From assembly GCF_000422785.1 (NCBI RefSeq), contig NZ_KE383920.1, forward strand, positions 62,001 to 126,000: a DNA stretch of 64,000 bases, read 5' to 3'. How positions within the stretch are numbered: position 1 is the first letter of the stretch; every line of letters begins with the position of its first letter. The stretch is from Pseudovibrio exalbescens DSM 16456. GTDB taxonomy: Bacteria > Pseudomonadota > Alphaproteobacteria > Rhizobiales > Stappiaceae. Made by a program: the position numbers and the translations under genes. This document shows positions 1 to 64,000 of this stretch, piece after piece. The notes beneath the pieces were generated by a model that saw nothing but the letters and a program-made list of their open reading frames with translations, was not told the origin of the DNA and did not search any database.

Positions 1-290
1 CGTCGTTGGGGGAGATGATTTTGTTAGATCCAAACACTGCTAGCATGGGGGCATGTGCCAGACCAGACCTGCCCGAAACTTGTCGGCAACCAAATTTCCG
101 GTTGCTGCGGCTTTGAAAAATGTACCTGAGGGCTGGCGTTCTGCTCAATTCTTCACTAATGACAGGCGACACAACGGATAGCTTAGGGTTTGGAGCCGGG
201 AAGGCGCCAGTCTGATGGTCGGCGACACCAACCAAGCCCCTTCCACTTAAGATATGCGGGCGGCGGTATCGGTCTGCCCAAGGAGGCTCA
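1..290. other. Leader region of prfC, no gene recognised
   Basis: I see no convincing coding frame here; the longest left-edge frame stops by about position 116 and resembles nothing I know. The stretch carries the promoter and leader of prfC, although no clear -35/-10 pair stands out. A strong Shine-Dalgarno sequence, AAGGAGG at 280-286, lies just before the ATG at 291. Confidence 0.4.
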
Positions 291-1910
291 ATGAGCGTTG
301 AACCAGCAGCAACAGATGGTCTGTTGCCTTTCCAGAAACGCCGTACATTCGCGATCATCTCACACCCGGATGCCGGTAAAACAACCCTGACTGAAAAGCT
401 GCTTCTGGGCGGTGGCGCCATTCGGGCAGCCGGTCAGGTTCGTGCTCGCGGTGAGCGCCGCCGTGCGCGCTCGGACTGGATGAAAATTGAGCAGGAACGC
501 GGTATCTCCGTCTCCAGTTCCGTCATGATGTTTGAGCGCAATGGCATTGTTTTCAATCTTCTGGATACACCAGGCCACGAAGACTTTTCCGAAGACACCT
601 ATCGTACGCTGACAGCGGTGGATGCTGCGATCATGGTCATTGATGCCGCGAAAGGTATCGAGAGCCAGACGCGCAAGCTCTTTGAAGTGTGCCGCCTGCG
701 TGACATTCCAATCATCACCTACGTCAACAAGATTGACCGCGAGGGCCGTCATCCGCTTGAGATTCTGGACGAAATCCAGGAGGCGCTGGCTCTGGATGTA
801 ACGCCAATGAGTTGGCCGGTCGGCATGGGCTCGGATTTCTTCGGTGTTTATGATCACATTCACAACAGGTACCTGACGTCCTCTGCCGGACGTGGTGGTG
901 CTTTTGATACAGTGCGCGAAGTCTCAGGTGTTGAAGACGAAAAGCTGCGCGACGGGATATTCGACAACATTCTGTCTGATCTGGAAGAGAACGTTGAGCT
1001 TGGCGGTGCGGGCTACTCGGAATTCGATCGTGAATCGTTCCTTGAAGGGCATTTGACGCCTGTCTTCTTCGGTTCTGCCCTGAAAGATTTCGGCGTGGAT
1101 CAGATTCTGGACTTTATCGCGGCCAACGCGCCGGCTCCACACAGCCAACCGGCAACACGGGGTCGAACCATCATGCCGGATGAAGGCAAGGTGACCGGCT
1201 TTGTCTTCAAGGTGCAAGCCAACATGGACCCGAAACACCGCGACCGCATCGCCTTCGTGCGATTGTGTTCGGGTACGTTCAAGCGTGGCATGAAGCTCAA
1301 GCATGTGCGGGCTGGAAAGCCGATTACCGTGTCGGCGCCAATCTTCTTTTTCGCTGAAGAGCGAGAGATTGCTGAAAAAGCTTATCCGGGCGACGTGATC
1401 GGCGTCCCGAACCATGGACAGTTGCGTGTAGGCGATACGCTATCAGAAGGCGAAGACATTCACGTCACGGGTCTGCCTGCTTTCGCACCGGAAATTCTGC
1501 GCCGGGTTCGTCTTTCCGACACAATGCGTGTCAAACAGATGCGCCGAGGCCTTGAAGATTTGGCGGAAGAGGGACTGGTGCAAATCTTCAAACCGGTGAT
1601 CGGGACAAACTGGATTGTCGGTGTAGTGGGCGTTCTTCAGCTGGATGTGGTCATTGACCGCCTCAAGGCCGAATACCAGACGGAGATCGATTTCGAACCG
1701 GTGATGTACAACACCGCGCGCTGGGCTGAGTGCGAAGATGGGGTCAAGCTGGATCGTTTTCTTGAGACCAACCGTGCCCATGTTGCCCTGGATCGGGACG
1801 ACAAGCCGGTCTATCTCTTCAAGAATGCATGGGAAGTCTCCTACGTCAGCGAGAAAAACCCGGACATCAAGTTCCGCGAAACGCGTGAGATTGTTCAGGT
1901 TGATGACTGA
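291..1910 (+). CDS. prfC: Peptide chain release factor 3 (RF3)
   Basis: RF3 is a translational GTPase that recycles RF1/RF2 from the ribosome after peptide release and helps in quality control. The 539-residue length is about normal (E. coli RF3 is 529). The P-loop lies at about 24-32 (SHPDAGKTT), followed by the RF3-typical stretch GGAIRAAGQVRARGERRRA with SDWM at about 41-64. The G3 motif DTPGHED is at about 92-98 and the G4 NKID at about 146. The rest forms the EF-G-like domains II and III. The ATG at 291 has an ideal ribosome binding site. The gene precedes two rRNA-modification genes in the same direction, so the three look like a translation-fidelity cluster, with 48 bp before the next gene. 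Confidence 0.97.
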   Translation: MSVEPAATDGLLPFQKRRTFAIISHPDAGKTTLTEKLLLGGGAIRAAGQVRARGERRRARSDWMKIEQERGISVSSSVMMFERNGIVFNLLDTPGHEDFSEDTYRTLTAVDAAIMVIDAAKGIESQTRKLFEVCRLRDIPIITYVNKIDREGRHPLEILDEIQEALALDVTPMSWPVGMGSDFFGVYDHIHNRYLTSSAGRGGAFDTVREVSGVEDEKLRDGIFDNILSDLEENVELGGAGYSEFDRESFLEGHLTPVFFGSALKDFGVDQILDFIAANAPAPHSQPATRGRTIMPDEGKVTGFVFKVQANMDPKHRDRIAFVRLCSGTFKRGMKLKHVRAGKPITVSAPIFFFAEEREIAEKAYPGDVIGVPNHGQLRVGDTLSEGEDIHVTGLPAFAPEILRRVRLSDTMRVKQMRRGLEDLAEEGLVQIFKPVIGTNWIVGVVGVLQLDVVIDRLKAEYQTEIDFEPVMYNTARWAECEDGVKLDRFLETNRAHVALDRDDKPVYLFKNAWEVSYVSEKNPDIKFRETREIVQVDD

Positions 1911-1958
1911 TTTTCAGACCCGTTCCCTGACAATGATGGTTGTATAAGGCTAGCGCTA

Positions 1959-2990
1959 ATGTTGGATCCTGCCCTCAAGACCTTGTTGTTGCCGTTTGAA
2001 AACGGCAGCCTTTCCGTACCAACGGACGAACCGGTTCAGTTCCTGCGCGCGCGCTATGCGCCAGAACTGAAACAGGTTTTTGGTTCGGACCTCGTGTGTC
2101 TGCAAACATTTGCGCCCGATGCTGAGCCGTTGCAGCGTGCTGGTTTGGCACTGGCGGAAACGGCGGTTGAAAATGCTGCGGTTACACTGGTTCTGCCGCC
2201 ACGCCAAAGACAGGAAGCCCGCGCGTTGCTGGCGCAAGCCATAATGGCAACGCGGCCGGGGGGCTGGGTGGTTGCCTGTGTATCCAACACGGAAGGTGCA
2301 AAGTCCTGTGAGGCGGACCTGAAGAAACTGGCCGGTATTTCCGGCAATCAATCCAAACACAAGTGCCGGGTGTTCTGGGTGCAGCGGGACGATGCGGCCA
2401 TAGATACGGAACTCATGGATCAATGGCTGGCACTGGATGCACCGCGCGAGATTGAAGACGGGCGATTTGTAAGCCGTCCCGGCATCTTCGCGTGGGATCG
2501 CATTGATCCGGCCTCTCGTTTGTTGGTTGATCATCTTCCCGACAACTTGTCAGGCAGGGCAGCGGATCTGGGCAGTGGTTTCGGCTATCTCTCTGCAGAG
2601 TTGTTGAGCAGGTTCCCCGGTATCGCGGCTCTGGACTTGTATGAAGCGGAGAAACGGGCATTGGATCTGGCACAGATCAACGTCTCCAAGCTTGAACCTT
2701 CCATACCCATCGGGTTTCATTGGGCGGATGTTGCGCGCGGGCTGAACCACAGTTACGACGTCATCGTTATGAACCCACCCTTTCATACCGGCAAGGCGGA
2801 CCGCGCGGATCTGGGGCAGGCGTTCATCATGGCCGCCTCCAAGGGGCTTAAGCCGGGTGCACCTTTATACATGGTTGCGAACCGCCATCTGCCTTATGAG
2901 CAAACGCTGGATCGTTATTTCGAAACCTACGACATCATAGCGGATGAGCAGGGCTACAAGGTGATCAAGGCGGTAAAGGCGCGCCGATGA
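1959..2990 (+). CDS. rsmC: RsmC-like 16S rRNA guanine-N2 methyltransferase
   Basis: A 343-residue class I SAM-dependent methyltransferase. It has the two-lobed layout of RsmC/RlmG: a poorly conserved N-terminal pseudo-domain (about 1-165) and a catalytic C-terminal Rossmann domain. SAM motif I is ADLGSGFGYLS at about 202-212, and the N-methyltransferase signature MNPPF is at 271-275. RsmC methylates G1207 of 16S rRNA; the exact target here is inferred from family likeness, and RlmG (23S) is the alternative. Its stop overlaps the next start by four bases (ATGA, 2987-2990), pointing to translational coupling with the pseudouridine synthase. Confidence 0.85.
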   Translation: MLDPALKTLLLPFENGSLSVPTDEPVQFLRARYAPELKQVFGSDLVCLQTFAPDAEPLQRAGLALAETAVENAAVTLVLPPRQRQEARALLAQAIMATRPGGWVVACVSNTEGAKSCEADLKKLAGISGNQSKHKCRVFWVQRDDAAIDTELMDQWLALDAPREIEDGRFVSRPGIFAWDRIDPASRLLVDHLPDNLSGRAADLGSGFGYLSAELLSRFPGIAALDLYEAEKRALDLAQINVSKLEPSIPIGFHWADVARGLNHSYDVIVMNPPFHTGKADRADLGQAFIMAASKGLKPGAPLYMVANRHLPYEQTLDRYFETYDIIADEQGYKVIKAVKARR

Positions 2991-3682
2991 GACTGGTCAA
3001 GATGCTGGCCAATATGGGCTATGGTTCGCGCAAGGAAATGCAGCAGGCCATCCGCAATGGCTGGGTGACAGACCGAAGTGGCACTCCGCTGGCGATGGAC
3101 AGCAAGGTGTCGGCGGAAGACATCTTGTTTGATGATGAGCCTTTGGACCCGCCGCAGGGTTCCGTTCTCATGCTGCATAAACCGCTAGGCACGACCTGTT
3201 CCAAGAGGGATCCCGGCAAGCTGGTCTACGATCTGTTTCCGGATCGGTTCAAGCGCCGCAAGCCGCCAATCTCGTCGATCGGTCGTCTGGACAAGGATAC
3301 GTCGGGCCTGCTGTTGTTCACTGATGACGGCCAGTTCCTGCACAAGGTCATTTCTCCGAAAACGGAAACGCCAAAAGTCTATCAGGTGACGCTGGAACGC
3401 CCCCTTTCCGGCTCGGAGGCAGACCTGTTTGCCAGTGGAACATTGATGCTGGAAGGCGAGGACAAACCGCTCAAACCCGCCGAGCTGACGGTTTGCGGAC
3501 CGGCATCCGCAACGCTTGTCTTGCACGAGGGGCGATATCATCAAGTCCGGCGCATGTTTGCTGCCACGGGCAATCATGTTGTGACATTACATCGGTCGCA
3601 AATTGGAGGCCTCACCCTTGGCGATCTGGCGGCGGGGCAATGGAAAGTGCTCTCTGCTGACGAAAGAGCGAAGGTTCTCTAA
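2987..3682 (+). CDS. rsuA: RsuA-type rRNA pseudouridine synthase
   Basis: Converts a specific uridine in rRNA to pseudouridine; RsuA acts on U516 of 16S rRNA. The 231-residue protein has an N-terminal S4-like RNA-binding segment (about 1-45) and the catalytic motif GRLDKDTSGLLL at about 99-110, in which D102 is the nucleophile. The C-terminal HEGRYHQVRRMFAATG segment is typical of the RsuA/RluE/RluF branch. It overlaps the methyltransferase stop by four bases. RluE or RluF specificity cannot be excluded from sequence alone. Confidence 0.9.
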   Translation: MRLVKMLANMGYGSRKEMQQAIRNGWVTDRSGTPLAMDSKVSAEDILFDDEPLDPPQGSVLMLHKPLGTTCSKRDPGKLVYDLFPDRFKRRKPPISSIGRLDKDTSGLLLFTDDGQFLHKVISPKTETPKVYQVTLERPLSGSEADLFASGTLMLEGEDKPLKPAELTVCGPASATLVLHEGRYHQVRRMFAATGNHVVTLHRSQIGGLTLGDLAAGQWKVLSADERAKVL

Positions 3683-3733
3683 CGCGGAGGGTGAGTTGGC
3701 TGTGTATCTTCGCCTTGCCGCACTTGCCTCTGT

Positions 3734-4816
3734 GTGCCCGACCGGTACTTTGATCAGGTTGTTGGAGGCCTGATCTTGCCAAGTATACCCCTTCCATTTC
3801 TCACCGCGATTTTCTTGGTGCTGATTTTATTGCGTCTTTGGATCGCGGGGGGGCGGCATTCAAGTGTCTTGTTGCTCGTCACGCTGGCGTTCTACTGCAT
3901 TCAGTCCATTTTGGTGGGTGTGAATTGGGGTATCAGCGCCTTGCCTCCACTCACGCTGGCTCTGGTCGCCATTGTGTTGCCTCCCCTGACCTGGCTGGCT
4001 CTCAAAGACCTAAATGGTCGTGTCGGCATGGGGGACACTACTCGGGTGTGTGGCGTTGTTTGCGCGCTGGCCCTTGGCATCTATGCCAGCTTTTTGCTCG
4101 GATATGGCTATGGACCCGATGCCATCATTGCCCTGACATATCTTGGGTATGGAACGGCATTGATCCTGAAGGCGAGAGGTGAGGGCGTAGGCTGGGCTGA
4201 AACTCAGCCGTTTCATCTGGTTGTGCCTGCTCGGTTGGCCTTTATCAGCGCCGGTATCCTTTTTATCTTGTCCGCCGTGGTGGACGTCGTCGTCGGTCTG
4301 GATTTCGCTATCACCGGGGGCAAATCTGCTGCGGGAATTGTTGCTGCAGCCAATGTAGTGGTACTGGCCAGCTTGGGGGCGCTCTACGTATTCGTTACCT
4401 CCGGCCAGCACCGAGCTGTTGAAACGGAGGTGTCGGCACGAGACGAACCGGCGGTCAGTGACACGCAACGGGATTTGGTCGTGCGATTGAAAGCGCGGCT
4501 ATCCCAAGATCAGCTTTACCGTGATGAAGACTTGTCACTGCAAAGACTGAGCAAAACCGTCGGGGCCCCTCCGCGTATGGTTTCAGAAGCCGTAAATGCC
4601 GTGGAAGGCCTTAATGTGCCGCAGTTCGTGAATGGTTTTCGGGTGGCGGAGGCCTGTGAGCGTCTGCGCACCACAGACCAGACGGTGACAGAAATCATGT
4701 TTGCTGTCGGTTTTGCCACCAAGTCCAATTTCAACAAGGAGTTTCAGCGTGTGACAGGACTGAGTCCATCTGCTTTTCGAACCCAGTCCCGCTCTGCTCT
4801 TGATCAGTCGGCGTAG
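3734..4816 (+). CDS. Membrane-anchored AraC-family transcriptional regulator
   Basis: A 360-residue protein with about seven hydrophobic segments in residues 15-230 (the first around PFLTAIFLVLILL) followed by a C-terminal AraC/XylS double helix-turn-helix at about 255-350. The second HTH contains the typical VTEIMFAVGFATKSNFNKE and GLSPSAFR stretches. Multi-pass sensors fused to AraC domains are known in Alphaproteobacteria, but the ligand is unknown. The start is GTG at 3734 with no strong ribosome binding site; an in-frame later start would remove little of the membrane domain. Its 3' end overlaps the convergent exported-protein gene by 13 bp. That neighbour may be a target, which is inference. 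Confidence 0.85.
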   Translation: MPDRYFDQVVGGLILPSIPLPFLTAIFLVLILLRLWIAGGRHSSVLLLVTLAFYCIQSILVGVNWGISALPPLTLALVAIVLPPLTWLALKDLNGRVGMGDTTRVCGVVCALALGIYASFLLGYGYGPDAIIALTYLGYGTALILKARGEGVGWAETQPFHLVVPARLAFISAGILFILSAVVDVVVGLDFAITGGKSAAGIVAAANVVVLASLGALYVFVTSGQHRAVETEVSARDEPAVSDTQRDLVVRLKARLSQDQLYRDEDLSLQRLSKTVGAPPRMVSEAVNAVEGLNVPQFVNGFRVAEACERLRTTDQTVTEIMFAVGFATKSNFNKEFQRVTGLSPSAFRTQSRSALDQSA

Positions 4817-5370
4817 TTGATGCTGGATACCAATTTGTTCACTTCGATATTGACCGCGGCCTCAGTGATAGGGGCCAGAAAGTCCAGATAAACAACAGCG
4901 GCATCTGCAATCAGTTCGAATGCATCGGCACTTCCGCTGAAATGCAGCGCTGCCCGATCTGTTTTGAGGCGCACCTGCTCGTAATTCCCGGTGAGATGGG
5001 CCGCCATGGCATCCAGAGCCACATCAAGGCTCCAGGATTCAGGGAGTTCAACGGTTGCTTCCGGATCACACAAGCCGAGAGCAGACCAAGCCGAGCGCTC
5101 CATTTCGATTGTGACTTCGACGCCATTGTCAGAAAGGTGTGCTTTTAAATCACACCACTTGTAGTCCGAGGTCTTTACACGGATTTGGTTTTTGTCGGCT
5201 TTCTCCGTGTTCACAGCAAAGGCAACACTGTCGCCCAGAATCCGGAGGCCGGAAGCGTCGGGTGCTTCCAGTACTTCGTTCTCGGCTGCGCTACCTGACA
5301 AGCTCAAGGCTACAAGACCGCCAACAACCAATGTGGTGCCTCCAAGGAGAATGTAACTGAGTCTCAACAT
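4804..5370 (-). CDS. Exported protein of unknown function
   Basis: I do not recognise this family. The product (188 residues from the ATG at 5370) begins with a hydrophobic leader (LSYILLGGTTLVVGGLVALSLSG) and then a soluble domain rich in beta-type alternation, with repeated acidic residues and two cysteines (in KWCDL and LCDPE) that could form a periplasmic disulfide. The repeating short strands resemble bacterial auto-adhesin or GIN-like (DUF2807) folds only loosely. I prefer 5370 over the ATG at 5385 because AAAGGA lies 7 bases before it. It converges on, and overlaps by 13 bp, the AraC-type regulator gene. Confidence 0.7.
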   Translation of the reverse strand: MLRLSYILLGGTTLVVGGLVALSLSGSAAENEVLEAPDASGLRILGDSVAFAVNTEKADKNQIRVKTSDYKWCDLKAHLSDNGVEVTIEMERSAWSALGLCDPEATVELPESWSLDVALDAMAAHLTGNYEQVRLKTDRAALHFSGSADAFELIADAAVVYLDFLAPITEAAVNIEVNKLVSSINYAD

Positions 5371-5425
5371 GAGATGTCCTTTCATCGTTCAAGATGAGAA
5401 CACCTGCGCATCTCTCAGTCCTGCG

Positions 5426-5454
5426 GGCGACCTCAAGGTCCAATAGAGGTCGCC
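5426..5454. repeat. Inverted repeat between uup and the exported-protein gene
   Basis: Perfect 9-bp arms GGCGACCTC (5426-5434) and GAGGTCGCC (5446-5454) are separated by 11 bases. There is no T-tract on either side, so it is more likely an operator or mRNA hairpin than a terminator. Confidence 0.35.
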
Positions 5455-5497
5455 AACAGATTCTCAAACATGTTTCAGGAAGGAAAACCGCAGAAAT

Positions 5498-5515
5498 GGA
5501 GGGAATTATCCCTCC
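5498..5515 (-). terminator. Hairpin across the uup stop codon
   Basis: Reading the minus strand, GGAGGGA-TAAT-TCCCTCC is a 7-bp perfect stem whose loop contains the uup TAA stop, followed by ATTTCT. The T-run is weak, so termination is plausible but not certain. Confidence 0.45.
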
Positions 5516-7323
5516 GCGAGCATTTCCAGCTCGAGCCATTCCTCTTCCAGAACCTCCAGCTTTTCTTGGGCTTTGCCCACTGCCTCGGTGACCTTGTGGA
5601 ACCGCTCCGGATTTTTGGAAAACAGGTTTGGGTCTTCCAACTCGGCTTGCAGCTTGGCGATTTTCTGCTGCTGGGCATCTATCTCCTCAGGCAACGCTTT
5701 CAGACGGTGCTGCTGAGTAAAGGTGAGGGTGTTTTTTCTGGCTGATGACGCCGCCTCGGGCTTGCTCTTGTCTGGCTTGTCCGCCTTGTCCTTTTTGGGC
5801 TTCTCCGATTTGGCCGCCTTCTTGGCTTCAACACCTATGCCGCGTTGTGCCACCATGTCAGAGTAACCACCGGCATACTCTTGCCACTTGCCATTGCCCT
5901 CCATTGTGATGACAGAGGTACAGATGCGGTCAAGAAAGTCACGATCGTGGCTCACAAGAAAGACCGTGCCCTGATAATCGGCGATCAGCTCTTGCAATAG
6001 GTCCAGTGTTTCCAAGTCAAGATCGTTGGTCGGTTCATCCAGAACCATGACATTGGAGGGCATGGCCAGGGCTCGCGCCAGTAGCAATCGCCCGCGCTCA
6101 CCTCCCGACAAGACACGTACGGGGGTTCGCGCCTGCTCGGGTTTAAACAGAAAATCCTTCATGTATGACATGACATGTTTGGAGGTGTCTCCAATGATGA
6201 CGGTATCACCACGCCCCCCGGTCATTGCGCTTACAAGCGTGTCATTGGGATCCAGCTTTTCCCGCTTCTGGTCCAATGTGATCATCTGCAGGTTGGCTCC
6301 TAGGCGCACAGTGCCGCTGTCTGGCTCCAGATCCCCCACTAGCATCTTGAGGAGGGTGGTCTTGCCGGCCCCGTTTGGTCCGACAAAACCAACGCGATCG
6401 CCCCGTTGAATGCGGGTGGAGAATTCCTTGACGATGGCGCGATCATCGTAGCTCTTGCTGATTTTTTTCGCTTCACTTACCAGCTTGCCCGAAATGTCAC
6501 CTTCGGTTGCGGCCATCTTGACGCCGGCTTGCGGGCCCTTGTAATCGCGTTTCTTCTGGCGCAATTCCGCCAACTCGCGAACACGGCGCATGTTGCGTTT
6601 CCGCCGCGCAGTCACACCATAGGTCATCCAGTGCTCTTCCTGTTTGATCTTCAGGTCGAGCCGTTGCTGGTCCCGCTCTTCTTCCTCAAAAACCTTGTCG
6701 CGCCATTCTTCGAACTTGGAAAAGCCTTCTTCTTGGCGGCGAGAGATGCCCCGGTCGATCCAGACCGTAGACCGCGAGAGGTTTTCCAGAAATCGACGGT
6801 CGTGCGAAATCAGCACAAAGGCGGACTTCATTTGTTTCAACTCAGCTTCCAGCCATTCGATAACCGGTAAGTCCAGGTGGTTGGTCGGTTCATCAAGAAG
6901 CAGGATGTCCGGCTCCGGCGCCAGCGTCCGGGCAAGTGCAGCCCGTTTGGCTTCGCCACCGGACAAGGTGGCAGGGTCTTCCTTGCCTGTAAGGCCAAGC
7001 ACTTCCAGAAGGTATTGTGCCCGGTAGTGATCGTCTCCCGGTGCCAATCCTCCTTCCGCATAGGCCAGTGTGGTCTCGTAGCCGGACAAATCCGGTTCTT
7101 GCGGTAGATAGCGGATGGTGGTGCCCGGTTGCACGAAGCGTTCGCCCTTGTCCGCCTCAACCAGTCCGGCTGCGATTTTCAAGAGTGTGGATTTGCCGGA
7201 TCCGTTGCGCCCGACCAAACAGATCCGCTCTCCATCGCCGACCTGCAACTCTGCGCCTTCAAGCAGTGGGGTGGCCCCAAAGGTCAGATGAATATCGCGA
7301 ATATGCAGAAGTGGTGGTGCCAT
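5506..7323 (-). CDS. uup: ABC-F family ATPase Uup
   Basis: A 605-residue cytosolic tandem ABC ATPase without membrane segments, of the ABC-F class that acts on ribosomes or branched DNA intermediates. Walker A of domain 1 is GRNGSGKST at about 38-46 with signature LSGGEAKR, and LLLDEPTNHLD follows. Domain 2 has GPNGAGKTT at about 313-321, LSGGERGR and VLDEPTNDLD. The linker is arginine/lysine rich, and the C-terminus (about 520-605) is a lysine-rich spacer plus a predicted coiled coil, which marks Uup rather than EttA. It stands alone, divergent from the opp operon. Confidence 0.93.
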   Translation of the reverse strand: MAPPLLHIRDIHLTFGATPLLEGAELQVGDGERICLVGRNGSGKSTLLKIAAGLVEADKGERFVQPGTTIRYLPQEPDLSGYETTLAYAEGGLAPGDDHYRAQYLLEVLGLTGKEDPATLSGGEAKRAALARTLAPEPDILLLDEPTNHLDLPVIEWLEAELKQMKSAFVLISHDRRFLENLSRSTVWIDRGISRRQEEGFSKFEEWRDKVFEEEERDQQRLDLKIKQEEHWMTYGVTARRKRNMRRVRELAELRQKKRDYKGPQAGVKMAATEGDISGKLVSEAKKISKSYDDRAIVKEFSTRIQRGDRVGFVGPNGAGKTTLLKMLVGDLEPDSGTVRLGANLQMITLDQKREKLDPNDTLVSAMTGGRGDTVIIGDTSKHVMSYMKDFLFKPEQARTPVRVLSGGERGRLLLARALAMPSNVMVLDEPTNDLDLETLDLLQELIADYQGTVFLVSHDRDFLDRICTSVITMEGNGKWQEYAGGYSDMVAQRGIGVEAKKAAKSEKPKKDKADKPDKSKPEAASSARKNTLTFTQQHRLKALPEEIDAQQQKIAKLQAELEDPNLFSKNPERFHKVTEAVGKAQEKLEVLEEEWLELEMLAEG

Positions 7324-7723
7324 TCGTTAAATCCCGGCTTATGAATTATGTAAATGAGGTGTATACGGCATGTGTAGGCCCCGTCTATCATATTGCCGGC
7401 TGATTTGAAGTCGTAACTCGCGCAAATTGGCTTTCAAGCACCGGCAAAATGACTGTCCACCCGGTGGAATCGGCTGCTCGGGCAGTAAATGCTTGTTCTC
7501 GTGAAACACACACTAAGGGTTTTTTCTGCCCCACGAGTGTGGAAAAGGAGAAGGATGCCACTAAAGCGAGGCTAATTTTTGAAATGTTTTCAAATGGTCA
7601 CGTTTCAAATCCTAATAAATCGCTTTCGAGTATCTTGCCAAGCCCGGCTAACAGTGGAATCTTGGCCCCGCTGCCCGGGTAACTAGGGGCAAATAGTTAG
7701 AAATAAGGAGAGGGGAGATCTTA
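7324..7723. other. 400-bp divergent intergenic region upstream of oppA
   Basis: No convincing gene. A 77-codon open frame at 7449-7682 lacks a ribosome binding site and any recognisable domain. The region must hold the promoters of uup (leftward) and oppA (rightward). It contains an AT-rich palindrome at 7578-7594 and a purine-rich oppA ribosome binding site (GGAGAGGGG) near 7707-7715. Confidence 0.5.
7578..7609. promoter_or_regulatory. Palindromic operator candidate upstream of oppA
   Basis: TTTGAAA-TGT-TTTCAAA (7578-7594) is a perfect 7-bp inverted repeat with a 3-base spacer. The right half-site TTTCAAA recurs at 7603-7609, 15 bp further on. The layout looks like a dimeric repressor site with an auxiliary half-site, about 130 bp upstream of the oppA start. 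No regulator gene adjoins it. Confidence 0.35.
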
Positions 7724-9310
7724 ATGATCAAGTCCATGCGCATGACAGCTCTTGCTGCAGCACTGGTCGCAGCCACGTCGCTGACCGCCGCTGCCGAGGT
7801 TGTTTATCATCGGGGCAATTCGGCAGATCCGGAAACACTGGATCAGCACAAAACCTCCACCACCTACGAAGCACATATTCTGCGCGATCTTTATGAAGGT
7901 CTTGTGGCCTACAGCGTAGATGGCAAGATTATCCCCGGCGCAGCTGAAAGCTGGACCGTCTCTGAAGATGGTTTGACCTACACCTTCAAGATGCGTCCGG
8001 ATGCAAAGTGGTCCAATGGTGACCCAGTCGTAGCCGGTGACTTTGAATATTCCCTGCGTCGCATCATGAAGCCGGAAACCGGCGCGAAGTACGCCAACGT
8101 TCTCTATCCGATCAAGAATGCGGAAAAAGTGAACACCGGTGAGCTGCCACCAGAAGAGCTTGGTGTGAAGGCAATCGACGACGCGACATTTGAAATTACG
8201 CTGGAATCACCAACTCCGTACTTCATTGACCTGCTCGGTCACCAGACAGGCCTCCCGGTTCATCCGGCGACTGTCGAAAAGTACGGCAGCGACTTCATCA
8301 AGCCGGAAAACATCGTCACCAACGGTGCCTTCGTACTGGCTGACTTTACCCCGAACGACTCCATTACCGCTGTGAAGAACGAATACTTCCACGATGCGGA
8401 AAATGTAAAGATCGACAAGGTAAAGTTCTATCCGACTGAAGACCGTGGTGCTGCGCTGCGCCGTTTCCAGGCTGGCGAACTGCACACCAACAACGATGTG
8501 CCGCTTGAGCAGATCGACTTCATCAAGGAAAACTTCGGTGAACAGTTCCACGTAGCGCCATACCTTGGCACATACTACTATGCTGTGAACCATGAATCCG
8601 AAGCCATGAGCGATCCGGAAGTGCGTCAGGCTCTGTCCATGGCAATCGATCGTGAGTTCCTTGCGGAAGAAATCTGGGGCGGCACCATGGTTGCAGCCTA
8701 TTCTTTCGTTCCTCCCGGAATTGCCAACTACGGTGAACCTGCACGTGCTGAATGGGCCGACATGGACTTGTTGGACCGCGAAGATCTGGCAATGCAGATC
8801 CTTGAGGAAAAGGGCTACAGTGAATCCAACCCGCTGGAAGTTGAAATTCGCTACAACACCTCTGAAAACCACAAGAACACGGCAGTTGCGATTGCTGACA
8901 TGTGGAAGCCTCTGGGTGTTGAAGTAACTCTGCTGAATACCGATACAAAGACCCACTATGCGCACCTGCGTGATCGTGGTGACTTTGACGTGGCGCGTGC
9001 CGGCTGGATCGGTGACTATTCCGATCCGCAGAACTTCTTGTTCATGCTGGAAAGCGACAACGACGGCTTCAACTATGCTCGCTACAACAATCCTGAGTAC
9101 GATGCCCTCATGGATGAGGCAGCCCGTACTATGGACCTTGAAAAGCGTGCGGAAATCCTGAAGCAGGCAGAAACGCTCTTTATGCGCGACCTGCCGTTCT
9201 TCCCGCTGATGTACTACGGCTCCAAGAACATTATTGCCGATAGCGTAAGTGGCTTTGAAGATAACCTTCTGGATGTTCATCCAAGCCGTTACATCTCAAT
9301 TAATGAGTAA
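7724..9310 (+). CDS. oppA: Oligopeptide ABC transporter substrate-binding protein
   Basis: Periplasmic peptide-binding protein (SBP family 5) of 528 residues that delivers oligopeptides to the OppBC permease. An N-terminal signal peptide (MIKSMRMTALAAALVAATSLTAAAE) is followed by the family-5 signature region (LYEGLVAYSVDGKIIPGAA and FKMRPDAKWSNGDPV) and the long C-terminal domain with GWIGDYSDPQNFL. It is the first gene of oppA-oppB-oppC-oppDF. A strong stem-loop follows the stop codon, which usually lets the binding protein be made in excess over the membrane parts. Confidence 0.95.
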   Translation: MIKSMRMTALAAALVAATSLTAAAEVVYHRGNSADPETLDQHKTSTTYEAHILRDLYEGLVAYSVDGKIIPGAAESWTVSEDGLTYTFKMRPDAKWSNGDPVVAGDFEYSLRRIMKPETGAKYANVLYPIKNAEKVNTGELPPEELGVKAIDDATFEITLESPTPYFIDLLGHQTGLPVHPATVEKYGSDFIKPENIVTNGAFVLADFTPNDSITAVKNEYFHDAENVKIDKVKFYPTEDRGAALRRFQAGELHTNNDVPLEQIDFIKENFGEQFHVAPYLGTYYYAVNHESEAMSDPEVRQALSMAIDREFLAEEIWGGTMVAAYSFVPPGIANYGEPARAEWADMDLLDREDLAMQILEEKGYSESNPLEVEIRYNTSENHKNTAVAIADMWKPLGVEVTLLNTDTKTHYAHLRDRGDFDVARAGWIGDYSDPQNFLFMLESDNDGFNYARYNNPEYDALMDEAARTMDLEKRAEILKQAETLFMRDLPFFPLMYYGSKNIIADSVSGFEDNLLDVHPSRYISINE

Positions 9311-9330
9311 CTTCGCGTAAGTGTTGATCT

Positions 9331-9360
9331 GCCGGTCATAGTGACTTCACTATGACCGGC
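9331..9360 (+). terminator. Intercistronic stem-loop between oppA and oppB
   Basis: GCCGGTCATAGTGA (9331-9344) and TCACTATGACCGGC (9347-9360) are perfect 14-bp complementary arms around a 2-base centre, so the real loop is about 4-6 bases. It is followed by TCATTTGTTA with no strong T-run. A partial terminator or 3'-end stabiliser of the oppA message is the usual role of such elements. Confidence 0.7.
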
Positions 9361-9412
9361 TCATTTGTTATCAGGCACTGAACAAAACTATAAACAATTG
9401 GAGTACAGGGCC

Positions 9413-10336
9413 ATGCTGCGCTATGTTTCGGGGCGTCTGCTCAGCGCAATACCGACCTTGTTCCTGATTATAACCATCTCCTTCTTCCTGATCCGGATCG
9501 CTCCGGGTGGCCCATTCGACCTGGAACGGCCTTTGGAAGCTAAGGTTATGGAAAATCTGAACAAGATTTACAATCTTGATAAGTCTCTTTGGGAGCAGTA
9601 CCTGCTCTACATGAAAAGCGTTCTTTCTGGCGATTTCGGCCCGAGCTTTTTCTTCAGAGATTTTTCGATCAACGAATTGTTCGCTCAAAGTCTGCCGATT
9701 TCCATGCAGCTTGGCTTGAGTGCTCTGACACTTGCCCTCATTGTTGGCGGTTTCTTTGGCGTTGTTGCAGCGCTGCGCCAAAATCAGGGCGTTGATTATT
9801 CCGTGATGACTGCGGCTACTTTCGGGGTAACTATCCCGAACTTTGTGGTGGCACCGTGTCTGACCCTCATTTTCGGTGTGTATTTGGGCTGGCTGCCCGT
9901 TGGCGGCTGGGGCGGAGGCGACTTCGTCAACAAGGTTCTGCCCGTTATCACGCTTGCACTTCCGCAAATCGCCATTGTGGCGCGCCTGACGCGCGGTTCC
10001 ATGATTGAAGCCATGCGCTCCAATCACGTACGGACGGCTCGAGCCTACGGCTTGTCGGGGTATACGATCATTGTGGTTCATGCCCTGCGCGGCGCGATCT
10101 TGCCGGTCGTGACCTATTTGGGCCCAGCTGCGGCTGCATTGCTGACCGGCTCAGTGGTGATCGAGACCATTTTCGGTATTCCGGGTATTGGCCGCTACTT
10201 CGTTCAGGGCGCGTTGAACCGTGACTACACCCTCGTAATGGGTACTGTGGTTGTGGTCGCTTGCTTTGTGATCCTGTTTAACCTGATCGTGGATGTGCTG
10301 TACGCAGTGCTTGATCCGCGCGTTCGTTTTGACTGA
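9413..10336 (+). CDS. oppB: Oligopeptide ABC transporter permease OppB
   Basis: Inner-membrane permease with about six transmembrane helices, starting MLRYVSGRLLSAIPTLFLII as is typical of the OppB/DppB class. The EAA loop region (MIEAMRSNHVRTARAYGLS) contacts the ATPase subunit. I chose the ATG at 9413 over the in-frame TTG at 9365: the shorter protein begins at the conserved first helix and has TTGGAG upstream. It pairs with OppC just downstream. Confidence 0.94.
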   Translation: MLRYVSGRLLSAIPTLFLIITISFFLIRIAPGGPFDLERPLEAKVMENLNKIYNLDKSLWEQYLLYMKSVLSGDFGPSFFFRDFSINELFAQSLPISMQLGLSALTLALIVGGFFGVVAALRQNQGVDYSVMTAATFGVTIPNFVVAPCLTLIFGVYLGWLPVGGWGGGDFVNKVLPVITLALPQIAIVARLTRGSMIEAMRSNHVRTARAYGLSGYTIIVVHALRGAILPVVTYLGPAAAALLTGSVVIETIFGIPGIGRYFVQGALNRDYTLVMGTVVVVACFVILFNLIVDVLYAVLDPRVRFD

Positions 10337-10349
10337 GGTTCCCATAAAA

Positions 10350-11477
10350 ATGAGTGTTACCTCGAAAGAAAATAACGAAGCGCCAGTAGTTGGTCGTTCC
10401 CTGTGGGACGATGCGCGAGATCGCCTGAAGGCGAACCGTGCAGCGGTAACCTCCATCGTCGTACTGGTCCTCATTACCATATTGTCGATCGTGGGGCCGA
10501 TCGTCTCGCCACACCATTACGACGCGGTTTATCGTGATTATGTAAAGGTGCCGGCCAGCCTTGAAGCCTATCCGCGGCAGGATCAGATCGAGCCGACCTT
10601 TACTTCCATCGCCAAGCGCGCTCGCATGAACGTGGAAAGCTACACTCTTGTTGATGACAAGGTGGAAGCTATCGTGACCTCGCGTCGTGATCTTGACCAG
10701 CGTTACGCGCGCTACTTCGATCGTTCGGACATGTTCAAGGGCGTTCAGATCGTGGACGTGTCGGATGATGGAAAGCAGGCGAAAATCGTTGCTCCGGTGC
10801 ATTACATGCACTTTTACTTCGGTACGGACGCAAACGGACGCGACATGCTCACCCGCACGCTGATTGCCGGGCGTGTCTCGCTGACCATCGGCCTTCTGGC
10901 AACCATAGTCGCCATTACCATTGGTGTGATCTACGGAACGGTTTCCGGGTATTTTGGCGGTAAAACCGACCTCATCATGATGCGCGTGGTGGATATTCTC
11001 TACTCACTGCCGTTCATCTTCTTCGTGATCATGCTCGTGGTGTTCTTCGGCCGAAATTTCGTCCTGATGTTTATTGCCGTCGGGGCTGTGGAATGGCTTG
11101 ATATGGCGCGTATCGTGCGTGGCCAAACGTTGAGTATCAAGCGACAGGAATACGTTCAGGCCGCTGAAGCCATGGGCGTGAGCAGCCGCGGCATTCTCAA
11201 ACGCCACATTGTGCCCAACACACTCGGCCCGGTAGTGGTCTACATGACACTGCTGGTACCAAAGGTGATCCTGTTGGAAAGCTTCCTGTCCTTCTTGGGA
11301 CTGGGTGTACAGGAGCCAATGACCAGTTGGGGTGTCTTGATCTCTGAAGGGGCGCGTAATCTGCAGGGTGCCCCCTGGATGCTGATCTTCCCATCCCTGT
11401 TCCTCACTTCCACGCTGTTTGCGCTTAACTTCATCGGTGATGGGTTGCGCGACGCACTGGATCCAAAAGATCGATAA
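10350..11477 (+). CDS. oppC: Oligopeptide ABC transporter permease OppC
   Basis: Second permease subunit, 375 residues from the ATG at 10350, which follows GAGG and lies 13 bp after the oppB stop. An in-frame ATG at 10293 would overlap oppB by 44 bp and adds an unconserved leader. The protein has one N-terminal helix (about 35-55), then a periplasmic segment of roughly 100 residues that is longer than in many OppC proteins. Five helices follow, with the EAA motif (YVQAAEAMGVSSRGILKRH). It ends in the usual GDGLRDALDPKD. Confidence 0.93.
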   Translation: MSVTSKENNEAPVVGRSLWDDARDRLKANRAAVTSIVVLVLITILSIVGPIVSPHHYDAVYRDYVKVPASLEAYPRQDQIEPTFTSIAKRARMNVESYTLVDDKVEAIVTSRRDLDQRYARYFDRSDMFKGVQIVDVSDDGKQAKIVAPVHYMHFYFGTDANGRDMLTRTLIAGRVSLTIGLLATIVAITIGVIYGTVSGYFGGKTDLIMMRVVDILYSLPFIFFVIMLVVFFGRNFVLMFIAVGAVEWLDMARIVRGQTLSIKRQEYVQAAEAMGVSSRGILKRHIVPNTLGPVVVYMTLLVPKVILLESFLSFLGLGVQEPMTSWGVLISEGARNLQGAPWMLIFPSLFLTSTLFALNFIGDGLRDALDPKDR

Positions 11478-11489
11478 GAGGGCTGGTGG

Positions 11490-13112
11490 ATGAGTACAGT
11501 AAACGAGAACACTGTTCTTGAAATCGACAACCTCAAAGTCGATTTCGAGACCAACGCAGGCACTGTGAACGCCGTCAAAGGCGTGAACATTCATGTCGAC
11601 AAGGGCGAGACCGTTGCGATTGTAGGCGAGTCCGGTTCGGGTAAAAGCCAGAGCATGATGGCGGCAATGGGGCTTCTGGCCTCCAATGGCACCACATCGG
11701 GCTCCGTGAAGTACAATGGTCAGAACATCCTTGGCCTGTCGTCGCGCAAGCTCAACAAGATCCGTGGTGCCAAGATCACCATGATCTTTCAGGAGCCGAT
11801 GACATCTCTGGATCCGCTCTACACCATCGAGCGTCAATTGTGCGAACCCATGGTCGAACATGGTGAGTACAACTGGACAACCGCCAAGAAGCGCGCGGTT
11901 GAACTGCTGGAGCTGGTGGGTATTCCGGACCCGGCGCGTAAGGTGAAGGCATATCCCTACGAAATGTCAGGCGGCCAACGTCAGCGTGTGATGATTGCCA
12001 TGGCATTGGCCAATGACCCGGACATTTTGATTGCCGATGAGCCAACCACTGCTCTGGATGTCACCACACAGGCCCAGATCCTGGACCTGATGGCCGACTT
12101 GCAGAAGCGTTTGGGTATGGCCGTGGTGTTCATTACCCACGATCTGGGTATTGTCGAGCGGATTTCGGACCGCGTCTATGTCATGAGATATGGCGAAGTC
12201 GTGGAAGAGGGGAAGACCTCTGAAATCTTCGGCAGCCCGAAGCATGACTATACGCGCATGCTGTTGGATGCAGAGCCAACGGGTCGCAAAGACCCGGTTG
12301 ACGAAAGCAAGCCGGTTGTTCTGGATGCCAAGGATGTGCGCGTCGAGTTCGAAACGGACAATGGCTTCCTAATGCCAAATCACGTGCTGCGCGCCGTCAA
12401 TGACATCTCGTTGCAGGTGCGTGAAGGCCAAACACTGGGCATCGTGGGTGAGTCCGGTTCGGGCAAGTCCACGCTGGGGCGTGCCTTGTTGCAACTGCTA
12501 CCTGCACAGGGCCGCGTTGCCTACATGGGCCGTGATATCACGGGCGTTTCCCAAAAGGCCATGCGTCCTTTGCGCAAGGAAATGCAGCTGATCTTCCAGG
12601 ATCCGTTCGGCTCGTTGAGTCCGCGCATGACGGTCGGTCAGATTATTACGGAAGGGCTGTTGGTTCACGAGCCAACCTTGTCCTCTTCCGAACGTGACCG
12701 GTATGCCTGTCAGGCCTTGGAAGAGGTCTCCATGGATCCGGCCATGCGCAACCGCTATCCCCACGAGTTTTCCGGGGGGCAGCGCCAGCGTATCGCCATT
12801 GCGCGAACAATGGTTCTGAAACCAAAGTTGGTTGTGCTTGACGAGCCTACTTCGGCGCTTGACCGCACCATCCAGAAGCAGGTTGTGGAACTGTTGCGCA
12901 AGTTCCAGGACGACTACAACCTGACCTATCTTTTCATCTCCCACGACTTGGCCGTTGTTCGCGCCATGTCAGATACGGTGATGGTGATGAAAAAAGGCGT
13001 GGTGGTTGAACAGGGAACGGCCTCTGAGATTTTCTCAAATCCAAAGGAAGCCTACACGCAGGAACTTGTAGAAGCTGCGGTTCTCAAACACGACGAGACG
13101 GCAATCGCCTGA
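11490..13112 (+). CDS. Fused OppD-OppF peptide transporter ATPase
   Basis: A 540-residue protein with two complete ABC ATPase domains in one chain, replacing separate OppD and OppF. Domain 1 has GESGSGKSQ (about 47-55), signature MSGGQRQRVMIA and ADEPTTALD. Domain 2 has GESGSGKST, FSGGQRQRIAIA and LDEPTSALD. The serine-glutamine ending of the first Walker A (GKSQ) is common in fused Opp/Yej-type ATPases. The gene completes the importer and ends just before a strong terminator. Import is ATP-driven at the inner membrane. Confidence 0.94.
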   Translation: MSTVNENTVLEIDNLKVDFETNAGTVNAVKGVNIHVDKGETVAIVGESGSGKSQSMMAAMGLLASNGTTSGSVKYNGQNILGLSSRKLNKIRGAKITMIFQEPMTSLDPLYTIERQLCEPMVEHGEYNWTTAKKRAVELLELVGIPDPARKVKAYPYEMSGGQRQRVMIAMALANDPDILIADEPTTALDVTTQAQILDLMADLQKRLGMAVVFITHDLGIVERISDRVYVMRYGEVVEEGKTSEIFGSPKHDYTRMLLDAEPTGRKDPVDESKPVVLDAKDVRVEFETDNGFLMPNHVLRAVNDISLQVREGQTLGIVGESGSGKSTLGRALLQLLPAQGRVAYMGRDITGVSQKAMRPLRKEMQLIFQDPFGSLSPRMTVGQIITEGLLVHEPTLSSSERDRYACQALEEVSMDPAMRNRYPHEFSGGQRQRIAIARTMVLKPKLVVLDEPTSALDRTIQKQVVELLRKFQDDYNLTYLFISHDLAVVRAMSDTVMVMKKGVVVEQGTASEIFSNPKEAYTQELVEAAVLKHDETAIA

Positions 13113-13122
13113 TCAACAATCC

Positions 13123-13149
13123 AAACCCCGGCCACGCGCCGGGGTTTTT
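13123..13149 (+). terminator. Rho-independent terminator of the opp operon
   Basis: AAACCCCGGC-CACGC-GCCGGGGTTT is a 10-bp perfect stem with a 5-base loop, running into TTTTTC. It is GC-rich with a T-tail, the classic form. It lies between opp and the convergent dipeptidase gene and could serve both strands because of the A-run on the left. Confidence 0.9.
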
Positions 13150-13178
13150 CTTTGCATTTTTCCAGCCTTTGGCGACAA

Positions 13179-14234
13179 TCAAATACCCGAGCGCTCCAGA
13201 ACACGCCACCAGTTCTCATGAGCGATTTTGGTGATGAGCGGTTCACCAAAGCCAGCCGCACGAAAGGCCTCGATCAGTCGGGGAAGGCCGGCAACATCCT
13301 TCAGGTCTTTGGGAACACGGCAGCCATCAAAATCAGAGCCGAAGGCCACACCGTCCTCGCCCAATTTCTCGACAAGATAGGCTGCATGGCGCACGATCAC
13401 GTCCAGCGGTGTATCTGCCGACCAACTACCGTCACCTCTGAGAAAAGATGCCGCGAAATTGACGCCGACCACGCCCTTGCTTTCTGCGATGGCTGACAGT
13501 TGCTTGTCCGTCAGATTGCGTGCATGCGGACAAAGCGCGTGTACATTGGAGTGTGTTGCCACTATTGGCTTGCTGCTCAGCTTCACAACATCCCAAAACC
13601 CTTGTTCGGTGATGTGGGACATGTCCAGCATGATGCCCATGTCGTTACAGCGCTTCACCAACTCGCGGCCCTTTTCCGTCAAGCCGGGCCCGGTGTCCGG
13701 TGACGAGTTGAAGCGCATGGGGACGCCGTCCGCAAAAATGTTCTTTCGGCTCCATACAGGTCCTAACGAGCGTAGGCCCGCTTCATAGAGCAGGTCCAGG
13801 GCAGCAAAGTCAGGGTCAATTGCTTCTGCGCCCTCCATGTGAAGCAGCATGGCCAGTTTGCCATCGACCGTCGCCTGTCGGATCTGGGATGTACTGCGGC
13901 AAATGGCAACCTTCATTGGTGCTGCACGCTCGATCTGAACAGCCTCGGAGATGAGGCGGGCTGTATAAGCAAGTGCGGCGGCTTGGTCCACCGGCTGAAA
14001 ATGGGCCGGATCATCAGCGCCGCGTGTCACTGAGGCTCCGTTGTCCAGGACCGAGGGGACCCACAGCGCGAAAAAACCACCACAGAAACCGCCCTCCATG
14101 GCGCGCGGAAGGTCTATGTGATCGTGTTCGGCGCGGTCAAGAAAATGACGTTGCTTGGGTGTGCCACGGTGCATGAGCAGCTTGAGTAGGGTGTCGTTGT
14201 GACCGTCAAATATCTTGGGCGTGGCGCCAGTCAT
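13179..14234 (-). CDS. Membrane dipeptidase (renal dipeptidase family M19)
   Basis: Zinc dipeptidase of the amidohydrolase superfamily. The HxD metal ligands appear in FDGHNDTLLKL near the N-terminus, the bridging Glu in LLHMEGAEA, and further ligands in DMSHITEQGFWDV and PIVATHSNVHALCPHARN, ending in GSDFDG. Several such enzymes cleave dipeptides, including D-amino-acid ones. The ATG at 14234 has GGAG upstream and starts close to the fold; an in-frame GTG at 14294 would add 20 residues. Its position beside an oligopeptide importer suggests joint use of imported peptides. I see no signal peptide from either start. Confidence 0.92.
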   Translation of the reverse strand: MTGATPKIFDGHNDTLLKLLMHRGTPKQRHFLDRAEHDHIDLPRAMEGGFCGGFFALWVPSVLDNGASVTRGADDPAHFQPVDQAAALAYTARLISEAVQIERAAPMKVAICRSTSQIRQATVDGKLAMLLHMEGAEAIDPDFAALDLLYEAGLRSLGPVWSRKNIFADGVPMRFNSSPDTGPGLTEKGRELVKRCNDMGIMLDMSHITEQGFWDVVKLSSKPIVATHSNVHALCPHARNLTDKQLSAIAESKGVVGVNFAASFLRGDGSWSADTPLDVIVRHAAYLVEKLGEDGVAFGSDFDGCRVPKDLKDVAGLPRLIEAFRAAGFGEPLITKIAHENWWRVLERSGI

Positions 14235-14383
14235 GCTCTGCGGGCTCCAGTCTGGGAGGGGGAGAATGGGCACAGCGCATTTGCGCTGCGCCACTCACTT
14301 GTAGCCGGGTAACCAGAAAGGGCGCAATGCTTTCCTATGCTGAAAGAACATCAACAATTACGTGAGGTTGCGTGCAGCGAGCA

Positions 14384-15070
14384 CTAGGTCAGCGCAGGAA
14401 CAACGGCGTCCACCATGATTGTCACGAAGTGACAGATGGCCGCTGACAGAACAAAGCCGTGCCAGATGGCATTCTGATAGGGCAGTGTTTTCCAGAGGTA
14501 GAACAAGGTTCCCAGAGTATAAAGACCGCCCCCTACCATGAGAAAGACAAAGCCAGCGGTTGAGGATTGCTGGTAGAGAGGCACAATGGCAAAGACCGCC
14601 GCCCAGCCCAGAGCGAGATAAATCGGGACGGTAAGGCGTTCGAAACGGTGCATGTGGAAGATCTTGATCGTTGCACCAGCAATTGCACCAGCCCAAACGA
14701 TCGAGAGCAGGATCGCCCCGGTCCAGCCGCCAAGCACCATCAGGCACAAAGGTGTATAGGTTCCCGCAATCATCAGAAAGATGGCTGAGTGGTCCAAGCG
14801 CCGCAACAGGCCGATCCGGTTGTCCTTCGCCAGAATGTTGTAGGTCGCCGAACAGATGAGCATTGTCATCAGGCAGCCCGCATAAATGAAGATGCTGATT
14901 TTCCGCGCTGGATCTTCATAGGACCAAAGCAGGATGATGAACGCAGTTGTGGCGGCAGAGCCCAGCGCAATGCCAAGCACATGGATGATGCCGTCTGCAA
15001 TACGCTCTCCGCGGGTTTCCATTCGGGGGAGATGCGGTGGGATCACCGTAGTCAGATCTTGTCTCGTCAT
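14384..15070 (-). CDS. Hemolysin III / PAQR-like membrane protein
   Basis: A seven-helix membrane protein of the HlyIII (YqfA/TrhA) family, 228 residues from the ATG at 15070. The family motifs are visible: ERIADGIIHVLGIALGSA at the start, YNILAKDNRIGLLRRLDHSAIF with the conserved S-x(n)-D-H, and the C-terminal IWHGFVLSAAICHF with a second histidine pair. These His/Asp residues likely bind zinc as in PAQR receptors. A longer start at 15145 adds an unconserved leader. Function in bacteria is poorly defined, linked to membrane homeostasis. Confidence 0.87.
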   Translation of the reverse strand: MTRQDLTTVIPPHLPRMETRGERIADGIIHVLGIALGSAATTAFIILLWSYEDPARKISIFIYAGCLMTMLICSATYNILAKDNRIGLLRRLDHSAIFLMIAGTYTPLCLMVLGGWTGAILLSIVWAGAIAGATIKIFHMHRFERLTVPIYLALGWAAVFAIVPLYQQSSTAGFVFLMVGGGLYTLGTLFYLWKTLPYQNAIWHGFVLSAAICHFVTIMVDAVVPALT

Positions 15071-15495
15071 GCTGCATTTAGGCCAAAAATCTGGGGCAGG
15101 GACAACTGCCAGTTTCAGGAATGCGACTAACGTTGAGCTCAACACTGCAGGCGAGTCGTGGTGATTTCATGACAACAAGTGCCGATACGTTATAATTCCT
15201 CGTATATCACAGGGTGAGTGCGAAGGGAGCCAGCAAAACCAAGCCTGTGGGTATCTTGTACAAAGCGCCGGTCATCAACAGGCCATTTTGTGTTGTGCAT
15301 TCGAATCGGGAAATTTGCTGGCATAACTATGCCGAGCGCGCCACGCGCCTCTCCAAGATTTGCAGCTGAGATACCGACGGGGCCTGCCACGCCTGCAGAG
15401 CCGAGGGCGATAAAACTATTGCCTTATAACCGCCAGCTGCCATGCGGTTCACAAGCTGAAGCCAACGCCTTCACGCTGCTGTTAAGAGTGGGTAA
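15071..15495. other. 425-bp intergenic region with a promoter-like element
   Basis: I recognise no gene. Open frames on both strands (15218-15499 plus; 15190-15390 minus) lack ribosome binding sites and family features. ATGACA (15169-15174), a 16-base spacer and TATAAT (15191-15196) make a sigma-70-like promoter on the plus strand, which would give about a 290-base leader before the ATPase gene at 15496 or an independent small RNA. Confidence 0.4.
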
Positions 15496-16968
15496 ATGAC
15501 TGTTACGATCGAAATGGGTGTGAAACCCAACGGGACCTCGTCTGTTGTCGATCTTGAGGAATTGCTCGCAACGCGTCTTCTGGTTCAAGGGAACTCTGGT
15601 TCGGGTAAATCCCACTTGCTGCGGCGCCTCATGGAACAAAGCGCTCCCTGGGTTCAGCAAGTCGTTATTGACCCTGAAGGCGACTTCGTAACGTTGGCCG
15701 ACAAATTTGGCCATGTGGTCATCGACGCGACAATGAGTGAGCGGGAACTGACGATGATTGCGGCGCGCGTGCGCCAGCACCGTATCTCGGTCATTTTGAA
15801 CCTTGAAGAACTGGAGCCGGACAAACAGCTCAAGGCAACAGCTTCATTTCTCAACGGTCTTTTCGATATTGACCGGAACTATTGGTATCCTGCGCTGATC
15901 ATTGTGGACGAGGCCCAGCTTTTTGCACCAAGCGCGGCAGGGGACTACGGCGAAGAAGCGCGCCGCGTGTCTCTGACAGCCATGACCAATCTCATGTGTC
16001 GAGGCCGAAAGCGCGGTCTTGCGGGTGTTATTGCAACCCAGCGCTTGGCAAAGCTGGCGAAGAACGTGGCTGCCGAAGCAACGAACTTCTTCATGGGGCG
16101 CACATTTCTTGATATTGACATGCAGCGCGCTTCTGACCTTCTGGGCATGGAGCGCCGGCAGGCAGAGCAGTTCCGTAATCTTGATCGAGGACAGTTCATC
16201 GCGTTGGGGCCGGCTATATCCCGCCGTCCTGAACGAGTGAAAATCGGTGAAGTTATTACCTCAGGGCGCAATGGCTCTACCAAGTTGATGCCATTACCGG
16301 ATCAGCCGGTTGAAAGTGCAGCCGAGTTGATTTTTACAGCGTCCGAAAACGATCCGGTCCTGCATTCAAATCGAATATCTGCTCCTTCAGCCAGCGATGT
16401 CATGAAGCAGTTGTCGCGTACCGCAGCTGCACAGCTACAGAGCGCGGCAGCGGAAACCGAAGCAGAACCGGAAGACCTGTTCAATCTGGAAGAAAAGAAT
16501 GCGCAGTTGGAGGAAATTCTGGCCAGCATGCTAGAAGATCCAGATGCTGCATTTCAGCCGGTTTCCCAACTCTATCAGGACTTTCAGGTGCGCTGTCGGA
16601 TCGAGCGGATCAAATGCCCGGACCTTCCGCGCTTTAGGCGGCTGCTGTCTGTGGCGCGGGCTGGCGTCGACAAAAAGGAAGTTGAAGCAGGTGACTGGGG
16701 TCAGGTTGAACTGATTGCCAATCAATTGCCTGAGGAAATGCGCGGTGTTTACCTTCTGCTTGCCAAGGCGGCCTTGGCTGAGCAACCCTGTCCCTCAGAC
16801 CTTGAGATTGCCAAGGCCTATGGGACACGCTCTCCGGGCCGCGCGCGTTGGTTGCTGACATATATGGAAGAACGTGGCTTCATTATCTGCGCCAGCGATC
16901 TGCGCGGAAACCGCATTGTCACCCTGCCGGATTTGGGCCGGCAGACGGCGACAAAAATCGCATCCTGA
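15496..16968 (+). CDS. HerA/FtsK-like ATP-binding protein (DUF87 type)
   Basis: A 490-residue P-loop ATPase. Walker A is QGNSGSGKSHLLRRL at about 31-45, Walker B ALIIVDEAQLF at about 133-143, and a conserved CRGRKRGLAGVIATQRLAKLAKNV segment holds the sensor/arginine-finger region. The C-terminal third (from about 310) contains a glutamate-rich linker and a helical domain ending in a winged-helix-like stretch (SDLEIAKAYGTRSPGRARWLLTYMEERGF). Such proteins resemble HerA DNA translocases, but no NurA nuclease or phage genes adjoin it, so its substrate is unknown. The start ATG follows GAGTGGG. Confidence 0.8.
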   Translation: MTVTIEMGVKPNGTSSVVDLEELLATRLLVQGNSGSGKSHLLRRLMEQSAPWVQQVVIDPEGDFVTLADKFGHVVIDATMSERELTMIAARVRQHRISVILNLEELEPDKQLKATASFLNGLFDIDRNYWYPALIIVDEAQLFAPSAAGDYGEEARRVSLTAMTNLMCRGRKRGLAGVIATQRLAKLAKNVAAEATNFFMGRTFLDIDMQRASDLLGMERRQAEQFRNLDRGQFIALGPAISRRPERVKIGEVITSGRNGSTKLMPLPDQPVESAAELIFTASENDPVLHSNRISAPSASDVMKQLSRTAAAQLQSAAAETEAEPEDLFNLEEKNAQLEEILASMLEDPDAAFQPVSQLYQDFQVRCRIERIKCPDLPRFRRLLSVARAGVDKKEVEAGDWGQVELIANQLPEEMRGVYLLLAKAALAEQPCPSDLEIAKAYGTRSPGRARWLLTYMEERGFIICASDLRGNRIVTLPDLGRQTATKIAS

Positions 16969-16994
16969 TCCTGCGGTAAGCTTGCTGAGTTGGC

Positions 16995-18041
16995 TCAGCG
17001 ACCGTCTGCCGTTTCATGCGCGCTGCCAACCTCAACCGGCTCAAAGAACAGCGTTTCGGGTCGACGGGAGCAGGTGGAGCACAAATGCGGCTTGTCCGGT
17101 AGGGCATATTTGAGGCAACAGGCCTTGCGCCTCGGGGCATATTCTATGCGCCCTTCATTCTGGCGTTGTCTCCACACGATACCTCCGTTGATGTCACGGC
17201 CAAAACTGGTCAGGAACCGGCGCATGAGTGCCGCTACGTCTTGCGGGTGGGCACCATGTCGGCGCAAAGCCATGAACGGGCTCAACAACGCAATTGCCAC
17301 GCTGGAATAAAAAACAGGCTTGGGTGTTTTGCGCTTGCCCAGTGCCTCGTAAAGAACCTTGATGATCTCTTCCACCACGATGGATAACTGGAACAACTCG
17401 GAGGGCCCTCTGTCCGGGTCCAGATCCGTTTCTTCTGGTAGTATGCGCGGATCAAGGTAGAGCTCGAGCCACGGTGCCTTGGAGAGCGGCAGAAACCGCA
17501 GATCTGCGCAGGGTGGGGCACGACCGATAAGCAAATAATTGACGACAACACGGTTCAACAAGCTCTGTGCAACGGCTTTGAGAGCCTGAGACGCCGCCAG
17601 CTTCGGGGTGGTCGCTCCCCGTTGCTCGCGAAAGTGAGAAAGCAGCGGTGTGCACCAGCTGTCAAAATTGCGTTGGAAAGCCTCAAAGTCGCGCAGTTCT
17701 GCCATGGCAGCTGGGCCCGCGTAGGGCTGCACCAGTCTTCTTGTCAGTACTGTTTCGGCAGTTGGGGCATCAGTTTCCATTAACCGCAGGAACCGATAGG
17801 GCAGGCCAGCAGTTTCAGGATCCAGATCGGAAGGGGAAAGACGTCCGTATGAAGTGGCGTCGCCTCGCATGAAAGTCCCGTCGGTTAAAGCATGAAGCAG
17901 GGTCGCTGGCGAAGGCTGGCTTGATCCTGAACTCCAGTTTAACCGCCAGGTGAGAGGCGAGCAAGCGGAGGCGACAATTAAGGGCGCGTATTCAAAAGCT
18001 TGGAAGAAAGCGCCTGCTTTGAAAGACGACGCGCCAGCCAT
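16995..18041 (-). CDS. FhuF-like [2Fe-2S] siderophore reductase-type protein
   Basis: A 348-residue protein whose C-terminus carries the FhuF signature: CC at 308-309, then C321 and C324 (CC-x11-C-x2-C), the ligand set of the unusual [2Fe-2S] cluster of ferric-siderophore reductases. The upstream VVNYLLIGRAPPCADLRFLPL region also resembles that fold. The start overlaps the preceding P-loop gene by 64 bp, so this is the last gene of the STAS-lipoprotein-SLBB-P-loop unit unless it has its own promoter. No siderophore genes are nearby. Why a reductase-like protein should close an exopolysaccharide operon is not clear. Family assignment rests mostly on the cysteine motif. Confidence 0.7.
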   Translation of the reverse strand: MAGASSFKAGAFFQAFEYAPLIVASACSPLTWRLNWSSGSSQPSPATLLHALTDGTFMRGDATSYGRLSPSDLDPETAGLPYRFLRLMETDAPTAETVLTRRLVQPYAGPAAMAELRDFEAFQRNFDSWCTPLLSHFREQRGATTPKLAASQALKAVAQSLLNRVVVNYLLIGRAPPCADLRFLPLSKAPWLELYLDPRILPEETDLDPDRGPSELFQLSIVVEEIIKVLYEALGKRKTPKPVFYSSVAIALLSPFMALRRHGAHPQDVAALMRRFLTSFGRDINGGIVWRQRQNEGRIEYAPRRKACCLKYALPDKPHLCSTCSRRPETLFFEPVEVGSAHETADGR

Positions 18042-18679
18042 GGAAACACCCGGCGCAATCGCATGGCTTCCCGCGCCATTTCTTCGCCCAGTGTAGGGGC
18101 ATCTCTGTCATTGAGAACAAGGCCCGTCAGGGGGGTGCCGGTCGCCTGTATTGCCTCATAGGCATCGCTCAGGTTTTCATCGGTTACGGCACCAACCAGA
18201 TTGACCAGAACCACAGCCTCACAGGCGGAAATGCCAATGTTGGAGGGTAAGGCTGCCGGATTGGAATGCGGGACGGGAGGAAGGTCCACCACGATGGACC
18301 GGTAGTGAATCAAATCGCTGTTGAAGGCAATCCGCAAGCGATCAATGTCGCGCACGCGCATGGCGTCTGCAAGGTTTGCATGCAAGGTGAGCGTGTCATA
18401 CGGTTGGCCATTATCCTCATGAACACACGCTGCCGGCCCTCCTTGGCTTGGCTGCCATCCTCCGGCTGCAAGAGAAGGCTCCTTCTGAACCGAAGTTGAC
18501 AGGTCCACATAAAGGGTTTTTTGACTCGCAAGGCCAGAACGTGCAGCGAGAGCCTGCGCAAGGCTCGTCGTCCCACTTCCCCATAACGGCGCCGTAATCC
18601 CTACCGTACGAAGACCATGGCCGAGCGTTGCAGCGAAAAGCCGTTCAATTTCCAGCGTGGAAGGATCAAACCCGGTCAT
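17978..18679 (-). CDS. CpsD/Wzc-type P-loop protein with a degenerate Walker A
   Basis: A 233-residue ParA/BY-kinase-like protein placed where capsule and EPS loci carry the cytoplasmic partner of the chain-length protein (SypD-like position). The Walker A region reads APLWGSGTTSLAQALA at about 30-45, so the invariant lysine (GKS/T) is a threonine. A short Walker A' (LYVDLS, 57-62) and a Walker B-like IVVDLPP remain. There is no tyrosine-rich tail. ATP hydrolysis or kinase activity is therefore doubtful; a structural or regulatory role with the Wzz-like protein is inferred. It follows the SLBB gene by 26 bp. Confidence 0.75.
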   Translation of the reverse strand: MTGFDPSTLEIERLFAATLGHGLRTVGITAPLWGSGTTSLAQALAARSGLASQKTLYVDLSTSVQKEPSLAAGGWQPSQGGPAACVHEDNGQPYDTLTLHANLADAMRVRDIDRLRIAFNSDLIHYRSIVVDLPPVPHSNPAALPSNIGISACEAVVLVNLVGAVTDENLSDAYEAIQATGTPLTGLVLNDRDAPTLGEEMAREAMRLRRVFPWLARRLSKQALSSKLLNTRP

Positions 18680-18705
18680 CGTTTTCCTTTCCTTGCAAGA
18701 ACGAA

Positions 18706-21700
18706 TTAAAGCGCGCTGAACAGGGCAAACACGCTGACCGCCGACACGATATCTTGAAACTTGTCAAATACCTGACGCCAGTTGCTGCGTGAGATGTCGG
18801 GGACATAGATTGTGTCTCCAGCCCGCACTACAGGCAGTTGCTTCATGTTCCCGGTCTTTGCAAAGTCAAGCAAATTGAACAAGCGAGCCTGATCGCGGCA
18901 GCACGAGAGATTGACGATGAGGATCTTTTCAACGAGCGCGTTATCTTCCGGTCCGCCAGCTTCCGCCAACAAATCCAGAATAGTCATCTCGCTGTTGAAC
19001 TCATAGCGGCCCGGGCTGCCGACAGCGCCGAGTACCCGCACCGTGCTTTCCTTGGAAATATCCAGCCACTGGCGATCCTGATCGGGAATGTAGATCACAT
19101 CTCCGGTTCGAACCGACGGCAAGATGCTGTCATCACCCGTTTCCAGATAGAGAGCCAGATTCACCTTGCTGACACGTGCTCCGGGCTCGCTGCGATGGGT
19201 TACGCGAATATTGCGTAAATCCGCTGATGTGTTCGGCCCATCCGCTGCATTGAGGATGTCCAGAAAGTCCATCTGATTATTAAAGGCATACCGTCCCGGT
19301 GCCCCAACGGATCCCATTATGTAAATTGTATCCTCTGGGTCCTGCTGTACCCACTGGGATTTGTTGTCTGTCGGATCTTGTGGCAGCTCTGGCAATACGA
19401 CAAGCGAGTCTGCTGTCAATTTCGGTACTTCAGACAAGCTGCCGCCGAACTTCAGGAACCGGTCTGCATCAAAGCGCTGTGTGCGTGCCCGGCCGTTTTG
19501 ACGGTGGACCACTTGAAGTGACGACAGGTCGGCTTGCTCCGTTGGTCCTCCCGCTTCGGCTATTAGGTCGAAAAGCGTCATTTCGGGTGCCCATTCATAT
19601 CTCCCCGGACGAACCACCGCACCAATCACCTCAATGGCCCGCTCCGGAGGAATGCTGAGCCAGGACTTTTCAGTGGTCTCCGCCTTTTCCGGAATGAATA
19701 TCGCATCCCCCGGCGCGATTTCCGGCAGTTCGGTACCACGCCCTTCCGTAAAGGCTTGCAGGTCTATGGGAACAATGTCGCCATTGCTGCGGATCAGCCG
19801 TATCTGGCGTGTGTTCGCAAACCGGGTTGGGCCGCCTGCATTGGCCAGCAAATCGATGAATGAGGTCCTGGGCCGAAAAGTAAAGGCGCCCGGAGCGGCC
19901 ACTTCACCCATGGCATAGACAAAGCTGTCGCCTGCCAACGTGTCCTCTTGCTGTTTGGGTACAAAAATCGTGGATCCTTGATCCAGAACCGGCAGGATCT
20001 GGGAATTTCCAGTGTCGAGGTAGGCGTTCAGGTCGACCAGTTGCGGTTCGTCATCTGTTAACACGCGAATATCGCGAATATTGGCATAGCGGGTCACGCC
20101 GCCCGCGCGCATGAGGTAGTCGACCAGAGTTGTGTCTTGATCAAACGCGAAACTGCCCGGTGCGTTGACCTCGCCAAAAACCTTGATGGCTGTGCGCGCA
20201 TCGCCGCTATCGCCACGCTCGGAGAGGGTGCGACCGTCAAACTCGACTTCGATGTTGCCTGTGAGCGGGCTGGAGGGCACGAAAATCTCATCGCCCTGTT
20301 GCAACACGGGCAAGGTGTCTGGTTGGCCGGTATCCAGATAACGCTTGTAGTTGAAAGTCACCACCAGATCATTCGCTCGGCGCACTTGCATCCGGTCCAA
20401 CTGTGCCCCTTGTCGCAGTCCGCCGGCAGCCGTCAGCGCCTGTTGAACATTGGCATCCTCTGAGAGTGCCACTTCGCCGGGTTCGCGCACATATCCCATG
20501 ACGCGGATCTTCAGTGGACCCGTTCCAGCAGCGTCGTCGCGGCTGCGATCGGGAACAAGGATAATGGATCCGGCATCAAGCGCGGGAACCTCATCGAAAC
20601 TGCCGCCGTTTTCGAGGAAAGATGCCATGTCGAACCGGATGGAGTTCGCCCAGTCGCCGTCTCTGGTCACGACTTGGAGGTTTGTGACATCTGCGTCCGG
20701 GGTCGGCCCACCCGCTTGGGCAATAAGGTCGAACAGGGTCATTTCCTGTGACCATTCATAACGGCCGGGTTTGTTGACAGCACCAATTATCTCGATTGCT
20801 CGTTCTGGCGGTGTTTTCAGCCATGATGGTTCGTCGGTCTCTGTCTTTTCCGGCACGAACAGCGCATCACCCGCCTCGATAGTTGGCAGCTGTGTCCCGC
20901 CGCGCTCGGTAAAGCTGACCAGATCCACCATTTCCACGCTACCGTCACCCCGGATCAGACGGATGTTGCGCGTGTCGGCAAAACGTGTCGGGCCGCCCGC
21001 ATTGGCCAGAACATCAATGAACGTGGCATCATCGCGTCCCTCATAAGCGCCCGGTTTGGCCACTTCGCCCATGACATACACGGTGCTTTGACCTGCACGA
21101 ATTTCGTCCTTCTGTTGCGGAACAAAGATGGTCGCGCCTTCAGTGATGGGAACCAGAAATCGACTGTCACCGGTGTCCAGATACCGTTGCATGTTGAACA
21201 GCTTCGGTTCTCCATCATTGATGACGCGGATCTGCTCGACACTGGCGTATCGCGTCACACCGCCCGCGCGCATCAGGTAATCGATGATGGTGGCGCCATC
21301 TCTGAAGGCAAAGTTGGCCGGGTTATGAACTTCGCCCAATACCTTTATGGAGGCTGCTTCGTCTGCCGCATCGCCGGCCTCGGCAAGCCAGCGACCATCG
21401 AAATCGATTTCCACGTTGCCAATCAGCGGAGAAGCGGGAACGAAAATTCGGTCTCCCGTTTGCAATTGGGGAATGAGGTCGGGATCGCCGGTATCCAGGT
21501 AGCGCTTGTAATTGAAGGAGAGGGTCTGATCACCACGCCGGATCTGGACACCGTCCAACTGAGCGCCTTGGCGCAGGCCCCCGGCGGCGCTGAGGGCGAT
21601 CTGAACATTGGATTCCGCATCAAGAACGTACTCACCAGGTGCATCCACATAGCCCAAAACCGTCACCAAGACATTGCGCTTGAAAAGCGAGACCGCAAGC

Positions 21701-21987
21701 TGGTCCAGTTGCCGGAAAGCTTGAGAAAGGGCAGCGCGGATAGCCGCTTGCGCCTGGCTAACGGACAACCCTTCCACGCGCACATCACCCACTTCGGGTA
21801 ATGTTATGGTGCCATTGCGTTGAATTGTGAAAGGTTCCATGAACCCGTCTTCACCGGGCAGGAAAACGGTAATTTGATCGCCCACACCCAACGGCGCGCG
21901 ATCCGTGCTCTCCTGACTGCTCGCCAGTACCGTCATCATGATGGTGACGAGCATGAGCCCGATACCCAGAAGGCGCGGCGCTTTCAT
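18706..21987 (-). CDS. Giant SLBB-repeat polysaccharide export protein (Wza/SypC-like)
   Basis: A 1093-residue exported protein: signal peptide (about 1-23), a Poly_export domain (about 33-107, LGVGDQITVFLPGEDGF), then ten SLBB domains. Their first strands lie near residues 111, 217, 306, 401, 497, 604, 693, 788, 891 and 986 (pattern GEV/GAV-x-x-PG-x-Y). Domains 1-4 and 5-8 form a tandem duplication with a period of about 387 residues. The C-terminal helix (about 1070-1093, VFDKFQDIVSAVSVFALFSAL) could be the amphipathic helix that spans the outer membrane in Wza. Typical Wza is under 400 residues, so this one is far longer and might span more of the periplasm. The ATG overlaps the upstream lipoprotein stop (ATGA, 21984-21987). 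Confidence 0.93.
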   Translation of the reverse strand: MKAPRLLGIGLMLVTIMMTVLASSQESTDRAPLGVGDQITVFLPGEDGFMEPFTIQRNGTITLPEVGDVRVEGLSVSQAQAAIRAALSQAFRQLDQLAVSLFKRNVLVTVLGYVDAPGEYVLDAESNVQIALSAAGGLRQGAQLDGVQIRRGDQTLSFNYKRYLDTGDPDLIPQLQTGDRIFVPASPLIGNVEIDFDGRWLAEAGDAADEAASIKVLGEVHNPANFAFRDGATIIDYLMRAGGVTRYASVEQIRVINDGEPKLFNMQRYLDTGDSRFLVPITEGATIFVPQQKDEIRAGQSTVYVMGEVAKPGAYEGRDDATFIDVLANAGGPTRFADTRNIRLIRGDGSVEMVDLVSFTERGGTQLPTIEAGDALFVPEKTETDEPSWLKTPPERAIEIIGAVNKPGRYEWSQEMTLFDLIAQAGGPTPDADVTNLQVVTRDGDWANSIRFDMASFLENGGSFDEVPALDAGSIILVPDRSRDDAAGTGPLKIRVMGYVREPGEVALSEDANVQQALTAAGGLRQGAQLDRMQVRRANDLVVTFNYKRYLDTGQPDTLPVLQQGDEIFVPSSPLTGNIEVEFDGRTLSERGDSGDARTAIKVFGEVNAPGSFAFDQDTTLVDYLMRAGGVTRYANIRDIRVLTDDEPQLVDLNAYLDTGNSQILPVLDQGSTIFVPKQQEDTLAGDSFVYAMGEVAAPGAFTFRPRTSFIDLLANAGGPTRFANTRQIRLIRSNGDIVPIDLQAFTEGRGTELPEIAPGDAIFIPEKAETTEKSWLSIPPERAIEVIGAVVRPGRYEWAPEMTLFDLIAEAGGPTEQADLSSLQVVHRQNGRARTQRFDADRFLKFGGSLSEVPKLTADSLVVLPELPQDPTDNKSQWVQQDPEDTIYIMGSVGAPGRYAFNNQMDFLDILNAADGPNTSADLRNIRVTHRSEPGARVSKVNLALYLETGDDSILPSVRTGDVIYIPDQDRQWLDISKESTVRVLGAVGSPGRYEFNSEMTILDLLAEAGGPEDNALVEKILIVNLSCCRDQARLFNLLDFAKTGNMKQLPVVRAGDTIYVPDISRSNWRQVFDKFQDIVSAVSVFALFSAL
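19348..21669 (-). repeat. Intragenic tandem duplication of a four-SLBB block
   Basis: Protein residues about 107-493 (DNA 20509-21669) and 494-880 (19348-20508) align domain by domain with spacings of 386, 387, 387 and 387 residues. Shared blocks include GGLRQGAQLD, FNYKRYLDTG, DYLMRAGGVTRYA and ANAGGPTRFA. The DNA copies have diverged, so the duplication is not recent. Confidence 0.88.
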
Positions 21988-22328
21988 GATCCGGCTCCAG
22001 TCCTCAGACCTGCCCTTTGGCGATTGAGCTTTTTTTCAATCGTCTGAACATGAAACCAGAGCAGAGCCAAATCCTGTTCAGCATCGTAGGCCAGCCCGCC
22101 TGCCGCGGCCTGTTTGGCGGCGATCAATGTGGTGCGGGCCTTGTGGGTTTCCGCCGCAGCCCACCGTTCTGCGCCGCGCCGCTCGAGATCCTGAAGAATG
22201 ATTTCGTAGTCACGAATTGACCGCTGGTCGCTGGTGAAGCGTTCAGCGGCGCCGCCCGAGCCATGGTCGGGCCAGAATGTACATCCCGGCAGAGCCAACA
22301 CCAAAAGCGCAAAGAACAAAGTGCGCAT
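21984..22328 (-). CDS. Small lipoprotein in the polysaccharide operon
   Basis: From the ATG at 22328 the product is 114 residues, with a clear lipoprotein signal (MRTLFFALLVLALPGC). An in-frame ATG at 22361 overlaps the STAS stop (ATGA) and would allow coupled initiation, with the same cysteine used. The mature part is helical and alanine-rich with an (AAETHKARTTLIAAKQAAA) repeat, reminiscent of DUF4398 lipoproteins. It occupies the SypB position between the STAS and SLBB genes but has no OmpA domain. Probably an outer-membrane or periplasmic accessory of the export channel; I do not recognise a named family with confidence. Confidence 0.75.
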   Translation of the reverse strand: MRTLFFALLVLALPGCTFWPDHGSGGAAERFTSDQRSIRDYEIILQDLERRGAERWAAAETHKARTTLIAAKQAAAGGLAYDAEQDLALLWFHVQTIEKKLNRQRAGLRTGAGS

Positions 22329-22357
22329 CGCCAAGGGCAAGGGTCCCTGCGGGTGGA

Positions 22358-22645
22358 TCATGCGGCGGCGTCGCCCTCCGATGCGATGATGCGGTTGAGC
22401 TTGAGGTGTTTGAGAAGGCGCAAGGGTTGGCCGGAAACGTTTTCCAGTTTCAGCTCACGCTTGGCCATGGACAGACGCTTGTACAGGAACACGATCGCTC
22501 CAATCCCCGACGAGTCGATGAAGGTGGTCTGGCGAAGGTCCAGAACCACATCTTCCTTCTTGGCGACAATCTCGTCCAGCGTGTCGCGCATTCGGTCCAT
22601 TTCTGCAGCGTCCATATCCTGGGGCATTTCAAGTGTTAGGGCCAT
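22358..22645 (-). CDS. STAS-domain anti-sigma-factor-antagonist-like protein (SypA-like)
   Basis: A 95-residue single STAS domain. The phosphorylatable serine sits in FIDSSGIGAI (S45/S46), the position phosphorylated in SpoIIAA-type proteins. It heads the minus-strand export operon behind a sigma-54-type promoter, with GAAGGAA as ribosome binding site. In Vibrio fischeri, SypA is a STAS protein whose serine phosphorylation by SypE blocks biofilm formation. Here a HATPase-REC-PP2C protein at 43.6 kb has the right domains to act on it. The functional pairing is inference from family and locus. Confidence 0.88.
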   Translation of the reverse strand: MALTLEMPQDMDAAEMDRMRDTLDEIVAKKEDVVLDLRQTTFIDSSGIGAIVFLYKRLSMAKRELKLENVSGQPLRLLKHLKLNRIIASEGDAAA

Positions 22646-22708
22646 GGTGCGTTCCTTCTTGTGTTTTCGCCTCGCAACCGCAGCTCATCAGAACTGTTCG
22701 TAGAATGA

Positions 22709-22724
22709 AGCAATTCTCGTGCCC
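22709..22724 (-). promoter_or_regulatory. Sigma-54 (-24/-12) promoter of the STAS-SLBB operon
   Basis: The minus strand reads GGGCACGAGAATTGCT, matching TGGCACG-N4-TTGCW at 11 of 12 positions, with GG and GC exactly 10 bases apart. Transcription should start near 22698, giving a leader of about 53 bases before the STAS start at 22645. Confidence 0.82.
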
Positions 22725-22769
22725 CATAAAACCGGGGCTTTCAGGGATGTCACAGCCAACACGTGCCTT

Positions 22770-22782
22770 CTCAGGGGCTGAG
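22770..22782. promoter_or_regulatory. Candidate shared enhancer between divergent sigma-54 promoters
   Basis: CTCAG-GGG-CTGAG is a perfect 5-bp inverted repeat with a 3-base centre. It lies 45 bp upstream of the leftward and 64 bp upstream of the rightward -24/-12 element, where a sigma-54 activator could serve both. The same exact palindrome was not found at the other promoters, so confidence is modest. Confidence 0.35.
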
Positions 22783-22846
22783 TGTTGCAAATCGCAAAAT
22801 CTTGTCGCAGGCCGCGAAACTCGGCGCTTTACCGGCCTCTACAGAT

Positions 22847-22862
22847 TGGCACACCGGTTGCA
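22847..22862 (+). promoter_or_regulatory. Sigma-54 (-24/-12) promoter of the GT4-kinase-regulator operon
   Basis: TGGCACACCGGTTGCA matches TGGCACG-N4-TTGCW at 11 of 12 positions with the required GG-N10-GC spacing. The predicted start is near 22873, about 39 bases before the glycosyltransferase ATG at 22912. If the operon is continuous, it would also drive the hybrid kinase and the sigma-54 activator themselves. Confidence 0.84.
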
Positions 22863-22911
22863 GCACCGGTTGAGAGCCTGTCATCGGTGACGGGCTGACA
22901 AGGTCCAGAAA

Positions 22912-23988
22912 ATGACAAGAAAAACGGTCCACATCATTCAGACACTCGCGCCCGGCGGCATTGAACTGCTGGTCATGCGCCTTGCTGCAGAAAACCCGGA
23001 GAAGACGCGCGTTCTGGTGCTGGATCAGGCCCCGGATCGTGGATCTGAAGCTTGGGATGTGGCCCATCAGTATGCGGTGAAGCCGCGCTTCATGGGAAAG
23101 CAGGCCGGTGTCTCTGTTCGGTTGATACGAGACCTGCGCCGAGTGCTTGCGCAGGACAGACCAGAGGCCGTTTTCACTCACCACATCGGCCCACTTTTAT
23201 ACGGTGGTCTGGCATCCCGCCTTGCCGGAGTGCCCAATCTGACGCAGGTGGAACATGATGCCTGGCACCTGGACAACACGCGTCAGCTCTGGCTAACCCG
23301 TGCCGCATACGCTCTGCTGCGCCCCAAAGTGGCTGCCGTCAGCAAGCCAGTCGCGCGCGAAATTGCGTTAAGAACCGGTCAATCGCAGGTGCTGGTGATC
23401 CCCAATGGTGTGGATGTGTCTCGGTTCAAGCCCGGTGACAAAGCCGAAGCGCGTGCTGTTTTCAACCTGCCAACCGACAAGACCATCGTCGGTGGGGTCG
23501 GGCGATTGGAATACGTCAAGGGCTTTGACATCCTGCTGCAGGCAGTCAGTCAGTTGCCTGAGGACTTTCATCTGGCGCTTGCTGGCTCAGGCAGTCAGAA
23601 AGAGACGCTTAAAGACCTTGCGGCCTCACTTGGTATGGCTGATCGCGTCAGTTTCCTGGGCAATGTCAACAAGGTTCATCGCCTGATGCCCGCGTTTGAT
23701 GTTCTGGCCGTATCCTCACGGGATGAAGGCCTGCCCCTTACGGTGATTGAAGCGCAAGCGGCCAATGTCCCTGTTGTTGCCACTGGTGTAGGCGGCATCC
23801 CGGATGCGGTGTGCCCTGAAGCAAGTCAAATCGTGCCACCGAATGATGCAGGTGCTTTAACGGCAGCCATTCTCATGATGTCTCAGGCACATGTGGCAGA
23901 TGCCCCGACGAAATTCGTACGCCGTATGTACAACTGGAAGGACACCATCAGGGCGTATGAGACGCTGGCACAGGGAGGCACGTTGTGA
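22912..23988 (+). CDS. Glycosyltransferase family 4 (SypP-like)
   Basis: A 358-residue GT-B glycosyltransferase. The N-terminal motif HIIQTLAPGGIELLVMRL is typical of GT4 enzymes that act on lipid-linked sugars. The C-terminal donor-binding domain has GVGRLEYVKGFDILLQA and the E-x7-E region SSRDEGLPLTVIEAQAANVPVVAT. It adds a sugar to the growing repeat unit on the cytoplasmic face. It is first in the rightward operon; its stop overlaps the next start (GTGA). The donor sugar cannot be told. Confidence 0.9.
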   Translation: MTRKTVHIIQTLAPGGIELLVMRLAAENPEKTRVLVLDQAPDRGSEAWDVAHQYAVKPRFMGKQAGVSVRLIRDLRRVLAQDRPEAVFTHHIGPLLYGGLASRLAGVPNLTQVEHDAWHLDNTRQLWLTRAAYALLRPKVAAVSKPVAREIALRTGQSQVLVIPNGVDVSRFKPGDKAEARAVFNLPTDKTIVGGVGRLEYVKGFDILLQAVSQLPEDFHLALAGSGSQKETLKDLAASLGMADRVSFLGNVNKVHRLMPAFDVLAVSSRDEGLPLTVIEAQAANVPVVATGVGGIPDAVCPEASQIVPPNDAGALTAAILMMSQAHVADAPTKFVRRMYNWKDTIRAYETLAQGGTL

Positions 23989-25799
23989 GCGCAGAAATGC
24001 TGGCTTTATCCTCCGGTGCCCTGATGGCCTATCATGGGCTGGTTTATCCTGCCGCGCTTCGTCAGATGGCCCGCCGGGAACGCACGTTCTCTGAGTGTTC
24101 CCAGCGCCTTCACGCAGGCCATGCGCCCACGATTGAGGTCATCATACCGGCCTACAACGAAGCCCCCTTCATCGCGGCCAAACTGCGAAATTGTGCAGCG
24201 CTGGACTACCCTTCGGATTGCCTGCTGATCAAGGTTGTATTCGATGGCTGCACGGATGAAACCGTCGCCATTGCTCACAACACGCTCAAGGCGTTGATTA
24301 AGGAAGGCGTTGATGTTGAAACCATCGAGTTTGATGAGCGGTCGCTCAATCGGGGCAAGGTAGCTGTTCTCAATTCAGCGATTGAGGAAAGTACTGCGGA
24401 CGTTGTTGTTCTGACCGACGTGTCCGCATCGGTGCCCGCGGATGCCCTTTGGCGTGTGGCCAACCAGTTTGCTGACCCTGAAGTCGGTGTTGTGTGCGCA
24501 ACCTATGAAGTTGCCGGTGATGATACCGGCGAACGAGCTTATTGGGCATATCAACGTTGGCTGAAGGAGGCAGAAGCAAAGGTTGCCGCACCATTTGGAG
24601 CTCATGGGGCCTTTTATGCCATTCGGCGCCGATACTGGGAGCCAGTTCCGTTCAGCACCATAAACGACGACGTCATGATACCCATGCAGATTGTGGAGCG
24701 CGGGTATCGTTCTGTTTATGATAGCAATCTGATTGCGACGGAAAGTGAGAGCGCCAGCCGGGAAACGGATCTGCGGCGCCGTTTGCGAATTGGTGCGGGT
24801 AACCTGCAACAGGCCTTGTGGCTGTGGCGGTTGGCCGATCCACGTGATCCGGGAATGGCTTTTGTTTATCTTTCCGGCAAGGGGCTCAGAGCTTTTGTCC
24901 CGATCCTTCTGGTGGTGTTCTTGGGGGCATGTATTGCCTTGGCACTGCAAGGCTCATGGATTGGTCTGGCCATATGTGCGGCGGTCACAGGCGCACTGGT
25001 GATCAACCTTGTTGAAGCGTGGCAGGAAGTAACCCTGCCTGCAGTGCTTAAACCTGTGTCGGCCGCGGGCTACGCCATTGGAGGCCAGATTGCCACCTTT
25101 TTAGGGTGTTGCCAGTTCGTGTTCGGACAGAGAAAGCCGTGGCGCCGTGCTGCGGACAACACAGGCGAACCGGACTACATTCATCCGCTCACCCGTATGG
25201 GCAAGCGGTGCTTCGATGTGGCGATTGCACTGACAACACTGGCTGTTTTGGCCGTGCTTTTCATCCCGTTGGCGTTGATCATCAAGCTGGATTCACCGGG
25301 TCCTGTATTTTACCGCCAGTATCGGGTTGGCGAGCGCCGTGAAAACCGCACCGATCTGTTCCTCCTGATCAAGTTTCGCAGCATGCGCACTGACGCGGAA
25401 AAGGGCGGGGCACGTTGGGCAACCAAGCAAGATAGCCGCGTCACCCGTGTGGGCCGGATCCTGCGCAAGACACGTTTGGACGAACTGCCTCAAGCATGGA
25501 ATGTTTTGAAAGGTGAGATGTCGATTGTCGGTCCGCGCCCGGAGCGACCTGTGTTCTTCGAAAAACTGGAAAACGAAATCCCGTTTTACATTGAACGTAC
25601 CTATGGCCTGCGCCCCGGTATTACTGGACTGGCACAAGTGGAGCAGGGGTACGACGAAGATATTGAAGATGTGCGCGCCAAGGTCATGCACGACCACGTC
25701 TACGCCATGCTTCTGACGACACCGTGGCAATGGCTCAAAACCGATTGTTCCATACTTGGGCGCACCGTTTTGGTGATGGTGACAGGCCGTGGTCAATAA
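23985..25799 (+). CDS. Fusion of a GT2 glycosyltransferase and an undecaprenyl-phosphate sugar transferase
   Basis: A 604-residue membrane protein. Residues about 45-290 form a GT2 domain (EVIIPAYNEAPFI, VFDGCTDET, and the product-side PFSTINDDVMIPMQI). About 300-375 are membrane helices. About 398-604 are a complete bacterial sugar transferase (polyprenyl phosphohexose transferase: KRCFDVAIALTTLAVL, IKLDSPGPVFYRQYRVG, KFRSMRTDAEK, RLDELPQAWNVLKGEMSIVGPRPERP). The second half normally starts repeat-unit assembly on undecaprenyl phosphate, as SypR does, and the first half resembles SypQ; here the two are one chain. It starts GTG within the upstream stop. A 15-bp gap precedes the molybdopterin-fold gene. 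Confidence 0.9.
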   Translation: MSAEMLALSSGALMAYHGLVYPAALRQMARRERTFSECSQRLHAGHAPTIEVIIPAYNEAPFIAAKLRNCAALDYPSDCLLIKVVFDGCTDETVAIAHNTLKALIKEGVDVETIEFDERSLNRGKVAVLNSAIEESTADVVVLTDVSASVPADALWRVANQFADPEVGVVCATYEVAGDDTGERAYWAYQRWLKEAEAKVAAPFGAHGAFYAIRRRYWEPVPFSTINDDVMIPMQIVERGYRSVYDSNLIATESESASRETDLRRRLRIGAGNLQQALWLWRLADPRDPGMAFVYLSGKGLRAFVPILLVVFLGACIALALQGSWIGLAICAAVTGALVINLVEAWQEVTLPAVLKPVSAAGYAIGGQIATFLGCCQFVFGQRKPWRRAADNTGEPDYIHPLTRMGKRCFDVAIALTTLAVLAVLFIPLALIIKLDSPGPVFYRQYRVGERRENRTDLFLLIKFRSMRTDAEKGGARWATKQDSRVTRVGRILRKTRLDELPQAWNVLKGEMSIVGPRPERPVFFEKLENEIPFYIERTYGLRPGITGLAQVEQGYDEDIEDVRAKVMHDHVYAMLLTTPWQWLKTDCSILGRTVLVMVTGRGQ

Positions 25800-25814
25800 T
25801 GAAGGAGTGTGAAG

Positions 25815-26336
25815 ATGCCTGAGGTAAAAGGGCCAATAGTCTCTCGGCTTTTCGGTGCAGGCTTTGCCGGTTTGATGGTGGCGATCGCCGGTGCCGTGCA
25901 AGCGAATGAATTGGCGGCACCGGATGGTCCGGTCATACTGGTTGTCAGCGGCGACATTGCACGCACGACAGACGGCAAAAAAGCCAAGTTTGATCGTGAA
26001 ACCCTGCAGGCGCTGGGCACAGATAACCTTACGACCTCCACAACCTGGACCGATGGTCCGCAAAACTTTGAGGGGCCACGCTTGAGTGCTGTTCTGGATG
26101 CGGTTGGAGCTGAAGGCAATACGCTGGAGGCGGTTGCCCTCAATAACTACAGCGTTGAACTGGAGGTGGATGAGCTCCGCCGATATCCGGTGCTGTTGGC
26201 GTCCCGTATGAACGGCAAGACCTTGAGCGTGAGGGACAAGGGGCCTTTGTGGATCGTGTATCCGCGCGACCAGTATCCTCAGGTCTCGCAGGACCATAAG
26301 TGGATTTGGCAAGTCAAGGAGTTGCGGATCAAATGA
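25815..26336 (+). CDS. Exported molybdopterin-fold (SUOX-like) protein without a cofactor cysteine
   Basis: A 173-residue secreted protein: signal peptide ending near AVQANE, then a domain like the oxidoreductase molybdopterin-binding fold (FDRETLQALG, TSTTWTDGPQNFEGPRLSAVL, KGPLWIVYPRDQYPQ). It contains no cysteine at all, so the Moco thiolate ligand of true SUOX/YedY enzymes is absent and catalysis is unlikely. The ATG at 25815 is spaced 8 bases from GGAG; the GTG at 25809 is too close. Its stop overlaps the hybrid-kinase start (ATGA, 26333-26336). Tight coupling suggests it acts in the periplasm as a ligand-binding partner of that kinase, which is inference. Confidence 0.8.
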   Translation: MPEVKGPIVSRLFGAGFAGLMVAIAGAVQANELAAPDGPVILVVSGDIARTTDGKKAKFDRETLQALGTDNLTTSTTWTDGPQNFEGPRLSAVLDAVGAEGNTLEAVALNNYSVELEVDELRRYPVLLASRMNGKTLSVRDKGPLWIVYPRDQYPQVSQDHKWIWQVKELRIK

Positions 26337-29300
26337 TCAAGCACCTCTCCATACGCGCACGCCTGGTCAGTCTCACCCTTCTTTTGCTGTTTGTGGGACT
26401 TCTCACCCTGACGGTGATAACGGCACTGCGTTACGAACGTGTGGAGCAACGCTTGAATCAAGTCACGACTGAAAACGCCGTTTGGTCGGCAGCGCAAACC
26501 GAACTGGAACTCAGTCGATTCCTTACAACACTTGATGGCTACATGCTCGGCTTCGAGAGTGTGGGCAAGGCGGATGTCTTGCTGCGTTTTGATCTTCTTT
26601 GGAGCCGCATGGAGTTGTTCAAAAGCGGAACGTTGAAACGAGAAATTGCGGAGATTGAGGGACACGACGATCTGGTGGCGAGGTTGGAACAGGTGCTGGT
26701 CGACGTGGAAGCTGATCTGCGTTTACTGGACCGCACCAGCCTGCAAGCCTTCGAGCGGATAAGAGCAGCTTTTGATCCGTTTACCAACCAGCTGCGTGAC
26801 CTCACATTGGACAGCCTCAAATGGGATATTGATCAGCGCCTCGAAATTCAGGACCAGATGACCTCAATGCTGAACCAAATGGGATGGTTCAGCGGTCTGG
26901 CCATCGTGAGTTTGTGCAGCCTTTTAGGGTTTCTTTTCTATTATGAGATCCGCACGAACCGGTTGCTGCGCCAAACGTTGGAAGCTCAGGAAACCGTTGT
27001 GGCAGCGCGGCGCCGCCTGTCGGATGCCGTAGAGAACATAAACGAAGGCTTCTTGTTGTGCGATCACGACGACAACGTGGTGATGTGGAACAGCAAGATG
27101 GAGCAGATCTGCCCTGTTTCAGCGCAGGCCTTGAAACACGGCGTTCCCTACATTGAAGTGCTGCGGTATGGGGCCGTGAACAACGAGTTTGATCTTGATG
27201 GACGTCCTCTTGACGATTGGTTGGACTACCGACGCGTGGCCCGCAAGAAGATGGCGGCCACCTACGAGATGAAACTGACTGACGGGCGCTGGATCAGGGT
27301 CTCGGATCGACATACCGAAGATGGTGGCATCGTCAGCATCCGCTCCGACATTACGGAGATGAAGCGGCGTGAAGGTGAGCTGGAAGATGCCCGAACCAAG
27401 CTCAGCCATCAGGCTCGCGAACTGGCGCGAATGGCAGAAGAAGCAGACGCTGCACGAGATGTTCTGGACGATGCCGTCAATAGTCTTGACGAGAGCCTCG
27501 TCATGTTTGATGCCACCGACCGGCTTCAGCTCTTCAACAGGCGGTTTCGTGATCTTTATGGCGACTTGGCCCATCGGCTGCGTCACGGCATTACCTATGA
27601 AGAGGTTATTCGGCTGGCTGTGGATGCTGGGATTTACCCGCCACCGGATGATGTGGAGGCATTGATTGCCGATCGGATGAAGAAACGGCGGGCGGCTCTG
27701 ATGTCCAAAGAGGTGCATTTCCGTCATCAGGAGCCTACCGGTGATGGACGCTGGATACAGATCTCAACGCAGCGTACCCGTGCCGGGGGCATGGTTTCCG
27801 TGTTCACCGATATCACCGAGGCCAAACGGCGCACGCTGGAAATACAAAGCGCCAACGAGCGGCTTGAAGTTCAGGCAACGCAGCTAAAGGCATTGGCCGA
27901 GGAAGCCCAAGCGGCCAGCAAGGCAAAATCTGAATTTCTTTCCATGATTTCGCACGAAATCCGAACGCCGATGAATGCGATCCTTGGTTTTGCATCTTTG
28001 TTGAGTGACAGCGAACTCACCACCGATCAACGCCGCTTCATTGCTGAGATTCAACAGTCGGGACATCGGCTCTTGGGACTTATTTCAGATACGATCGACT
28101 ACTCCGAGTTGGATGCTGGGGGCATGAAGCTGGAAACCAATCCGTTCAATCTCCACCGGATGGCACGTCAAAGTGTTCGGCTGGCTCAAGACGCTGTTGG
28201 CTCTCGTGAGGTGCGGGTCGAGTTGAAGCTCGACCCCGAATTGCCGAAAGTTTATTTTGGCGACTTGAAGCGTTTGACCCAGGTTCTCACACATTTGATG
28301 AGCAATGCGACCAAGTTCACTCAGAAGGGCCGCATTATTTTATCGATTGAGGAAGTCGAAACCCACGGACCTCGCCACAAATTGCGCTTTACCGTGCATG
28401 ACAGCGGTTCTGGCATTCCATTGGACATCCAGAAAACTCTCTTTCGTCCCTTTGAACGCAAGCGTCAGGACCGCGACATCACTCAGCCGGGTGTAGGATT
28501 GGGACTTGTAATCTGCAAGCGGCTTCTGGACCTTATGGGCGGTGAAATCGGCTTTGAAAGCACCGTTGGCTATGGGTCCAGTTTCTGGTTCGAAGTCACA
28601 TTAGAGCAGAGTGAGGGGACTGAACTGGAGGAGATGGCACTTCTCGAGAACGTGAACGCGGACCTGAACAACAACGAGCCAGCGCTGAACAGCGAACCAA
28701 TCAGCCTGCATGTTCTCGTTGTTGAAGACACAACTGCCAGTCAGTTGGTGATCAAGACAGCGCTTGAAAAACGCGGTCATATGGTGACCACTGCGCGGGA
28801 TGGGCAGGAAGCGCTGGAGGCGATTGAGCGCCGCGACTTCGATCTTATTCTCATGGATATGCAGATGCCGACAATGGATGGCATGACGGCAACCCGAAAA
28901 ATCCGCGCCTTGAGAGGCCCACAAGCGCGAATTCCCATTTACGCACTGTCAGCTCAGGTCATGGATTCGGACAAGAAGGCCGCATTTTCTACTGGCCTCA
29001 ACGGTTACTTAACCAAGCCCATAATCTGGGAGGAACTTGATGCGGTTCTGCGAGTAACATCAAGGAACGTTGCCCGTGCGGCAGAAGATCATGCTTTCAC
29101 CCAGGCGACCCCTCAAGATGAAAGCGATCAGCTTCCGCCGGAGATCCTGCCCCCATTGACGGAGGAGGGAAAGGAGAACGCCGAACCGGATGTGTTTGCC
29201 TTGCCAAATGGCGACTGGCACGCGGAGTTGGAGCGGCTGGAAGCGATCGTCAATGGACATTTGAACATGTCCAGTGATGAAGAAGGAGAAGCTGGAGTGC

Positions 29301-29722
29301 CAATGACAGGCGTAGCTGGCTCGAATGACCATGATCATAAAGGGGAAGATGCGTCCGGTGTTGAACTGGACCTTCAGTCGCTTGAGGATATGGTAGAGGC
29401 CGTTGGAGAGGACGTCTTCTCTGGCCTGTTGGACACGTTCTTCAGTAATGCGGAGGACTTGTTTGAGCAGTTTGATTCTGCACTCCATGCGCAGGACTGG
29501 GATCAGGTGCGCAAGACAGCCCACCGATTTGCAGGTCTTCTATCTCAATTCGGCGCGCACATGGCTGCAAGGCAAGCCAGTACCATCGAGGTGGAGCCAA
29601 ATACAGACACTATTAATGACCTTGCTAGTGATTTTTTACAGTGTGCAAGAAAATCTGTTTCTGAACTAAAGAAATTACCCTACGTTAATCGCGAGTTGAC
29701 CGAGGCTGCATCTTCTACCTAA
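26333..29722 (+). CDS. Hybrid sensor histidine kinase with two PAS-like domains, REC and HPt (SypF-like)
   Basis: An 1129-residue inner-membrane kinase. It has TM1 (about 12-32), a helical periplasmic domain (about 33-184), TM2 (about 185-204), two PAS-7-like domains (about 225-345 and 375-500) and a coiled coil. HisKA follows with H541 in SMISHEIRTP, then HATPase (N658 in MSNATKF, DSGSGIP, GVGLGL). The receiver has D842 in LILMDMQMP and K895, then a linker, and the HPt domain has H1064 in KTAHRFAGLL. This full phosphorelay layout matches SypF, whose HPt passes phosphate to SypG and SypE. The linker at about 911-1015 is acidic and poorly ordered. The RR gene follows after 62 bp. Confidence 0.93.
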   Translation: MIKHLSIRARLVSLTLLLLFVGLLTLTVITALRYERVEQRLNQVTTENAVWSAAQTELELSRFLTTLDGYMLGFESVGKADVLLRFDLLWSRMELFKSGTLKREIAEIEGHDDLVARLEQVLVDVEADLRLLDRTSLQAFERIRAAFDPFTNQLRDLTLDSLKWDIDQRLEIQDQMTSMLNQMGWFSGLAIVSLCSLLGFLFYYEIRTNRLLRQTLEAQETVVAARRRLSDAVENINEGFLLCDHDDNVVMWNSKMEQICPVSAQALKHGVPYIEVLRYGAVNNEFDLDGRPLDDWLDYRRVARKKMAATYEMKLTDGRWIRVSDRHTEDGGIVSIRSDITEMKRREGELEDARTKLSHQARELARMAEEADAARDVLDDAVNSLDESLVMFDATDRLQLFNRRFRDLYGDLAHRLRHGITYEEVIRLAVDAGIYPPPDDVEALIADRMKKRRAALMSKEVHFRHQEPTGDGRWIQISTQRTRAGGMVSVFTDITEAKRRTLEIQSANERLEVQATQLKALAEEAQAASKAKSEFLSMISHEIRTPMNAILGFASLLSDSELTTDQRRFIAEIQQSGHRLLGLISDTIDYSELDAGGMKLETNPFNLHRMARQSVRLAQDAVGSREVRVELKLDPELPKVYFGDLKRLTQVLTHLMSNATKFTQKGRIILSIEEVETHGPRHKLRFTVHDSGSGIPLDIQKTLFRPFERKRQDRDITQPGVGLGLVICKRLLDLMGGEIGFESTVGYGSSFWFEVTLEQSEGTELEEMALLENVNADLNNNEPALNSEPISLHVLVVEDTTASQLVIKTALEKRGHMVTTARDGQEALEAIERRDFDLILMDMQMPTMDGMTATRKIRALRGPQARIPIYALSAQVMDSDKKAAFSTGLNGYLTKPIIWEELDAVLRVTSRNVARAAEDHAFTQATPQDESDQLPPEILPPLTEEGKENAEPDVFALPNGDWHAELERLEAIVNGHLNMSSDEEGEAGVPMTGVAGSNDHDHKGEDASGVELDLQSLEDMVEAVGEDVFSGLLDTFFSNAEDLFEQFDSALHAQDWDQVRKTAHRFAGLLSQFGAHMAARQASTIEVEPNTDTINDLASDFLQCARKSVSELKKLPYVNRELTEAASST

Positions 29723-29738
29723 CTTCGGCCTTCCGAAG
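29723..29738 (+). repeat. Small hairpin between kinase and response regulator
   Basis: CTTCGG-CCTT-CCGAAG is a 6-bp stem with a tetraloop directly after the kinase stop. With no T-run it is probably not a full terminator; it could tune expression of the regulator relative to the kinase. Confidence 0.4.
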
Positions 29739-29784
29739 CGCTGGCTACGTCCCGGCTGGCGATCCTCGATGAGTGCAGGACCCT

Positions 29785-31476
29785 ATGTCTGATCGACCCG
29801 CTGAAATCCTCATTGTTGAGGACACGTTCACGCTGCTGGAAACGTACAAGGCTTATCTCAGGCAGGAGAACCTGAGTGTACGCGGCGCTGAGACCGGTCA
29901 GCAGGCACTGGAGCAGATCGAGCAGCTCGCTCCTGATGTGCTTGTTCTGGATGTAAACCTGCCAGACATGCACGGCATAGATATCCTCAAGAGCATTCGT
30001 GCCAATGGCATCTCCTGTGAGGTCATCGTGATCACAGGTCAGGCTTCCGTTAATCTGGCCGTCGAGGCCATGCGGGAGGGCGCCTTTGATTTCATCATGA
30101 AGCCCTTCAATGCGGAGCGCATCCGAACCACCGTGCGAAATGCGCTGGAGCGTCATAACCTTTCCCGGCAAGGCGATGATCTGGCAGGAGATACCCGTCA
30201 AGAGGCAGCCCTTGAAATGATCACGGGCCAGTCCTCGGCGATGCAGGCCGTGTTCAAGATGTTGCGCGCTGTCGGCCCGAGTACGGCCTCGGTCTTTATT
30301 CGCGGCGAAAGCGGCACCGGCAAAGAGCTGTGCGCCGAAGCCATTCATAAGCTGTCTCGGCGCAGCGAGGGGCCCTTTGTCGTGTTGAACTGCGCGGCCA
30401 TCCCCAAGGATCTTCTGGAAAGTGAAATCTTTGGGCATGTGAAAGGTGCCTTTACCGGCGCAACATCTGATCGCAAAGGGGCTGCATTGACCGCTGACAA
30501 GGGCACGTTGTTTCTTGACGAAGTTTGCGAGATGGACCTGTCCCTGCAGTCAAAACTGCTTCGGTTCCTTCAGGAAAAGAAGGTGCAGCGCGTGGGTGAA
30601 GACCGGTTGCGCGATGCGGATGTCCGCATTGTCTGTGCAACCAATCGGGATCCGATTGCCGAGGTCGCCGCCGGGCGATTTCGGGAGGATCTGTATTATA
30701 GGTTGCACGTCGTGCCCATAGATATGCCACCTCTACGCCAGCGCGAGGGCGATGTGGTTTTGATTGCGCGTCAGCTTCTGGAAAAATACGCCAAAGAGGA
30801 AGGCAAGCTCTTTACGGGTTTCAGCGTGGAAGCGGAAAATGCCCTTGCCGCCTATGACTGGCCCGGCAACGTACGTCAGCTCCAAAATGTAGTGCGAAGT
30901 GCTGTGGTGTTGAACCATGGCGAGGTGATGGAACGGTTCATGCTGCCACCCGAAATTGCAGAGGCCCAGCAGTTGTCGAGATCGGCAACGGGAGGCGGAC
31001 CGCTTCAGGGACAGACATCGGGACAAGGTGATCAGGAAGGGCTCGACACGACAGAAGACCGATCCGCCGGAGGGACACCGCCACACGGTTATCGGCCCGA
31101 TCGAGGTTCAAGCGCTTCCCACACACCACCCTTTGGTGAGGCTCCGGCCTACGGGAGAGCGGCAGCAGGCGGAACGTGGTCCTCCGCCTCGCAGTCGCAC
31201 GGCCATCAGGGGCTGGTTTTGCCGTTTCAATCCGCTTTGGCTGATGAGAGCCGCATTTTACCTCTGGAAACGGTTATCCGTCTGACCATTGAGCACGCCA
31301 TAGACCGCTGCAATGGCAGTATTCCAAGAGCAGCTGCGGCCTTGGAAGTCAGTCCCTCCACCATATATCGGCGCATTCAGGCTTGGGAGCTTGAGGATCG
31401 CATCGCCGCGCAAGCCAATGAAGAGGACCATACCGAACCGGATCAGAACAAACCGGATGCGGCCAAAAATGGCTAA
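29785..31476 (+). CDS. Sigma-54-dependent response regulator (NtrC family, SypG-like)
   Basis: A 563-residue activator with a receiver (1-120, phospho-acceptor D56 in VLVLDVNLP, K106) and an AAA+ domain (about 145-390). The latter holds Walker A GESGTGKE (174-181), the GAFTGA loop (221-226) that contacts sigma-54, Walker B TLFLDEV and WPGNVRQL. A glycine/serine/proline-rich linker (about 398-480) leads to a Fis-type HTH (RAAAALEVSPSTIYRRIQAW, 515-534). In V. fischeri, SypG activates the syp promoters. Six -24/-12 elements in this window are candidate targets. ATG at 29785 is preferred to the in-frame GTG at 29773. Convergent with the Wzz gene, 13 bp apart. Confidence 0.94.
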   Translation: MSDRPAEILIVEDTFTLLETYKAYLRQENLSVRGAETGQQALEQIEQLAPDVLVLDVNLPDMHGIDILKSIRANGISCEVIVITGQASVNLAVEAMREGAFDFIMKPFNAERIRTTVRNALERHNLSRQGDDLAGDTRQEAALEMITGQSSAMQAVFKMLRAVGPSTASVFIRGESGTGKELCAEAIHKLSRRSEGPFVVLNCAAIPKDLLESEIFGHVKGAFTGATSDRKGAALTADKGTLFLDEVCEMDLSLQSKLLRFLQEKKVQRVGEDRLRDADVRIVCATNRDPIAEVAAGRFREDLYYRLHVVPIDMPPLRQREGDVVLIARQLLEKYAKEEGKLFTGFSVEAENALAAYDWPGNVRQLQNVVRSAVVLNHGEVMERFMLPPEIAEAQQLSRSATGGGPLQGQTSGQGDQEGLDTTEDRSAGGTPPHGYRPDRGSSASHTPPFGEAPAYGRAAAGGTWSSASQSHGHQGLVLPFQSALADESRILPLETVIRLTIEHAIDRCNGSIPRAAAALEVSPSTIYRRIQAWELEDRIAAQANEEDHTEPDQNKPDAAKNG

Positions 31477-31489
31477 CAGCACGTTGGTG

Positions 31490-32998
31490 TCAGGCAGCGT
31501 GTTTGTCTGGCTCCTGATGGTCCTTCTGAGTGAAACCTGAAAGGTCATCAGTGCGTTGCTTGGGTACGCGAGTGATGATCGGCACCCCGGTTGCCAAGTT
31601 CAGGAAATCTTCCTGACGCCGCAGGGTGGGGTCCAGCAGTTCGAACACGACGGCCAGGCCGCATCCCAGCAGCAACGCCGCAAAGATGCCGCCGCCCACA
31701 AAAATGACCTTTCCAGGCGTGATCGGCGCCGTCGGATCCTCTGGTGCAGAAACGACTTGGACCCGTTCGGGGGCCTCATAGCGCCCCAAGGCGCTGGTTA
31801 CCTCGGCCATTTCAAAGCGCCGTGACAACTCGCGATAGGTTTCCTGCGCCAGCTCGATTTCTCGCTCCAGCCGGTTCATTTGCTTTTCAATTGGCCCGAA
31901 CTCCGCAATGCTTGTTTCCAGCTCCGCGATGTTTTCCTGAACTAGTGCGACGTCTTTTGAAAGCGCCGCGCGATTGTTCTCCGCTTCATGCAGAGCCTGC
32001 ATTTGTGATACCAGCAGGGGGATGGTCTTTTGCTCCGGGTTAATTTGTTGGCCCGCCGCCATGTTCCACAGGCGGTCCAAATCTGTGTCGCTGAGGTCAG
32101 TGGCGGTTTCAAACAAGATTTTGCGTTGCTCGGTTAGTTGCTGAAGTTTTTGTTCAGCATCGCGAACGGCTGAATGGGCCTCGGTGTAGCGGCTACGCAG
32201 GTTTGCAAGTCGGCTCGTTTGTTCGATGATCTGTTCCTCAAGGTGCCCAACCGCCGGGTTCGTGCTGGCGAGGCGTTTGCGTAGATGAGCCAGTTGTGCT
32301 TCTGCGCTGGCGAGGGCCACCATCTTGCTGTCCAGTTCTCCCCGCAAATCGACCAGCCGCTGTACGTTGGCCGTATACACCGAGGGCAACTTGTCCGCAT
32401 GTGCGCTTTTGAACTCGGCCAACTCGTTCTCCCGGCCTTGAAGAATGGCGCGCTGCTGGGCCAGTTGGTCCGCCAGAAATGCGCCGCTTTTATCGACAGC
32501 AGTCTGCTCTGGAGACAAAAGTCGCTCCAGAAACCGGTCACCAATGGCTTCAAGTTTGCGTGCTAGTCCGTTTGGGTCGCCTGAGGTGATTGTGAGTTGC
32601 ACCAGGTCCGTGCCGACAAGCTGGGCAGAAATGGCTGATGACAGCTGGCGCACCATCAGTTCGCGCTGTCGCTGGGGCGTTGCGGGCGTAATCTCCCCCA
32701 CATCTTGCAGAACCTTCCCCAACACATGCTCACTGTGCAACAAGGCATCAAGCGCCGGCATGCGTTCCTTCAGGTTTGGGCCAATGGCAAGATCTTCCAG
32801 AAACGGGTTCAGGCGTGCAGGTTCCTGAACCAGAATGGTCATGGTGGCTTGATATCGCTTGGGCGCGTAATCTGCGATGAAATACGCCAAAATCGGCAGC
32901 ACCAGAAGTGGTACACAAATCACGTAGCGTCGCCGCCAGGCACTGTACAGCACCAAAAGCGCAATGTCTTTGAGGCTCCGACTTTGGGCGTCGTTCAT
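31490..32998 (-). CDS. Wzz/GNVR chain-length determinant protein (SypO-like)
   Basis: A 502-residue polysaccharide co-polymerase: cytoplasmic N-terminus, TM1 (about 26-45), a long periplasmic coiled-coil domain (about 46-430) and TM2 (about 437-457), with a short basic/acidic C-terminal tail. No kinase domain is attached, so it would work with the separate P-loop protein at 17978-18679. It sets polymer length with the Wzy polymerase and docks to the SLBB exporter. It is last in the long minus-strand block and has its own sigma-54-type promoter at 33098-33113. Confidence 0.9.
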   Translation of the reverse strand: MNDAQSRSLKDIALLVLYSAWRRRYVICVPLLVLPILAYFIADYAPKRYQATMTILVQEPARLNPFLEDLAIGPNLKERMPALDALLHSEHVLGKVLQDVGEITPATPQRQRELMVRQLSSAISAQLVGTDLVQLTITSGDPNGLARKLEAIGDRFLERLLSPEQTAVDKSGAFLADQLAQQRAILQGRENELAEFKSAHADKLPSVYTANVQRLVDLRGELDSKMVALASAEAQLAHLRKRLASTNPAVGHLEEQIIEQTSRLANLRSRYTEAHSAVRDAEQKLQQLTEQRKILFETATDLSDTDLDRLWNMAAGQQINPEQKTIPLLVSQMQALHEAENNRAALSKDVALVQENIAELETSIAEFGPIEKQMNRLEREIELAQETYRELSRRFEMAEVTSALGRYEAPERVQVVSAPEDPTAPITPGKVIFVGGGIFAALLLGCGLAVVFELLDPTLRRQEDFLNLATGVPIITRVPKQRTDDLSGFTQKDHQEPDKHAA

Positions 32999-33097
32999 GC
33001 TTGTCCGTTCTCACAGTGTTGCTTTCGCTTCGCCGGGCCAGCCGGACGCGAACCCGCAAACCAACGGGCTTCGAAGGTTTGCTTTCAGTGAAAGACA

Positions 33098-33113
33098 TGC
33101 AAGAAAACTGCCA
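33098..33113 (-). promoter_or_regulatory. Sigma-54 (-24/-12) promoter upstream of the Wzz gene
   Basis: The minus strand reads TGGCAGTTTTCTTGCA, 10 of 12 consensus positions, with GG-N10-GC spacing. The predicted start is near 33087, a leader of about 89 bases to the ATG at 32998. It lies in the 122-bp gap after the upstream lipoprotein gene, so it would boost the last gene of a long operon. Confidence 0.78.
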
Positions 33114-33120
33114 GAAAACA

Positions 33121-34068
33121 TCACTGAATTGTCGGGGATGAGGCTGTGGGCTGGATACTGATCTCCACGGTGCCAAAAGGAAGGGCAGGGTTGATATGCT
33201 CCCGCACCTTCACAGCAGGCGTCAACGCTTGGGACACAAGGCGGGAAACTTGGCGGGCTTGGCTTAAACGATCATATGCAGAGCCGCTGCTTGGCACACC
33301 AACCGCAATGATCAGCGGTAGATTCCGATCGTGCGCGCGTCGGGCCAGTTGCGTAAGCTCAGGCTCAATAGCCGGGGGTAAAACCACATGTCTATCAAGG
33401 CCTTGAATACGCAAGGTTTCATCGTCTGAACTCCCCCCGGCTCTTGGTAGAGGCGACCCTTTACGCTTGTCCCGGTCTCCAATGTCAGCACCGGTCCCAT
33501 CCACGGCGCGAGCTGCGGCCAGTAGCTCCAGCCGAGCATTGATTTGCGCGGGGTCTGTCACAATGCTGCGGCCGAATTGCTCTTGCCGCGATGGGGCTGG
33601 CGCAGTGGTTTTGGGGGAAGCGGGGTACCCTGGTTCAGTGCCCACATATCCGGTCTGGTTGCTGGAGCGCTGGCTTTGTGTTGTCATGAACCGGCGAAAC
33701 AAGTCAGGAGGGCTTGCGGCGCTGACATCGGAAACTGATTTGGTTGCGGCGGAGGTGCTTCCTGTTGTGGATGGAGACGTGCCACCTTGCGCCGGCAACA
33801 CAATATTGGCACGGGCCTCTGCCAGCATTTGTTCCAGCACCGGATCCCGATCAGCGTTGGCATCGGATCCGGTGTAATGGTCTGCCAAGGTTTCAGAAGC
33901 TTTGTCGGCACGGGGCGTGCGTTCTGCCGGACGGGTGAGATCGGGATTCTGTCCGTCGGCCAAACGGGCTTGGGCACGCAAATAGTCGGGCAACACCGCC
34001 AGTTCATCTTTCGGTGCACACCCGACCATCACGCTCATCACCGCGACAAGTATGAGTGCCAGCCTCAC
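33121..34068 (-). CDS. Lipoprotein with a degenerate OmpA-like C-terminal domain (SypB-like)
   Basis: A 315-residue protein with lipobox VMVGC (C17). Residues about 18-230 are low-complexity, rich in Ala, Ser, Thr and Pro, probably an extended linker. Residues about 235-310 resemble an OmpA/Pal peptidoglycan-binding fold: LTQLARRAHDRNLPLIIAVG, then YDRLSQARQVSRLVSQAL in place of the usual YN-x2-LS-x2-RA. The Asp of the family TD motif is missing, so binding to diaminopimelate may be altered. V. fischeri SypB is an OmpA-domain protein, which fits, although it lies beside sypA there. Gap to the DUF4091-like gene is 47 bp. Confidence 0.75.
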   Translation of the reverse strand: MRLALILVAVMSVMVGCAPKDELAVLPDYLRAQARLADGQNPDLTRPAERTPRADKASETLADHYTGSDANADRDPVLEQMLAEARANIVLPAQGGTSPSTTGSTSAATKSVSDVSAASPPDLFRRFMTTQSQRSSNQTGYVGTEPGYPASPKTTAPAPSRQEQFGRSIVTDPAQINARLELLAAARAVDGTGADIGDRDKRKGSPLPRAGGSSDDETLRIQGLDRHVVLPPAIEPELTQLARRAHDRNLPLIIAVGVPSSGSAYDRLSQARQVSRLVSQALTPAVKVREHINPALPFGTVEISIQPTASSPTIQ

Positions 34069-34115
34069 GAACGCTATCCCGCTTTCTCAAGTAAATCGTT
34101 GTTTGACTATTTGTT

Positions 34116-36506
34116 TTATTTCTGTTTGTAAGTAAAAGGTAAATCAGTTTTGTCCTCTTGCAGGCGAGATTGCCAGCTTTGCTGCAGTTTCTCCCAAATT
34201 TTCCACGTCAAATCGGTCTCTTCCCCTTGGTTTTTGCGGGCTAAATATAAGATCCAGCGCTGGTCAAGCACCCCCTCTGCCATGTCCAGAAGCGCAGTGT
34301 GGATGTCTGGCTGACTCGGGCAGATTTCGTGTCCGGGAAGCATCATCATCACGTCCCCCTCTCGTCCATCCATCGGATCGAACGGATCGGCGGTCGGCAT
34401 GCGGCTGTGCCACTGAACATAGGCGTCGGCCTGTGTTGCAAGAACGCCCACACCGGCGGTCAATCGTGGCTGTGTGGCGTTATAAAGCCATACACTTTGC
34501 CCATTGCGTTGCAGGTTGCGCACGTTCTGAGGGGACATGCCATAGCCATCGTTGATCAACACGAGATCGAAAAGGTAGGCCAGTGCCTTGTCTTGAGGGG
34601 CGTTGAGATGGGCTGCCAGCTTCACCTCTGGGGCATCGCGCCGAAATACCTCCAAAAGCGCTGTCAGGTCGGAGGTCGACTGGTCAGGGTTAGAGGGTTC
34701 GTCGGCGACACTCCAATAAATCGGCGAAAGTCCCTTCTGGCTGGCAAGGTGCGTAATGCCGGCCAACCGTTCCGCGGCAACAGCAAGGCCAGTTTCGCCA
34801 ATCAGCCGTTTGGCAGGGGTATAGGCCATGACCGCTGGAGCCTCGTTGAAAGCCATGGCCAACTCGGCAATGACCTGGGCATCATCATCTGCCCTGGGAG
34901 TGCTGATGCCCGGAGCCAAGGCACTCAAGCCCAAAGTCGCCATGAATTCCAGATCACAGCGCAACTGTTTCGTGCGGCGAGCAGGATCTTGCCCTGACCA
35001 TGTCAGGTGCGGTGCTTCGTCCAGATAAAAGCCGACAGGCGCACGCGGAGCTGGCAGGTCGACGTTATCTATCAACAAGGTGATGGGAATGCGCGTTTCT
35101 CCAGACGTGCTTTCAACCGTGAGGTGAAGCGGATAACTGCCAGCCGTCGTGTCCGGTTTCGGGTGCAACCAGAGTTCCACTCTGCGCGGTTGATCAGGCG
35201 TCACCGGAAGGCCCTTCGGATCGGCGACAAGGCGGGTTTGCTGGAGTTGCAACGCGCTGGCATTGGCAGCAGGTCGGTCCAGCGTTCGCAGCGCGGCCCA
35301 TGCGTAGGCGCTCAAATCCGGCGGGCCACCTGTAATCTGCCACCCAACAAGCTCCACCGGTTTGTCGCTGTGAAGGTCCAAGGAGAGCCTTGTAGCACCG
35401 TTGCGAGCGCTTGCTGCGGCAATCGAGGTTTTTTCCGGACGCGCATGGCCTGGAGAAAGCGGCACAACCGCATCAGCCGAACGGACCGGCGCCGGTTCGA
35501 TAACCGGCCAGGCAGCGCGTATCCGCCGGGCCCGTTGGTCCTCCACGAAGTCCAGAGCGGCTCGGTCGCCAGCAGGAGCAAGCATTACGGCTGACAGGTA
35601 GGTGGCATCCGGGCTGTCGCCCGCCAGAGTAATCTCGATGCCGTCTGTTCCTGCTGTCGTTGTCACGTTCACATGACCGCCGCGATGACGCGCAATGTCG
35701 TGCCAAGGGTTACCGGCGGGACTGGCCTCTTGTCGCTTGCCACGCAAATACCGTTCTGCCAGCCACTCCTCAAAGCCAAGGCGATACTCCAGAGCCGTTT
35801 CGCCGTTGACCCTGATACGCCGCTCCAGCGGATGGGGAAGGTGTTCCCATGCCCCCACATCTTCCGTCCACAAATGAACATCGACTGTTTCGCCTTCCGG
35901 CCACGGTAGTACAAGGCGTTCAATGCCCTTGAAACCGCTTGTAACGAGCGGATCCGTCCCCGGTCGTTGAATGGGAACGACTTGTCCTGCTGCAATCAGC
36001 GGGCTGTCGGGGGATACAGCAGTGAAACCGGGAAACAGGGGGGCATCCGCTGGCCCCAAACTGTAGCCCACGGCGGATCCCGGAAGCTGCGGTGCGGCGC
36101 TGAGATGTATCTCCACCTCGGAAAAACTGGCGGCGTTATCCGGCGCAAACACGATCAACTGCGTCAGGCCGTCGAGGTTCAGTAGCGCGCCGCCGGTGGT
36201 GCGCAGACCCCGCAGTTGGATCGTGAGTTCGAACCGGCCGGGCACGATCGTTTGTTCCAGATTATAACGGCTGGCATAGTCTGAAGAGGATGTATCATCG
36301 ATGCGTACCACCAAAAGTGCATCAGCATTCCCATCTAGATAGCCCGTTACGACGATGTTCTGGTCGGCTGTGAGAGAAACGGTATCGAGAGGGTAGTGAA
36401 GTGGCAGGCGGCCGCCAGCCAACTCGCGTGCAGGCAAGGACACGGCAATGAACGCAAGACTTGATAGGAACAGGATCAGGCCATAGCGGGCGTAGCGGGC
36501 CATCAT
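34116..36506 (-). CDS. Secreted DUF4091 / GH123-like protein
   Basis: From the ATG at 36506 (AGGGAGA upstream) the product is 796 residues with an N-terminal hydrophobic signal (YGLILFLSSLAFIAVSLPA). The N-terminal two-thirds look like beta-sandwich carbohydrate-binding modules. The C-terminal third is a TIM-barrel-like region like DUF4091/GH123, with YWSVADEPSN (Asp-Glu at about 602-603) and a final LLDMAEGVLDQRWILYLARK helix. GH123 enzymes cleave beta-N-acetylgalactosamine links. Here it sits inside the polymer-synthesis operon, so it may trim or modify the polysaccharide. Substrate and activity are inferred. Confidence 0.75.
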   Translation of the reverse strand: MMARYARYGLILFLSSLAFIAVSLPARELAGGRLPLHYPLDTVSLTADQNIVVTGYLDGNADALLVVRIDDTSSSDYASRYNLEQTIVPGRFELTIQLRGLRTTGGALLNLDGLTQLIVFAPDNAASFSEVEIHLSAAPQLPGSAVGYSLGPADAPLFPGFTAVSPDSPLIAAGQVVPIQRPGTDPLVTSGFKGIERLVLPWPEGETVDVHLWTEDVGAWEHLPHPLERRIRVNGETALEYRLGFEEWLAERYLRGKRQEASPAGNPWHDIARHRGGHVNVTTTAGTDGIEITLAGDSPDATYLSAVMLAPAGDRAALDFVEDQRARRIRAAWPVIEPAPVRSADAVVPLSPGHARPEKTSIAAASARNGATRLSLDLHSDKPVELVGWQITGGPPDLSAYAWAALRTLDRPAANASALQLQQTRLVADPKGLPVTPDQPRRVELWLHPKPDTTAGSYPLHLTVESTSGETRIPITLLIDNVDLPAPRAPVGFYLDEAPHLTWSGQDPARRTKQLRCDLEFMATLGLSALAPGISTPRADDDAQVIAELAMAFNEAPAVMAYTPAKRLIGETGLAVAAERLAGITHLASQKGLSPIYWSVADEPSNPDQSTSDLTALLEVFRRDAPEVKLAAHLNAPQDKALAYLFDLVLINDGYGMSPQNVRNLQRNGQSVWLYNATQPRLTAGVGVLATQADAYVQWHSRMPTADPFDPMDGREGDVMMMLPGHEICPSQPDIHTALLDMAEGVLDQRWILYLARKNQGEETDLTWKIWEKLQQSWQSRLQEDKTDLPFTYKQK

Positions 36507-36523
36507 TTCAGGTCTCCCTTCAA

Positions 36524-37657
36524 TCAAAGCCGCTCCAATGCGGCGCGGATCTCGTCGGCGCGGTTGTCCCATCCCTCGTTGCGCACCGCGTCTCGTCGAA
36601 TGGCATTGCGTGCGCTGTCAGCCCGCGCGGTATCCAGAGCAGGGGCGAGACGGCTACACGGTTCGATAACAGTCAGGAGGTGGGCGTATGGCTCCATTGC
36701 CGGAAATCGTGTGCTGACAATGGGTGAGCCTGCCGCCAGGTACTCCCGCAGCTTGAGCGGATTACAGTGGCGAATTTGGTCCGTATCGCGAAACGGCAGC
36801 AGCGAGGCGTGAAAGTGCTGCACGTACCCCGGCAAGTCATGGTGCGGGCGCTTGCCCAGAAAATGAAGGTTCGGCAGGCCCTCTAGTTCTGAGACATCGG
36901 TCTCCACTGATCCAATCAAAACGAAATGCCAATTGGGACGTTCTTTGGCAGCATCGGCCAGCATCGAAACATCTACCCAATCCGCAATGGATCCATAAAA
37001 GCCGGCAATGGGACCGCTTTCCGGCAGATCATCAGGCCGTGCCGCTGGAGTGGCGAACAGCTCGAAATCCACCCCGTGTGGCAGGTAAAGCGTCTTGTTT
37101 TGCGGAAAACGGCGCGCAAGGTGCTCACTGGCCGCGATAATCAGGTCGGCGCGGTCTACCAGTTGCTGTTCCATCGCCATGACGGGCGCGTGATCAACCC
37201 CGGCCAGTGAGGAAAAATCATCGCCGCAATAATATACAACTGCACGCTCTCCCAGTGTACCAAGCGCAACAACGCCGGTCGGTAGTGACGCCCAGAAAAT
37301 GGGGCGATGAAGCCCGTCCTCATGAAGCCAGCGTCGGCACTGACGCGCCAGTAGCCGCCGGTTGAGACTCTGGGCCGCCTGGCTCGCGGGCCATGGTACG
37401 GCCATAGGCGCGTGGACGTGAATATGGTCGGGTCTTGGAACCTGTCCACCATCGTGATTGGAGGAGCGCATCAAAGCCATCACCTTGGTGGCAAGGCGCT
37501 TGAGATCGCGCAAGGACAGCCTGGGCCGACGCAGGCCGATCGAGTTGACCCAGCACACCTGCCAGTCTTGTGGCAGTCGGGCAATCAGGTGCTGGGTGGA
37601 AGAGGGATGACGCCCCCAGTCCTCGCCGAATACGATCAGGTCATGAGGTGCGGTCAT
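36524..37657 (-). CDS. Glycosyltransferase (GT-B fold, SypN-like position)
   Basis: A 377-residue GT-B glycosyltransferase. The N-terminal half has VYYCGDDFSSLAGVDH, and a central donor domain opens with GPIAGFYGSIADWVDVSML and continues to HCNPLKLREYLAAGSPIVST. This form is seen in GT4 enzymes related to TuaH/GumK-type transferases. The start overlaps the acyltransferase 3' end by 17 bp and the stop is 17 bp before the secreted DUF4091-like gene, so all three are co-transcribed. The sugar added is unknown. Confidence 0.85.
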   Translation of the reverse strand: MTAPHDLIVFGEDWGRHPSSTQHLIARLPQDWQVCWVNSIGLRRPRLSLRDLKRLATKVMALMRSSNHDGGQVPRPDHIHVHAPMAVPWPASQAAQSLNRRLLARQCRRWLHEDGLHRPIFWASLPTGVVALGTLGERAVVYYCGDDFSSLAGVDHAPVMAMEQQLVDRADLIIAASEHLARRFPQNKTLYLPHGVDFELFATPAARPDDLPESGPIAGFYGSIADWVDVSMLADAAKERPNWHFVLIGSVETDVSELEGLPNLHFLGKRPHHDLPGYVQHFHASLLPFRDTDQIRHCNPLKLREYLAAGSPIVSTRFPAMEPYAHLLTVIEPCSRLAPALDTARADSARNAIRRDAVRNEGWDNRADEIRAALERL

Positions 37658-38381
37658 AAAGCGGCTCCGCGGCAGTTTCGATGCGCCGGAGTATGCGCGC
37701 CGGGTTTCCGGCCGCTAGAACTCCTGCAGGAATGTCTTTGGTAACCACGCTGCCAGCGCCAACAACCGACCCCTCACCAATGGTCACACCGGCCAGCACC
37801 ACGGTTCCAAAACACAACCAGGCCCCGTTCTTGATGACGATATCGCCGACCTGATCATCGGTGTCCGGCAAGCCCGCCGCTCGATCCGCCGGATCCAGTG
37901 GGTGACCGGGATAACCGGCCAGAAAGCAACGTTCGGAAAGCCGCACATTGTCTTCAATGATGACCCGTGACCCAACTGCGATGGTGCATTGCCAGCCAAT
38001 ATCAACATTGTCGCCTACTTTCAGCAGAGGGCGGCTTTTGGAGGAACTGCGCCCGGTCATCGTGGTGTGTCCGGAAAGCCGCACATCATTGCCAATGGAA
38101 AAGTCGAGCGGGCCGAGGAGAAGTGGCATGCCGCCAAACAGATAAAGCCCCTTGCCGGAGTGGGTCAGCTGGCTGCGAAAGACCGGTGTTGTCCAGAAAA
38201 CACGCACAGCCCCGACAAACCCGCCCTTGAGCGCTCGGCTAAGTCCATAAAGCGCTCTGTGTAGGCCCGGAATAACAGGCACCGAACCCGCACGAAGTGA
38301 GCGCAAGCTGGAATAAAGCCAGCGTTTTGTTGGCGTGTCCTGTTGCTTGATCCATTGTTTCAACTGTGTGGTGCTGATCAA
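37641..38381 (-). CDS. Left-handed beta-helix acyltransferase (SypM-like)
   Basis: A 246-residue hexapeptide-repeat transferase; the repeats (I/V-G-x4) run over about 95-225, with the catalytic-type loop AGYPGHPLDPADRAAGLP and the terminal GAWLCFGTVVLAGVTIGEGSVVGAGSVVTKDIPAG. Such enzymes usually acetylate a sugar of the repeat unit with acetyl-CoA. It begins 13 bp after the polymerase gene. It fits the SypM slot, whose protein is a putative acetyltransferase. Confidence 0.88.
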   Translation of the reverse strand: MISTTQLKQWIKQQDTPTKRWLYSSLRSLRAGSVPVIPGLHRALYGLSRALKGGFVGAVRVFWTTPVFRSQLTHSGKGLYLFGGMPLLLGPLDFSIGNDVRLSGHTTMTGRSSSKSRPLLKVGDNVDIGWQCTIAVGSRVIIEDNVRLSERCFLAGYPGHPLDPADRAAGLPDTDDQVGDIVIKNGAWLCFGTVVLAGVTIGEGSVVGAGSVVTKDIPAGVLAAGNPARILRRIETAAEPLYDRTS

Positions 38382-38394
38382 AACCCGCTCCTGC

Positions 38395-39873
38395 TTATTG
38401 TCGTTCTTGACGGGTAAAAGGTCGTTTCCTCAAACGGTCACGACCACGTGCAAGCCTGATCGGAAACTGTGAATTTTCTCCTTTTCCTGATGCCTCGTTT
38501 TTATGGGGTCTCAGGTTTTGTGCATACCGCGATAGCGCCACTGAAAGGGACAGGATGATGTAGATTGGCCAGGTGAAGCCTTGTGTGAGAAACGTGCCGG
38601 AAATGCAGAATCCGAGAATGCCACTGATCAAGGCGAGGGCTGTCGCCTTGGTGCTGGCGGGCGCATCATTGGCGTCAATAACCGATTGAGAGTGACGATT
38701 GGTTTGAAACATCAGGAAAATCATGGCCGCGAACGCCACAAGTCCGGGAAAGCCGGTTTCCGCCAGCACACCTAGCCAGGTCGAGTGAACGGCTTTGGCA
38801 AGACCGCCCCAGTGAGGTGTGTAGAAGAAAAAATTCGAGACGAAGTTATCCAGCCCCACTCCGGTTAACGGTCGGGCCAGTGCCATGTTCAGAGCCGCCT
38901 GCCAGGCGTAGATCCGACCCATGGCGCTTTCATCAATCCCGCTTTCTGCAGCGCCGCCGGATTGGCGATCAGCAATCCCGGCAACAACCATCAGTACAGC
39001 CAGTCCCGCCACACCAAGAGCCGCCAGTACCACCTTGTTCTTGATTACGCGGCTTCCGCCCACTGCCAGCACGCTCATTACGCCCAATAGCCCGCCCCGA
39101 CTTTGCGTTGAAACCACAGCCCAGCAGATGCACAAGGTTGCGATGACGCCCAGGATGCGGTCCAGCCTTGTCGGCCTGATTATGGCAAGGGCAGTTGCAA
39201 AGCTGAGCGGAAATAACAGAACCAGGGCCAGATCGTTGGGATCTCCCAACACCGACCCGTAGTCTCGGCCAATGGTCACTCGGCTTCCCTCCACCAGCCC
39301 GATGCCTTGCAGCTTGCGCGCGATGGTGACCAAGGCGACGGCAATGCCCGAGACGGTAAAGACACGGGAGGCGATGGCAAAGTCTCTCGGCGTGCGCACA
39401 ATCCAGCTGATTGCAAACACCATCACCGCGATCTTGATGTAGGTGTCCATGTAGTAGGTAATGGCGAGAGGGCGATTTGAAGCGAGGAAAAGGCCCAGCG
39501 TGACCAAACCGAAGAATACCGCGAATGCCGTCAGGTCCCGGTTCCAGTAGGGTTTCAGTTCCCTGGACACAAAAACTTGCCACCCGAGTACGGCCAGTGT
39601 CGGTAATGCGAGAAGGATGGGTATGCGCAGGGGCATCAATACTGGAAACACTTCGTGAATGCGGAAAAACGAAAACACCACGAACCCGAGGCAGAGGTAG
39701 AACAGGCTGTGGAACGCAATGACAACGCCCAACGGCAAAAGGGCGGCGGCGACGGCCGCTAGCGGATGAACAGGGTTCAAGAATGCAAGACCGACGCCAA
39801 CGGAAGCCAGAACGGCGACAAGGGCCTGCGTGGCTTGACCGGATCTGGCGGAAGAGGCGCGCATGTTGGTCAT
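38395..39873 (-). CDS. O-antigen ligase/polymerase-type membrane protein (Wzy, SypL-like)
   Basis: A 492-residue multi-pass protein (about 10-12 helices) with the Wzy_C/WaaL signature region: VLGDPNDLALVLLFPL, STQSRGGLLGVMSV and the long periplasmic loop before GVGLDNFVSNFFFYTPHWG with HSTWLGVLAETGFPGL. It most likely polymerises flipped repeat units in the periplasm. I set the start at the ATG 39873, which overlaps the flippase stop (ATGA, 39870-39873). An in-frame upstream start at 40185 would add 104 residues that are only the flippase gene read in another frame. Confidence 0.88.
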   Translation of the reverse strand: MTNMRASSARSGQATQALVAVLASVGVGLAFLNPVHPLAAVAAALLPLGVVIAFHSLFYLCLGFVVFSFFRIHEVFPVLMPLRIPILLALPTLAVLGWQVFVSRELKPYWNRDLTAFAVFFGLVTLGLFLASNRPLAITYYMDTYIKIAVMVFAISWIVRTPRDFAIASRVFTVSGIAVALVTIARKLQGIGLVEGSRVTIGRDYGSVLGDPNDLALVLLFPLSFATALAIIRPTRLDRILGVIATLCICWAVVSTQSRGGLLGVMSVLAVGGSRVIKNKVVLAALGVAGLAVLMVVAGIADRQSGGAAESGIDESAMGRIYAWQAALNMALARPLTGVGLDNFVSNFFFYTPHWGGLAKAVHSTWLGVLAETGFPGLVAFAAMIFLMFQTNRHSQSVIDANDAPASTKATALALISGILGFCISGTFLTQGFTWPIYIILSLSVALSRYAQNLRPHKNEASGKGENSQFPIRLARGRDRLRKRPFTRQERQ

Positions 39874-41297
39874 GACAGGCTCGAAGCCCCTGCCGGTGAC
39901 AGATGCCCCCTGGCTTTGAGGCGCAGCATCACGGCATATCCCGCCGCCAGCATCGCAAGGCCAGCCGCCGCGGCATAAACCAGTTGCCATAGCAGCCCCG
40001 CCGAAAGCGGTTGGGCAACAACGGCAAGCACAGCAAGGCCGGTAAACAGGGCCATTTGTGGCAGCCGGTAGGGAATAGGCGCGCGTCGATGATAAAGGCC
40101 GAGAAACAGCAGGAGCCGCAGGCAGTGACCAATCAACGTTGCCAGAATGGCTCCGGCAACACCATAGCCGGGAGCCAACAGCCAATAGCCCAATACCGCA
40201 GCGCTACCTCCAGCCGCGTTCACGGCCAGAACATGAAGCCCGTGTTGGGCGCGATAGCTTCCCACATTCAGGAGCGAACACAATTCATTGAGGGCAAAGC
40301 CCAGCACAAGCCAAGGCACAAACGCAATCGCGGGCAGGTAGGAAGCCGGTAAAAGCCAGGCAATGAAGATTGGTGCCAAGAGGGCTGTACCCAAGGCGCC
40401 CACCACCAAGACCCAGAAGCCAAGCAGCACCACATCTGCTGAGTGAGACAGTCCCTGTGGTTCCTCCAGAACGGCGATCCGTTTGGCATACCACCACAAG
40501 CCGAACGGCTGTAACAGCAGCGGCGCTGCCAATGCCAGTTTCACGGCGATGGAATAGTGCGCAAGGGTCTCTGGGGCTATGGCGGTCACCAGGAACCAAC
40601 GGTCACAAGATCCCAACGCGAACATGGCCAACGCCCCACCGACTAGTGGCAGGCCGAAGTGGATGGTGCGTTGAAAACCTTGCCGGGAAAAGGCGATCCC
40701 GGTTCGCGAGATTTGCAGGGTGAGCAGGCTGAGGGCAAGCACCACATCAAGGGTGCCGTTGGCTACCAGAATGGCATTGATACCATACCCGTTCATCAAC
40801 AACACCACCATGGCAAGGGCCTGAAGAACGCCGCGCGATGCTGTAAAAAGCAAGAACAGCTTGGGCTTGCTGCCAAGACGCAACCACGCCAGCGGCAGCT
40901 CAATGAGGCCGCCGAGGGTCGCCCCCAAGATACTCAGTCTGAGGGCCCATTCCTGTATGGGAAGATCCCACGCCGAGATAACAACGGGTATGAAAAGCTG
41001 AACGAGAATGCCAAAAGCCAATGCCAGAACAAGAGCGCTTCCGGTGATGACCGCCGCTTCCCGGTTGCGTTCAGCCTGTGTGCGTTGCACGCCAGAAAAC
41101 CGAAACAGGGTATCAGCCAACCCCATGGCAAATATCAGCCCGATGAACTCCAGAAGAGAAGCCGCCACATCCAGATAGCCCACATCCTCTGGTGCCAAGT
41201 ATGCCGTCAGCACGGGAATGGTGATCACCGCAAGCCCCTTTGTCAGGGCGATGCTGGCAACATAGGGCCAGGCGTGCAGCACGCTTTTCAGCATCAT
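39870..41297 (-). CDS. Polysaccharide repeat-unit flippase (Wzx, SypK-like)
   Basis: A 475-residue MOP-superfamily transporter with about 12-14 helices and the typical start LHAWPYVASIALTKGLAVITIPVLTAYLAPEDVG with GYLDVA. It would move undecaprenyl-linked repeat units across the inner membrane. It starts 3 bp after the upstream glycosyltransferase stop and is coupled to the polymerase by ATGA. Confidence 0.9.
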   Translation of the reverse strand: MMLKSVLHAWPYVASIALTKGLAVITIPVLTAYLAPEDVGYLDVAASLLEFIGLIFAMGLADTLFRFSGVQRTQAERNREAAVITGSALVLALAFGILVQLFIPVVISAWDLPIQEWALRLSILGATLGGLIELPLAWLRLGSKPKLFLLFTASRGVLQALAMVVLLMNGYGINAILVANGTLDVVLALSLLTLQISRTGIAFSRQGFQRTIHFGLPLVGGALAMFALGSCDRWFLVTAIAPETLAHYSIAVKLALAAPLLLQPFGLWWYAKRIAVLEEPQGLSHSADVVLLGFWVLVVGALGTALLAPIFIAWLLPASYLPAIAFVPWLVLGFALNELCSLLNVGSYRAQHGLHVLAVNAAGGSAAVLGYWLLAPGYGVAGAILATLIGHCLRLLLFLGLYHRRAPIPYRLPQMALFTGLAVLAVVAQPLSAGLLWQLVYAAAAGLAMLAAGYAVMLRLKARGHLSPAGASSLS

Positions 41298-41300
41298 GCG

Positions 41301-42494
41301 TCAGGCTGCCTTTTTATGGGAGGTGATGCTCTCGATGCGGGCCGACAACGCACGGGCCTGCGCATTTTGCGTGAACAGGTCGCACACGCGGGCTCGTCCA
41401 GCCGCTCCCATCTCCTTCCGCGCCGAGGGCGATAACGCCATGAATTGCTCCAGCGTTTGGCGCAGCGCTTGTGGGTCAGCAGGTGGCACCTTGTAACCAC
41501 AGCTGGGTGTGATGGTCTCTTTCATACCCATGAAGTCGGTGGTGATGACAGGCAGAGCCATGGCCATGGCTTCCTTTGCCACCAAAGGGCCTGAATCGCG
41601 GGACTTGTCAGAGGCTTCCTTGAACGGCGCGACCAGCGCCATGTAGGCAGGTCCATGTTCTGCCAGCCACTCCGCAGGTTTGGGACCTAGAAACCTGAGG
41701 CCGCGATCCTCCAGTTGGAACCGGATGGCGAGCGCTGCCAGCTTCTCCTTCAAGGGGCCATCGCCCACGATGTCGATAGCGGGCATGGCAGGCCCCATAT
41801 CATTTAATGCCGTAAATAGGTCGTCGATGCCTTTTTGCTCCACCAGCCGTCCGATGAAGAGCAGTCGTCCATTGTCTTCCTGTTGAGGGCGGGGGGTAAA
41901 TTGCTCCGGGTCAATGCCGCAAGGGATCATTGAAATCGCCGCCGATCCACACAGTTTACGAAGGTCTTCAGCCATCTCGTCGCATACCGCAACAACGAAA
42001 TCGGCGGCAGCCAGTTTCTGCGGCAGGTCGATGGCCTCTGAGTACACGTCATGTCCGTGACAAACAAAGGAAACGCTGACGCCCATCAACCGTGCAGCGA
42101 CGATGGCATGAGCAGCTGCTGGACCAGAAAAATGGGCGTGAAAATGAGAAACGCCGGCGCTATGGGCAAGTCTGGCGATTTTCATGGCATTGCCCAACAG
42201 GGAGCGCAACGGCAGCCCTTTTTGCGCTCGGCAGAACTGCAAGGCGTCCAAAGAGGAGCCGGATAACGCCGGAAGCGCCTTCAGCGCGGCAAAGTCGCTG
42301 GCTTCGCTCACATAGTGGGTCCGTGCTGCCAAGGCTTCGTCATCTTTTTGTGCCGGGCCTGTTGGTCGGTGCAATGCCATGGGAACAACGGTGTGGCCTT
42401 GCGCTTCCATGGCACGGATTTCATTGCCCACGAACGTTTCCGAGAACACGGGAAAATCCGCCAGAACATATCCAAGAGTTTTCAAGGGCCACAT
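41301..42494 (-). CDS. Glycosyltransferase family 4 (SypJ-like position)
   Basis: A 397-residue GT-B glycosyltransferase beginning LGYVLADFPVFSETFVGNEI, a signature of exopolysaccharide GT4 enzymes (colanic-acid WcaL/AmsK type). It also has HFHAHFSGPAAAHAIVAARLMGV, LLFIGRLVEQKGIDDLFTAL and a donor-site region DSGPLVAKEAMAMALPVITTD. It is first of the minus-strand J-K-L-M-N block. GGAAAGG precedes the ATG, and a sigma-54-type promoter lies 93-108 bp upstream. Confidence 0.9.
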   Translation of the reverse strand: MWPLKTLGYVLADFPVFSETFVGNEIRAMEAQGHTVVPMALHRPTGPAQKDDEALAARTHYVSEASDFAALKALPALSGSSLDALQFCRAQKGLPLRSLLGNAMKIARLAHSAGVSHFHAHFSGPAAAHAIVAARLMGVSVSFVCHGHDVYSEAIDLPQKLAAADFVVAVCDEMAEDLRKLCGSAAISMIPCGIDPEQFTPRPQQEDNGRLLFIGRLVEQKGIDDLFTALNDMGPAMPAIDIVGDGPLKEKLAALAIRFQLEDRGLRFLGPKPAEWLAEHGPAYMALVAPFKEASDKSRDSGPLVAKEAMAMALPVITTDFMGMKETITPSCGYKVPPADPQALRQTLEQFMALSPSARKEMGAAGRARVCDLFTQNAQARALSARIESITSHKKAA

Positions 42495-42554
42495 CCTTTC
42501 CTAGTTATGGTGAGATGGCGGCGTGACCTGAACCACGAGTAATGCGGTCAGGAT

Positions 42555-42570
42555 TGGCTTGGAACCTGCA
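42555..42570 (+). promoter_or_regulatory. Sigma-54-type promoter of the GT2-switch protein operon
   Basis: TGGCTTGGAACCTGCA matches 9 of 12 consensus positions with exact GG-N10-GC spacing. The predicted start is near 42581, about 63 bases before the GT2 ATG at 42644. It is the weakest of the six. Confidence 0.6.
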
Positions 42571-42586
42571 AAGTCAAGGATCACGC

Positions 42587-42602
42587 AGCAAGCTCGGTGC
42601 CA
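42587..42602 (-). promoter_or_regulatory. Sigma-54 (-24/-12) promoter of the GT4-flippase-polymerase operon
   Basis: The minus strand reads TGGCACCGAGCTTGCT, 11 of 12 consensus positions, GG-N10-GC. The predicted start is near 42576, about 82 bases before the ATG at 42494. It lies just downstream of the rightward promoter's start, so the two units diverge through each other's promoter. Confidence 0.82.
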
Positions 42603-42643
42603 ATCGGCGCAGCGGATCGGGCTATAGCCGGGAGGAGGAGGTC

Positions 42644-43594
42644 ATGCCCACAGGGTGTTCTGTTGTCATTCCCACGAAGGATTGTCTGGTCTATCTCCAG
42701 CAGGCGATACAAAGTGTGATGGAGCAGTCTTTTGAACCTCTGGAGTTGATCGTTGTCGATGATGGATCAACGGATGGGACGCTGCCATATCTGGAGAATC
42801 TTGCGCGATCCAATGACAAGCTTGTTGTTCTCTCAGGACCCGGAAAGGGACCCGCTCTGGCCAGAAATATGGCCATTGAACAAGCCAGATACAGCCATAT
42901 CGCCTTTTTGGACGCAGATGACATCTGGTATCCGAACAAGTTGGGGCCTCAACTTGCTTGGCATCAGGCGTACTCGGACGCTGTGTTCAGCTTCACCGAT
43001 TACAGGCATCTCGATCCGCATGGTGTGGATATGGGCACATGCTTCGAATTTTGGCGCAATCAGTTCCAGCAATTGCCGCCTCGAGCCTTTGAGATGTTTC
43101 CTGAGGCACTGTCGCGCCTGCTGGCTGCCAACATCGTCGGCACGTCTACCGTTGTCGCAAAAACGAAAGCTTTGCGAAATGCGAATGGATTTGCAACGGA
43201 TCTGCCCTCCGCCGAGGATTGGGATTTGTGGTTGAGGCTGGCGGCGTCCGGCCCGGTCGGCATCAGCGGTACCGTGGCAATGGACTATCTTGTGCGCCCC
43301 GGTAGCGAGACCAAGAAGCGTGCCGCGCGCATTCAAGCCATGCAGACCATTTGCGCACGCTACGAACAGGAGCGTGCTCCGGCGGTTCAGAACGCGTTGA
43401 AGAAAGCACGAGCCAACATTTGGGTAGCTCAAGCCGAAATGCAGCGTGAAGAGGGGCACCCCGCCGCAGCATTGAGGGCGCATTTGCGAGCTGCCATGCT
43501 GGATCCACAGCGCAAGACCTTCGTTGCCATGTTGGCAGACGCCAAGAATGTGGTCCGGCCCAAACCTCTTGATGTGCGGGAGCGACAGCCTTGA
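42644..43594 (+). CDS. Glycosyltransferase family 2 (SypI-like position)
   Basis: A 316-residue GT-A glycosyltransferase: CSVVIPTKDCLVYLQQAIQS, LIVVDDGSTDGT, then AFLDADDIWYPNKL with the metal-binding DADD, and the acceptor-side AEDWDLWLRLA. I start at ATG 42644, which has GGGAGGAGGAGG just upstream. The in-frame ATG at 42542 would run through the promoter elements and adds an unconserved leader. Its stop overlaps the TTG start of the switch-protein gene. Confidence 0.88.
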   Translation: MPTGCSVVIPTKDCLVYLQQAIQSVMEQSFEPLELIVVDDGSTDGTLPYLENLARSNDKLVVLSGPGKGPALARNMAIEQARYSHIAFLDADDIWYPNKLGPQLAWHQAYSDAVFSFTDYRHLDPHGVDMGTCFEFWRNQFQQLPPRAFEMFPEALSRLLAANIVGTSTVVAKTKALRNANGFATDLPSAEDWDLWLRLAASGPVGISGTVAMDYLVRPGSETKKRAARIQAMQTICARYEQERAPAVQNALKKARANIWVAQAEMQREEGHPAAALRAHLRAAMLDPQRKTFVAMLADAKNVVRPKPLDVRERQP

Positions 43595-45135
43595 ACCTCT
43601 TTCAATCCGAGGCAGAGCCTACGTTGGACGGCATCTCTGTAGTGCGCCGCGCTTTGCGACGACGTTTGTCCAACCTGCACATTCCGGTTCAGGTCAGTGA
43701 TGATCTCCAACTCATTCTGTCGGAATGGGGGGCGAACCTGATCACGCACGCCAGCATGAAACCCACGAAAATAAGCGTTTCGCTGGATATGAAAGGCATG
43801 ACCCTCGTTCTGTCCATTCGCGATAACGGCAGCCCGTATCCGGAGGTTCTAGACTGTCTGTCCACGCTCTCGCCCGCCCTTCCAGATCCCATGACGCTTG
43901 AGAATGGTCGAGGTCTGGAATTGTTACACACCTTCAGCGACGGCCTGCGTTATGCCACCCGTGCTCCTGAGGGCAGGGTTGAAAACACCCTCTCGTTCTC
44001 CAGAGACCTGATGGACAATCGCCCCACCATTCTGGTGGTGGATGATGATCCCGCGCTTGCAAAGTCTTATGCGGCCTTTCTGGACGCGAACTTTCGCAGC
44101 CTCACGGCAACATCACTGGAAGAGGCCCAGCGCAAGGCCACAACCCAGCCGGTGGATCTTATTCTCACGGACTACCATCTGGAAGATGGCACGGGGGAAA
44201 CGCTGATCAGCCTTTTGGAAAATGACAGGGGGCGCCTGCCGGCACCTTTGCTTGTCATTACTGGCGATACAAGCGTGCGCTTGAAGGAAAAGCTGGAAGA
44301 ACGCGGCGTGGAAAGCATTATTTCCAAGCCCGTGCGTCCGCGCGAGTTGAACCGGTTGGTCAAAAACGCACTCGGTCGGTCTCATCGGCAACAGGCATTT
44401 CTTTTAAGGCATTTCGAGACAGTCTACCGGGACCTGCGGGGTGAGGCCAGAGAATGGCGGCAGCTGGGAGATATCCTCATCGAACACCTCGCGGCGGCTC
44501 GTGACACCGGGTCGGGCGATGCTGTCATCATGACACGGAGCGCCGAAGCCACCCGATTGATTCTCGTGGACATGGTGGGTCATGGTGTCAGCGCCCAAGC
44601 TGGTAGTGTGGCGTTTCTATCTATTTTGAGAACGGTAAACGCGCTATCTCCGGCGCTTTCATGCGTTGAGTATGTGCGTACTATCAACCGATTGATGACG
44701 CAGGATTTGGAGCTATCGGGTTTACTAAGCACCTTTCTGGTGGCGGATGTGTTGGAAGGCGGGCGCCTGCATCTTGCTTCTGCGGGCCATGTGCCTCCCA
44801 TTGTGGCTGAAGGGAACCGGGCGCATCCTCTCACCGTCTCGGGTGGTTTGATCGGGCTTGCGGGTGATGATGATTTCGAGCAGGTGGACTACACCCTGCG
44901 GCCCGGTGAATGCATGTTTCTTGTGAGCGACGGGCTGGACCCCTCTGGTCTTGCCAGCGGCGATCCCCTTCCGGACTGGCTACAGCGCGCCATGACTGCC
45001 TTTGCCTCAAGCCCGGAGCCTGATCCGGCACAAGGTGAACGCAGAAAAGCGCTATTGAGTGCCATCAACGCCGCGCTGGGCCCTGAACCGGCAGATGACT
45101 GGACCCTGTTGGCGGTGACGCGGTCCCGGTCGTAG
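43591..45135 (+). CDS. HATPase-REC-PP2C partner-switching protein (SypE-like)
   Basis: A 514-residue three-part regulator. An RsbW-type HATPase/serine-kinase domain (1-140) has N-box SEWGANLITHA, DNGSP and NGRGLELL. A receiver (about 144-262) has D194 in LTDYHLEDG and K246. A SpoIIE/PP2C phosphatase (about 300-512) has D327 in LVDMVGHGVSA, D447 in SDGLD and DDWTLLAV. SypE of V. fischeri has this order and both phosphorylates and dephosphorylates the STAS protein SypA. The natural client here is the STAS protein at 22358-22645. It starts TTG inside the GT2 stop codon (TTGA). Its last 71 bp overlap the convergent glycosyltransferase gene. Confidence 0.92.
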   Translation: MNLFQSEAEPTLDGISVVRRALRRRLSNLHIPVQVSDDLQLILSEWGANLITHASMKPTKISVSLDMKGMTLVLSIRDNGSPYPEVLDCLSTLSPALPDPMTLENGRGLELLHTFSDGLRYATRAPEGRVENTLSFSRDLMDNRPTILVVDDDPALAKSYAAFLDANFRSLTATSLEEAQRKATTQPVDLILTDYHLEDGTGETLISLLENDRGRLPAPLLVITGDTSVRLKEKLEERGVESIISKPVRPRELNRLVKNALGRSHRQQAFLLRHFETVYRDLRGEAREWRQLGDILIEHLAAARDTGSGDAVIMTRSAEATRLILVDMVGHGVSAQAGSVAFLSILRTVNALSPALSCVEYVRTINRLMTQDLELSGLLSTFLVADVLEGGRLHLASAGHVPPIVAEGNRAHPLTVSGGLIGLAGDDDFEQVDYTLRPGECMFLVSDGLDPSGLASGDPLPDWLQRAMTAFASSPEPDPAQGERRKALLSAINAALGPEPADDWTLLAVTRSRS

Positions 45136-46177
45136 GTGGTGAGGTTGGGCTCGATGTCAGCCTGAGACCTGCGTTTCGATAAACGTCCAGTATCAGAGGC
45201 AGCTTGGCCGCTGGTGAATAGTGAGAGCGGATCCGTTGCTGGCAGTTTGTGCGCATTTGCGTCAAGAACGCAGGTCGGGCTTGAACCCACTGCCGAAACG
45301 CTCGGCTCATATCCGTTAGATCTTCAGGGTCGTACAGCCATCCTGTAACGCCATGCTGGATCAGGTCCGGCAAGCCGCCAAGCCGCGGCGCAAGAACCGG
45401 TACGCCATGGGCCATGGCTTCAAGCGCGACAAGGGGCAGGCCCTCTGCTCGCGATGAAAGCACAATCAAACCCAGCGTGGGCCAGATGGGCTCAAGGTTT
45501 GACACCATGCCATGGAACTCGATCAGGCTTCCATATTTGGCCTCCAACTCCGGCCGCATGGGGCCGTCTCCATAAAGGTGCCAGTCCAGTGTGGGACGAC
45601 GAGGCTGTTGTGCGGCAAAGTCGCAGAACAGGTCCGGACCCTTTTCATGGGAAAGCCGTCCAACAAAGGCAACTGTGCGGCTGAGGGGGCGGTTCGTGTC
45701 CATGGCTGGACAGTTGATGAAGTTCTCAATGACCGTGGAAGCATAGGGCAAGCGGGCCGCAATCGGTCGGCTTACACTGATGCGCCGGGCCAGGAGCCCC
45801 GTATAGGCATCCAAAGTTTGATAAAGGGACACCGGGAAAGGTCCTGCTTCTCCCGCATGGTAGGTCGAGACCACGGGAATGCCGCGTGCCCGGCAGGCAA
45901 GCCTTCCCAGAATGCCGGCCTTGTAACCGTGGCTGTGTACCAACGCGGGGCGCTCCGCTGAAAGGCCACGCCACAGACCTTTCAGGCCGCCCTCCAGAAT
46001 GGTGAATGGCAGACCGGCCATGGTTAGCTGATCCAGCCATGGGTTGTTGTCGTGAGGGGCCAGAAGCACGACACGTACATCCAGCCCTTGGGCCTTCAGC
46101 GTTTGAGCCAGTACGAGGATGTGTTTTTCGATGCCGCCGATGCCACTGGAATCGACGAGTTGCCAGATGGGTGCCAT
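45065..46177 (-). CDS. Glycosyltransferase family 4 (SypH-like position)
   Basis: A 370-residue GT-B enzyme starting WQLVDSSGIGGIEKHILVLAQTL, with VHSHGYKAGILGRLACRARG, FVGRLSHEKGPDLFCDFA and donor-site SSRAEGLPLVALEAMAHGVPVLAPR. The C-terminal 30 residues are Thr/Ser/Pro-rich and lie in the overlap with the switch-protein gene. The start is ATG 46177, with AGGAC upstream. The in-frame TTG at 46207 falls inside the -12 box of the promoter and can be ruled out if that promoter is used. It closes the polysaccharide locus on the right. Confidence 0.9.
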   Translation of the reverse strand: MAPIWQLVDSSGIGGIEKHILVLAQTLKAQGLDVRVVLLAPHDNNPWLDQLTMAGLPFTILEGGLKGLWRGLSAERPALVHSHGYKAGILGRLACRARGIPVVSTYHAGEAGPFPVSLYQTLDAYTGLLARRISVSRPIAARLPYASTVIENFINCPAMDTNRPLSRTVAFVGRLSHEKGPDLFCDFAAQQPRRPTLDWHLYGDGPMRPELEAKYGSLIEFHGMVSNLEPIWPTLGLIVLSSRAEGLPLVALEAMAHGVPVLAPRLGGLPDLIQHGVTGWLYDPEDLTDMSRAFRQWVQARPAFLTQMRTNCQQRIRSHYSPAAKLPLILDVYRNAGLRLTSSPTSPPTTGTASPPTGSSHLPVQGPARR

Positions 46178-46206
46178 GGGTGTCCTGCGTTTTTTCAGAA
46201 ACGCCA

Positions 46207-46222
46207 AGCAACTCGGATGCCA
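46207..46222 (-). promoter_or_regulatory. Sigma-54 (-24/-12) promoter of the terminal GT4 gene
   Basis: The minus strand reads TGGCATCCGAGTTGCT, 10 of 12 consensus positions, GG-N10-GC. The predicted start is near 46196, about 19 bases before the ATG at 46177. It sits in the short gap after the EamA gene, so the glycosyltransferase need not depend on that gene's promoter. Confidence 0.78.
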
Positions 46223-46231
46223 GTCGTGAGT

Positions 46232-47149
46232 TCATGCGTGCGAGGGGCGTTCCTTGTGGCTGAAGCGCTCGGACACGTAGATGCCCCCAAGCACAAGAAC
46301 CAGCGCCAGACCATGGTACAACTCGAAGGGTTCACCCAGTATGACAATCGCGAAGACGGAGGCGAAAATTGGAACGAGATTGACGAAAATTCCCGCGCGG
46401 CCCGGCCCGATCAGCTCCACCCCGCGCATGAAAAACACCTGTGCGATGAAGCTGGGAAACAGCGCAATGTAAAGACAAATCAACCATCCATTGAAGTCCG
46501 GCCAGATCATGTTACCTGCCATGCCCTCCCATAGCAGCAGTGGGACGGATACAGTGGCCGCAACGGTCGACGTAACGGCAAAGAAGGCCAGCGCGGGGAC
46601 TTTGGGTCTGTTGCGCAGCGCCAGCGTGTACCCGGAGTAGAACAGGCACGCCAGCAACATCAAGGCATCGCCAGGGTTGATCTCTACTTCCAGGAGACGC
46701 TCAAGGCTGCCGCGGCTTGCCACTGCCACCACGCCACAAATGGTAATCACAATGCCAAGCGCCTGTGCCACCGTAAGCCGGGATCGGTACACCACAAACG
46801 CGCCAATTGCCACCATCATGGGAACGGAGCCCTGAATGATGCCGATATTCAGCGCGGTCGTATCATGAGCGGCGAGATAGAACAGAGCATTGAACCCCGT
46901 AAACCCGAAGGCGGCCATGGCGGCAACCATAACGATTTGCGGGCGCATGTGATGCCAATTGTGGACCACTTCGCGCCAATAAAGGCCAAGCATGATGGCA
47001 CTTACAATCAGCCAACGCAGAAAAACCACCACGAACGGTGATACGTTCCCCACGGCCAGCTTGCCGGCAATGGTGTTGCCGCCCCAGAAAATGGTCGTCA
47101 AAAACAAAAGGATAAGCGGGCGATTATACAACTGCGAAATGCCAAACAT
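46232..47149 (-). CDS. EamA/DMT-family transporter
   Basis: A 305-residue protein with ten predicted helices in two EamA halves (LLFLTTIFWGGNTIAGKLAVG at the start; NPGDALMLLACLFYSGYTLALRN opening the second half). Members export amino acids, nucleosides or other small metabolites; the substrate here is unknown. It lies between the polysaccharide locus and malate synthase and shares no visible regulation with either. Confidence 0.88.
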   Translation of the reverse strand: MFGISQLYNRPLILLFLTTIFWGGNTIAGKLAVGNVSPFVVVFLRWLIVSAIMLGLYWREVVHNWHHMRPQIVMVAAMAAFGFTGFNALFYLAAHDTTALNIGIIQGSVPMMVAIGAFVVYRSRLTVAQALGIVITICGVVAVASRGSLERLLEVEINPGDALMLLACLFYSGYTLALRNRPKVPALAFFAVTSTVAATVSVPLLLWEGMAGNMIWPDFNGWLICLYIALFPSFIAQVFFMRGVELIGPGRAGIFVNLVPIFASVFAIVILGEPFELYHGLALVLVLGGIYVSERFSHKERPSHA

Positions 47150-47409
47150 GCGGGAATATGGTCCTAGCTCTGAATCAGGTAGGCTCTACATCGTAGAAAT
47201 ACCTGTGTGAATCAGGCGCACACTGTCGCGTTCTTCACCTGAACGCAATTGATTAATTGGTCTGGAGTGGTTTGCTGTAAAACTAATAAATTGTGTCTAT
47301 TGTTTCCGAATTGGAAAAAGTTCTATGTAAGTGAGCTCATTGAACATGCGCCTGTTTTTTGTAAGGTGGACCGCAAAACAGAGTAGTTTAACGTATTTGA
47401 GAGGGCTCC
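47150..47409. other. 260-bp divergent region upstream of malate synthase
   Basis: It holds the glcB and EamA promoters; no gene is seen. A small AT-rich palindrome CAATT-GATT-AATTG lies at 47246-47259, a possible operator. The glcB ribosome binding site is GAGAGGG about 5 bases before the ATG at 47410. Confidence 0.4.
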
Positions 47410-49590
47410 ATGACTGAGCGTAGGCAGATCGCCGGATTGCAGGTGGCGACAGAACTCTATGATTTCATTGAAACCGAGGCGCTGCCGGGTACAGGCATAT
47501 CCTCCGATGGATTTTGGCAAGGCCTTGCGGCATTGGTGGCTGAGTTTGGCCCTCAAAACAAGGCCGCTCTTGCCAAGCGCGACGAGTTGCAGACAAAGAT
47601 CGATGACTGGCACCGCGCTCATCCGGGCCCCATAGATGGTGCCGCCTATGAGGCATTCCTGAAAGAAATTGGCTATCTGGTACCTGAAGGGCCAGACTTT
47701 GAGGTAGATCCACCCAACGTTGATCCTGAGATTGCTCGCCTTGCCGGGCCGCAGCTTGTTGTGCCGGTCATGAACGCCCGGTACGCGTTGAACGCGGCCA
47801 ATGCGCGCTGGGGATCCTTGTATGATGCGCTTTATGGCACAGACGCAATGGGGTCTTTGCCTCAAGCCGGAGGCTATGATGCCGAACGCGGTGCGCAGGT
47901 GGTCGCCTTTGCAAAACAACGGCTGGACAAAGCCGTCCCGCTGGATTCAGGCAGTTGGGCCGACGTGACCGAGATCTGTATCGTTGCGTCCTCATTGGCC
48001 TTGACCTTGAAAAACGACGAAATGGCGGGCCTTGAATCTCCCCTCCAGTTCGTCGGGTTTGTTGGAGATGCGGAAGCCCCGAAAAAGGTTCTGTTGCAGA
48101 AGAACGGTCTTCACATCGAGATTGTCATCGACAAAAGCTCGCCAATTGGCTCCACAGACCCTGCTGGTATCTCTGATGTGATCGTGGAAGCTGCTCTGAC
48201 CACCATCATGGACTGCGAGGATTCTGTCGCAGCAGTGGATGCCGAGGACAAGGTGCTGGCATACCGGAACTGGCTCGGCCTGATGAAGGGCGATCTGACG
48301 GAGACGATAGAAAAGGGCGGAAAGACGTTTACCCGTGCTCTTAACCGGGACCGCCACTACACCGATGCTCAGGGTGATGCGCTGACATTGCCGGGGCGCT
48401 CGCTCATGCTGGTACGAAATGTCGGGCATCTGATGACCAATCCGGCTGTTCTTGACGAACAGGGCAACGAGATCCCGGAGGGCATTCTGGATGCGCTGGT
48501 AACCTCGATGATTGCCATCCATGACATCGGTTTGGGCGACAAGGTCTCCGGTCGCCATGCCAACGCACGAGCCAATTCCGTTTACATCGTCAAGCCCAAG
48601 ATGCACGGCCCGGAAGAAGTCGCTCTTGCCAATGCCTTGTTTGAACGCGTTGAGGACATTCTCGGCTTATCCCGTGACACGCTGAAAATGGGCATCATGG
48701 ATGAGGAACGCCGAACGACGGTCAACCTCAAGGAATGTATCCGCGCCGCCAAGAGCCGGGTATGTTTCATAAACACCGGTTTCCTTGATCGTACCGGGGA
48801 CGAGATCCATACCTCCATGGAAGCAGGCCCCATGATCCGAAAAGGGGACATGAAACAGTCCACCTGGATTGGGGCCTATGAGAACAACAACGTGGATGTT
48901 GGACTTGCTTGCGGGTTGCAAGGGCATGCCCAGATCGGCAAGGGCATGTGGGCCATGCCTGACCTGATGCAGGCCATGCTGGAACAAAAGGTCGGACATC
49001 CAAAGGCCGGGGCGAACACTGCATGGGTTCCGTCACCGACTGCCGCCACATTGCATGCGTTGCATTATCACGATGTAACCGTCAGCACCGTTCAGGACGA
49101 GTTGAAAGCGCGAGCTTCGGCAAAACTCGCCGACATCCTGACAATCCCGGTTGCGGAGCGCCCCAACTGGTCGCCAGATGAAATCCAGCAGGAGCTGGAC
49201 AACAACGCCCAGGGTATCCTGGGCTACGTGGTACGCTGGGTCGATCAGGGCGTCGGATGCTCCAAGGTGCCGGACATCAACCATATCGGACTGATGGAAG
49301 ACCGCGCGACCTTGCGCATCTCGTCCCAGCACATTGCAAACTGGTTGCACCACCGCGTTTGCTCTCCTGAGCAGGTGATGGAAACCATGAAACGCATGGC
49401 GGCTATCGTGGACAAGCAGAATGCTGGTGATCCAGCCTACAAGCCCATGGCACCACATTTTGATGCTTCCGTGGCTTTTCAGGCGGCGTGTGATCTGGTG
49501 TTCAAGGGCAGGGAACAGCCAAGCGGTTATACCGAACCGGTCCTCCATGCCCGTCGTCAGGAAGCCAAAGCCAAGGCACGTCTGCACTGA
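47410..49590 (+). CDS. glcB: Malate synthase G
   Basis: Condenses glyoxylate with acetyl-CoA to malate, in the glyoxylate shunt or glycolate use. At 726 residues it has the length of isoform G (E. coli 723), not the roughly 530 of isoform A. Clear family blocks include [18 protein letters not shown] with the catalytic acid region, [50 protein letters not shown] and [19 protein letters not shown]. No isocitrate lyase or glycolate oxidase gene lies in the window, so the source of glyoxylate cannot be told. A strong terminator follows. Confidence 0.97.
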
Positions 49591-49637
49591 ACCGGCCGCA
49601 GACGGACCGACTACGCAAGACGCAGCCCTCCAGTTCG

Positions 49638-49664
49638 AACAGGCGCCTCATCGGCGCCTGTTTT
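49638..49664 (+). terminator. Rho-independent terminator of glcB
   Basis: AACAGGCGCC-TCATC-GGCGCCTGTT is a 10-bp perfect stem with a 5-base loop, running into TTTTCG. It lies 47 bp after the glcB stop and just before the 3' end of the convergent DUF1906 gene. Confidence 0.9.
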
Positions 49665-49666
49665 CG

Positions 49667-50317
49667 TCAGGCCGCCGTCTGTACCACCGGGACAAGGTGA
49701 CCGAACCCGCCGAAATCTGGTTTGTATGGATTGATGCGGTTACCATCGAAACTGTTGGTGCCTTGCGGCCGGAACTGGGCAAGATTCCAGTTGTAGCTCT
49801 CATAAAACTGCTGATGGTCGCGGTAGCCGGTGGATTCGCTCAGCCATGCGAACGCCACAAGCTGGTCGTCCAGCAAGTTCTGGCAGATCAAACCGCTTCC
49901 ATAGACCCCGGGTCGATAGACCGGCAACGCGTCCTTTTCCGCAAGAGCTTTGTTTACCGCCTGAAAATAAGGTCGGATCCGGTTTACATAGTCGTCTTCA
50001 CTGGCGTCATAGTCTACCGCAAAGTAGATCGCGGTATGGGGTGGTTGTCCCACCAGAGTGGCTGCCTGCTGACGGGCCAACTGGGCGTTTTCCGTGCCCA
50101 GTGTCGCGTTGAAATCTGCCGGCTGGTTCTGGGCATCTTGATACACAGTGAAGATATCAAGCCCCATGGACAGGATGTTTTCCGCTTCACTCCGGTCTAT
50201 GCGTTTCCAGGAGCTCTTCGATAGATAGCGGCCCACTGCAACGATGTTGTGTTTGGTGTACCACGCTGCGGGTTGGGACAGGTCGGTTGTCGTGTCGATG
50301 GCAAAACGCTCGGTCAT
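49667..50317 (-). CDS. DUF1906 glycoside-hydrolase-like protein
   Basis: A 216-residue protein of the Rv2525c-like, glycoside-hydrolase-fold family: FAIDTTTDLSQPAAWYTKHN with VAVGRYL at the start, MGLDIFTVYQDA, HTAIYFAVDYDASEDDYVNRI and LPVYRPGVYGSGLICQNLL, ending in the WNLAQF and FDGNRINPYKPDFGGFG repeat-like tail. The fold resembles lysozyme-like GH25 enzymes, and family members are linked to cell-wall turnover. There is no signal peptide, so the site of action is open. Confidence 0.85.
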   Translation of the reverse strand: MTERFAIDTTTDLSQPAAWYTKHNIVAVGRYLSKSSWKRIDRSEAENILSMGLDIFTVYQDAQNQPADFNATLGTENAQLARQQAATLVGQPPHTAIYFAVDYDASEDDYVNRIRPYFQAVNKALAEKDALPVYRPGVYGSGLICQNLLDDQLVAFAWLSESTGYRDHQQFYESYNWNLAQFRPQGTNSFDGNRINPYKPDFGGFGHLVPVVQTAA

Positions 50318-50489
50318 GGGTGCTCTCCTCGCAATCCTTGCAGCATCCGACGACGATCAACACGGCCAGACTGTGAGGCTGGACCTGATGCCATACCTCT
50401 CGCTTTACTAATGAAATCGTTAGAGTTTTAACCTGTGGCTGGAGGCAGCGGCCCGCCGGGGTCTGCGTGAAATCCGGCGATCGACTGCC

Positions 50490-51947
50490 TTAAAGCGGCA
50501 GGCGCACCGTGACAACCAGCCCGGTACGATCAGTCCTGTTCGCCAGCGCGATGGTGCCGCCGTGGGCATGAATGATGCTCCTGCAGATCGCCAGACCCAG
50601 CCCTATGCCACCTGTCTCTTCACTGCGGGATTCTTCAATCCGGACAAACGGTTCGAATACTTCGGTCAGCTTGTCCTCGGGAATGCCAGGCCCCTCATCG
50701 CAAATGGACACCTCAACTTGTCCCTCAATTTTGCGCAGGCGGATCTGTGCCTTCCCGCCGTAACGCACGGCGTTGTCTATGATGTTGCGAAATGCGCGTT
50801 TCAGGGCCATAGGGCGGCAGGAAATAACGATGCGCTCATCAGTTGTTGCATGCACATCTTGCCCCATGTCTTCATAGTCAACGGCAATGCTGTCTAACAG
50901 TCCGCCAAGGTCCAGTTGTTTGGCAGGTTCGGTTTTTGCCTCGTCTCGGGCGAAGGCCAGAGTGGCTTCTGTCATGGCTTGCATTTCGTCCAGTGTAGCG
51001 ATCATGCGCTCCCGGTCCTCATCATCCTCAATGAACTCGGCCCGGATCCGCAATGAGGTGATTGGGGTGCGCAAGTCGTGACTGATGGCGGCCAGCATTC
51101 GGGTTCGATCCCGCACAAAGCGGGTCAGACGGTTCTGCATTTCGTTGAATGCACGGGTCACCTGCCGAACCTCCAACGGCCCGCGTTCAGGAAGGGCAGG
51201 CACTTCATTGCCACGACCCAATTGCTCGGCGGAGCTGGATAGCGCACGCAAGGGTCGGGTGAGCCAGGACACGAACAGCCATACAATGATGATGATCAGC
51301 AGCCCCATCAGCACGATCGGGAGCAGAACCGGCAACAGAGGGCGGGGTGGCAGATCGAAGTTGCTCTGAAAGTTCAGCCAATCCCCAGTATTGAGGCGGA
51401 TGGAGGCATAAAGGGTTGCTCCTTCGATACCGTCAAACCGGCGCAACATGCGCTCATGGGAAAACCGGCGACCGTGCATGGTGTGCCGGTCGTCAGAGCG
51501 GCGAAAGCCATCGTCGTCGTCATCATCGTCAAAGCGTCGGCGGTCGAAGGTTGGCGCAGGTTCCTTGGCGTCGCGATAGTCCACCGCCACCCGCACATCA
51601 TGGTTGTCTTGCAGACGTCGCTTGAGATACCCGAACAATGCTTTGGCCAGGCGGTTGTCATCCGTAGAGGCGACCAGCGGGGTCTCCGCCAGATAGTACT
51701 GAGTGCTATTGTTGGAAATTGCACGCAACACGCCCGGATGCAAACTGCGCGGGGTTTCTTCTATAACCTGCACGATGCTGGCTGTCCGCCACAAGGCATT
51801 ATCACGCGCCATGCCGATAATGGCCATGCGTCGCTCATCTGTGAACAGATAAAAGCTCACCGTCTGGCTGATCACTAGCGCAACCAGCAACAGCAAAATC
51901 AGTTGTGTGGCAATCCGTTGCGGATAGAGGCGGCGCAATAGCTTCAT
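50490..51947 (-). CDS. Sensor histidine kinase with an acidic periplasmic loop
   Basis: A 485-residue EnvZ/PhoQ-like kinase: TM1 (about 13-35), a periplasmic domain (about 36-203), TM2 (about 204-229), HAMP, HisKA with H290 in AAISHDLRTPITSLR, and HATPase (NIIDNAVRYGG, DEGPGIPEDKL, GIGLGLAICRS). The periplasmic domain carries seven aspartates in a row (D140-D146) followed by Arg/Asp/His-rich sequence, a likely divalent-cation site. Its start overlaps the response-regulator stop (ATGA, 51944-51947). The adjacent divergent EF-hand protein, also Asp-rich, is the obvious candidate target. Confidence 0.92.
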   Translation of the reverse strand: MKLLRRLYPQRIATQLILLLLVALVISQTVSFYLFTDERRMAIIGMARDNALWRTASIVQVIEETPRSLHPGVLRAISNNSTQYYLAETPLVASTDDNRLAKALFGYLKRRLQDNHDVRVAVDYRDAKEPAPTFDRRRFDDDDDDDGFRRSDDRHTMHGRRFSHERMLRRFDGIEGATLYASIRLNTGDWLNFQSNFDLPPRPLLPVLLPIVLMGLLIIIIVWLFVSWLTRPLRALSSSAEQLGRGNEVPALPERGPLEVRQVTRAFNEMQNRLTRFVRDRTRMLAAISHDLRTPITSLRIRAEFIEDDEDRERMIATLDEMQAMTEATLAFARDEAKTEPAKQLDLGGLLDSIAVDYEDMGQDVHATTDERIVISCRPMALKRAFRNIIDNAVRYGGKAQIRLRKIEGQVEVSICDEGPGIPEDKLTEVFEPFVRIEESRSEETGGIGLGLAICRSIIHAHGGTIALANRTDRTGLVVTVRLPL

Positions 51948-52672
51948 CCATCGGGCTCCGTGACCTCAGCTGTAAACGTGTAGCCACCGCCCCAAACGGT
52001 TTTGATCAGGGTCGGGTTCTTGGCATCCGTCTCGATCTTGCGACGCAAGCGAGATACTTGATTGTCTATGGACCGATCGAAAATCGCCGGTGTGCGCCCA
52101 CTGGTCAGGTCAAGCAACTGATCCCGAGACAACACCATCTTGGGTCGTTTCAAAAACGCCACCAACAGCTGATACTCGCCGGTGGAAAGCGGAACCATAA
52201 CCCCGTCTGGTGCCGTCAGTTCGCGCCGGTTCACATCCAGCACCCAGCCCTCGAAAGCCAGTTGCTCGGTGTCAATGGGATCTCGGGATTTCGGCACGTT
52301 GGAGACCCGGCGAAGCACGGCGCGAATGCGCGCCAATAGTTCCCGCGGGTTGAAAGGTTTGGTCACGTAGTCATCTGCACCGATTTCCAGGCCCACCACC
52401 CGGTCGGTGTCCTCGGCCATGGCGGTCAACAAAATGACAGGGGCTTGATTGGTTTCGACCAGATGTCGGCAAAGGGACAGGCCGTCTTCACCGGGCATCA
52501 TGATGTCCAGCACAACCAGGTTGATTGAGGCGGCCTTCAGCACTTGCCGGGCCTGTGATGCGCTCTCAGCCACGGTCGTGCGAAAACCATTCTTGGTCAG
52601 ATAACGCGCCAGACTTTCACGAATGTCGCGGTGATCATCAACAATCAGAATGTGCGGACTGGGGTCTGCCAT
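51944..52672 (-). CDS. OmpR-family response regulator
   Basis: A 242-residue regulator: receiver with the phospho-acceptor Asp in LVVLDIMMPGEDG, the GADDYVTKPFNPRELLARI region, and a C-terminal winged helix (LSTGEYQLLVAFL, FDRSIDNQVSRLRRKIE, TVWGGGYTF). It is co-transcribed with the acidic-loop kinase and is divergent from the EF-hand gene across 235 bp, which should hold its binding sites. Confidence 0.94.
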   Translation of the reverse strand: MADPSPHILIVDDHRDIRESLARYLTKNGFRTTVAESASQARQVLKAASINLVVLDIMMPGEDGLSLCRHLVETNQAPVILLTAMAEDTDRVVGLEIGADDYVTKPFNPRELLARIRAVLRRVSNVPKSRDPIDTEQLAFEGWVLDVNRRELTAPDGVMVPLSTGEYQLLVAFLKRPKMVLSRDQLLDLTSGRTPAIFDRSIDNQVSRLRRKIETDAKNPTLIKTVWGGGYTFTAEVTEPDG

Positions 52673-52704
52673 GGCAATGATCCGATCCTGAGCTTCTTTT
52701 GTGA

Positions 52705-52880
52705 GTGTTTCTAATGTGTGTTTAGCACTGAAAATACAATGGCCAGTGCAAAACCTGTAACAGAGTGTATCAGCGCACCGCTCTTATCACAGGTTGGTAC
52801 ACTTTGACGTGATTCCGGAGGTTTTTCTGCGACAATTGAGGGCTACGTTGAGGTCATCGAAACACAACGAGGCGTGTTTC
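52705..52880. promoter_or_regulatory. Repeated GTGTTT elements between the two-component pair and the EF-hand gene
   Basis: GTGTTT occurs as a direct repeat at 52705-52710 and 52718-52723 (13-bp period). An inverted pair GAAACAC (52859-52865) / GTGTTTC (52874-52880) lies 28 bp before the EF-hand ATG. A separate inverted repeat AACCTGT (52752-52758) / ACAGGTT (52789-52795) sits between. These are candidate binding sites for the adjacent OmpR-type regulator. Confidence 0.35.
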
Positions 52881-52907
52881 CCGCATGAACCCCAAAGGAG
52901 TTGCCCC

Positions 52908-53981
52908 ATGAAAACCTCTCGTAAAATAGCTGCTTCCGCTCTTGTCTTGGCAATGGCTGGAACCACCTTGAGCCCGGCATTTGCCTTCCCCGCCGGCGGA
53001 CCCGGTATGGGCATGAATGGCGGCGCACGCGGTGCAGGACCCATGCAAATGTTCGACCGGTTTGACGGTAATGGCGATGGCACGATCACCCGCGACGAAA
53101 TGACAACAGCCATACAGGAGCAAATCGAAGCCGCTGATACTACAGGGTCTGGCGATCTGACGCTGGATGAGTGGAAAGTGGCGTTTGCCGACCGGGCGCA
53201 GTATCCGCAGGTGCGCATGTTCCAGCGTTTTGATGCCAATGGTGATGGTCAGATCACCAAGGACGAGTTTCTAGCCGCCGCAGACCGCATGTCTCAGCGC
53301 CGTGGCCCTTCTGGTCCACGTGCCGATCGTTGGGATGACGATGACGACCGCCGTGGTCAACGCGCTGGCCGCTGGGATGACGATGATGACCGCCGGGGTC
53401 AACGCGCTGGCCGCTGGGATAACGATGACGACCGTCGGGGTCAACGTGCAGGTCGGTGGTCAGATGATGACGATTGTTATCCGCGCCGTGGCCATGGCAT
53501 GAAGGGACATCATTCCCGAATGGGTCATGGTCCTCGGGCCGGGTTCGGCGGACAGATGTTTGCCAATATTGATACAAATGGCGACCGTCAACTCTCCGCT
53601 GCTGAACTGGGCGCGTATGCCGATACCATCTTCGCTGATGGGCCAATCGATCTCGACGGTTTCAAGGCAGTTTGGGCCAAGTGGTCAGAGCCGATGATGG
53701 TGCGTTCCTTCCAGCGTATGGACGCAAACGGAGACCTCAAGGTAACCGCAGAGGAAATGTCTCAGCGCGCAACCTGGATGTTTGATCGCATGGATCGCGA
53801 TGGTGATGGAGCCATCAACAAGGCCGATCTTGGAAAGATGATGCAGCAGCGCCGTGATTGGGATGGCAAGCGCGGTGGTTGGGGATCTGATGATGGTCGC
53901 CGTGGTCCGGGCGGTGGTCAAGGTCCACGCGATGGCAGTGGTACTGGCCCGCGCAACGGCAATGGTCCCAACAACAACTAG
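52908..53981 (+). CDS. Secreted EF-hand protein with an Asp-rich tandem repeat
   Basis: A 357-residue exported protein from the ATG at 52908 (AAAGGAG upstream); an earlier in-frame start is unlikely because it precedes the signal peptide (about 1-26, ending AFA). It has six EF-hand loops: D53-E64, D77-E88, D109-E120, D222-E233 (Arg at the Gly position), D272-E283 and D296-D307. Between loops 3 and 4 lie three copies plus part of a fourth of a 14-residue repeat, RWDDDDDRRGQRAG (about 141-189). The C-terminus is Gly/Asn/Arg-rich. Likely a calcium-binding periplasmic or surface protein; no enzyme domain is visible. Confidence 0.88.
   Translation: MKTSRKIAASALVLAMAGTTLSPAFAFPAGGPGMGMNGGARGAGPMQMFDRFDGNGDGTITRDEMTTAIQEQIEAADTTGSGDLTLDEWKVAFADRAQYPQVRMFQRFDANGDGQITKDEFLAAADRMSQRRGPSGPRADRWDDDDDRRGQRAGRWDDDDDRRGQRAGRWDNDDDRRGQRAGRWSDDDDCYPRRGHGMKGHHSRMGHGPRAGFGGQMFANIDTNGDRQLSAAELGAYADTIFADGPIDLDGFKAVWAKWSEPMMVRSFQRMDANGDLKVTAEEMSQRATWMFDRMDRDGDGAINKADLGKMMQQRRDWDGKRGGWGSDDGRRGPGGGQGPRDGSGTGPRNGNGPNNN
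53328..53474 (+). repeat. 42-bp tandem repeat inside the EF-hand gene
   Basis: Three and a half copies of a 42-bp unit encode RWDDDDDRRGQRAG, with only a few base changes between copies (GAT/GAC, one Asp to Asn). Being in frame and near-identical, it is a likely site of copy-number variation. Confidence 0.85.
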
Positions 53982-54010
53982 GACTGCCGAAAACGGATTT
54001 CTCCTAGAAA

Positions 54011-54035
54011 ATGGGCGGCTCAGTGAGCCGCCCAT
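54011..54035. terminator. Bidirectional hairpin between the EF-hand and SulP genes
   Basis: ATGGGCGGCTCA and TGAGCCGCCCAT are perfect 12-bp arms around one base, so the usable stem is about 10 bp with a 5-base loop. On the minus strand it is followed by TTTC, on the plus strand by TCGAGTTTC. It lies between two convergent genes. Confidence 0.7.
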
Positions 54036-54054
54036 TCGAGTTTCAAGAGGATAC

Positions 54055-55656
54055 TCAGGCCTTCTGCGGCTCTGGTTCCACCGGTTCACCATCGAAGGTA
54101 TGGTCGTAGTCCACTGCGATGCCGTATTTCGGATCTTCCAGTACGGAGATTTCAACCATGTTGCCCGCCTTTTTCAGCAGCTTCTTGCAGTCCGGTGACA
54201 AGTGGCGCAGGTGTAGTGTCTTGCCCTGCTGGATGTAGCGGCTTGCCATGTTGTCGATGGCCTGCAGTCCGGAATGATCCACGACGCGGGAGTTGATGAA
54301 GTCCACAATCACATCATCCGGGTCTGTTTCCGGGGAGAAGATCTCCTGAAAGCCGGTAGCAGAGCCAAAGAACAGCGGGCCTTCGAGCACGTAGACCTTT
54401 TGGCCGTCTTCGTTGATAGACGTGCGGGCGTTGATGCGCTTGGAGGCGTTCCACGCATAGGCAAGCGCGGAGATGATGACGCCCACGACAACTGCCACGG
54501 CAAGGTCTTCCAAAACGGTCACGCCGGTCACCATGGCGATGACGATTGCATCTGTCCGCGGAATTTTGGTCATGATCTTGAAGGTGTTCCACGCAAATGT
54601 GCCCACCACCACCATGAACATCACGCCTACGAGCGCTGCCATTGGGATCTGTTCGATCAGCGGTGAGGCGAACAGAATGAACACCAGCAGAAACAGGGCA
54701 GCGGTAATCCCGGCAATGCGAGTCCGTGCACCGGATTTCACGTTGATCATGGACTGGCCGATCATGGCACAGCCCCCCATGCCACCGAAGAAACCGGTCA
54801 CCACGTTTGCAGCGCCCTGAGCCACACACTCCTTGGACGCGCCGCCCTTTGTGTTGGTCATTTCTGCTACAAGGTTCAGCGTCAAAAGGCTTTCAATCAA
54901 CCCGATCGCCGCCAGAATGAGCGCGTACGGGAAGATGATCTGCAAGGTCTCGAGGTCTAGCGGTACCATTGGAATATGGAACTGGGGCAGACCGCCCGCG
55001 ATGGAGGCCATGTCACCAACAGCACGCACGTCCAGACCCAGACCAATCACCAGGACAGACACCACAACAATACCGGCCAACGGGGCAGGAATGGCAGAGG
55101 TGACCTTCGGTGTGACCCATATGACGAACATGGTCAGAGCAATCAGGCCCAGCATCAGATAGAGCTGCATGCCCTCCATCCAGACCATGTTACCGCCAGG
55201 AGCTTCCACTTGGAACTGCTCGAACTGAGCCAGAAAAATCACGATGGCAAGACCATTGACGAAGCCGAGCATGACCGGATGCGGCACCATGCGCATGAAT
55301 TTACCCCAGCGCAGCAGGCCAAAGATGATCTGCAAGATGCCCATCAGCACCACGGTTGCAAACAGGTATTCCACTCCGTGCTGGGTGACCAACGATACCA
55401 TGACAACGGCCAGAGCGCCGGTCGCGCCGGAGATCATGCCCGGTCGTCCGCCAAATACGGCGGTAATTATCCCCACGATGAAGGCGGCATATAGCCCCAC
55501 AAGTGGATGCACCTGAGCGACAAAGGCAAAGGCAACGGCCTCTGGAACCAAAGCGAGAGCAACGGTAAGGCCGGCGAGAATTTCGGTTTTGTACAAGTTC
55601 AGCCAACTGCCACGTTTTCCGGGCGCAAGAACTTCTGAGGACGAGTGCAAATGCAC
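54055..55656 (-). CDS. SulP-family anion transporter with a STAS domain
   Basis: A 533-residue protein with 10-14 helices and the SulP motif region (YKTEILAGLTVALALVPEAVAFAFVA), FGGRPGMISGATGALAVVMV, and GGMGGCAMIGQSMINVKSGARTR. A C-terminal STAS domain (about 430-520) has IVDFINSRVVDHSGLQAIDNM. SulP proteins move sulfate, bicarbonate (BicA) or other anions, often with Na+. The sequence looks close to the BicA-like branch, but substrate cannot be fixed. It is convergent with the EF-hand gene. Confidence 0.9.
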   Translation of the reverse strand: MHLHSSSEVLAPGKRGSWLNLYKTEILAGLTVALALVPEAVAFAFVAQVHPLVGLYAAFIVGIITAVFGGRPGMISGATGALAVVMVSLVTQHGVEYLFATVVLMGILQIIFGLLRWGKFMRMVPHPVMLGFVNGLAIVIFLAQFEQFQVEAPGGNMVWMEGMQLYLMLGLIALTMFVIWVTPKVTSAIPAPLAGIVVVSVLVIGLGLDVRAVGDMASIAGGLPQFHIPMVPLDLETLQIIFPYALILAAIGLIESLLTLNLVAEMTNTKGGASKECVAQGAANVVTGFFGGMGGCAMIGQSMINVKSGARTRIAGITAALFLLVFILFASPLIEQIPMAALVGVMFMVVVGTFAWNTFKIMTKIPRTDAIVIAMVTGVTVLEDLAVAVVVGVIISALAYAWNASKRINARTSINEDGQKVYVLEGPLFFGSATGFQEIFSPETDPDDVIVDFINSRVVDHSGLQAIDNMASRYIQQGKTLHLRHLSPDCKKLLKKAGNMVEISVLEDPKYGIAVDYDHTFDGEPVEPEPQKA

Positions 55657-56024
55657 CTCCTTATCAAATTGGTTTCAGTTGTCGATTTGGGAGCGACGAT
55701 CAAGCCGGCGTACGTCTGCCTTAAACTCGGCACGCGATCAAGTATATAAATTTGGAATGACTATAAATCATGCACCCATTGCTAGGAACAGGCAGAAAGC
55801 ATACCTAGTATGCAGAAATGTGACTGCTGTATTCACCGTTATGACATTGTTCAATAGTTCAACTTGCGCCAACAGTCGAAAAATGATCCCTAGCGGCAAC
55901 CGGAGGGCGGACCTATAGCACAGGCTCGCATGAAACAAAAGCCATCGCGCAGTTAGGCAGCCTTGGGCTCGGCGCAAGGCCAGGCACCAATGAGGCGCGC
56001 GGAAAAACGGCAAGGGGAGGGCAC
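55657..56024. other. 368-bp divergent region between SulP and aminotransferase genes
   Basis: No gene is supported; a 109-codon open frame here has no ribosome binding site or recognisable product. It is AT-rich around 55740-55880. GCATAC-CTA-GTATGC (55799-55813) is a small perfect palindrome, and GTTCAA is directly repeated near 55853. Both are possible operators for the flanking promoters. Confidence 0.4.
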
Positions 56025-57221
56025 ATGAAACCGACAAATCCGGTATTTACGGGAGTGGAGACCACCATTTTCGAGCGCATGTCCCGGCTTGCCAAGGATC
56101 ACGACGCGGTCAATCTGGGGCAGGGCTTCCCAGATGTCGATGGTCCGGCGGATCTGGTGGAAGCTGCAGCGCAGGCCCTGCGCACGGGTCAGAACCAGTA
56201 TCCCCCCATGTTGGGACTGCCGGAACTGCGCAAGGCCGTCGCTGACACCAACAAGCGATTTTATGATTTAGATGTGGATTGGCAGCGCGAGGTCATGGTT
56301 ACCTCGGGCGCGACCGAGGCTCTGGCGGATTCCATTCTCGCGCTGATCGAGCCGGGAGATGAGGTCATCCTCATTGAACCCTTGTACGATTGCTATCTGC
56401 CCATGGTCCAGCGGGCCGGCGGTGTGGTTGTATCCGTACGCCTCACGCCGCCGAACTGGAAGCTGGATGTGGCGGCTTTGGCGCGCGCGTTCACCGAGAA
56501 TACCAAGGCGGTTCTGATCAATAATCCCATGAACCCGTGCGCCAAGGTGTTCAGCGATGGCGAACTGAGCGAAATTGCCCGGCTGTGCGTGGAGAACGAC
56601 TGCTACGCCATTTGCGATGAGGTCTATGAACATCTGGTGTTCGAAGGTCATCAGCACCGGCCACTGATGAGCTACGAGGGTATGCGGGATCGGTGCGTGC
56701 GCATCGGGTCGGCGGGCAAAACGTTTTCTTTCACGGGCTGGAAGGTGGGCTACATTACCGCCAGCGCCAATTTGCTGGAGCCAATTGCCAAGGCGCATCA
56801 GTTTGTCACTTTCACCACGCCGCCCAACTTGCAACAGGCCGTCGCCACTGGGCTGGCCAAGGACGACGCCTATTATGCGGGCCTTGCGCAGGATTTGCAG
56901 AAAAAGCGAGATCGGATTGCCGGCGACCTGGCCTCGCTTGGGTTTCGTGTGTTGCCCTGTGACGGCACCTATTTCGTGACCGTGGATGCAAGTCCGTTGG
57001 GGCTGGAAGGCAGCGATCAGGATATATGCCTGCGTATGGTTCAGGAAGCGGGCGTGGCGGCGGTGCCGGTTTCGGCATTTTATGTGGCTGAAGCACCCAC
57101 GAACTGCATCCGGTTTTGTTTTTGCAAACAGGATGCGGTATTGACGGAGGCAATAGCCCGTTTGTCCGCGTGGCTTGAGGGCCTGAAAGGGGTGGATCGC
57201 GACGCTGCCAGCGCCGGGTGA
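56025..57221 (+). CDS. PLP-dependent class I/II aminotransferase
   Basis: A 398-residue fold-type I aminotransferase: NLGQGFPDVDGP at 30-41, MVTSGATEALADS, INNPMNPCAKVF, DEVYEHLVF (D198/Y201) and the PLP lysine K232 in SAGKTFSFTGWKVGY. The NLGQGFPD start and overall form resemble the methionine/kynurenine aminotransferase (YbdL/KAT) group. Amino donor not determined. It is followed after 42 bp by an asparaginase gene, suggesting a small amino-acid catabolic unit. Confidence 0.92.
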   Translation: MKPTNPVFTGVETTIFERMSRLAKDHDAVNLGQGFPDVDGPADLVEAAAQALRTGQNQYPPMLGLPELRKAVADTNKRFYDLDVDWQREVMVTSGATEALADSILALIEPGDEVILIEPLYDCYLPMVQRAGGVVVSVRLTPPNWKLDVAALARAFTENTKAVLINNPMNPCAKVFSDGELSEIARLCVENDCYAICDEVYEHLVFEGHQHRPLMSYEGMRDRCVRIGSAGKTFSFTGWKVGYITASANLLEPIAKAHQFVTFTTPPNLQQAVATGLAKDDAYYAGLAQDLQKKRDRIAGDLASLGFRVLPCDGTYFVTVDASPLGLEGSDQDICLRMVQEAGVAAVPVSAFYVAEAPTNCIRFCFCKQDAVLTEAIARLSAWLEGLKGVDRDAASAG

Positions 57222-57263
57222 TCCCTCGTATTTTGATCGCCAACGCTGAAGGTAAACTGCTTC

Positions 57264-58286
57264 ATGGATAATCCGGTATTGGTCGAAGTCACCCGTGGTG
57301 GTCTCGTTGAGAGCCGGCACCGGGGTTCTCTTGCCATTGTGGATGCGAACGGAAAGCTCGTGTTCGGTGTTGGCGATGTGACCCAAGGCGTCTTTCCCCG
57401 GTCAGCCATCAAGGCCTTGCAGGCTCTTCCTTTGGTGGAATCCGGTGCAGCCGAAGCGCTGGATTACGATGAGGCCGAACTGGCTCTGGCCTGCGCCTCT
57501 CATAATGGCGAAGCGGTTCATGCCAATACGGCGCGCGTCATGCTTATGAAGGCGGGCCTGTCTGAAGAAGCGCTTCTGTGCGGCCCGCAATGGCCGCGCC
57601 ACATGGACGATGCGGCCGATCTCATTCTTCATGAGGAAGGGCCGTGTGCTCTGCACAACAATTGCTCGGGCAAACACGCCGGCTTTCTGGGTTTGGCCCG
57701 CACGCTTGGCCTGTCCACAAACAACTACATTGACTACGATCACCCCGTGCAGCAGGAAATTCGTGCTGTGCTGGAAGGCATGACCGGGCAGATCATCGGA
57801 CATGACGTTTGTGGAACAGATGGCTGTTCCATCCCCACCTACGCTCTGCAACTGGACAAGACCGCGCTTGCTTTTGCCCGGTTTGCGACCGGTGAGGGAT
57901 TGGAACCTGTCCGTGCCAAGGCGGCTGAAACCCTTTACGAGGCTTGCGTCAACGCGCCCTACATGGTGGCGGGCAAGCAGCGCTTCTGCTCGGACGTCAT
58001 GGAGGCGTTCGAAGGGCGCGTGTTCGTGAAGACAGGGGCCGAGGGCGTGTTCTGTGCCGCACTGCCGGAGCTTGGCTATGGCATTGCCCTGAAATGTGAT
58101 GATGGTGCCACCCGTGGGGCGGAGGTCATCATGGCCGGTGTCATCAATCAGCTGCTGGAAACCAACAAGCAGGAGGAAAAGGCTCTGGAGCCCTATCTGC
58201 ACCAGCGCCTCCTGAACCGCCGGGACATTCATGTGGGTGATGTCAGGCCCGTGTCGGATTTCGCAGCGCTGTTGCGCGGCAGTTAA
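57264..58286 (+). CDS. Rhizobium-type L-asparaginase (ReAV/AnsA family)
   Basis: A 340-residue asparaginase of the class unrelated to E. coli AnsA/AnsB. The catalytic pair appears as PRSAIK (S47, K50). The second conserved cluster is HNNCSGKHAG (C134, K137), and C188 lies in GTDGCSIP; these match the Ser48/Lys51/Cys135/Lys138/Cys189 set of the Rhizobium etli enzyme, shifted by one. It hydrolyses asparagine to aspartate and ammonia in the cytoplasm. Its stop overlaps the convergent TAT-exported gene by 4 bp. Confidence 0.92.
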   Translation: MDNPVLVEVTRGGLVESRHRGSLAIVDANGKLVFGVGDVTQGVFPRSAIKALQALPLVESGAAEALDYDEAELALACASHNGEAVHANTARVMLMKAGLSEEALLCGPQWPRHMDDAADLILHEEGPCALHNNCSGKHAGFLGLARTLGLSTNNYIDYDHPVQQEIRAVLEGMTGQIIGHDVCGTDGCSIPTYALQLDKTALAFARFATGEGLEPVRAKAAETLYEACVNAPYMVAGKQRFCSDVMEAFEGRVFVKTGAEGVFCAALPELGYGIALKCDDGATRGAEVIMAGVINQLLETNKQEEKALEPYLHQRLLNRRDIHVGDVRPVSDFAALLRGS

Positions 58287-59710
58287 ATCGGCACCGCTGG
58301 CGCGTTGATCCGCTGATTGTCTCGAAGGGTAAGGCGCGGCCATTGCTCTGCGCCGCTCTCGGTCAGGTCGCCGCTCACTGGCGTTGCCCATTTGTGAGCA
58401 ACAATTGCGCCATCCTTGGTGTTTTCAAACAGGTTCTGCGTGATCATGGCCGTTCCTGCGCCCTGCGCGACGCTGACCGCCATGCCGATGGGCGTTTGAC
58501 GGATCACATTTTGAGAGGCAATCACATTGCGCAGGTAGGGTCCCCAACCCACGACCATTCCAATGGTTTCGGCGTTTTCAATCACGTTGCCGGTCACGCT
58601 GGTGTCTGCCTCTGCCTGAATGCCAATGCCAAAGGCCAGGCCCTCCGGGGCATAAGGGGCCTTGTTGACCAGATTGCGAATGATATTGCCGGAACAAACC
58701 GACAGCCGCCCGCCGTGATCCATGTTGGTGATGGAAATGCCGACAGCTGCTCCATCCACGATGTTGCCCGTAATCAACGCACCTTCAAAGGCGAACTCGG
58801 AAAAAATCGCCACTTCTCCGGAGCGCAGGCATGTATTGCCTCGGATTTGCAGGTTGGATGCGGAGTTGCCGCGAATGGCGGTAAATGCACAGTCACTGAT
58901 GCTGTTATCCGCCACAATCACATTGTCGGCCTTAAACACATTCACGCCGTTGCCGTTCTGGCCCGTGCCCCCATCGCGCGCGGCAATCCGCTCAATTCGA
59001 TTGCCGCGAATATGGGTGCCGTCCGCTCCCTTTGACCAGCGATGCACGAGAATGCCGCCGTTAGCGCAGTCATGAACCGCGTTGTTGAGGATGGTGAGAC
59101 CTGAGGCGTTCATTGACATCAATCCTGCGTCTGCGGCGCCGGACAAGGTGCAGCCACTTACAGTGCCGCCACAGGCCTCCAATGCCACGGCACTGGCGGT
59201 GCTGCCACGCACAGTCAGCCCGCGCAGGGTCAGGTCTGTCACCTGTGTCAAATCAAGAAGCCCGCGAAACTGTTCGGAAATGGGACGCTTGCCACCGTCC
59301 AGTTCCAGGTCCTGCAATTGCACATGGCGTGCATCACGCGCCACGATCAGGGTTTCATCTCCCGTAAACACCAGCCGCGTGCGTCCCGGCACGCCCACCA
59401 GGCAGCAGCCTGAGGGCAGTGTCAGCCTCCCAACTTTGTACGTGCCAGCGGGCAAGAACAGCACTTTGCCCTCGCGTGCGGTTCGCTCAAGCGCCTGCTG
59501 CAGTGCACCTGTCTGATCCCGCGTCTTGTGTGGGCGAACGCTATGTGTGGAGGCATTCAGTGTTCCGCGCAGGTCCGCAAGTTGAAAACTTGGCGCGGGC
59601 TGGGCCAAGGCGTTGGATGTGGCAAGACTGGCCACGCCCGCCGCGCCAAAGCGTAAAAAACCGCGTCTGGAAATGGTTTTTGAACCAAGGGATTTGGAAG
59701 AAAACGACAT
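58283..59710 (-). CDS. TAT-exported right-handed beta-helix protein (TIGR03808-like)
   Basis: A 475-residue protein from the ATG at 59710; an in-frame start at 59746 adds 12 residues before the signal. The twin-arginine signal is SRRGFLRFGAAG with R15-R16. A pectate-lyase-type domain (AGTYKVGRLTLPSGCCLVGV) precedes many parallel beta-helix repeats of the form N-x-I/V-x-x-N/C (about 125-440). This layout fits the TIGR03808 repetitive TAT proteins of Rhizobiales. It may bind or cleave a polysaccharide; no catalytic residues can be named. Confidence 0.85.
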   Translation of the reverse strand: MSFSSKSLGSKTISRRGFLRFGAAGVASLATSNALAQPAPSFQLADLRGTLNASTHSVRPHKTRDQTGALQQALERTAREGKVLFLPAGTYKVGRLTLPSGCCLVGVPGRTRLVFTGDETLIVARDARHVQLQDLELDGGKRPISEQFRGLLDLTQVTDLTLRGLTVRGSTASAVALEACGGTVSGCTLSGAADAGLMSMNASGLTILNNAVHDCANGGILVHRWSKGADGTHIRGNRIERIAARDGGTGQNGNGVNVFKADNVIVADNSISDCAFTAIRGNSASNLQIRGNTCLRSGEVAIFSEFAFEGALITGNIVDGAAVGISITNMDHGGRLSVCSGNIIRNLVNKAPYAPEGLAFGIGIQAEADTSVTGNVIENAETIGMVVGWGPYLRNVIASQNVIRQTPIGMAVSVAQGAGTAMITQNLFENTKDGAIVAHKWATPVSGDLTESGAEQWPRLTLRDNQRINAPAVPI

Positions 59711-59896
59711 GAAAAACGCCCCAAAAGAACTATCGAAGACTACCAATCAAGATCCATGCCGAACTATCTGTGCCATTTCAGGTCATGAGAGAGGAGGGGT
59801 GACATAGGAGGTGTTTTCTTTTTCTTATCCGCTCACGGCTGGACATCATACGCATTTTCACTTATCACGCGTGTGAACAAAAGAGGACCTCTCCAA

Positions 59897-60871
59897 ATGG
59901 CCGCCGTCTCTCCCATCCTGCTGGCTCTGTTCAGCTGGTCCATTCTGCTGGTCGTCTCCCGCGCCATTCTTGTCGAAACCGGCCTTGATCCATGGCTTTT
60001 CACATTCCTGCAAATGATGGCGGGCGGTCTCATTCTCATGGTTCTTGGTGGGTGGCGGCAGATCGGGCTGTCTGCGCTGAAAGACCCTTTCACTTGGGGC
60101 TTTGGCGTGCTGCGTGTTTTGACAGCCGCTTTTTTTACGGCAGCTCTCGTTCACACCACGGCCGCAAACGCCAGCTTTGTCGGCATCATCGTGGTCCCCC
60201 TTTCCATGGCAGTGTTGTTTGCTTGCGGGTTCCGTCAGCCGACCCTGCGCGAATTGCCGGGGCAGCTCATCGTTCTCGCAGGTCTTTGGGTCGTGGTCAT
60301 CGGGCTGGAGGGCGGGTTCACCAATCCTGCGCTGGTTTACATGGTGCTTTCAGAGATTTGTGTGGTCCTTGCAACCTTGATCTCTGAACTTCATCCCATG
60401 AACCAGACCGAAGACACGCGTCAGCGCGCCGGGCTGACCGGCGTCATGCTGTTTGCTGCGTCCATCTGCATGCTTGGTGGAGCCATTGCTCTGTCGCTCA
60501 TTGGGGCCGCGCTGCCAACTCTTGCAAAGGCGCTGCCAGCCGCACCAGAGTGGATCGGTACGCCCTCCTTGCTGCTGGATCCAACGCTCTGGATCGCCGC
60601 CATCCTGGTCGGCGCGCTGTTGCGCGGAACCTCCCAGTTCCTGTCCTTGCGCGCAGTCTATCGGGTGGGCACCGAAAACTATCTGGCGGGCATTGCAGCC
60701 CTGCCGTTCATGTCGCTTGGCCTTGAGTTCCTGTTCTTTCAGTTGGGGCTCATCGATAGGTTCGTGTTTGCATGGCAGACGGTCCTCGGCGGTATCATCA
60801 TGACAAGCGGATCCCTCTTGGTGCTTTTTTCTCGTCGGCACACGGCCATGAGTATCGCGCGCGCCCGTTAA
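59897..60871 (+). CDS. EamA/DMT-family transporter
   Basis: A 324-residue ten-helix permease. The EamA pattern is seen in PILLALFSWSILLVVSRAIL and VHTTAANASFVGIIVVPLSM, with a longer than usual middle loop (HPMNQTEDTRQRAG). The ATG at 59897 has AGAGGA about 10 bases upstream and is preferred to the GTG at 59873. Substrate unknown. It ends just before the intergenic repeat cluster and is divergent from the TAT-exported gene. Confidence 0.83.
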   Translation: MAAVSPILLALFSWSILLVVSRAILVETGLDPWLFTFLQMMAGGLILMVLGGWRQIGLSALKDPFTWGFGVLRVLTAAFFTAALVHTTAANASFVGIIVVPLSMAVLFACGFRQPTLRELPGQLIVLAGLWVVVIGLEGGFTNPALVYMVLSEICVVLATLISELHPMNQTEDTRQRAGLTGVMLFAASICMLGGAIALSLIGAALPTLAKALPAAPEWIGTPSLLLDPTLWIAAILVGALLRGTSQFLSLRAVYRVGTENYLAGIAALPFMSLGLEFLFFQLGLIDRFVFAWQTVLGGIIMTSGSLLVLFSRRHTAMSIARAR

Positions 60872-60906
60872 TGGTGCGGTCGTAAGGCCCTTACAACACA
60901 CTCCCC

Positions 60907-61002
60907 CGTCATTCCGGCCTCCGAGCCGGGGTCCAGTAAGGCGGCAGCCGCATCCTCCGTGCCATGTTGCTCTGGATGCCGGATCAGGTTCGGCATGACA
61001 TC
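60907..61002. repeat. 96-bp intergenic repeat, copy 1
   Basis: Begins CGTCATTCCGGCC and ends CCGG/TTCGGCATGACATC, with inverted ends (GTCAT...ATGAC). Internal hairpins are CCGGC-CTCCGA-GCCGG near the left end and ATGCCGGA-TCAGG-TTCGGCAT near the right. It differs from copy 4 at 4 of 96 positions. Confidence 0.88.
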
Positions 61003-61086
61003 CGATGGTTGGGCGAGATGCCGGAGGTAGTAAAGCCACGTTTCATCCAAGGTGAATGAGACCAAAAACCTCACAGCACACTCCAC

Positions 61087-61182
61087 CGTCACCCCGGCCT
61101 TTGAGCCGGGGTCCAGTAAGGCGGCAGCCGCATTCTCCGTGCCATGCTGTTCTGAATGCCGGATCAGGTCCGGCATGACATC
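61087..61182. repeat. 96-bp intergenic repeat, copy 2
   Basis: Same unit, with CACCCCGGCCTTTGAGCCGGGG in place of the ATTCC form, making an 8-bp fully paired left hairpin, and ATGCCGGA-TCAGG-TCCGGCAT on the right. It is flanked on both sides by spacer blocks that recur around copy 3. Confidence 0.88.
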
Positions 61183-61184
61183 CG

Positions 61185-61255
61185 GTGCGAGGTGTTGGCA
61201 CTCGCTCTTCCAGTGCTGGATCCCGGATCTGCGCTGCGCTGGTCCGGGATGACAT
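61185..61255. repeat. Secondary repeat C, copy 1
   Basis: About 71 bp running from GTGCGAGGTGTTGGCACTCG to GTCCGGGATGACAT, nearly identical to 61438-61508. It carries its own hairpin, ATCCCGGA...TCCGGGAT. Confidence 0.85.
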
Positions 61256-61340
61256 TCGATGGTTGGGCGAGAGGCCAGAGGTTGCAAAGCCACATTTTAT
61301 TCAAGGTGAGTGAGACCAAAAAACCTCACAACACACTCCC

Positions 61341-61436
61341 CGTCACCCCGGCCTCCGAGCCGGGGTCCAGTAAGGCGGCAGCCGCATTCTCCGTGCCATG
61401 CTGCTCTGGATGCCGGATCCAGCCCGGCATGACATC
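61341..61436. repeat. 96-bp intergenic repeat, copy 3
   Basis: Same unit as copies 1, 2 and 4, with a changed right hairpin (GGATCCAGCCCGG). The preceding spacer (61256-61340) is a near copy of the spacer after copy 1 (61003-61086), showing that whole blocks were duplicated together. Confidence 0.88.
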
Positions 61437-61437
61437 G

Positions 61438-61508
61438 GTGCGAGGTGTTGGCACTCGCTCTTCCAGTGCTGGATCCCGGATCTGCGCTGCGCTGGTCCGG
61501 GATGACAT
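61438..61508. repeat. Secondary repeat C, copy 2
   Basis: Second, nearly identical copy of the block at 61185-61255, again directly after a 96-bp unit. Confidence 0.85.
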
Positions 61509-61596
61509 CCGCGATGATCCGGTGTGGCGGTATCGTCGCGAAGCATTTTCACGCGGTCACAAGTGAGGCCCAGAGACCTATCGTCCATCCCACTTC

Positions 61597-61692
61597 CGTC
61601 ATTCCGGCCTCCGAGCCGGGGTCCAGTAAGGCGGCAGCCGCATTCTCCGTGCCATGCTGCTCTGGATGCCGGATCAAGTCCGGCATGACATC
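61597..61692. repeat. 96-bp intergenic repeat, copy 4
   Basis: Closest to copy 1 (same ATTCCGG left end). It ends 8 bp before the meaB stop codon, so its hairpins would lie right at the 3' end of the meaB message and could act as a terminator or stability element. Confidence 0.88.
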
Positions 61693-61699
61693 TTCCGCT

Positions 61700-62704
61700 T
61701 CAGAGTTCGACCCCAAACGCCTCTGCCAGTTGGCGCGCCGCAAGAGTGGCGGGCATGCGGCCCTCACGCACGGCGGCTTCCACGTCCGGCAGCAGAGCTT
61801 TTACACTGCCGTTGGTGCGCAACGCTTCCAAAAGGCGCTCTTGTAAAAGGCTCCACATCCACGCCACCTGCTGTGTGGCCCGCTTTTCCTGAAACTCGCC
61901 TGTCGCCGTCATGCGGTCCCTAAACGTGAGGATTTGCTCCCACATCTCATCCAGACGCTCATTGGCCAACCCGGAGATCGTCATTACCGGGGGGCTCCAC
62001 GTTTTTGAGCGCGGGGCCAAAATGTTGAGCGCCGCCCGGTATTCCGAGGCTGCCGCGCGGGCCCGCACCGCGCCTTCACCATCTGCCTTGTTCACGGCGA
62101 TCATATCGGCAATTTCCAGAACACCTTTCTTGATGCCCTGCAACTCATCCCCAGCCCCAGGCAACATCAAGACTAGGAAGAAGTCCACCATCTGCGCCAC
62201 GGTGGTTTCCGATTGGCCAATCCCAACAGTTTCCACCAGAATGACGTCAAAACCGGCGGCTTCGCATAACAGCATGGATTCGCGCGTTTTGGCCGCCACA
62301 CCGCCCAGCGTGCCTGCCGAAGGAGAGGGGCGGATATAGGCATTGCGGTCCACCGCCAGCCGCGCCATGCGCGTCTTGTCGCCCAATATGGAACCACCGG
62401 TGCGGGTGGACGTGGGATCGACGGCCAGCACTGCCACCTTGTGGCCTGCGGCCGTCAGATTGCTACCAAAGGTATCAATCGTTGTAGACTTTCCAACCCC
62501 CGGCACACCGGTAATGCCTATACGCAGTGCTCGGCCTGTGCGGTCCATGAGGCGGGACACCAATGCCTCAGCCTGTCGGCGATGGCTGGACCGGCGAGAT
62601 TCCACCAGAGTAATGGCACGGGCCAAGGCAGCGCGCTTGCCGGCTACCAGTCCCTGCGCCAGATCATCAATGTTGTCTCTTGGCTTGGAGGATGTATTTG
62701 CCAT
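61700..62704 (-). CDS. meaB: MeaB/ArgK-family GTPase (methylmalonyl-CoA mutase chaperone)
   Basis: A 334-residue G3E GTPase that protects and reloads adenosylcobalamin-dependent methylmalonyl-CoA mutase. Walker A is GVPGVGKST at 66-74, then VDPTSTRTGGSILGDKTRM, RPSPSAGTLGGVA, ILVETVGIGQSE and the NKAD guanine motif. The C-terminal dimerisation arm is present (ends RQLAEAFGVEL). The mutase genes are not in the window. It begins 11 bp after the ybjQ-like gene. Confidence 0.94.
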   Translation of the reverse strand: MANTSSKPRDNIDDLAQGLVAGKRAALARAITLVESRRSSHRRQAEALVSRLMDRTGRALRIGITGVPGVGKSTTIDTFGSNLTAAGHKVAVLAVDPTSTRTGGSILGDKTRMARLAVDRNAYIRPSPSAGTLGGVAAKTRESMLLCEAAGFDVILVETVGIGQSETTVAQMVDFFLVLMLPGAGDELQGIKKGVLEIADMIAVNKADGEGAVRARAAASEYRAALNILAPRSKTWSPPVMTISGLANERLDEMWEQILTFRDRMTATGEFQEKRATQQVAWMWSLLQERLLEALRTNGSVKALLPDVEAAVREGRMPATLAARQLAEAFGVEL

Positions 62705-62715
62705 GAAAGCGACGG

Positions 62716-63036
62716 TCAGCGATAACGCACTGCGGTGCCGGTAGCCGTGACCATCAGCATGGAGCCGTTGCTGCCAACAGTTTCATAGTCGATATCAACC
62801 CCAATCACGGCGTTGGCGCCCATTTGTTGTGCCTCATCACACATTTCCTGAATGGCAATCTGACGGGCACGCAGCAACTCGTCTTCGTAGGCAGCCGAAC
62901 GCCCGCCCACAATATCACGAATACCTGCAAACAAGTCCTTGAACACATTGGCGCCCAAAATGGCTTCGCCGTGCACCATGCCATGGTATTGTTCAATCTC
63001 ATGCCCCTGCAGGCTACTGGTAGTTGTGGTCAACAT
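62716..63036 (-). CDS. ybjQ: YbjQ/UPF0145 family protein
   Basis: A 106-residue protein of the YbjQ family: [36 protein letters not shown] with the [10 protein letters not shown] block and the [13 protein letters not shown] core. Family members form pentameric dodecin-like or ring structures and have been called heavy-metal-binding, but their role is not settled. It precedes meaB by 11 bp and may share a transcript. Confidence 0.9.
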
Positions 63037-63128
63037 GCGGCTTTCTCCCTTTGGTCTCTATTGCATATACGCAGAGTCGCTCGGATTTCAAAGCGCGGTC
63101 CTGCCGGGCCAGCGTGAGGTGCGGGCCT

Positions 63129-63482
63129 TCAGCGGCAGTTCCGCAAATGTGGCGGAACTGGCCCCGCGTTCAAGCGCACCTCGCGGGGAACACCCATTTC
63201 ATCCAGAAATCCCTTGAGGCCCGTCAGCCCGGCAATCTCGCGCTGAATGATAACATGCCACAAGGCTTCACCAGCTTGAGCCTGCAAGAGGGCATGAGTG
63301 TGTGCGCAGGCTTGAGGCCCCTTGGCTTCTTCAGCCGCCAAATGCGCCAAGGCGGCCTCCAGCTTCTTGTTGAGGCGAGACAAGGTTCCAATCTTTTCCG
63401 AAAGGATCTCTTGTTCCAATGCCTCGGAAAGCGGATCTGCTTGCTTTTTGGGAGCCAGAATCTGAGGTGGACGCACGAACAT
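63129..63482 (-). CDS. Small helical protein, probably DUF6665 family
   Basis: A 117-residue soluble protein, mostly alpha-helical: ADPLSEALEQEILSEKIGTL, LNKKLEAALAHLA, EALWHVIIQREIAGL and a final EMGVPREVRLNAG. This order resembles the DUF6665 proteins of Rhizobiales, as I recall them; function unknown. Its likely Shine-Dalgarno (GGGAG) lies inside an 11-bp inverted repeat (63492-63560), which could hide it. Confidence 0.7.
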   Translation of the reverse strand: MFVRPPQILAPKKQADPLSEALEQEILSEKIGTLSRLNKKLEAALAHLAAEEAKGPQACAHTHALLQAQAGEALWHVIIQREIAGLTGLKGFLDEMGVPREVRLNAGPVPPHLRNCR

Positions 63483-63491
63483 GGGTCAGGC

Positions 63492-63560
63492 TTCTCCCGG
63501 GCTTGTGGGGCGCAGGTGGTGGTTTGTGCCGCCACCATAAGCACTGAACGCCCGGGAGAA
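63492..63560 (-). promoter_or_regulatory. Nested hairpins covering the ribosome binding site of the DUF6665-like gene
   Basis: TTCTCCCGGGC (63492-63502) and GCCCGGGAGAA (63550-63560) are perfect 11-bp arms. Inside them GGTGGTGG (63515-63522) pairs with CCGCCACC (63529-63536) with one G-U. Read on the minus strand, the arm nearest the gene contains GGGAG about 9 bases before the ATG at 63482, so folding would block initiation. It could instead be a terminator for an upstream gene, but no T-run follows. Confidence 0.5.
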
Positions 63561-63685
63561 AAGAGTTCTCGGACCAAGACTACCCGACCGAACTCCCCAA
63601 TGCCGCCACTAGGAAGATCGGTCGGGCAGCGGGCAAAAGAACTCACACACGAGACCCAGGATGGCTCACCGGTCTGAGGGCGCGC

Positions 63686-64000
63686 TCAGGATTCCAGCGG
63701 CAGATAGATGTCGGTTACCAGTTCGTTGGCTGGTGTGTCTTGGGGGGCATTGACGTACACCTCAAAGCTGGGGCTGTTGCGCGCTTCATGCCCTGAGGCT
63801 GGTAACCATTCGCCAAACAGGTAGGTGTAAGCCGCGTGAAGGCCAGCATAGGGACCCACGTGGCGAAGAACCGCGTGAGGACCAGAGGGCAGATCCACCG
63901 GCTCCAGCCCGCCGGTCATTTCCACCGAGGCAGGCACCACCATTCCCGCCACGGAGCGCAGGTTTGGTTCAGCGACGGCCTCTGGATCGTCAAAGTATAC
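63686..64000 (-). CDS. GyrI-like small-molecule-binding domain protein (5' end outside window)
   Basis: The frame stays open to the right edge; the visible 104 residues begin VYFDDPEAVAEPNLRSVAG, a typical GyrI-like pattern, and continue with the LEPVDLPSGPHAVLRHVGPYAGLHAAYTYLFGEWL core and FEVYVNAP, ending in TDIYLPL. It may be a stand-alone SOUL/GyrI protein or the C-terminus of an AraC/MerR-type regulator; the missing N-terminus would decide. The GTG at 63952 is internal, not the start. Confidence 0.82.
   Translation of the reverse strand, partial: VYFDDPEAVAEPNLRSVAGMVVPASVEMTGGLEPVDLPSGPHAVLRHVGPYAGLHAAYTYLFGEWLPASGHEARNSPSFEVYVNAPQDTPANELVTDIYLPLES

Follow-up and report, generated by a model that had tools for sequence, protein, structure and literature searches.

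A 28-kilobase gene cluster for the making, export and switching-on of a surface polysaccharide, related by homology to the syp locus of Aliivibrio fischeri, lies at positions 17978-46207 of the window (the whole 64-kb stretch of DNA that was analysed); its genes, named by the letter of their Syp counterparts, and its predicted control sites are given in Table 1. The first-pass annotation had begun the block at 16995, but the gene at 16995-18041 (FhuF-C-like, Pfam, E 0.033) is a flank gene outside it, and on the other side an EamA gene at 46232 forms the flank. These two genes adjoin each other in 11 of the 12 congeners without detected E (in the remaining one they are on separate contigs), which sets the limits of the block. 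The block is carried by 4 of 16 species of the genus that were compared, with an empty site in 11, and presence/absence comparison shows that it comes and goes as one unit among congeners. Site and identity comparisons used three congeners with the block (G008, G011 and G012), making four genomes with the window.

Table 1. Genes and predicted control sites of the block (window positions)
Feature	Position	Strand	Basis
SypD-like P-loop partner of exporter	17978..18679	-	26% to A. fischeri SypD, E 1e-21
SypC-like SLBB/Poly_export exporter	18706..21987	-	Pfam SLBB, Poly_export; 53% to SypC, residues 492-1093
SypB-position lipoprotein, resembles N-terminal half of SypB	21984..22361	-	weak match, E 0.007; alignment
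SypA-like STAS protein	22358..22645	-	Pfam STAS 2e-15; 42% to SypA, 9e-20
Predicted sigma-54 promoter of A-B-C-D	22709..22724	-	1 mismatch to TGGCACN5TTGCW
Predicted LuxO-type enhancer TTGCAWWWTGCAA between divergent A and P promoters	22785..22797	+	1 mismatch
Predicted sigma-54 promoter of P-QR-25809-F-G	22847..22862	+	0 mismatches
SypP-like GT4 glycosyltransferase	22912..23988	+	34% to SypP, 7e-73
Fused SypQ (GT2) - SypR (polyprenyl sugar-phosphate transferase)	23985..25799	+	38% to SypQ, 61% to SypR; Pfam
Small molybdopterin-domain-like protein	25809..26336	+	PF00174 1.2e-6
SypF-like hybrid kinase (PAS_7, HisKA, HATPase, REC, HPt)	26300..29722	+	Pfam; 35% to SypF, 3e-72
SypG/LuxO-like sigma-54 response regulator	29773..31476	+	Pfam; 43% to SypG, 4e-151; tree
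SypO-like Wzz/GNVR chain-length protein	31490..32998	-	36% to SypO, 7e-105; Pfam just under cut-off
Lipoprotein between GH123-like gene and O, not SypB	33121..34068	-	no Pfam match at E 5
GH123-like predicted beta-N-acetylhexosaminidase	34116..36506	-	ORF extends to 36572; predicted fold, Asp-Glu pair
SypN-like glycosyltransferase	36524..37657	-	45% to SypN, 1e-117
SypM-like hexapeptide acyltransferase	37641..38381	-	45% to SypM, 3e-75
SypL-like Wzy/O-antigen-ligase-type polymerase	38395..39879	-	54% to SypL, 3e-143; profile match; ORF extends to 40185
SypK-like Wzx flippase	39870..41297	-	28% to SypK, 2e-43
GT4 in SypI/J position, no clear SypI or SypJ orthologue	41301..42494	-	
GT2 glycosyltransferase, true start near 42644	42542..43594	+	Pfam; no A. 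fischeri syp counterpart
Predicted weaker sigma-54 promoter of GT2-E, facing J promoter	42555..42570	+	score 16.9 of 20.1
Predicted sigma-54 promoter of J-K-L-M-N-GH-lipoprotein-O	42587..42602	-	0 mismatches
SypE-like HATPase-REC-SpoIIE/PP2C serine kinase/phosphatase	43591..45135	+	Pfam; 25% to SypE, 1e-29; tree
SypH-like GT4	45065..46207	-	37% to SypH, 6e-74; Pfam
Predicted sigma-54 promoter of H	46207..46222	-	1 mismatch

Clear matches in the block were found for 15 of the 18 A. fischeri Syp proteins, with SypB matched weakly and SypI and SypJ not matched as orthologues, bearing out in substance the earlier proposal of a syp-like locus. L, M, N and R are 45-61% identical to their A. fischeri counterparts and D, E and K only 25-28%. 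Relative to syp, 10 of 15 neighbour pairs are kept (16 genes, weak B included and Q and R counted as two), a number reached by none of 200,000 random orders, and the block is, as had been noted, broken into divergent units. Pfam agreed with the first-pass calls of a STAS protein (A), SLBB exporter (C), HATPase-REC-PP2C protein (E), hybrid kinase with HPt (F), sigma-54 activator (G), flippase (K), polymerase (L), acyltransferase (M), chain-length protein (O) and fused Q/R. The glycosyltransferases called H, N and P were likewise matched (H at 45065), but no orthologue of SypI or SypJ was found in the block: the 41301 GT4, called J, matches SypJ at chance level and was rejected, as was a SypI counterpart, SypI resembling the block's proteins only as glycosyltransferases in general do (26% to P, 3e-23). 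The syp order claimed for J-K-L-M-N...O and P-Q/R stands for K-L-M-N...O and P-Q-R and not for the “J” gene, which is absent from its place in G011.

The P-loop partner proposed as D was confirmed by its match to SypD and not by Pfam, which gave no match; an autokinase model matched below its cut-off only, and D is 60.7% and 58.2% identical in the two congeners for which the comparison included D. The “OmpA-like lipoprotein B” was not upheld, as Pfam found no OmpA, even at E 5, in the lipoprotein at 21984-22361, which sits in SypB's place, or in that at 33121-34068, and the OmpA part of SypB (Pfam, 9e-19 in A. fischeri) was not found in the block. The 33121 lipoprotein is fast-evolving (22-33% identical in all three congeners), and the C exporter is enlarged, with many SLBB domains in 1093 amino acids compared to 714 in A. 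fischeri. Three genes were not on the list of the first-pass annotation, the GH123-like (34116), molybdopterin-domain-like (25809) and GT2 (42542) genes. By eye, the 25809 protein has a hydrophobic N-terminus and no cysteine; its homologue also adjoins F in G008 and G167, and was not found in G011, in G012 or in 80 syp-like loci searched. The 42542 GT2 is present in 33 of 80 syp-like loci.

GH123 glycoside hydrolases have a beta-sandwich and a TIM barrel with a catalytic vicinal Asp-Glu. The 818-residue protein encoded between N and O had no Pfam match, even at E 5; the 21 best Foldseek hits for its AlphaFold model (pLDDT 82.8) were all GH123-type beta-N-acetylgalactosaminidases or -hexosaminidases (E 1e-17 to 1e-13), and all 13 relatives have its D602-E603 pair. 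This predicted fold and Asp-Glu pair, as in GH123 beta-N-acetylgalactosaminidases, suggest that it is probably a sugar-cutting protein. It differs from BvGH123, NgaDssm and NgaCa in its length (approximately 800 amino acids, where the 21 best PDB hits have 496-583), in the missing Pfam match and in being encoded inside a biosynthesis cluster. Its identity to solved GH123 enzymes is 10-14% with a query TM of 0.35-0.41, which, together with the lack of a Pfam match, would also suit a protein of structural or binding function whose GH123 fold is dead, but the vicinal Asp-Glu is described as the catalytic motif in the available text of PMC11087588 and its invariance makes a non-enzyme unlikely. 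Such a predicted enzyme inside a syp-family locus appears to be new.

In the regulator tree, the SypG/LuxO group including G was split from 10 of 11 NtrC-type outgroup rows by a 100/99 branch, and G fell, outside the LuxO clade, in a set of regulators from alphaproteobacterial syp loci (17 members, 100/100). LuxO is the quorum-sensing switch of vibrios, and G could be a functional LuxO-type regulator for another signal, with F not feeding it, as its best A. fischeri match is LuxO (433 bits, slightly higher than SypG at 416), its best NCBIfam model is LuxO and its enhancer is LuxO-type. However, G scores 567 bits on that model, under the cut-off of 800, where A. fischeri LuxO scores 828 and A. 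fischeri SypG itself 604; no Rfam family, Qrr target RNAs included, was found in the 64-kb window; and F and G adjoin in the block, as in all 9 alphaproteobacterial loci where both were found. By model score, clade and (for the window only) Qrr RNAs, G does not qualify as a LuxO quorum-sensing regulator, and a G that answers to another signal is quite improbable. E belongs to a set of E proteins from syp loci (18 members, 99/99), in a midpoint-rooted tree with just two non-syp rows for contrast, and its domain architecture is identical to that of A. fischeri SypE (same HATPase, REC and PP2C domains, Pfam). The SypE kinase asparagine is kept in E, the phosphorylatable serine of SypA is kept in A, in FIDSSGIG (alignment), and the genome has one RpoN.

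Matches to the sigma-54 consensus (up to 2 mismatches) and enhancer-like matches both occur in the window at chance level (51 compared to 50.4, and 6 compared to 6.67), and so the case for the sites rests on their placement and conservation. Sites at like distance were found in all four genomes for A-B-C-D (scores 16.6-19.1 of 20.1), as they were for P-QR-25809-F-G (19.4-20.1) and J-K-L-M-N-GH-lipoprotein-O (18.6-19.6; before K in G011), and in three of four for H (none in G012). The GT2-E site scores no better in the window than some control sites, and 17.9 at like distance in all three congeners; control scores in the window reach 16.9 for G, 17.9 for the 33121 lipoprotein and 18.6 for O, but are not as high in congeners. 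These predicted promoters before five units, conserved in congeners, would be new. The A/P-region enhancer has no mismatches in G012, one in G011 and two in G008, and G480 has three copies with 0-1.

Across syp-like loci, the LuxO-type motif was found in 11 of 22 alphaproteobacterial loci (and absent from the other 11), 28 of 36 from other gammaproteobacteria and 5 of 21 from Vibrionaceae, compared to 0, 9 and 20 respectively for the SypG motif TTCTCANNNTGM; the window block has no SypG enhancer by the stricter TTCTCANNNTGC form. The LuxO-type enhancer is enriched in the alphaproteobacterial loci, with 16 sites in the 22 loci where shuffles gave a mean of 0.4-1.0. Vibrionaceae hold both LuxO and SypG. 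This split in predicted enhancers, which also appears to be new, points to a way in which the syp loci of vibrios may have been shielded from the quorum-sensing regulator LuxO. We tentatively propose, as a possible history, that TTGCAWWWTGCAA is the ancestral syp control element of Alpha- and Gammaproteobacteria, that LuxO derives from the activator of syp loci or is its sister and that Vibrionaceae SypG and the syp enhancers jointly shifted to TTCTCANNNTGM, insulating syp from LuxO.

The scv loci were, according to the available text of PMC8941931, found with ScvC, ScvL and ScvO as queries, which by gene order would be SypC, SypO and SypR; C (53%), O (36%) and R (61% to A. fischeri) are co-located here. 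The block is very likely an alphaproteobacterial exopolysaccharide locus of the Wzx/Wzy type that belongs to the syp family (syp/scv/rbd). That it is instead a general alphaproteobacterial Wzx/Wzy locus, which recruited STAS, PP2C and NtrC-type regulators independently and only resembles syp, might be argued from the common families to which most parts belong, the several proteins matching XrtA/PEP-CTERM models (TIGR03027, TIGR03007, TIGR03097), the gene order broken into divergent units and the E-like and STAS pairs also found away from syp genes (G440, G193), but it is largely contradicted by homology, trees and order, and is very unlikely. The first-pass annotation had named E, A and G falling in unrelated families, and an order fitting other EPS loci, as what would tell against syp; instead, both G and E group with syp-locus regulators, A shares 42% identity and the phosphorylated serine with SypA, L, M, N and R show the identities given above and the order matches syp. 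An XrtA/PEP-CTERM (exosortase) polysaccharide locus is scarcely credible, as although C is above the TIGR03027 cut-off (298 compared to 180 bits) and O and L match exosortase-associated models below cut-off, none of the models besides TIGR03027 reaches its cut-off, the proteins have their matches in syp and no exosortase (PF09721) was found in the 36-contig, 99.9% complete genome.

If the syp-family parts work as described for A. fischeri in the available texts of PMC4517449, PMC3610818 and PMC8941931, two response regulators would receive phosphate from the F kinase by way of its REC and HPt domains, and G would assemble on the LuxO-type enhancer that the divergent promoters of A and P have in common, driving RpoN polymerase before the putative operons A-B-C-D, P-Q/R-25809-F-G, J-K-L-M-N-GH-lipoprotein-O, GT2-E and H. 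As F and G are inside the second of these, they would feed back on themselves. E may phosphorylate or dephosphorylate the STAS protein A at its conserved serine in a partner switch, thus blocking or permitting biofilm after transcription. Q/R would start a lipid-linked repeat unit, to be completed by M and the remaining transferases, flipped by K and polymerised by L, with O controlling this step, before export by C, D and the lipoprotein; the GH123-like protein, exported, might trim or release a polymer presumably containing N-acetylhexosamine.

Vibrio (Aliivibrio) fischeri, the glowing squid symbiont, uses the syp cluster to colonise its host, and syp is a model case of a polysaccharide deciding whether a bacterium colonises an animal host; the “symbiosis” label of the first-pass annotation gains no support from this analysis. 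The block shares with A. fischeri syp the STAS and HATPase-REC-PP2C switch, hybrid kinase, sigma-54 activator, Wzx/Wzy assembly and also the A-B-C-D order, but is split into divergent units, fuses Q and R, has a SypB-like protein without OmpA and no clear SypI/J, carries a LuxO-type enhancer instead of TTCTCANNNTGM and adds the GT2, GH123-like protein, molybdopterin-domain protein and 33121 lipoprotein. The syp locus has been studied in vibrios (PMC8941931, PMC4517449, PMC3610818), and this kind of locus is already known from alphaproteobacteria, the available texts of PMC8941931 and PMC11059613 putting syp/scv loci in print for three genera, with Elstera and Terasakiella the two with scv loci (PMC8941931). 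The scv locus of V. parahaemolyticus, of the same family as the block, has relatives in 28 genera, and scvN-scvO fusions (Q-R, by that paper's naming of scvN and gene order) are reported, as are members that lack B, F or M (PMC8941931); SypE is described as absent from V. parahaemolyticus and V. vulnificus (PMC8941931, PMC4517449). The available text of PMC8941931 makes no mention, for scv loci, of a GH123-like gene, the enhancer split or within-genus presence/absence in an alphaproteobacterium. A Plesiomonas shigelloides locus (NZ_CP062197.1, L050) holds, in the same cluster, homologues of STAS, SLBB, D, SpoIIE, P, Q, R, O, GH123-like, N, M, K, L and H proteins, but is on a gammaproteobacterial plasmid, has Q and R as separate genes (as has G224) and, in the stretch covered, lacks a SypF- or SypG-like gene, having only a LytTR-type regulator that matches G's receiver; two small unnamed proteins are also encoded there.

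The alphaproteobacterial form keeps the kinase, activator and partner switch while changing operon layout, enhancer motif and enzymes, and so bears on which parts of the system are essential and which are free. The four carriers and 11 empty-site species of the genus offer natural with/without comparisons, and the GH123-like protein bears on the kind of sugar bond in the polymer.

Pfam searches of the block found the protein classes that the first-pass annotation had named, and its identification of the locus as syp-like was right in substance, although its left boundary and its SypB and SypJ need correcting. The P-loop protein at 17978 had no Pfam match, and its match to tyrosine autokinases was weak and below the cut-off.

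Domain-bearing genes of the syp-like block in window coordinates
Domains	Position	Basis
Poly_export/SLBB	18706-21987	Pfam
STAS	22358-22645	Pfam
GT4	22912	Pfam
GT2 + sugar transferase fusion	23985	Pfam
HisKA-HATPase-REC-HPt kinase + PAS_7	26300	Pfam
REC-sigma54-HTH_8	29773	Pfam
Wzz/GNVR	31490	Pfam, slightly below cut-offs
GT	36524	Pfam
Hexapeptide acyltransferase	37641	Pfam
Wzy_C	38395	Pfam
Wzx	39870	Pfam
GT4	41301	Pfam
GT2	42542	Pfam
HATPase-REC-SpoIIE	43591	Pfam
GT4	45065	Pfam

Window proteins were compared with the ORFs of the A. fischeri region in sypA to sypR order, letters which we assign from gene order and from the known layout of the locus. Identities were 42% for A (9e-20), 53% for C, 26% for D (1e-21), 25% for E (1e-29), 35% for F (3e-72), 43% for G (4e-151), 37% for SypH against 45065 (6e-74), 28% for K (2e-43), 54% for L, 45% for both M and N, 36% for O, 34% for P, 38% for Q and 61% for R. 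The sole match of SypB in the window was a small lipoprotein at 21984 (E 0.007) which aligns with the N-terminal half of SypB; the lipoprotein at 33121, also considered as SypB, gave no match. SypI had as its top match the P glycosyltransferase (26%, 3e-23), which fits SypP better, and SypJ had 45065 (7e-6), which fits SypH better. The claimed syp gene order was borne out, as 10 of the 15 window neighbour pairs (from 16 genes, the weak B counted and Q and R taken separately) are also adjacent in A. fischeri, a number attained by none of 200,000 order shuffles (maximum 8). An XrtA/PEP-CTERM locus was rejected, as exosortase (PF09721) was not found in the genome. Adjoining the hybrid kinase, at 25809-26336, is a small molybdopterin-oxidoreductase-domain protein with no cysteine, which likewise adjoins F in the genomes G008 and G167 and may be a sensor partner in the periplasm.

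A full E gene was present in 4 of the 16 species of the genus examined, and the block is syntenic across the four carriers, with exceptions in D (outside the stretch compared in the congener G008), J (absent at its usual place in G011) and the gene at 25809 (among congener carriers, present only in G008). The flank genes, AAA/DUF87 (15496) and malate synthase (47410), occur in all 16 species, and in 11 of the 12 E-less species FhuF-C-like and EamA genes are adjacent between them, with no further window protein found in that interval; in the E-less G001 the flank genes are split over two contigs. Because the FhuF-C-like and EamA genes adjoin in E-less congeners, the block is delimited to 17978-46207 and is present or absent as a single unit at one site. 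The left boundary first drawn at 16995 is therefore too far out, the gene at 16995-18041 being a flank gene whose position beside EamA in E-less species rules it out as a member of the locus. In a tree of the two flank genes the four carriers are at most a possible clade (61/74), and the block may have been either gained or lost. Elsewhere, the window holds a tandem array at 60987-61692 (254-bp unit, 2.8 copies), adjoining a MeaB-like gene at 61700-62704, and a tandem repeat at 53331-53446 (42-bp unit, 2.8 copies, 93%); an Rfam search of the window returned no family.

The reading of G and E as syp regulators held in trees of their homologues. In the G tree (58 rows, of which L148, L151 and L155 are putative members of syp loci, while the genes for L147 and L152 are located some kilobases beyond the stretch examined), window G groups with syp-locus regulators, within a 100/100 set of 17 from alphaproteobacteria, and three further alphaproteobacterial syp-locus rows (L040, L042 and L045) fall outside that set. 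A 100/99 branch divides the SypG/LuxO group, window G included, from 10 of the 11 NtrC-type outgroup rows, the eleventh, the long-branched L141, a paralogue from the window's own genome, falling inside the group. LuxO rows were named by the NCBIfam LuxO model (cut-off 800), on which two of the four score 828 and 867 bits and SypG scores 604; in this tree LuxO joined with a Pseudoalteromonas gene (98/88). A firm nesting of LuxO inside the syp regulators was dropped, since an AU test with eight rows omitted (five long outgroup rows, L141, L152 and L147) does not reject a single clade made up of every syp regulator (p 0.135), and LuxO may thus be nested or sister. In L147 (Pseudoalteromonas sp. 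P1-9, G805) an E-like protein (2945-4360) adjoins a LuxO/SypG-like regulator (1474-2925) that scores 666 bits on the LuxO model and groups with LuxO in one tree.

In the midpoint-rooted tree of 28 E rows (where the alphaproteobacterial label of L060 was assigned by us to a record without class) window E lies within a 99/99 set of 18 rows, with the alphaproteobacterial rows L042 and L045 elsewhere. Window E has the identical three Pfam domains of A. fischeri SypE, and its kinase asparagine and phosphatase aspartates are invariant across the E proteins of the four congeneric genomes. Published work (PMC4517449 and PMC3610818) shows that SypE acts on S56 of SypA, either adding or removing phosphate, and the SypA serine motif is retained in the alignment of window A. 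An E-A pair is not diagnostic by itself, because E-like proteins, either full or REC-PP2C only, also sit beside a STAS gene in two genomes, G440 (L043/L044) and G193 (L046), where syp structural genes were not found in the stretches examined.

Of 385 genomes sampled from the class, 10 (window counted) have SypL-like proteins, and E-profile matches at 1e-30 occur in 6 of 385 in the class sample (that in G193 without the kinase part) and 3 of 398 in the phylum sample. Alphaproteobacterial syp-type loci are already known, as the accessible text of PMC8941931 reports scv loci in 28 genera, with Elstera and Terasakiella as alphaproteobacterial members and with scvN-scvO fusions, and that of PMC11059613 a syp locus of 18 genes in Aquabacter pokkalii. 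Genome contigs were scanned with a SypL profile (A2, an alignment of seven SypL-like proteins), which matched 360 stretches, with relatives encoded in 348; the best 80 of these, A. fischeri (L118) included, made up the locus sample, with flanks of at most 10 kb or to the contig end, so that gene-content counts are lower bounds.

The 818-residue ORF at 34116 had no Pfam match, even at E 5, and a PDB sequence search gave weak matches only, headed by a GH2 glucuronidase (E 0.036). Its AlphaFold2 model (pLDDT 82.8, pTM 0.83) retrieved with Foldseek, as its 21 best matches, GH123-type beta-N-acetylgalactosaminidases or beta-N-acetylhexosaminidases throughout (E 1e-17 to 1e-13; TM 0.48-0.60 by target and 0.35-0.41 by query; identity 10-14%). 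The catalytic pair of GH123 is a consecutive Asp-Glu, as given in the available part of PMC11087588, and Asp602-Glu603 is invariant in 13 aligned sequences, inside W-x3-D-E-P. The likeliest role would be that of an exported hydrolase editing an N-acetylhexosamine-containing polymer. Relatives were found in at least 13 loci among the best 80 of 348, and in 3/3 congeners, G224, G337 and a Plesiomonas shigelloides plasmid locus; none was found in the A. fischeri syp locus. The Plesiomonas locus (L050; 3335-24958 of the 302-kb plasmid p1, NZ_CP062197.1) is syp-like, carries the GH123-like gene and lies near a pgaABCD set, and homologues of L and N are also found on another P. shigelloides plasmid, NZ_CP027853.1.

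When up to two mismatches are allowed, the sigma-54 consensus is matched at chance frequency in the window (51 versus 50.4), and 10 sites have at most one mismatch, five of them correctly oriented before unit starts. Comparison over four genomes (the window and three congeners) placed predicted sites at like positions before A, P and J (K in G011) in 4/4, a weaker one before GT2 in 4/4 and one before H in 3/4; a site before O was discarded, being in the window only. Window controls before G and the 33121 lipoprotein reached up to 16.9 and 17.9 of 20.1, the congeners having no like sites. The genome has one RpoN copy. Downstream of P-Q/R and on its strand come F and G, which are therefore probably part of the P operon and, by inference, self-reinforcing. 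At 42555-42602 the predicted J and GT2-E promoters face one another in 4/4 genomes, an arrangement under which E and the J operon may hamper each other's transcription.

The interval separating the divergent A and P promoters contains TTGCAAATCGCAA, which differs by one letter from the LuxO enhancer TTGCAWWWTGCAA (PMC10162802, in the text available). In the same region G012 has a perfect LuxO-type copy, G011 one with 1 mismatch, G008 one with 2, and G480 three with 0-1 mismatches; in the window alone LuxO-type sites are at chance frequency. Across the best 80 of 348 loci, the LuxO motif (at most one mismatch) was present in 11/22 alphaproteobacterial, 28/36 non-Vibrionaceae gammaproteobacterial, 5/21 Vibrionaceae and 0/1 classless loci, and the published A. 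fischeri SypG motif in 0/22, 9/36, 20/21 and 0/1 respectively, the Vibrionaceae serving as positive control because this motif is the published SypG site. Against first-order random sequences (5 draws), LuxO-motif sites numbered 16 versus 0.4 in alphaproteobacteria, where some of the 22 loci nearly duplicate one another (those from Beijerinckiaceae and related MAGs) and their sites are not independent, 73 versus 15.0 in other gammaproteobacteria and 5 versus 6.6 in Vibrionaceae; SypG-motif sites numbered 0 versus 0.4, 11 versus 4.6 and 54 versus 5.2. A further set of first-order random sequences (4 or 20 draws) gave for LuxO-type sites 16 versus 1.0 (maximum 2) in alphaproteobacteria, 11 versus 1.15 (maximum 6) in four further genomes, 5 versus 1.3 (maximum 3) in congeners, 1 versus 0.15 in the window block and 0 versus 0.55 in A. 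fischeri. By a crude mask, 9/16 alphaproteobacterial LuxO-type and 25/54 Vibrionaceae SypG-motif sites lie outside homologous ORFs; enhancer-like sites in the GT2 coding region are not claimed, as they may merely mirror conserved protein letters.

Neither the GH123-like gene nor this enhancer split is mentioned in the available portions of the literature on syp/scv loci. According to the accessible text of PMC10162802, SypG and LuxO share overlapping sites at qrr1, SypG, unlike LuxO, is able to activate the syp promoters, and the cause of this insulation is termed undetermined. The split in enhancer motifs, read from sequence, offers a possible cause of the insulation of syp from LuxO, and is the most valuable new lead from this locus.
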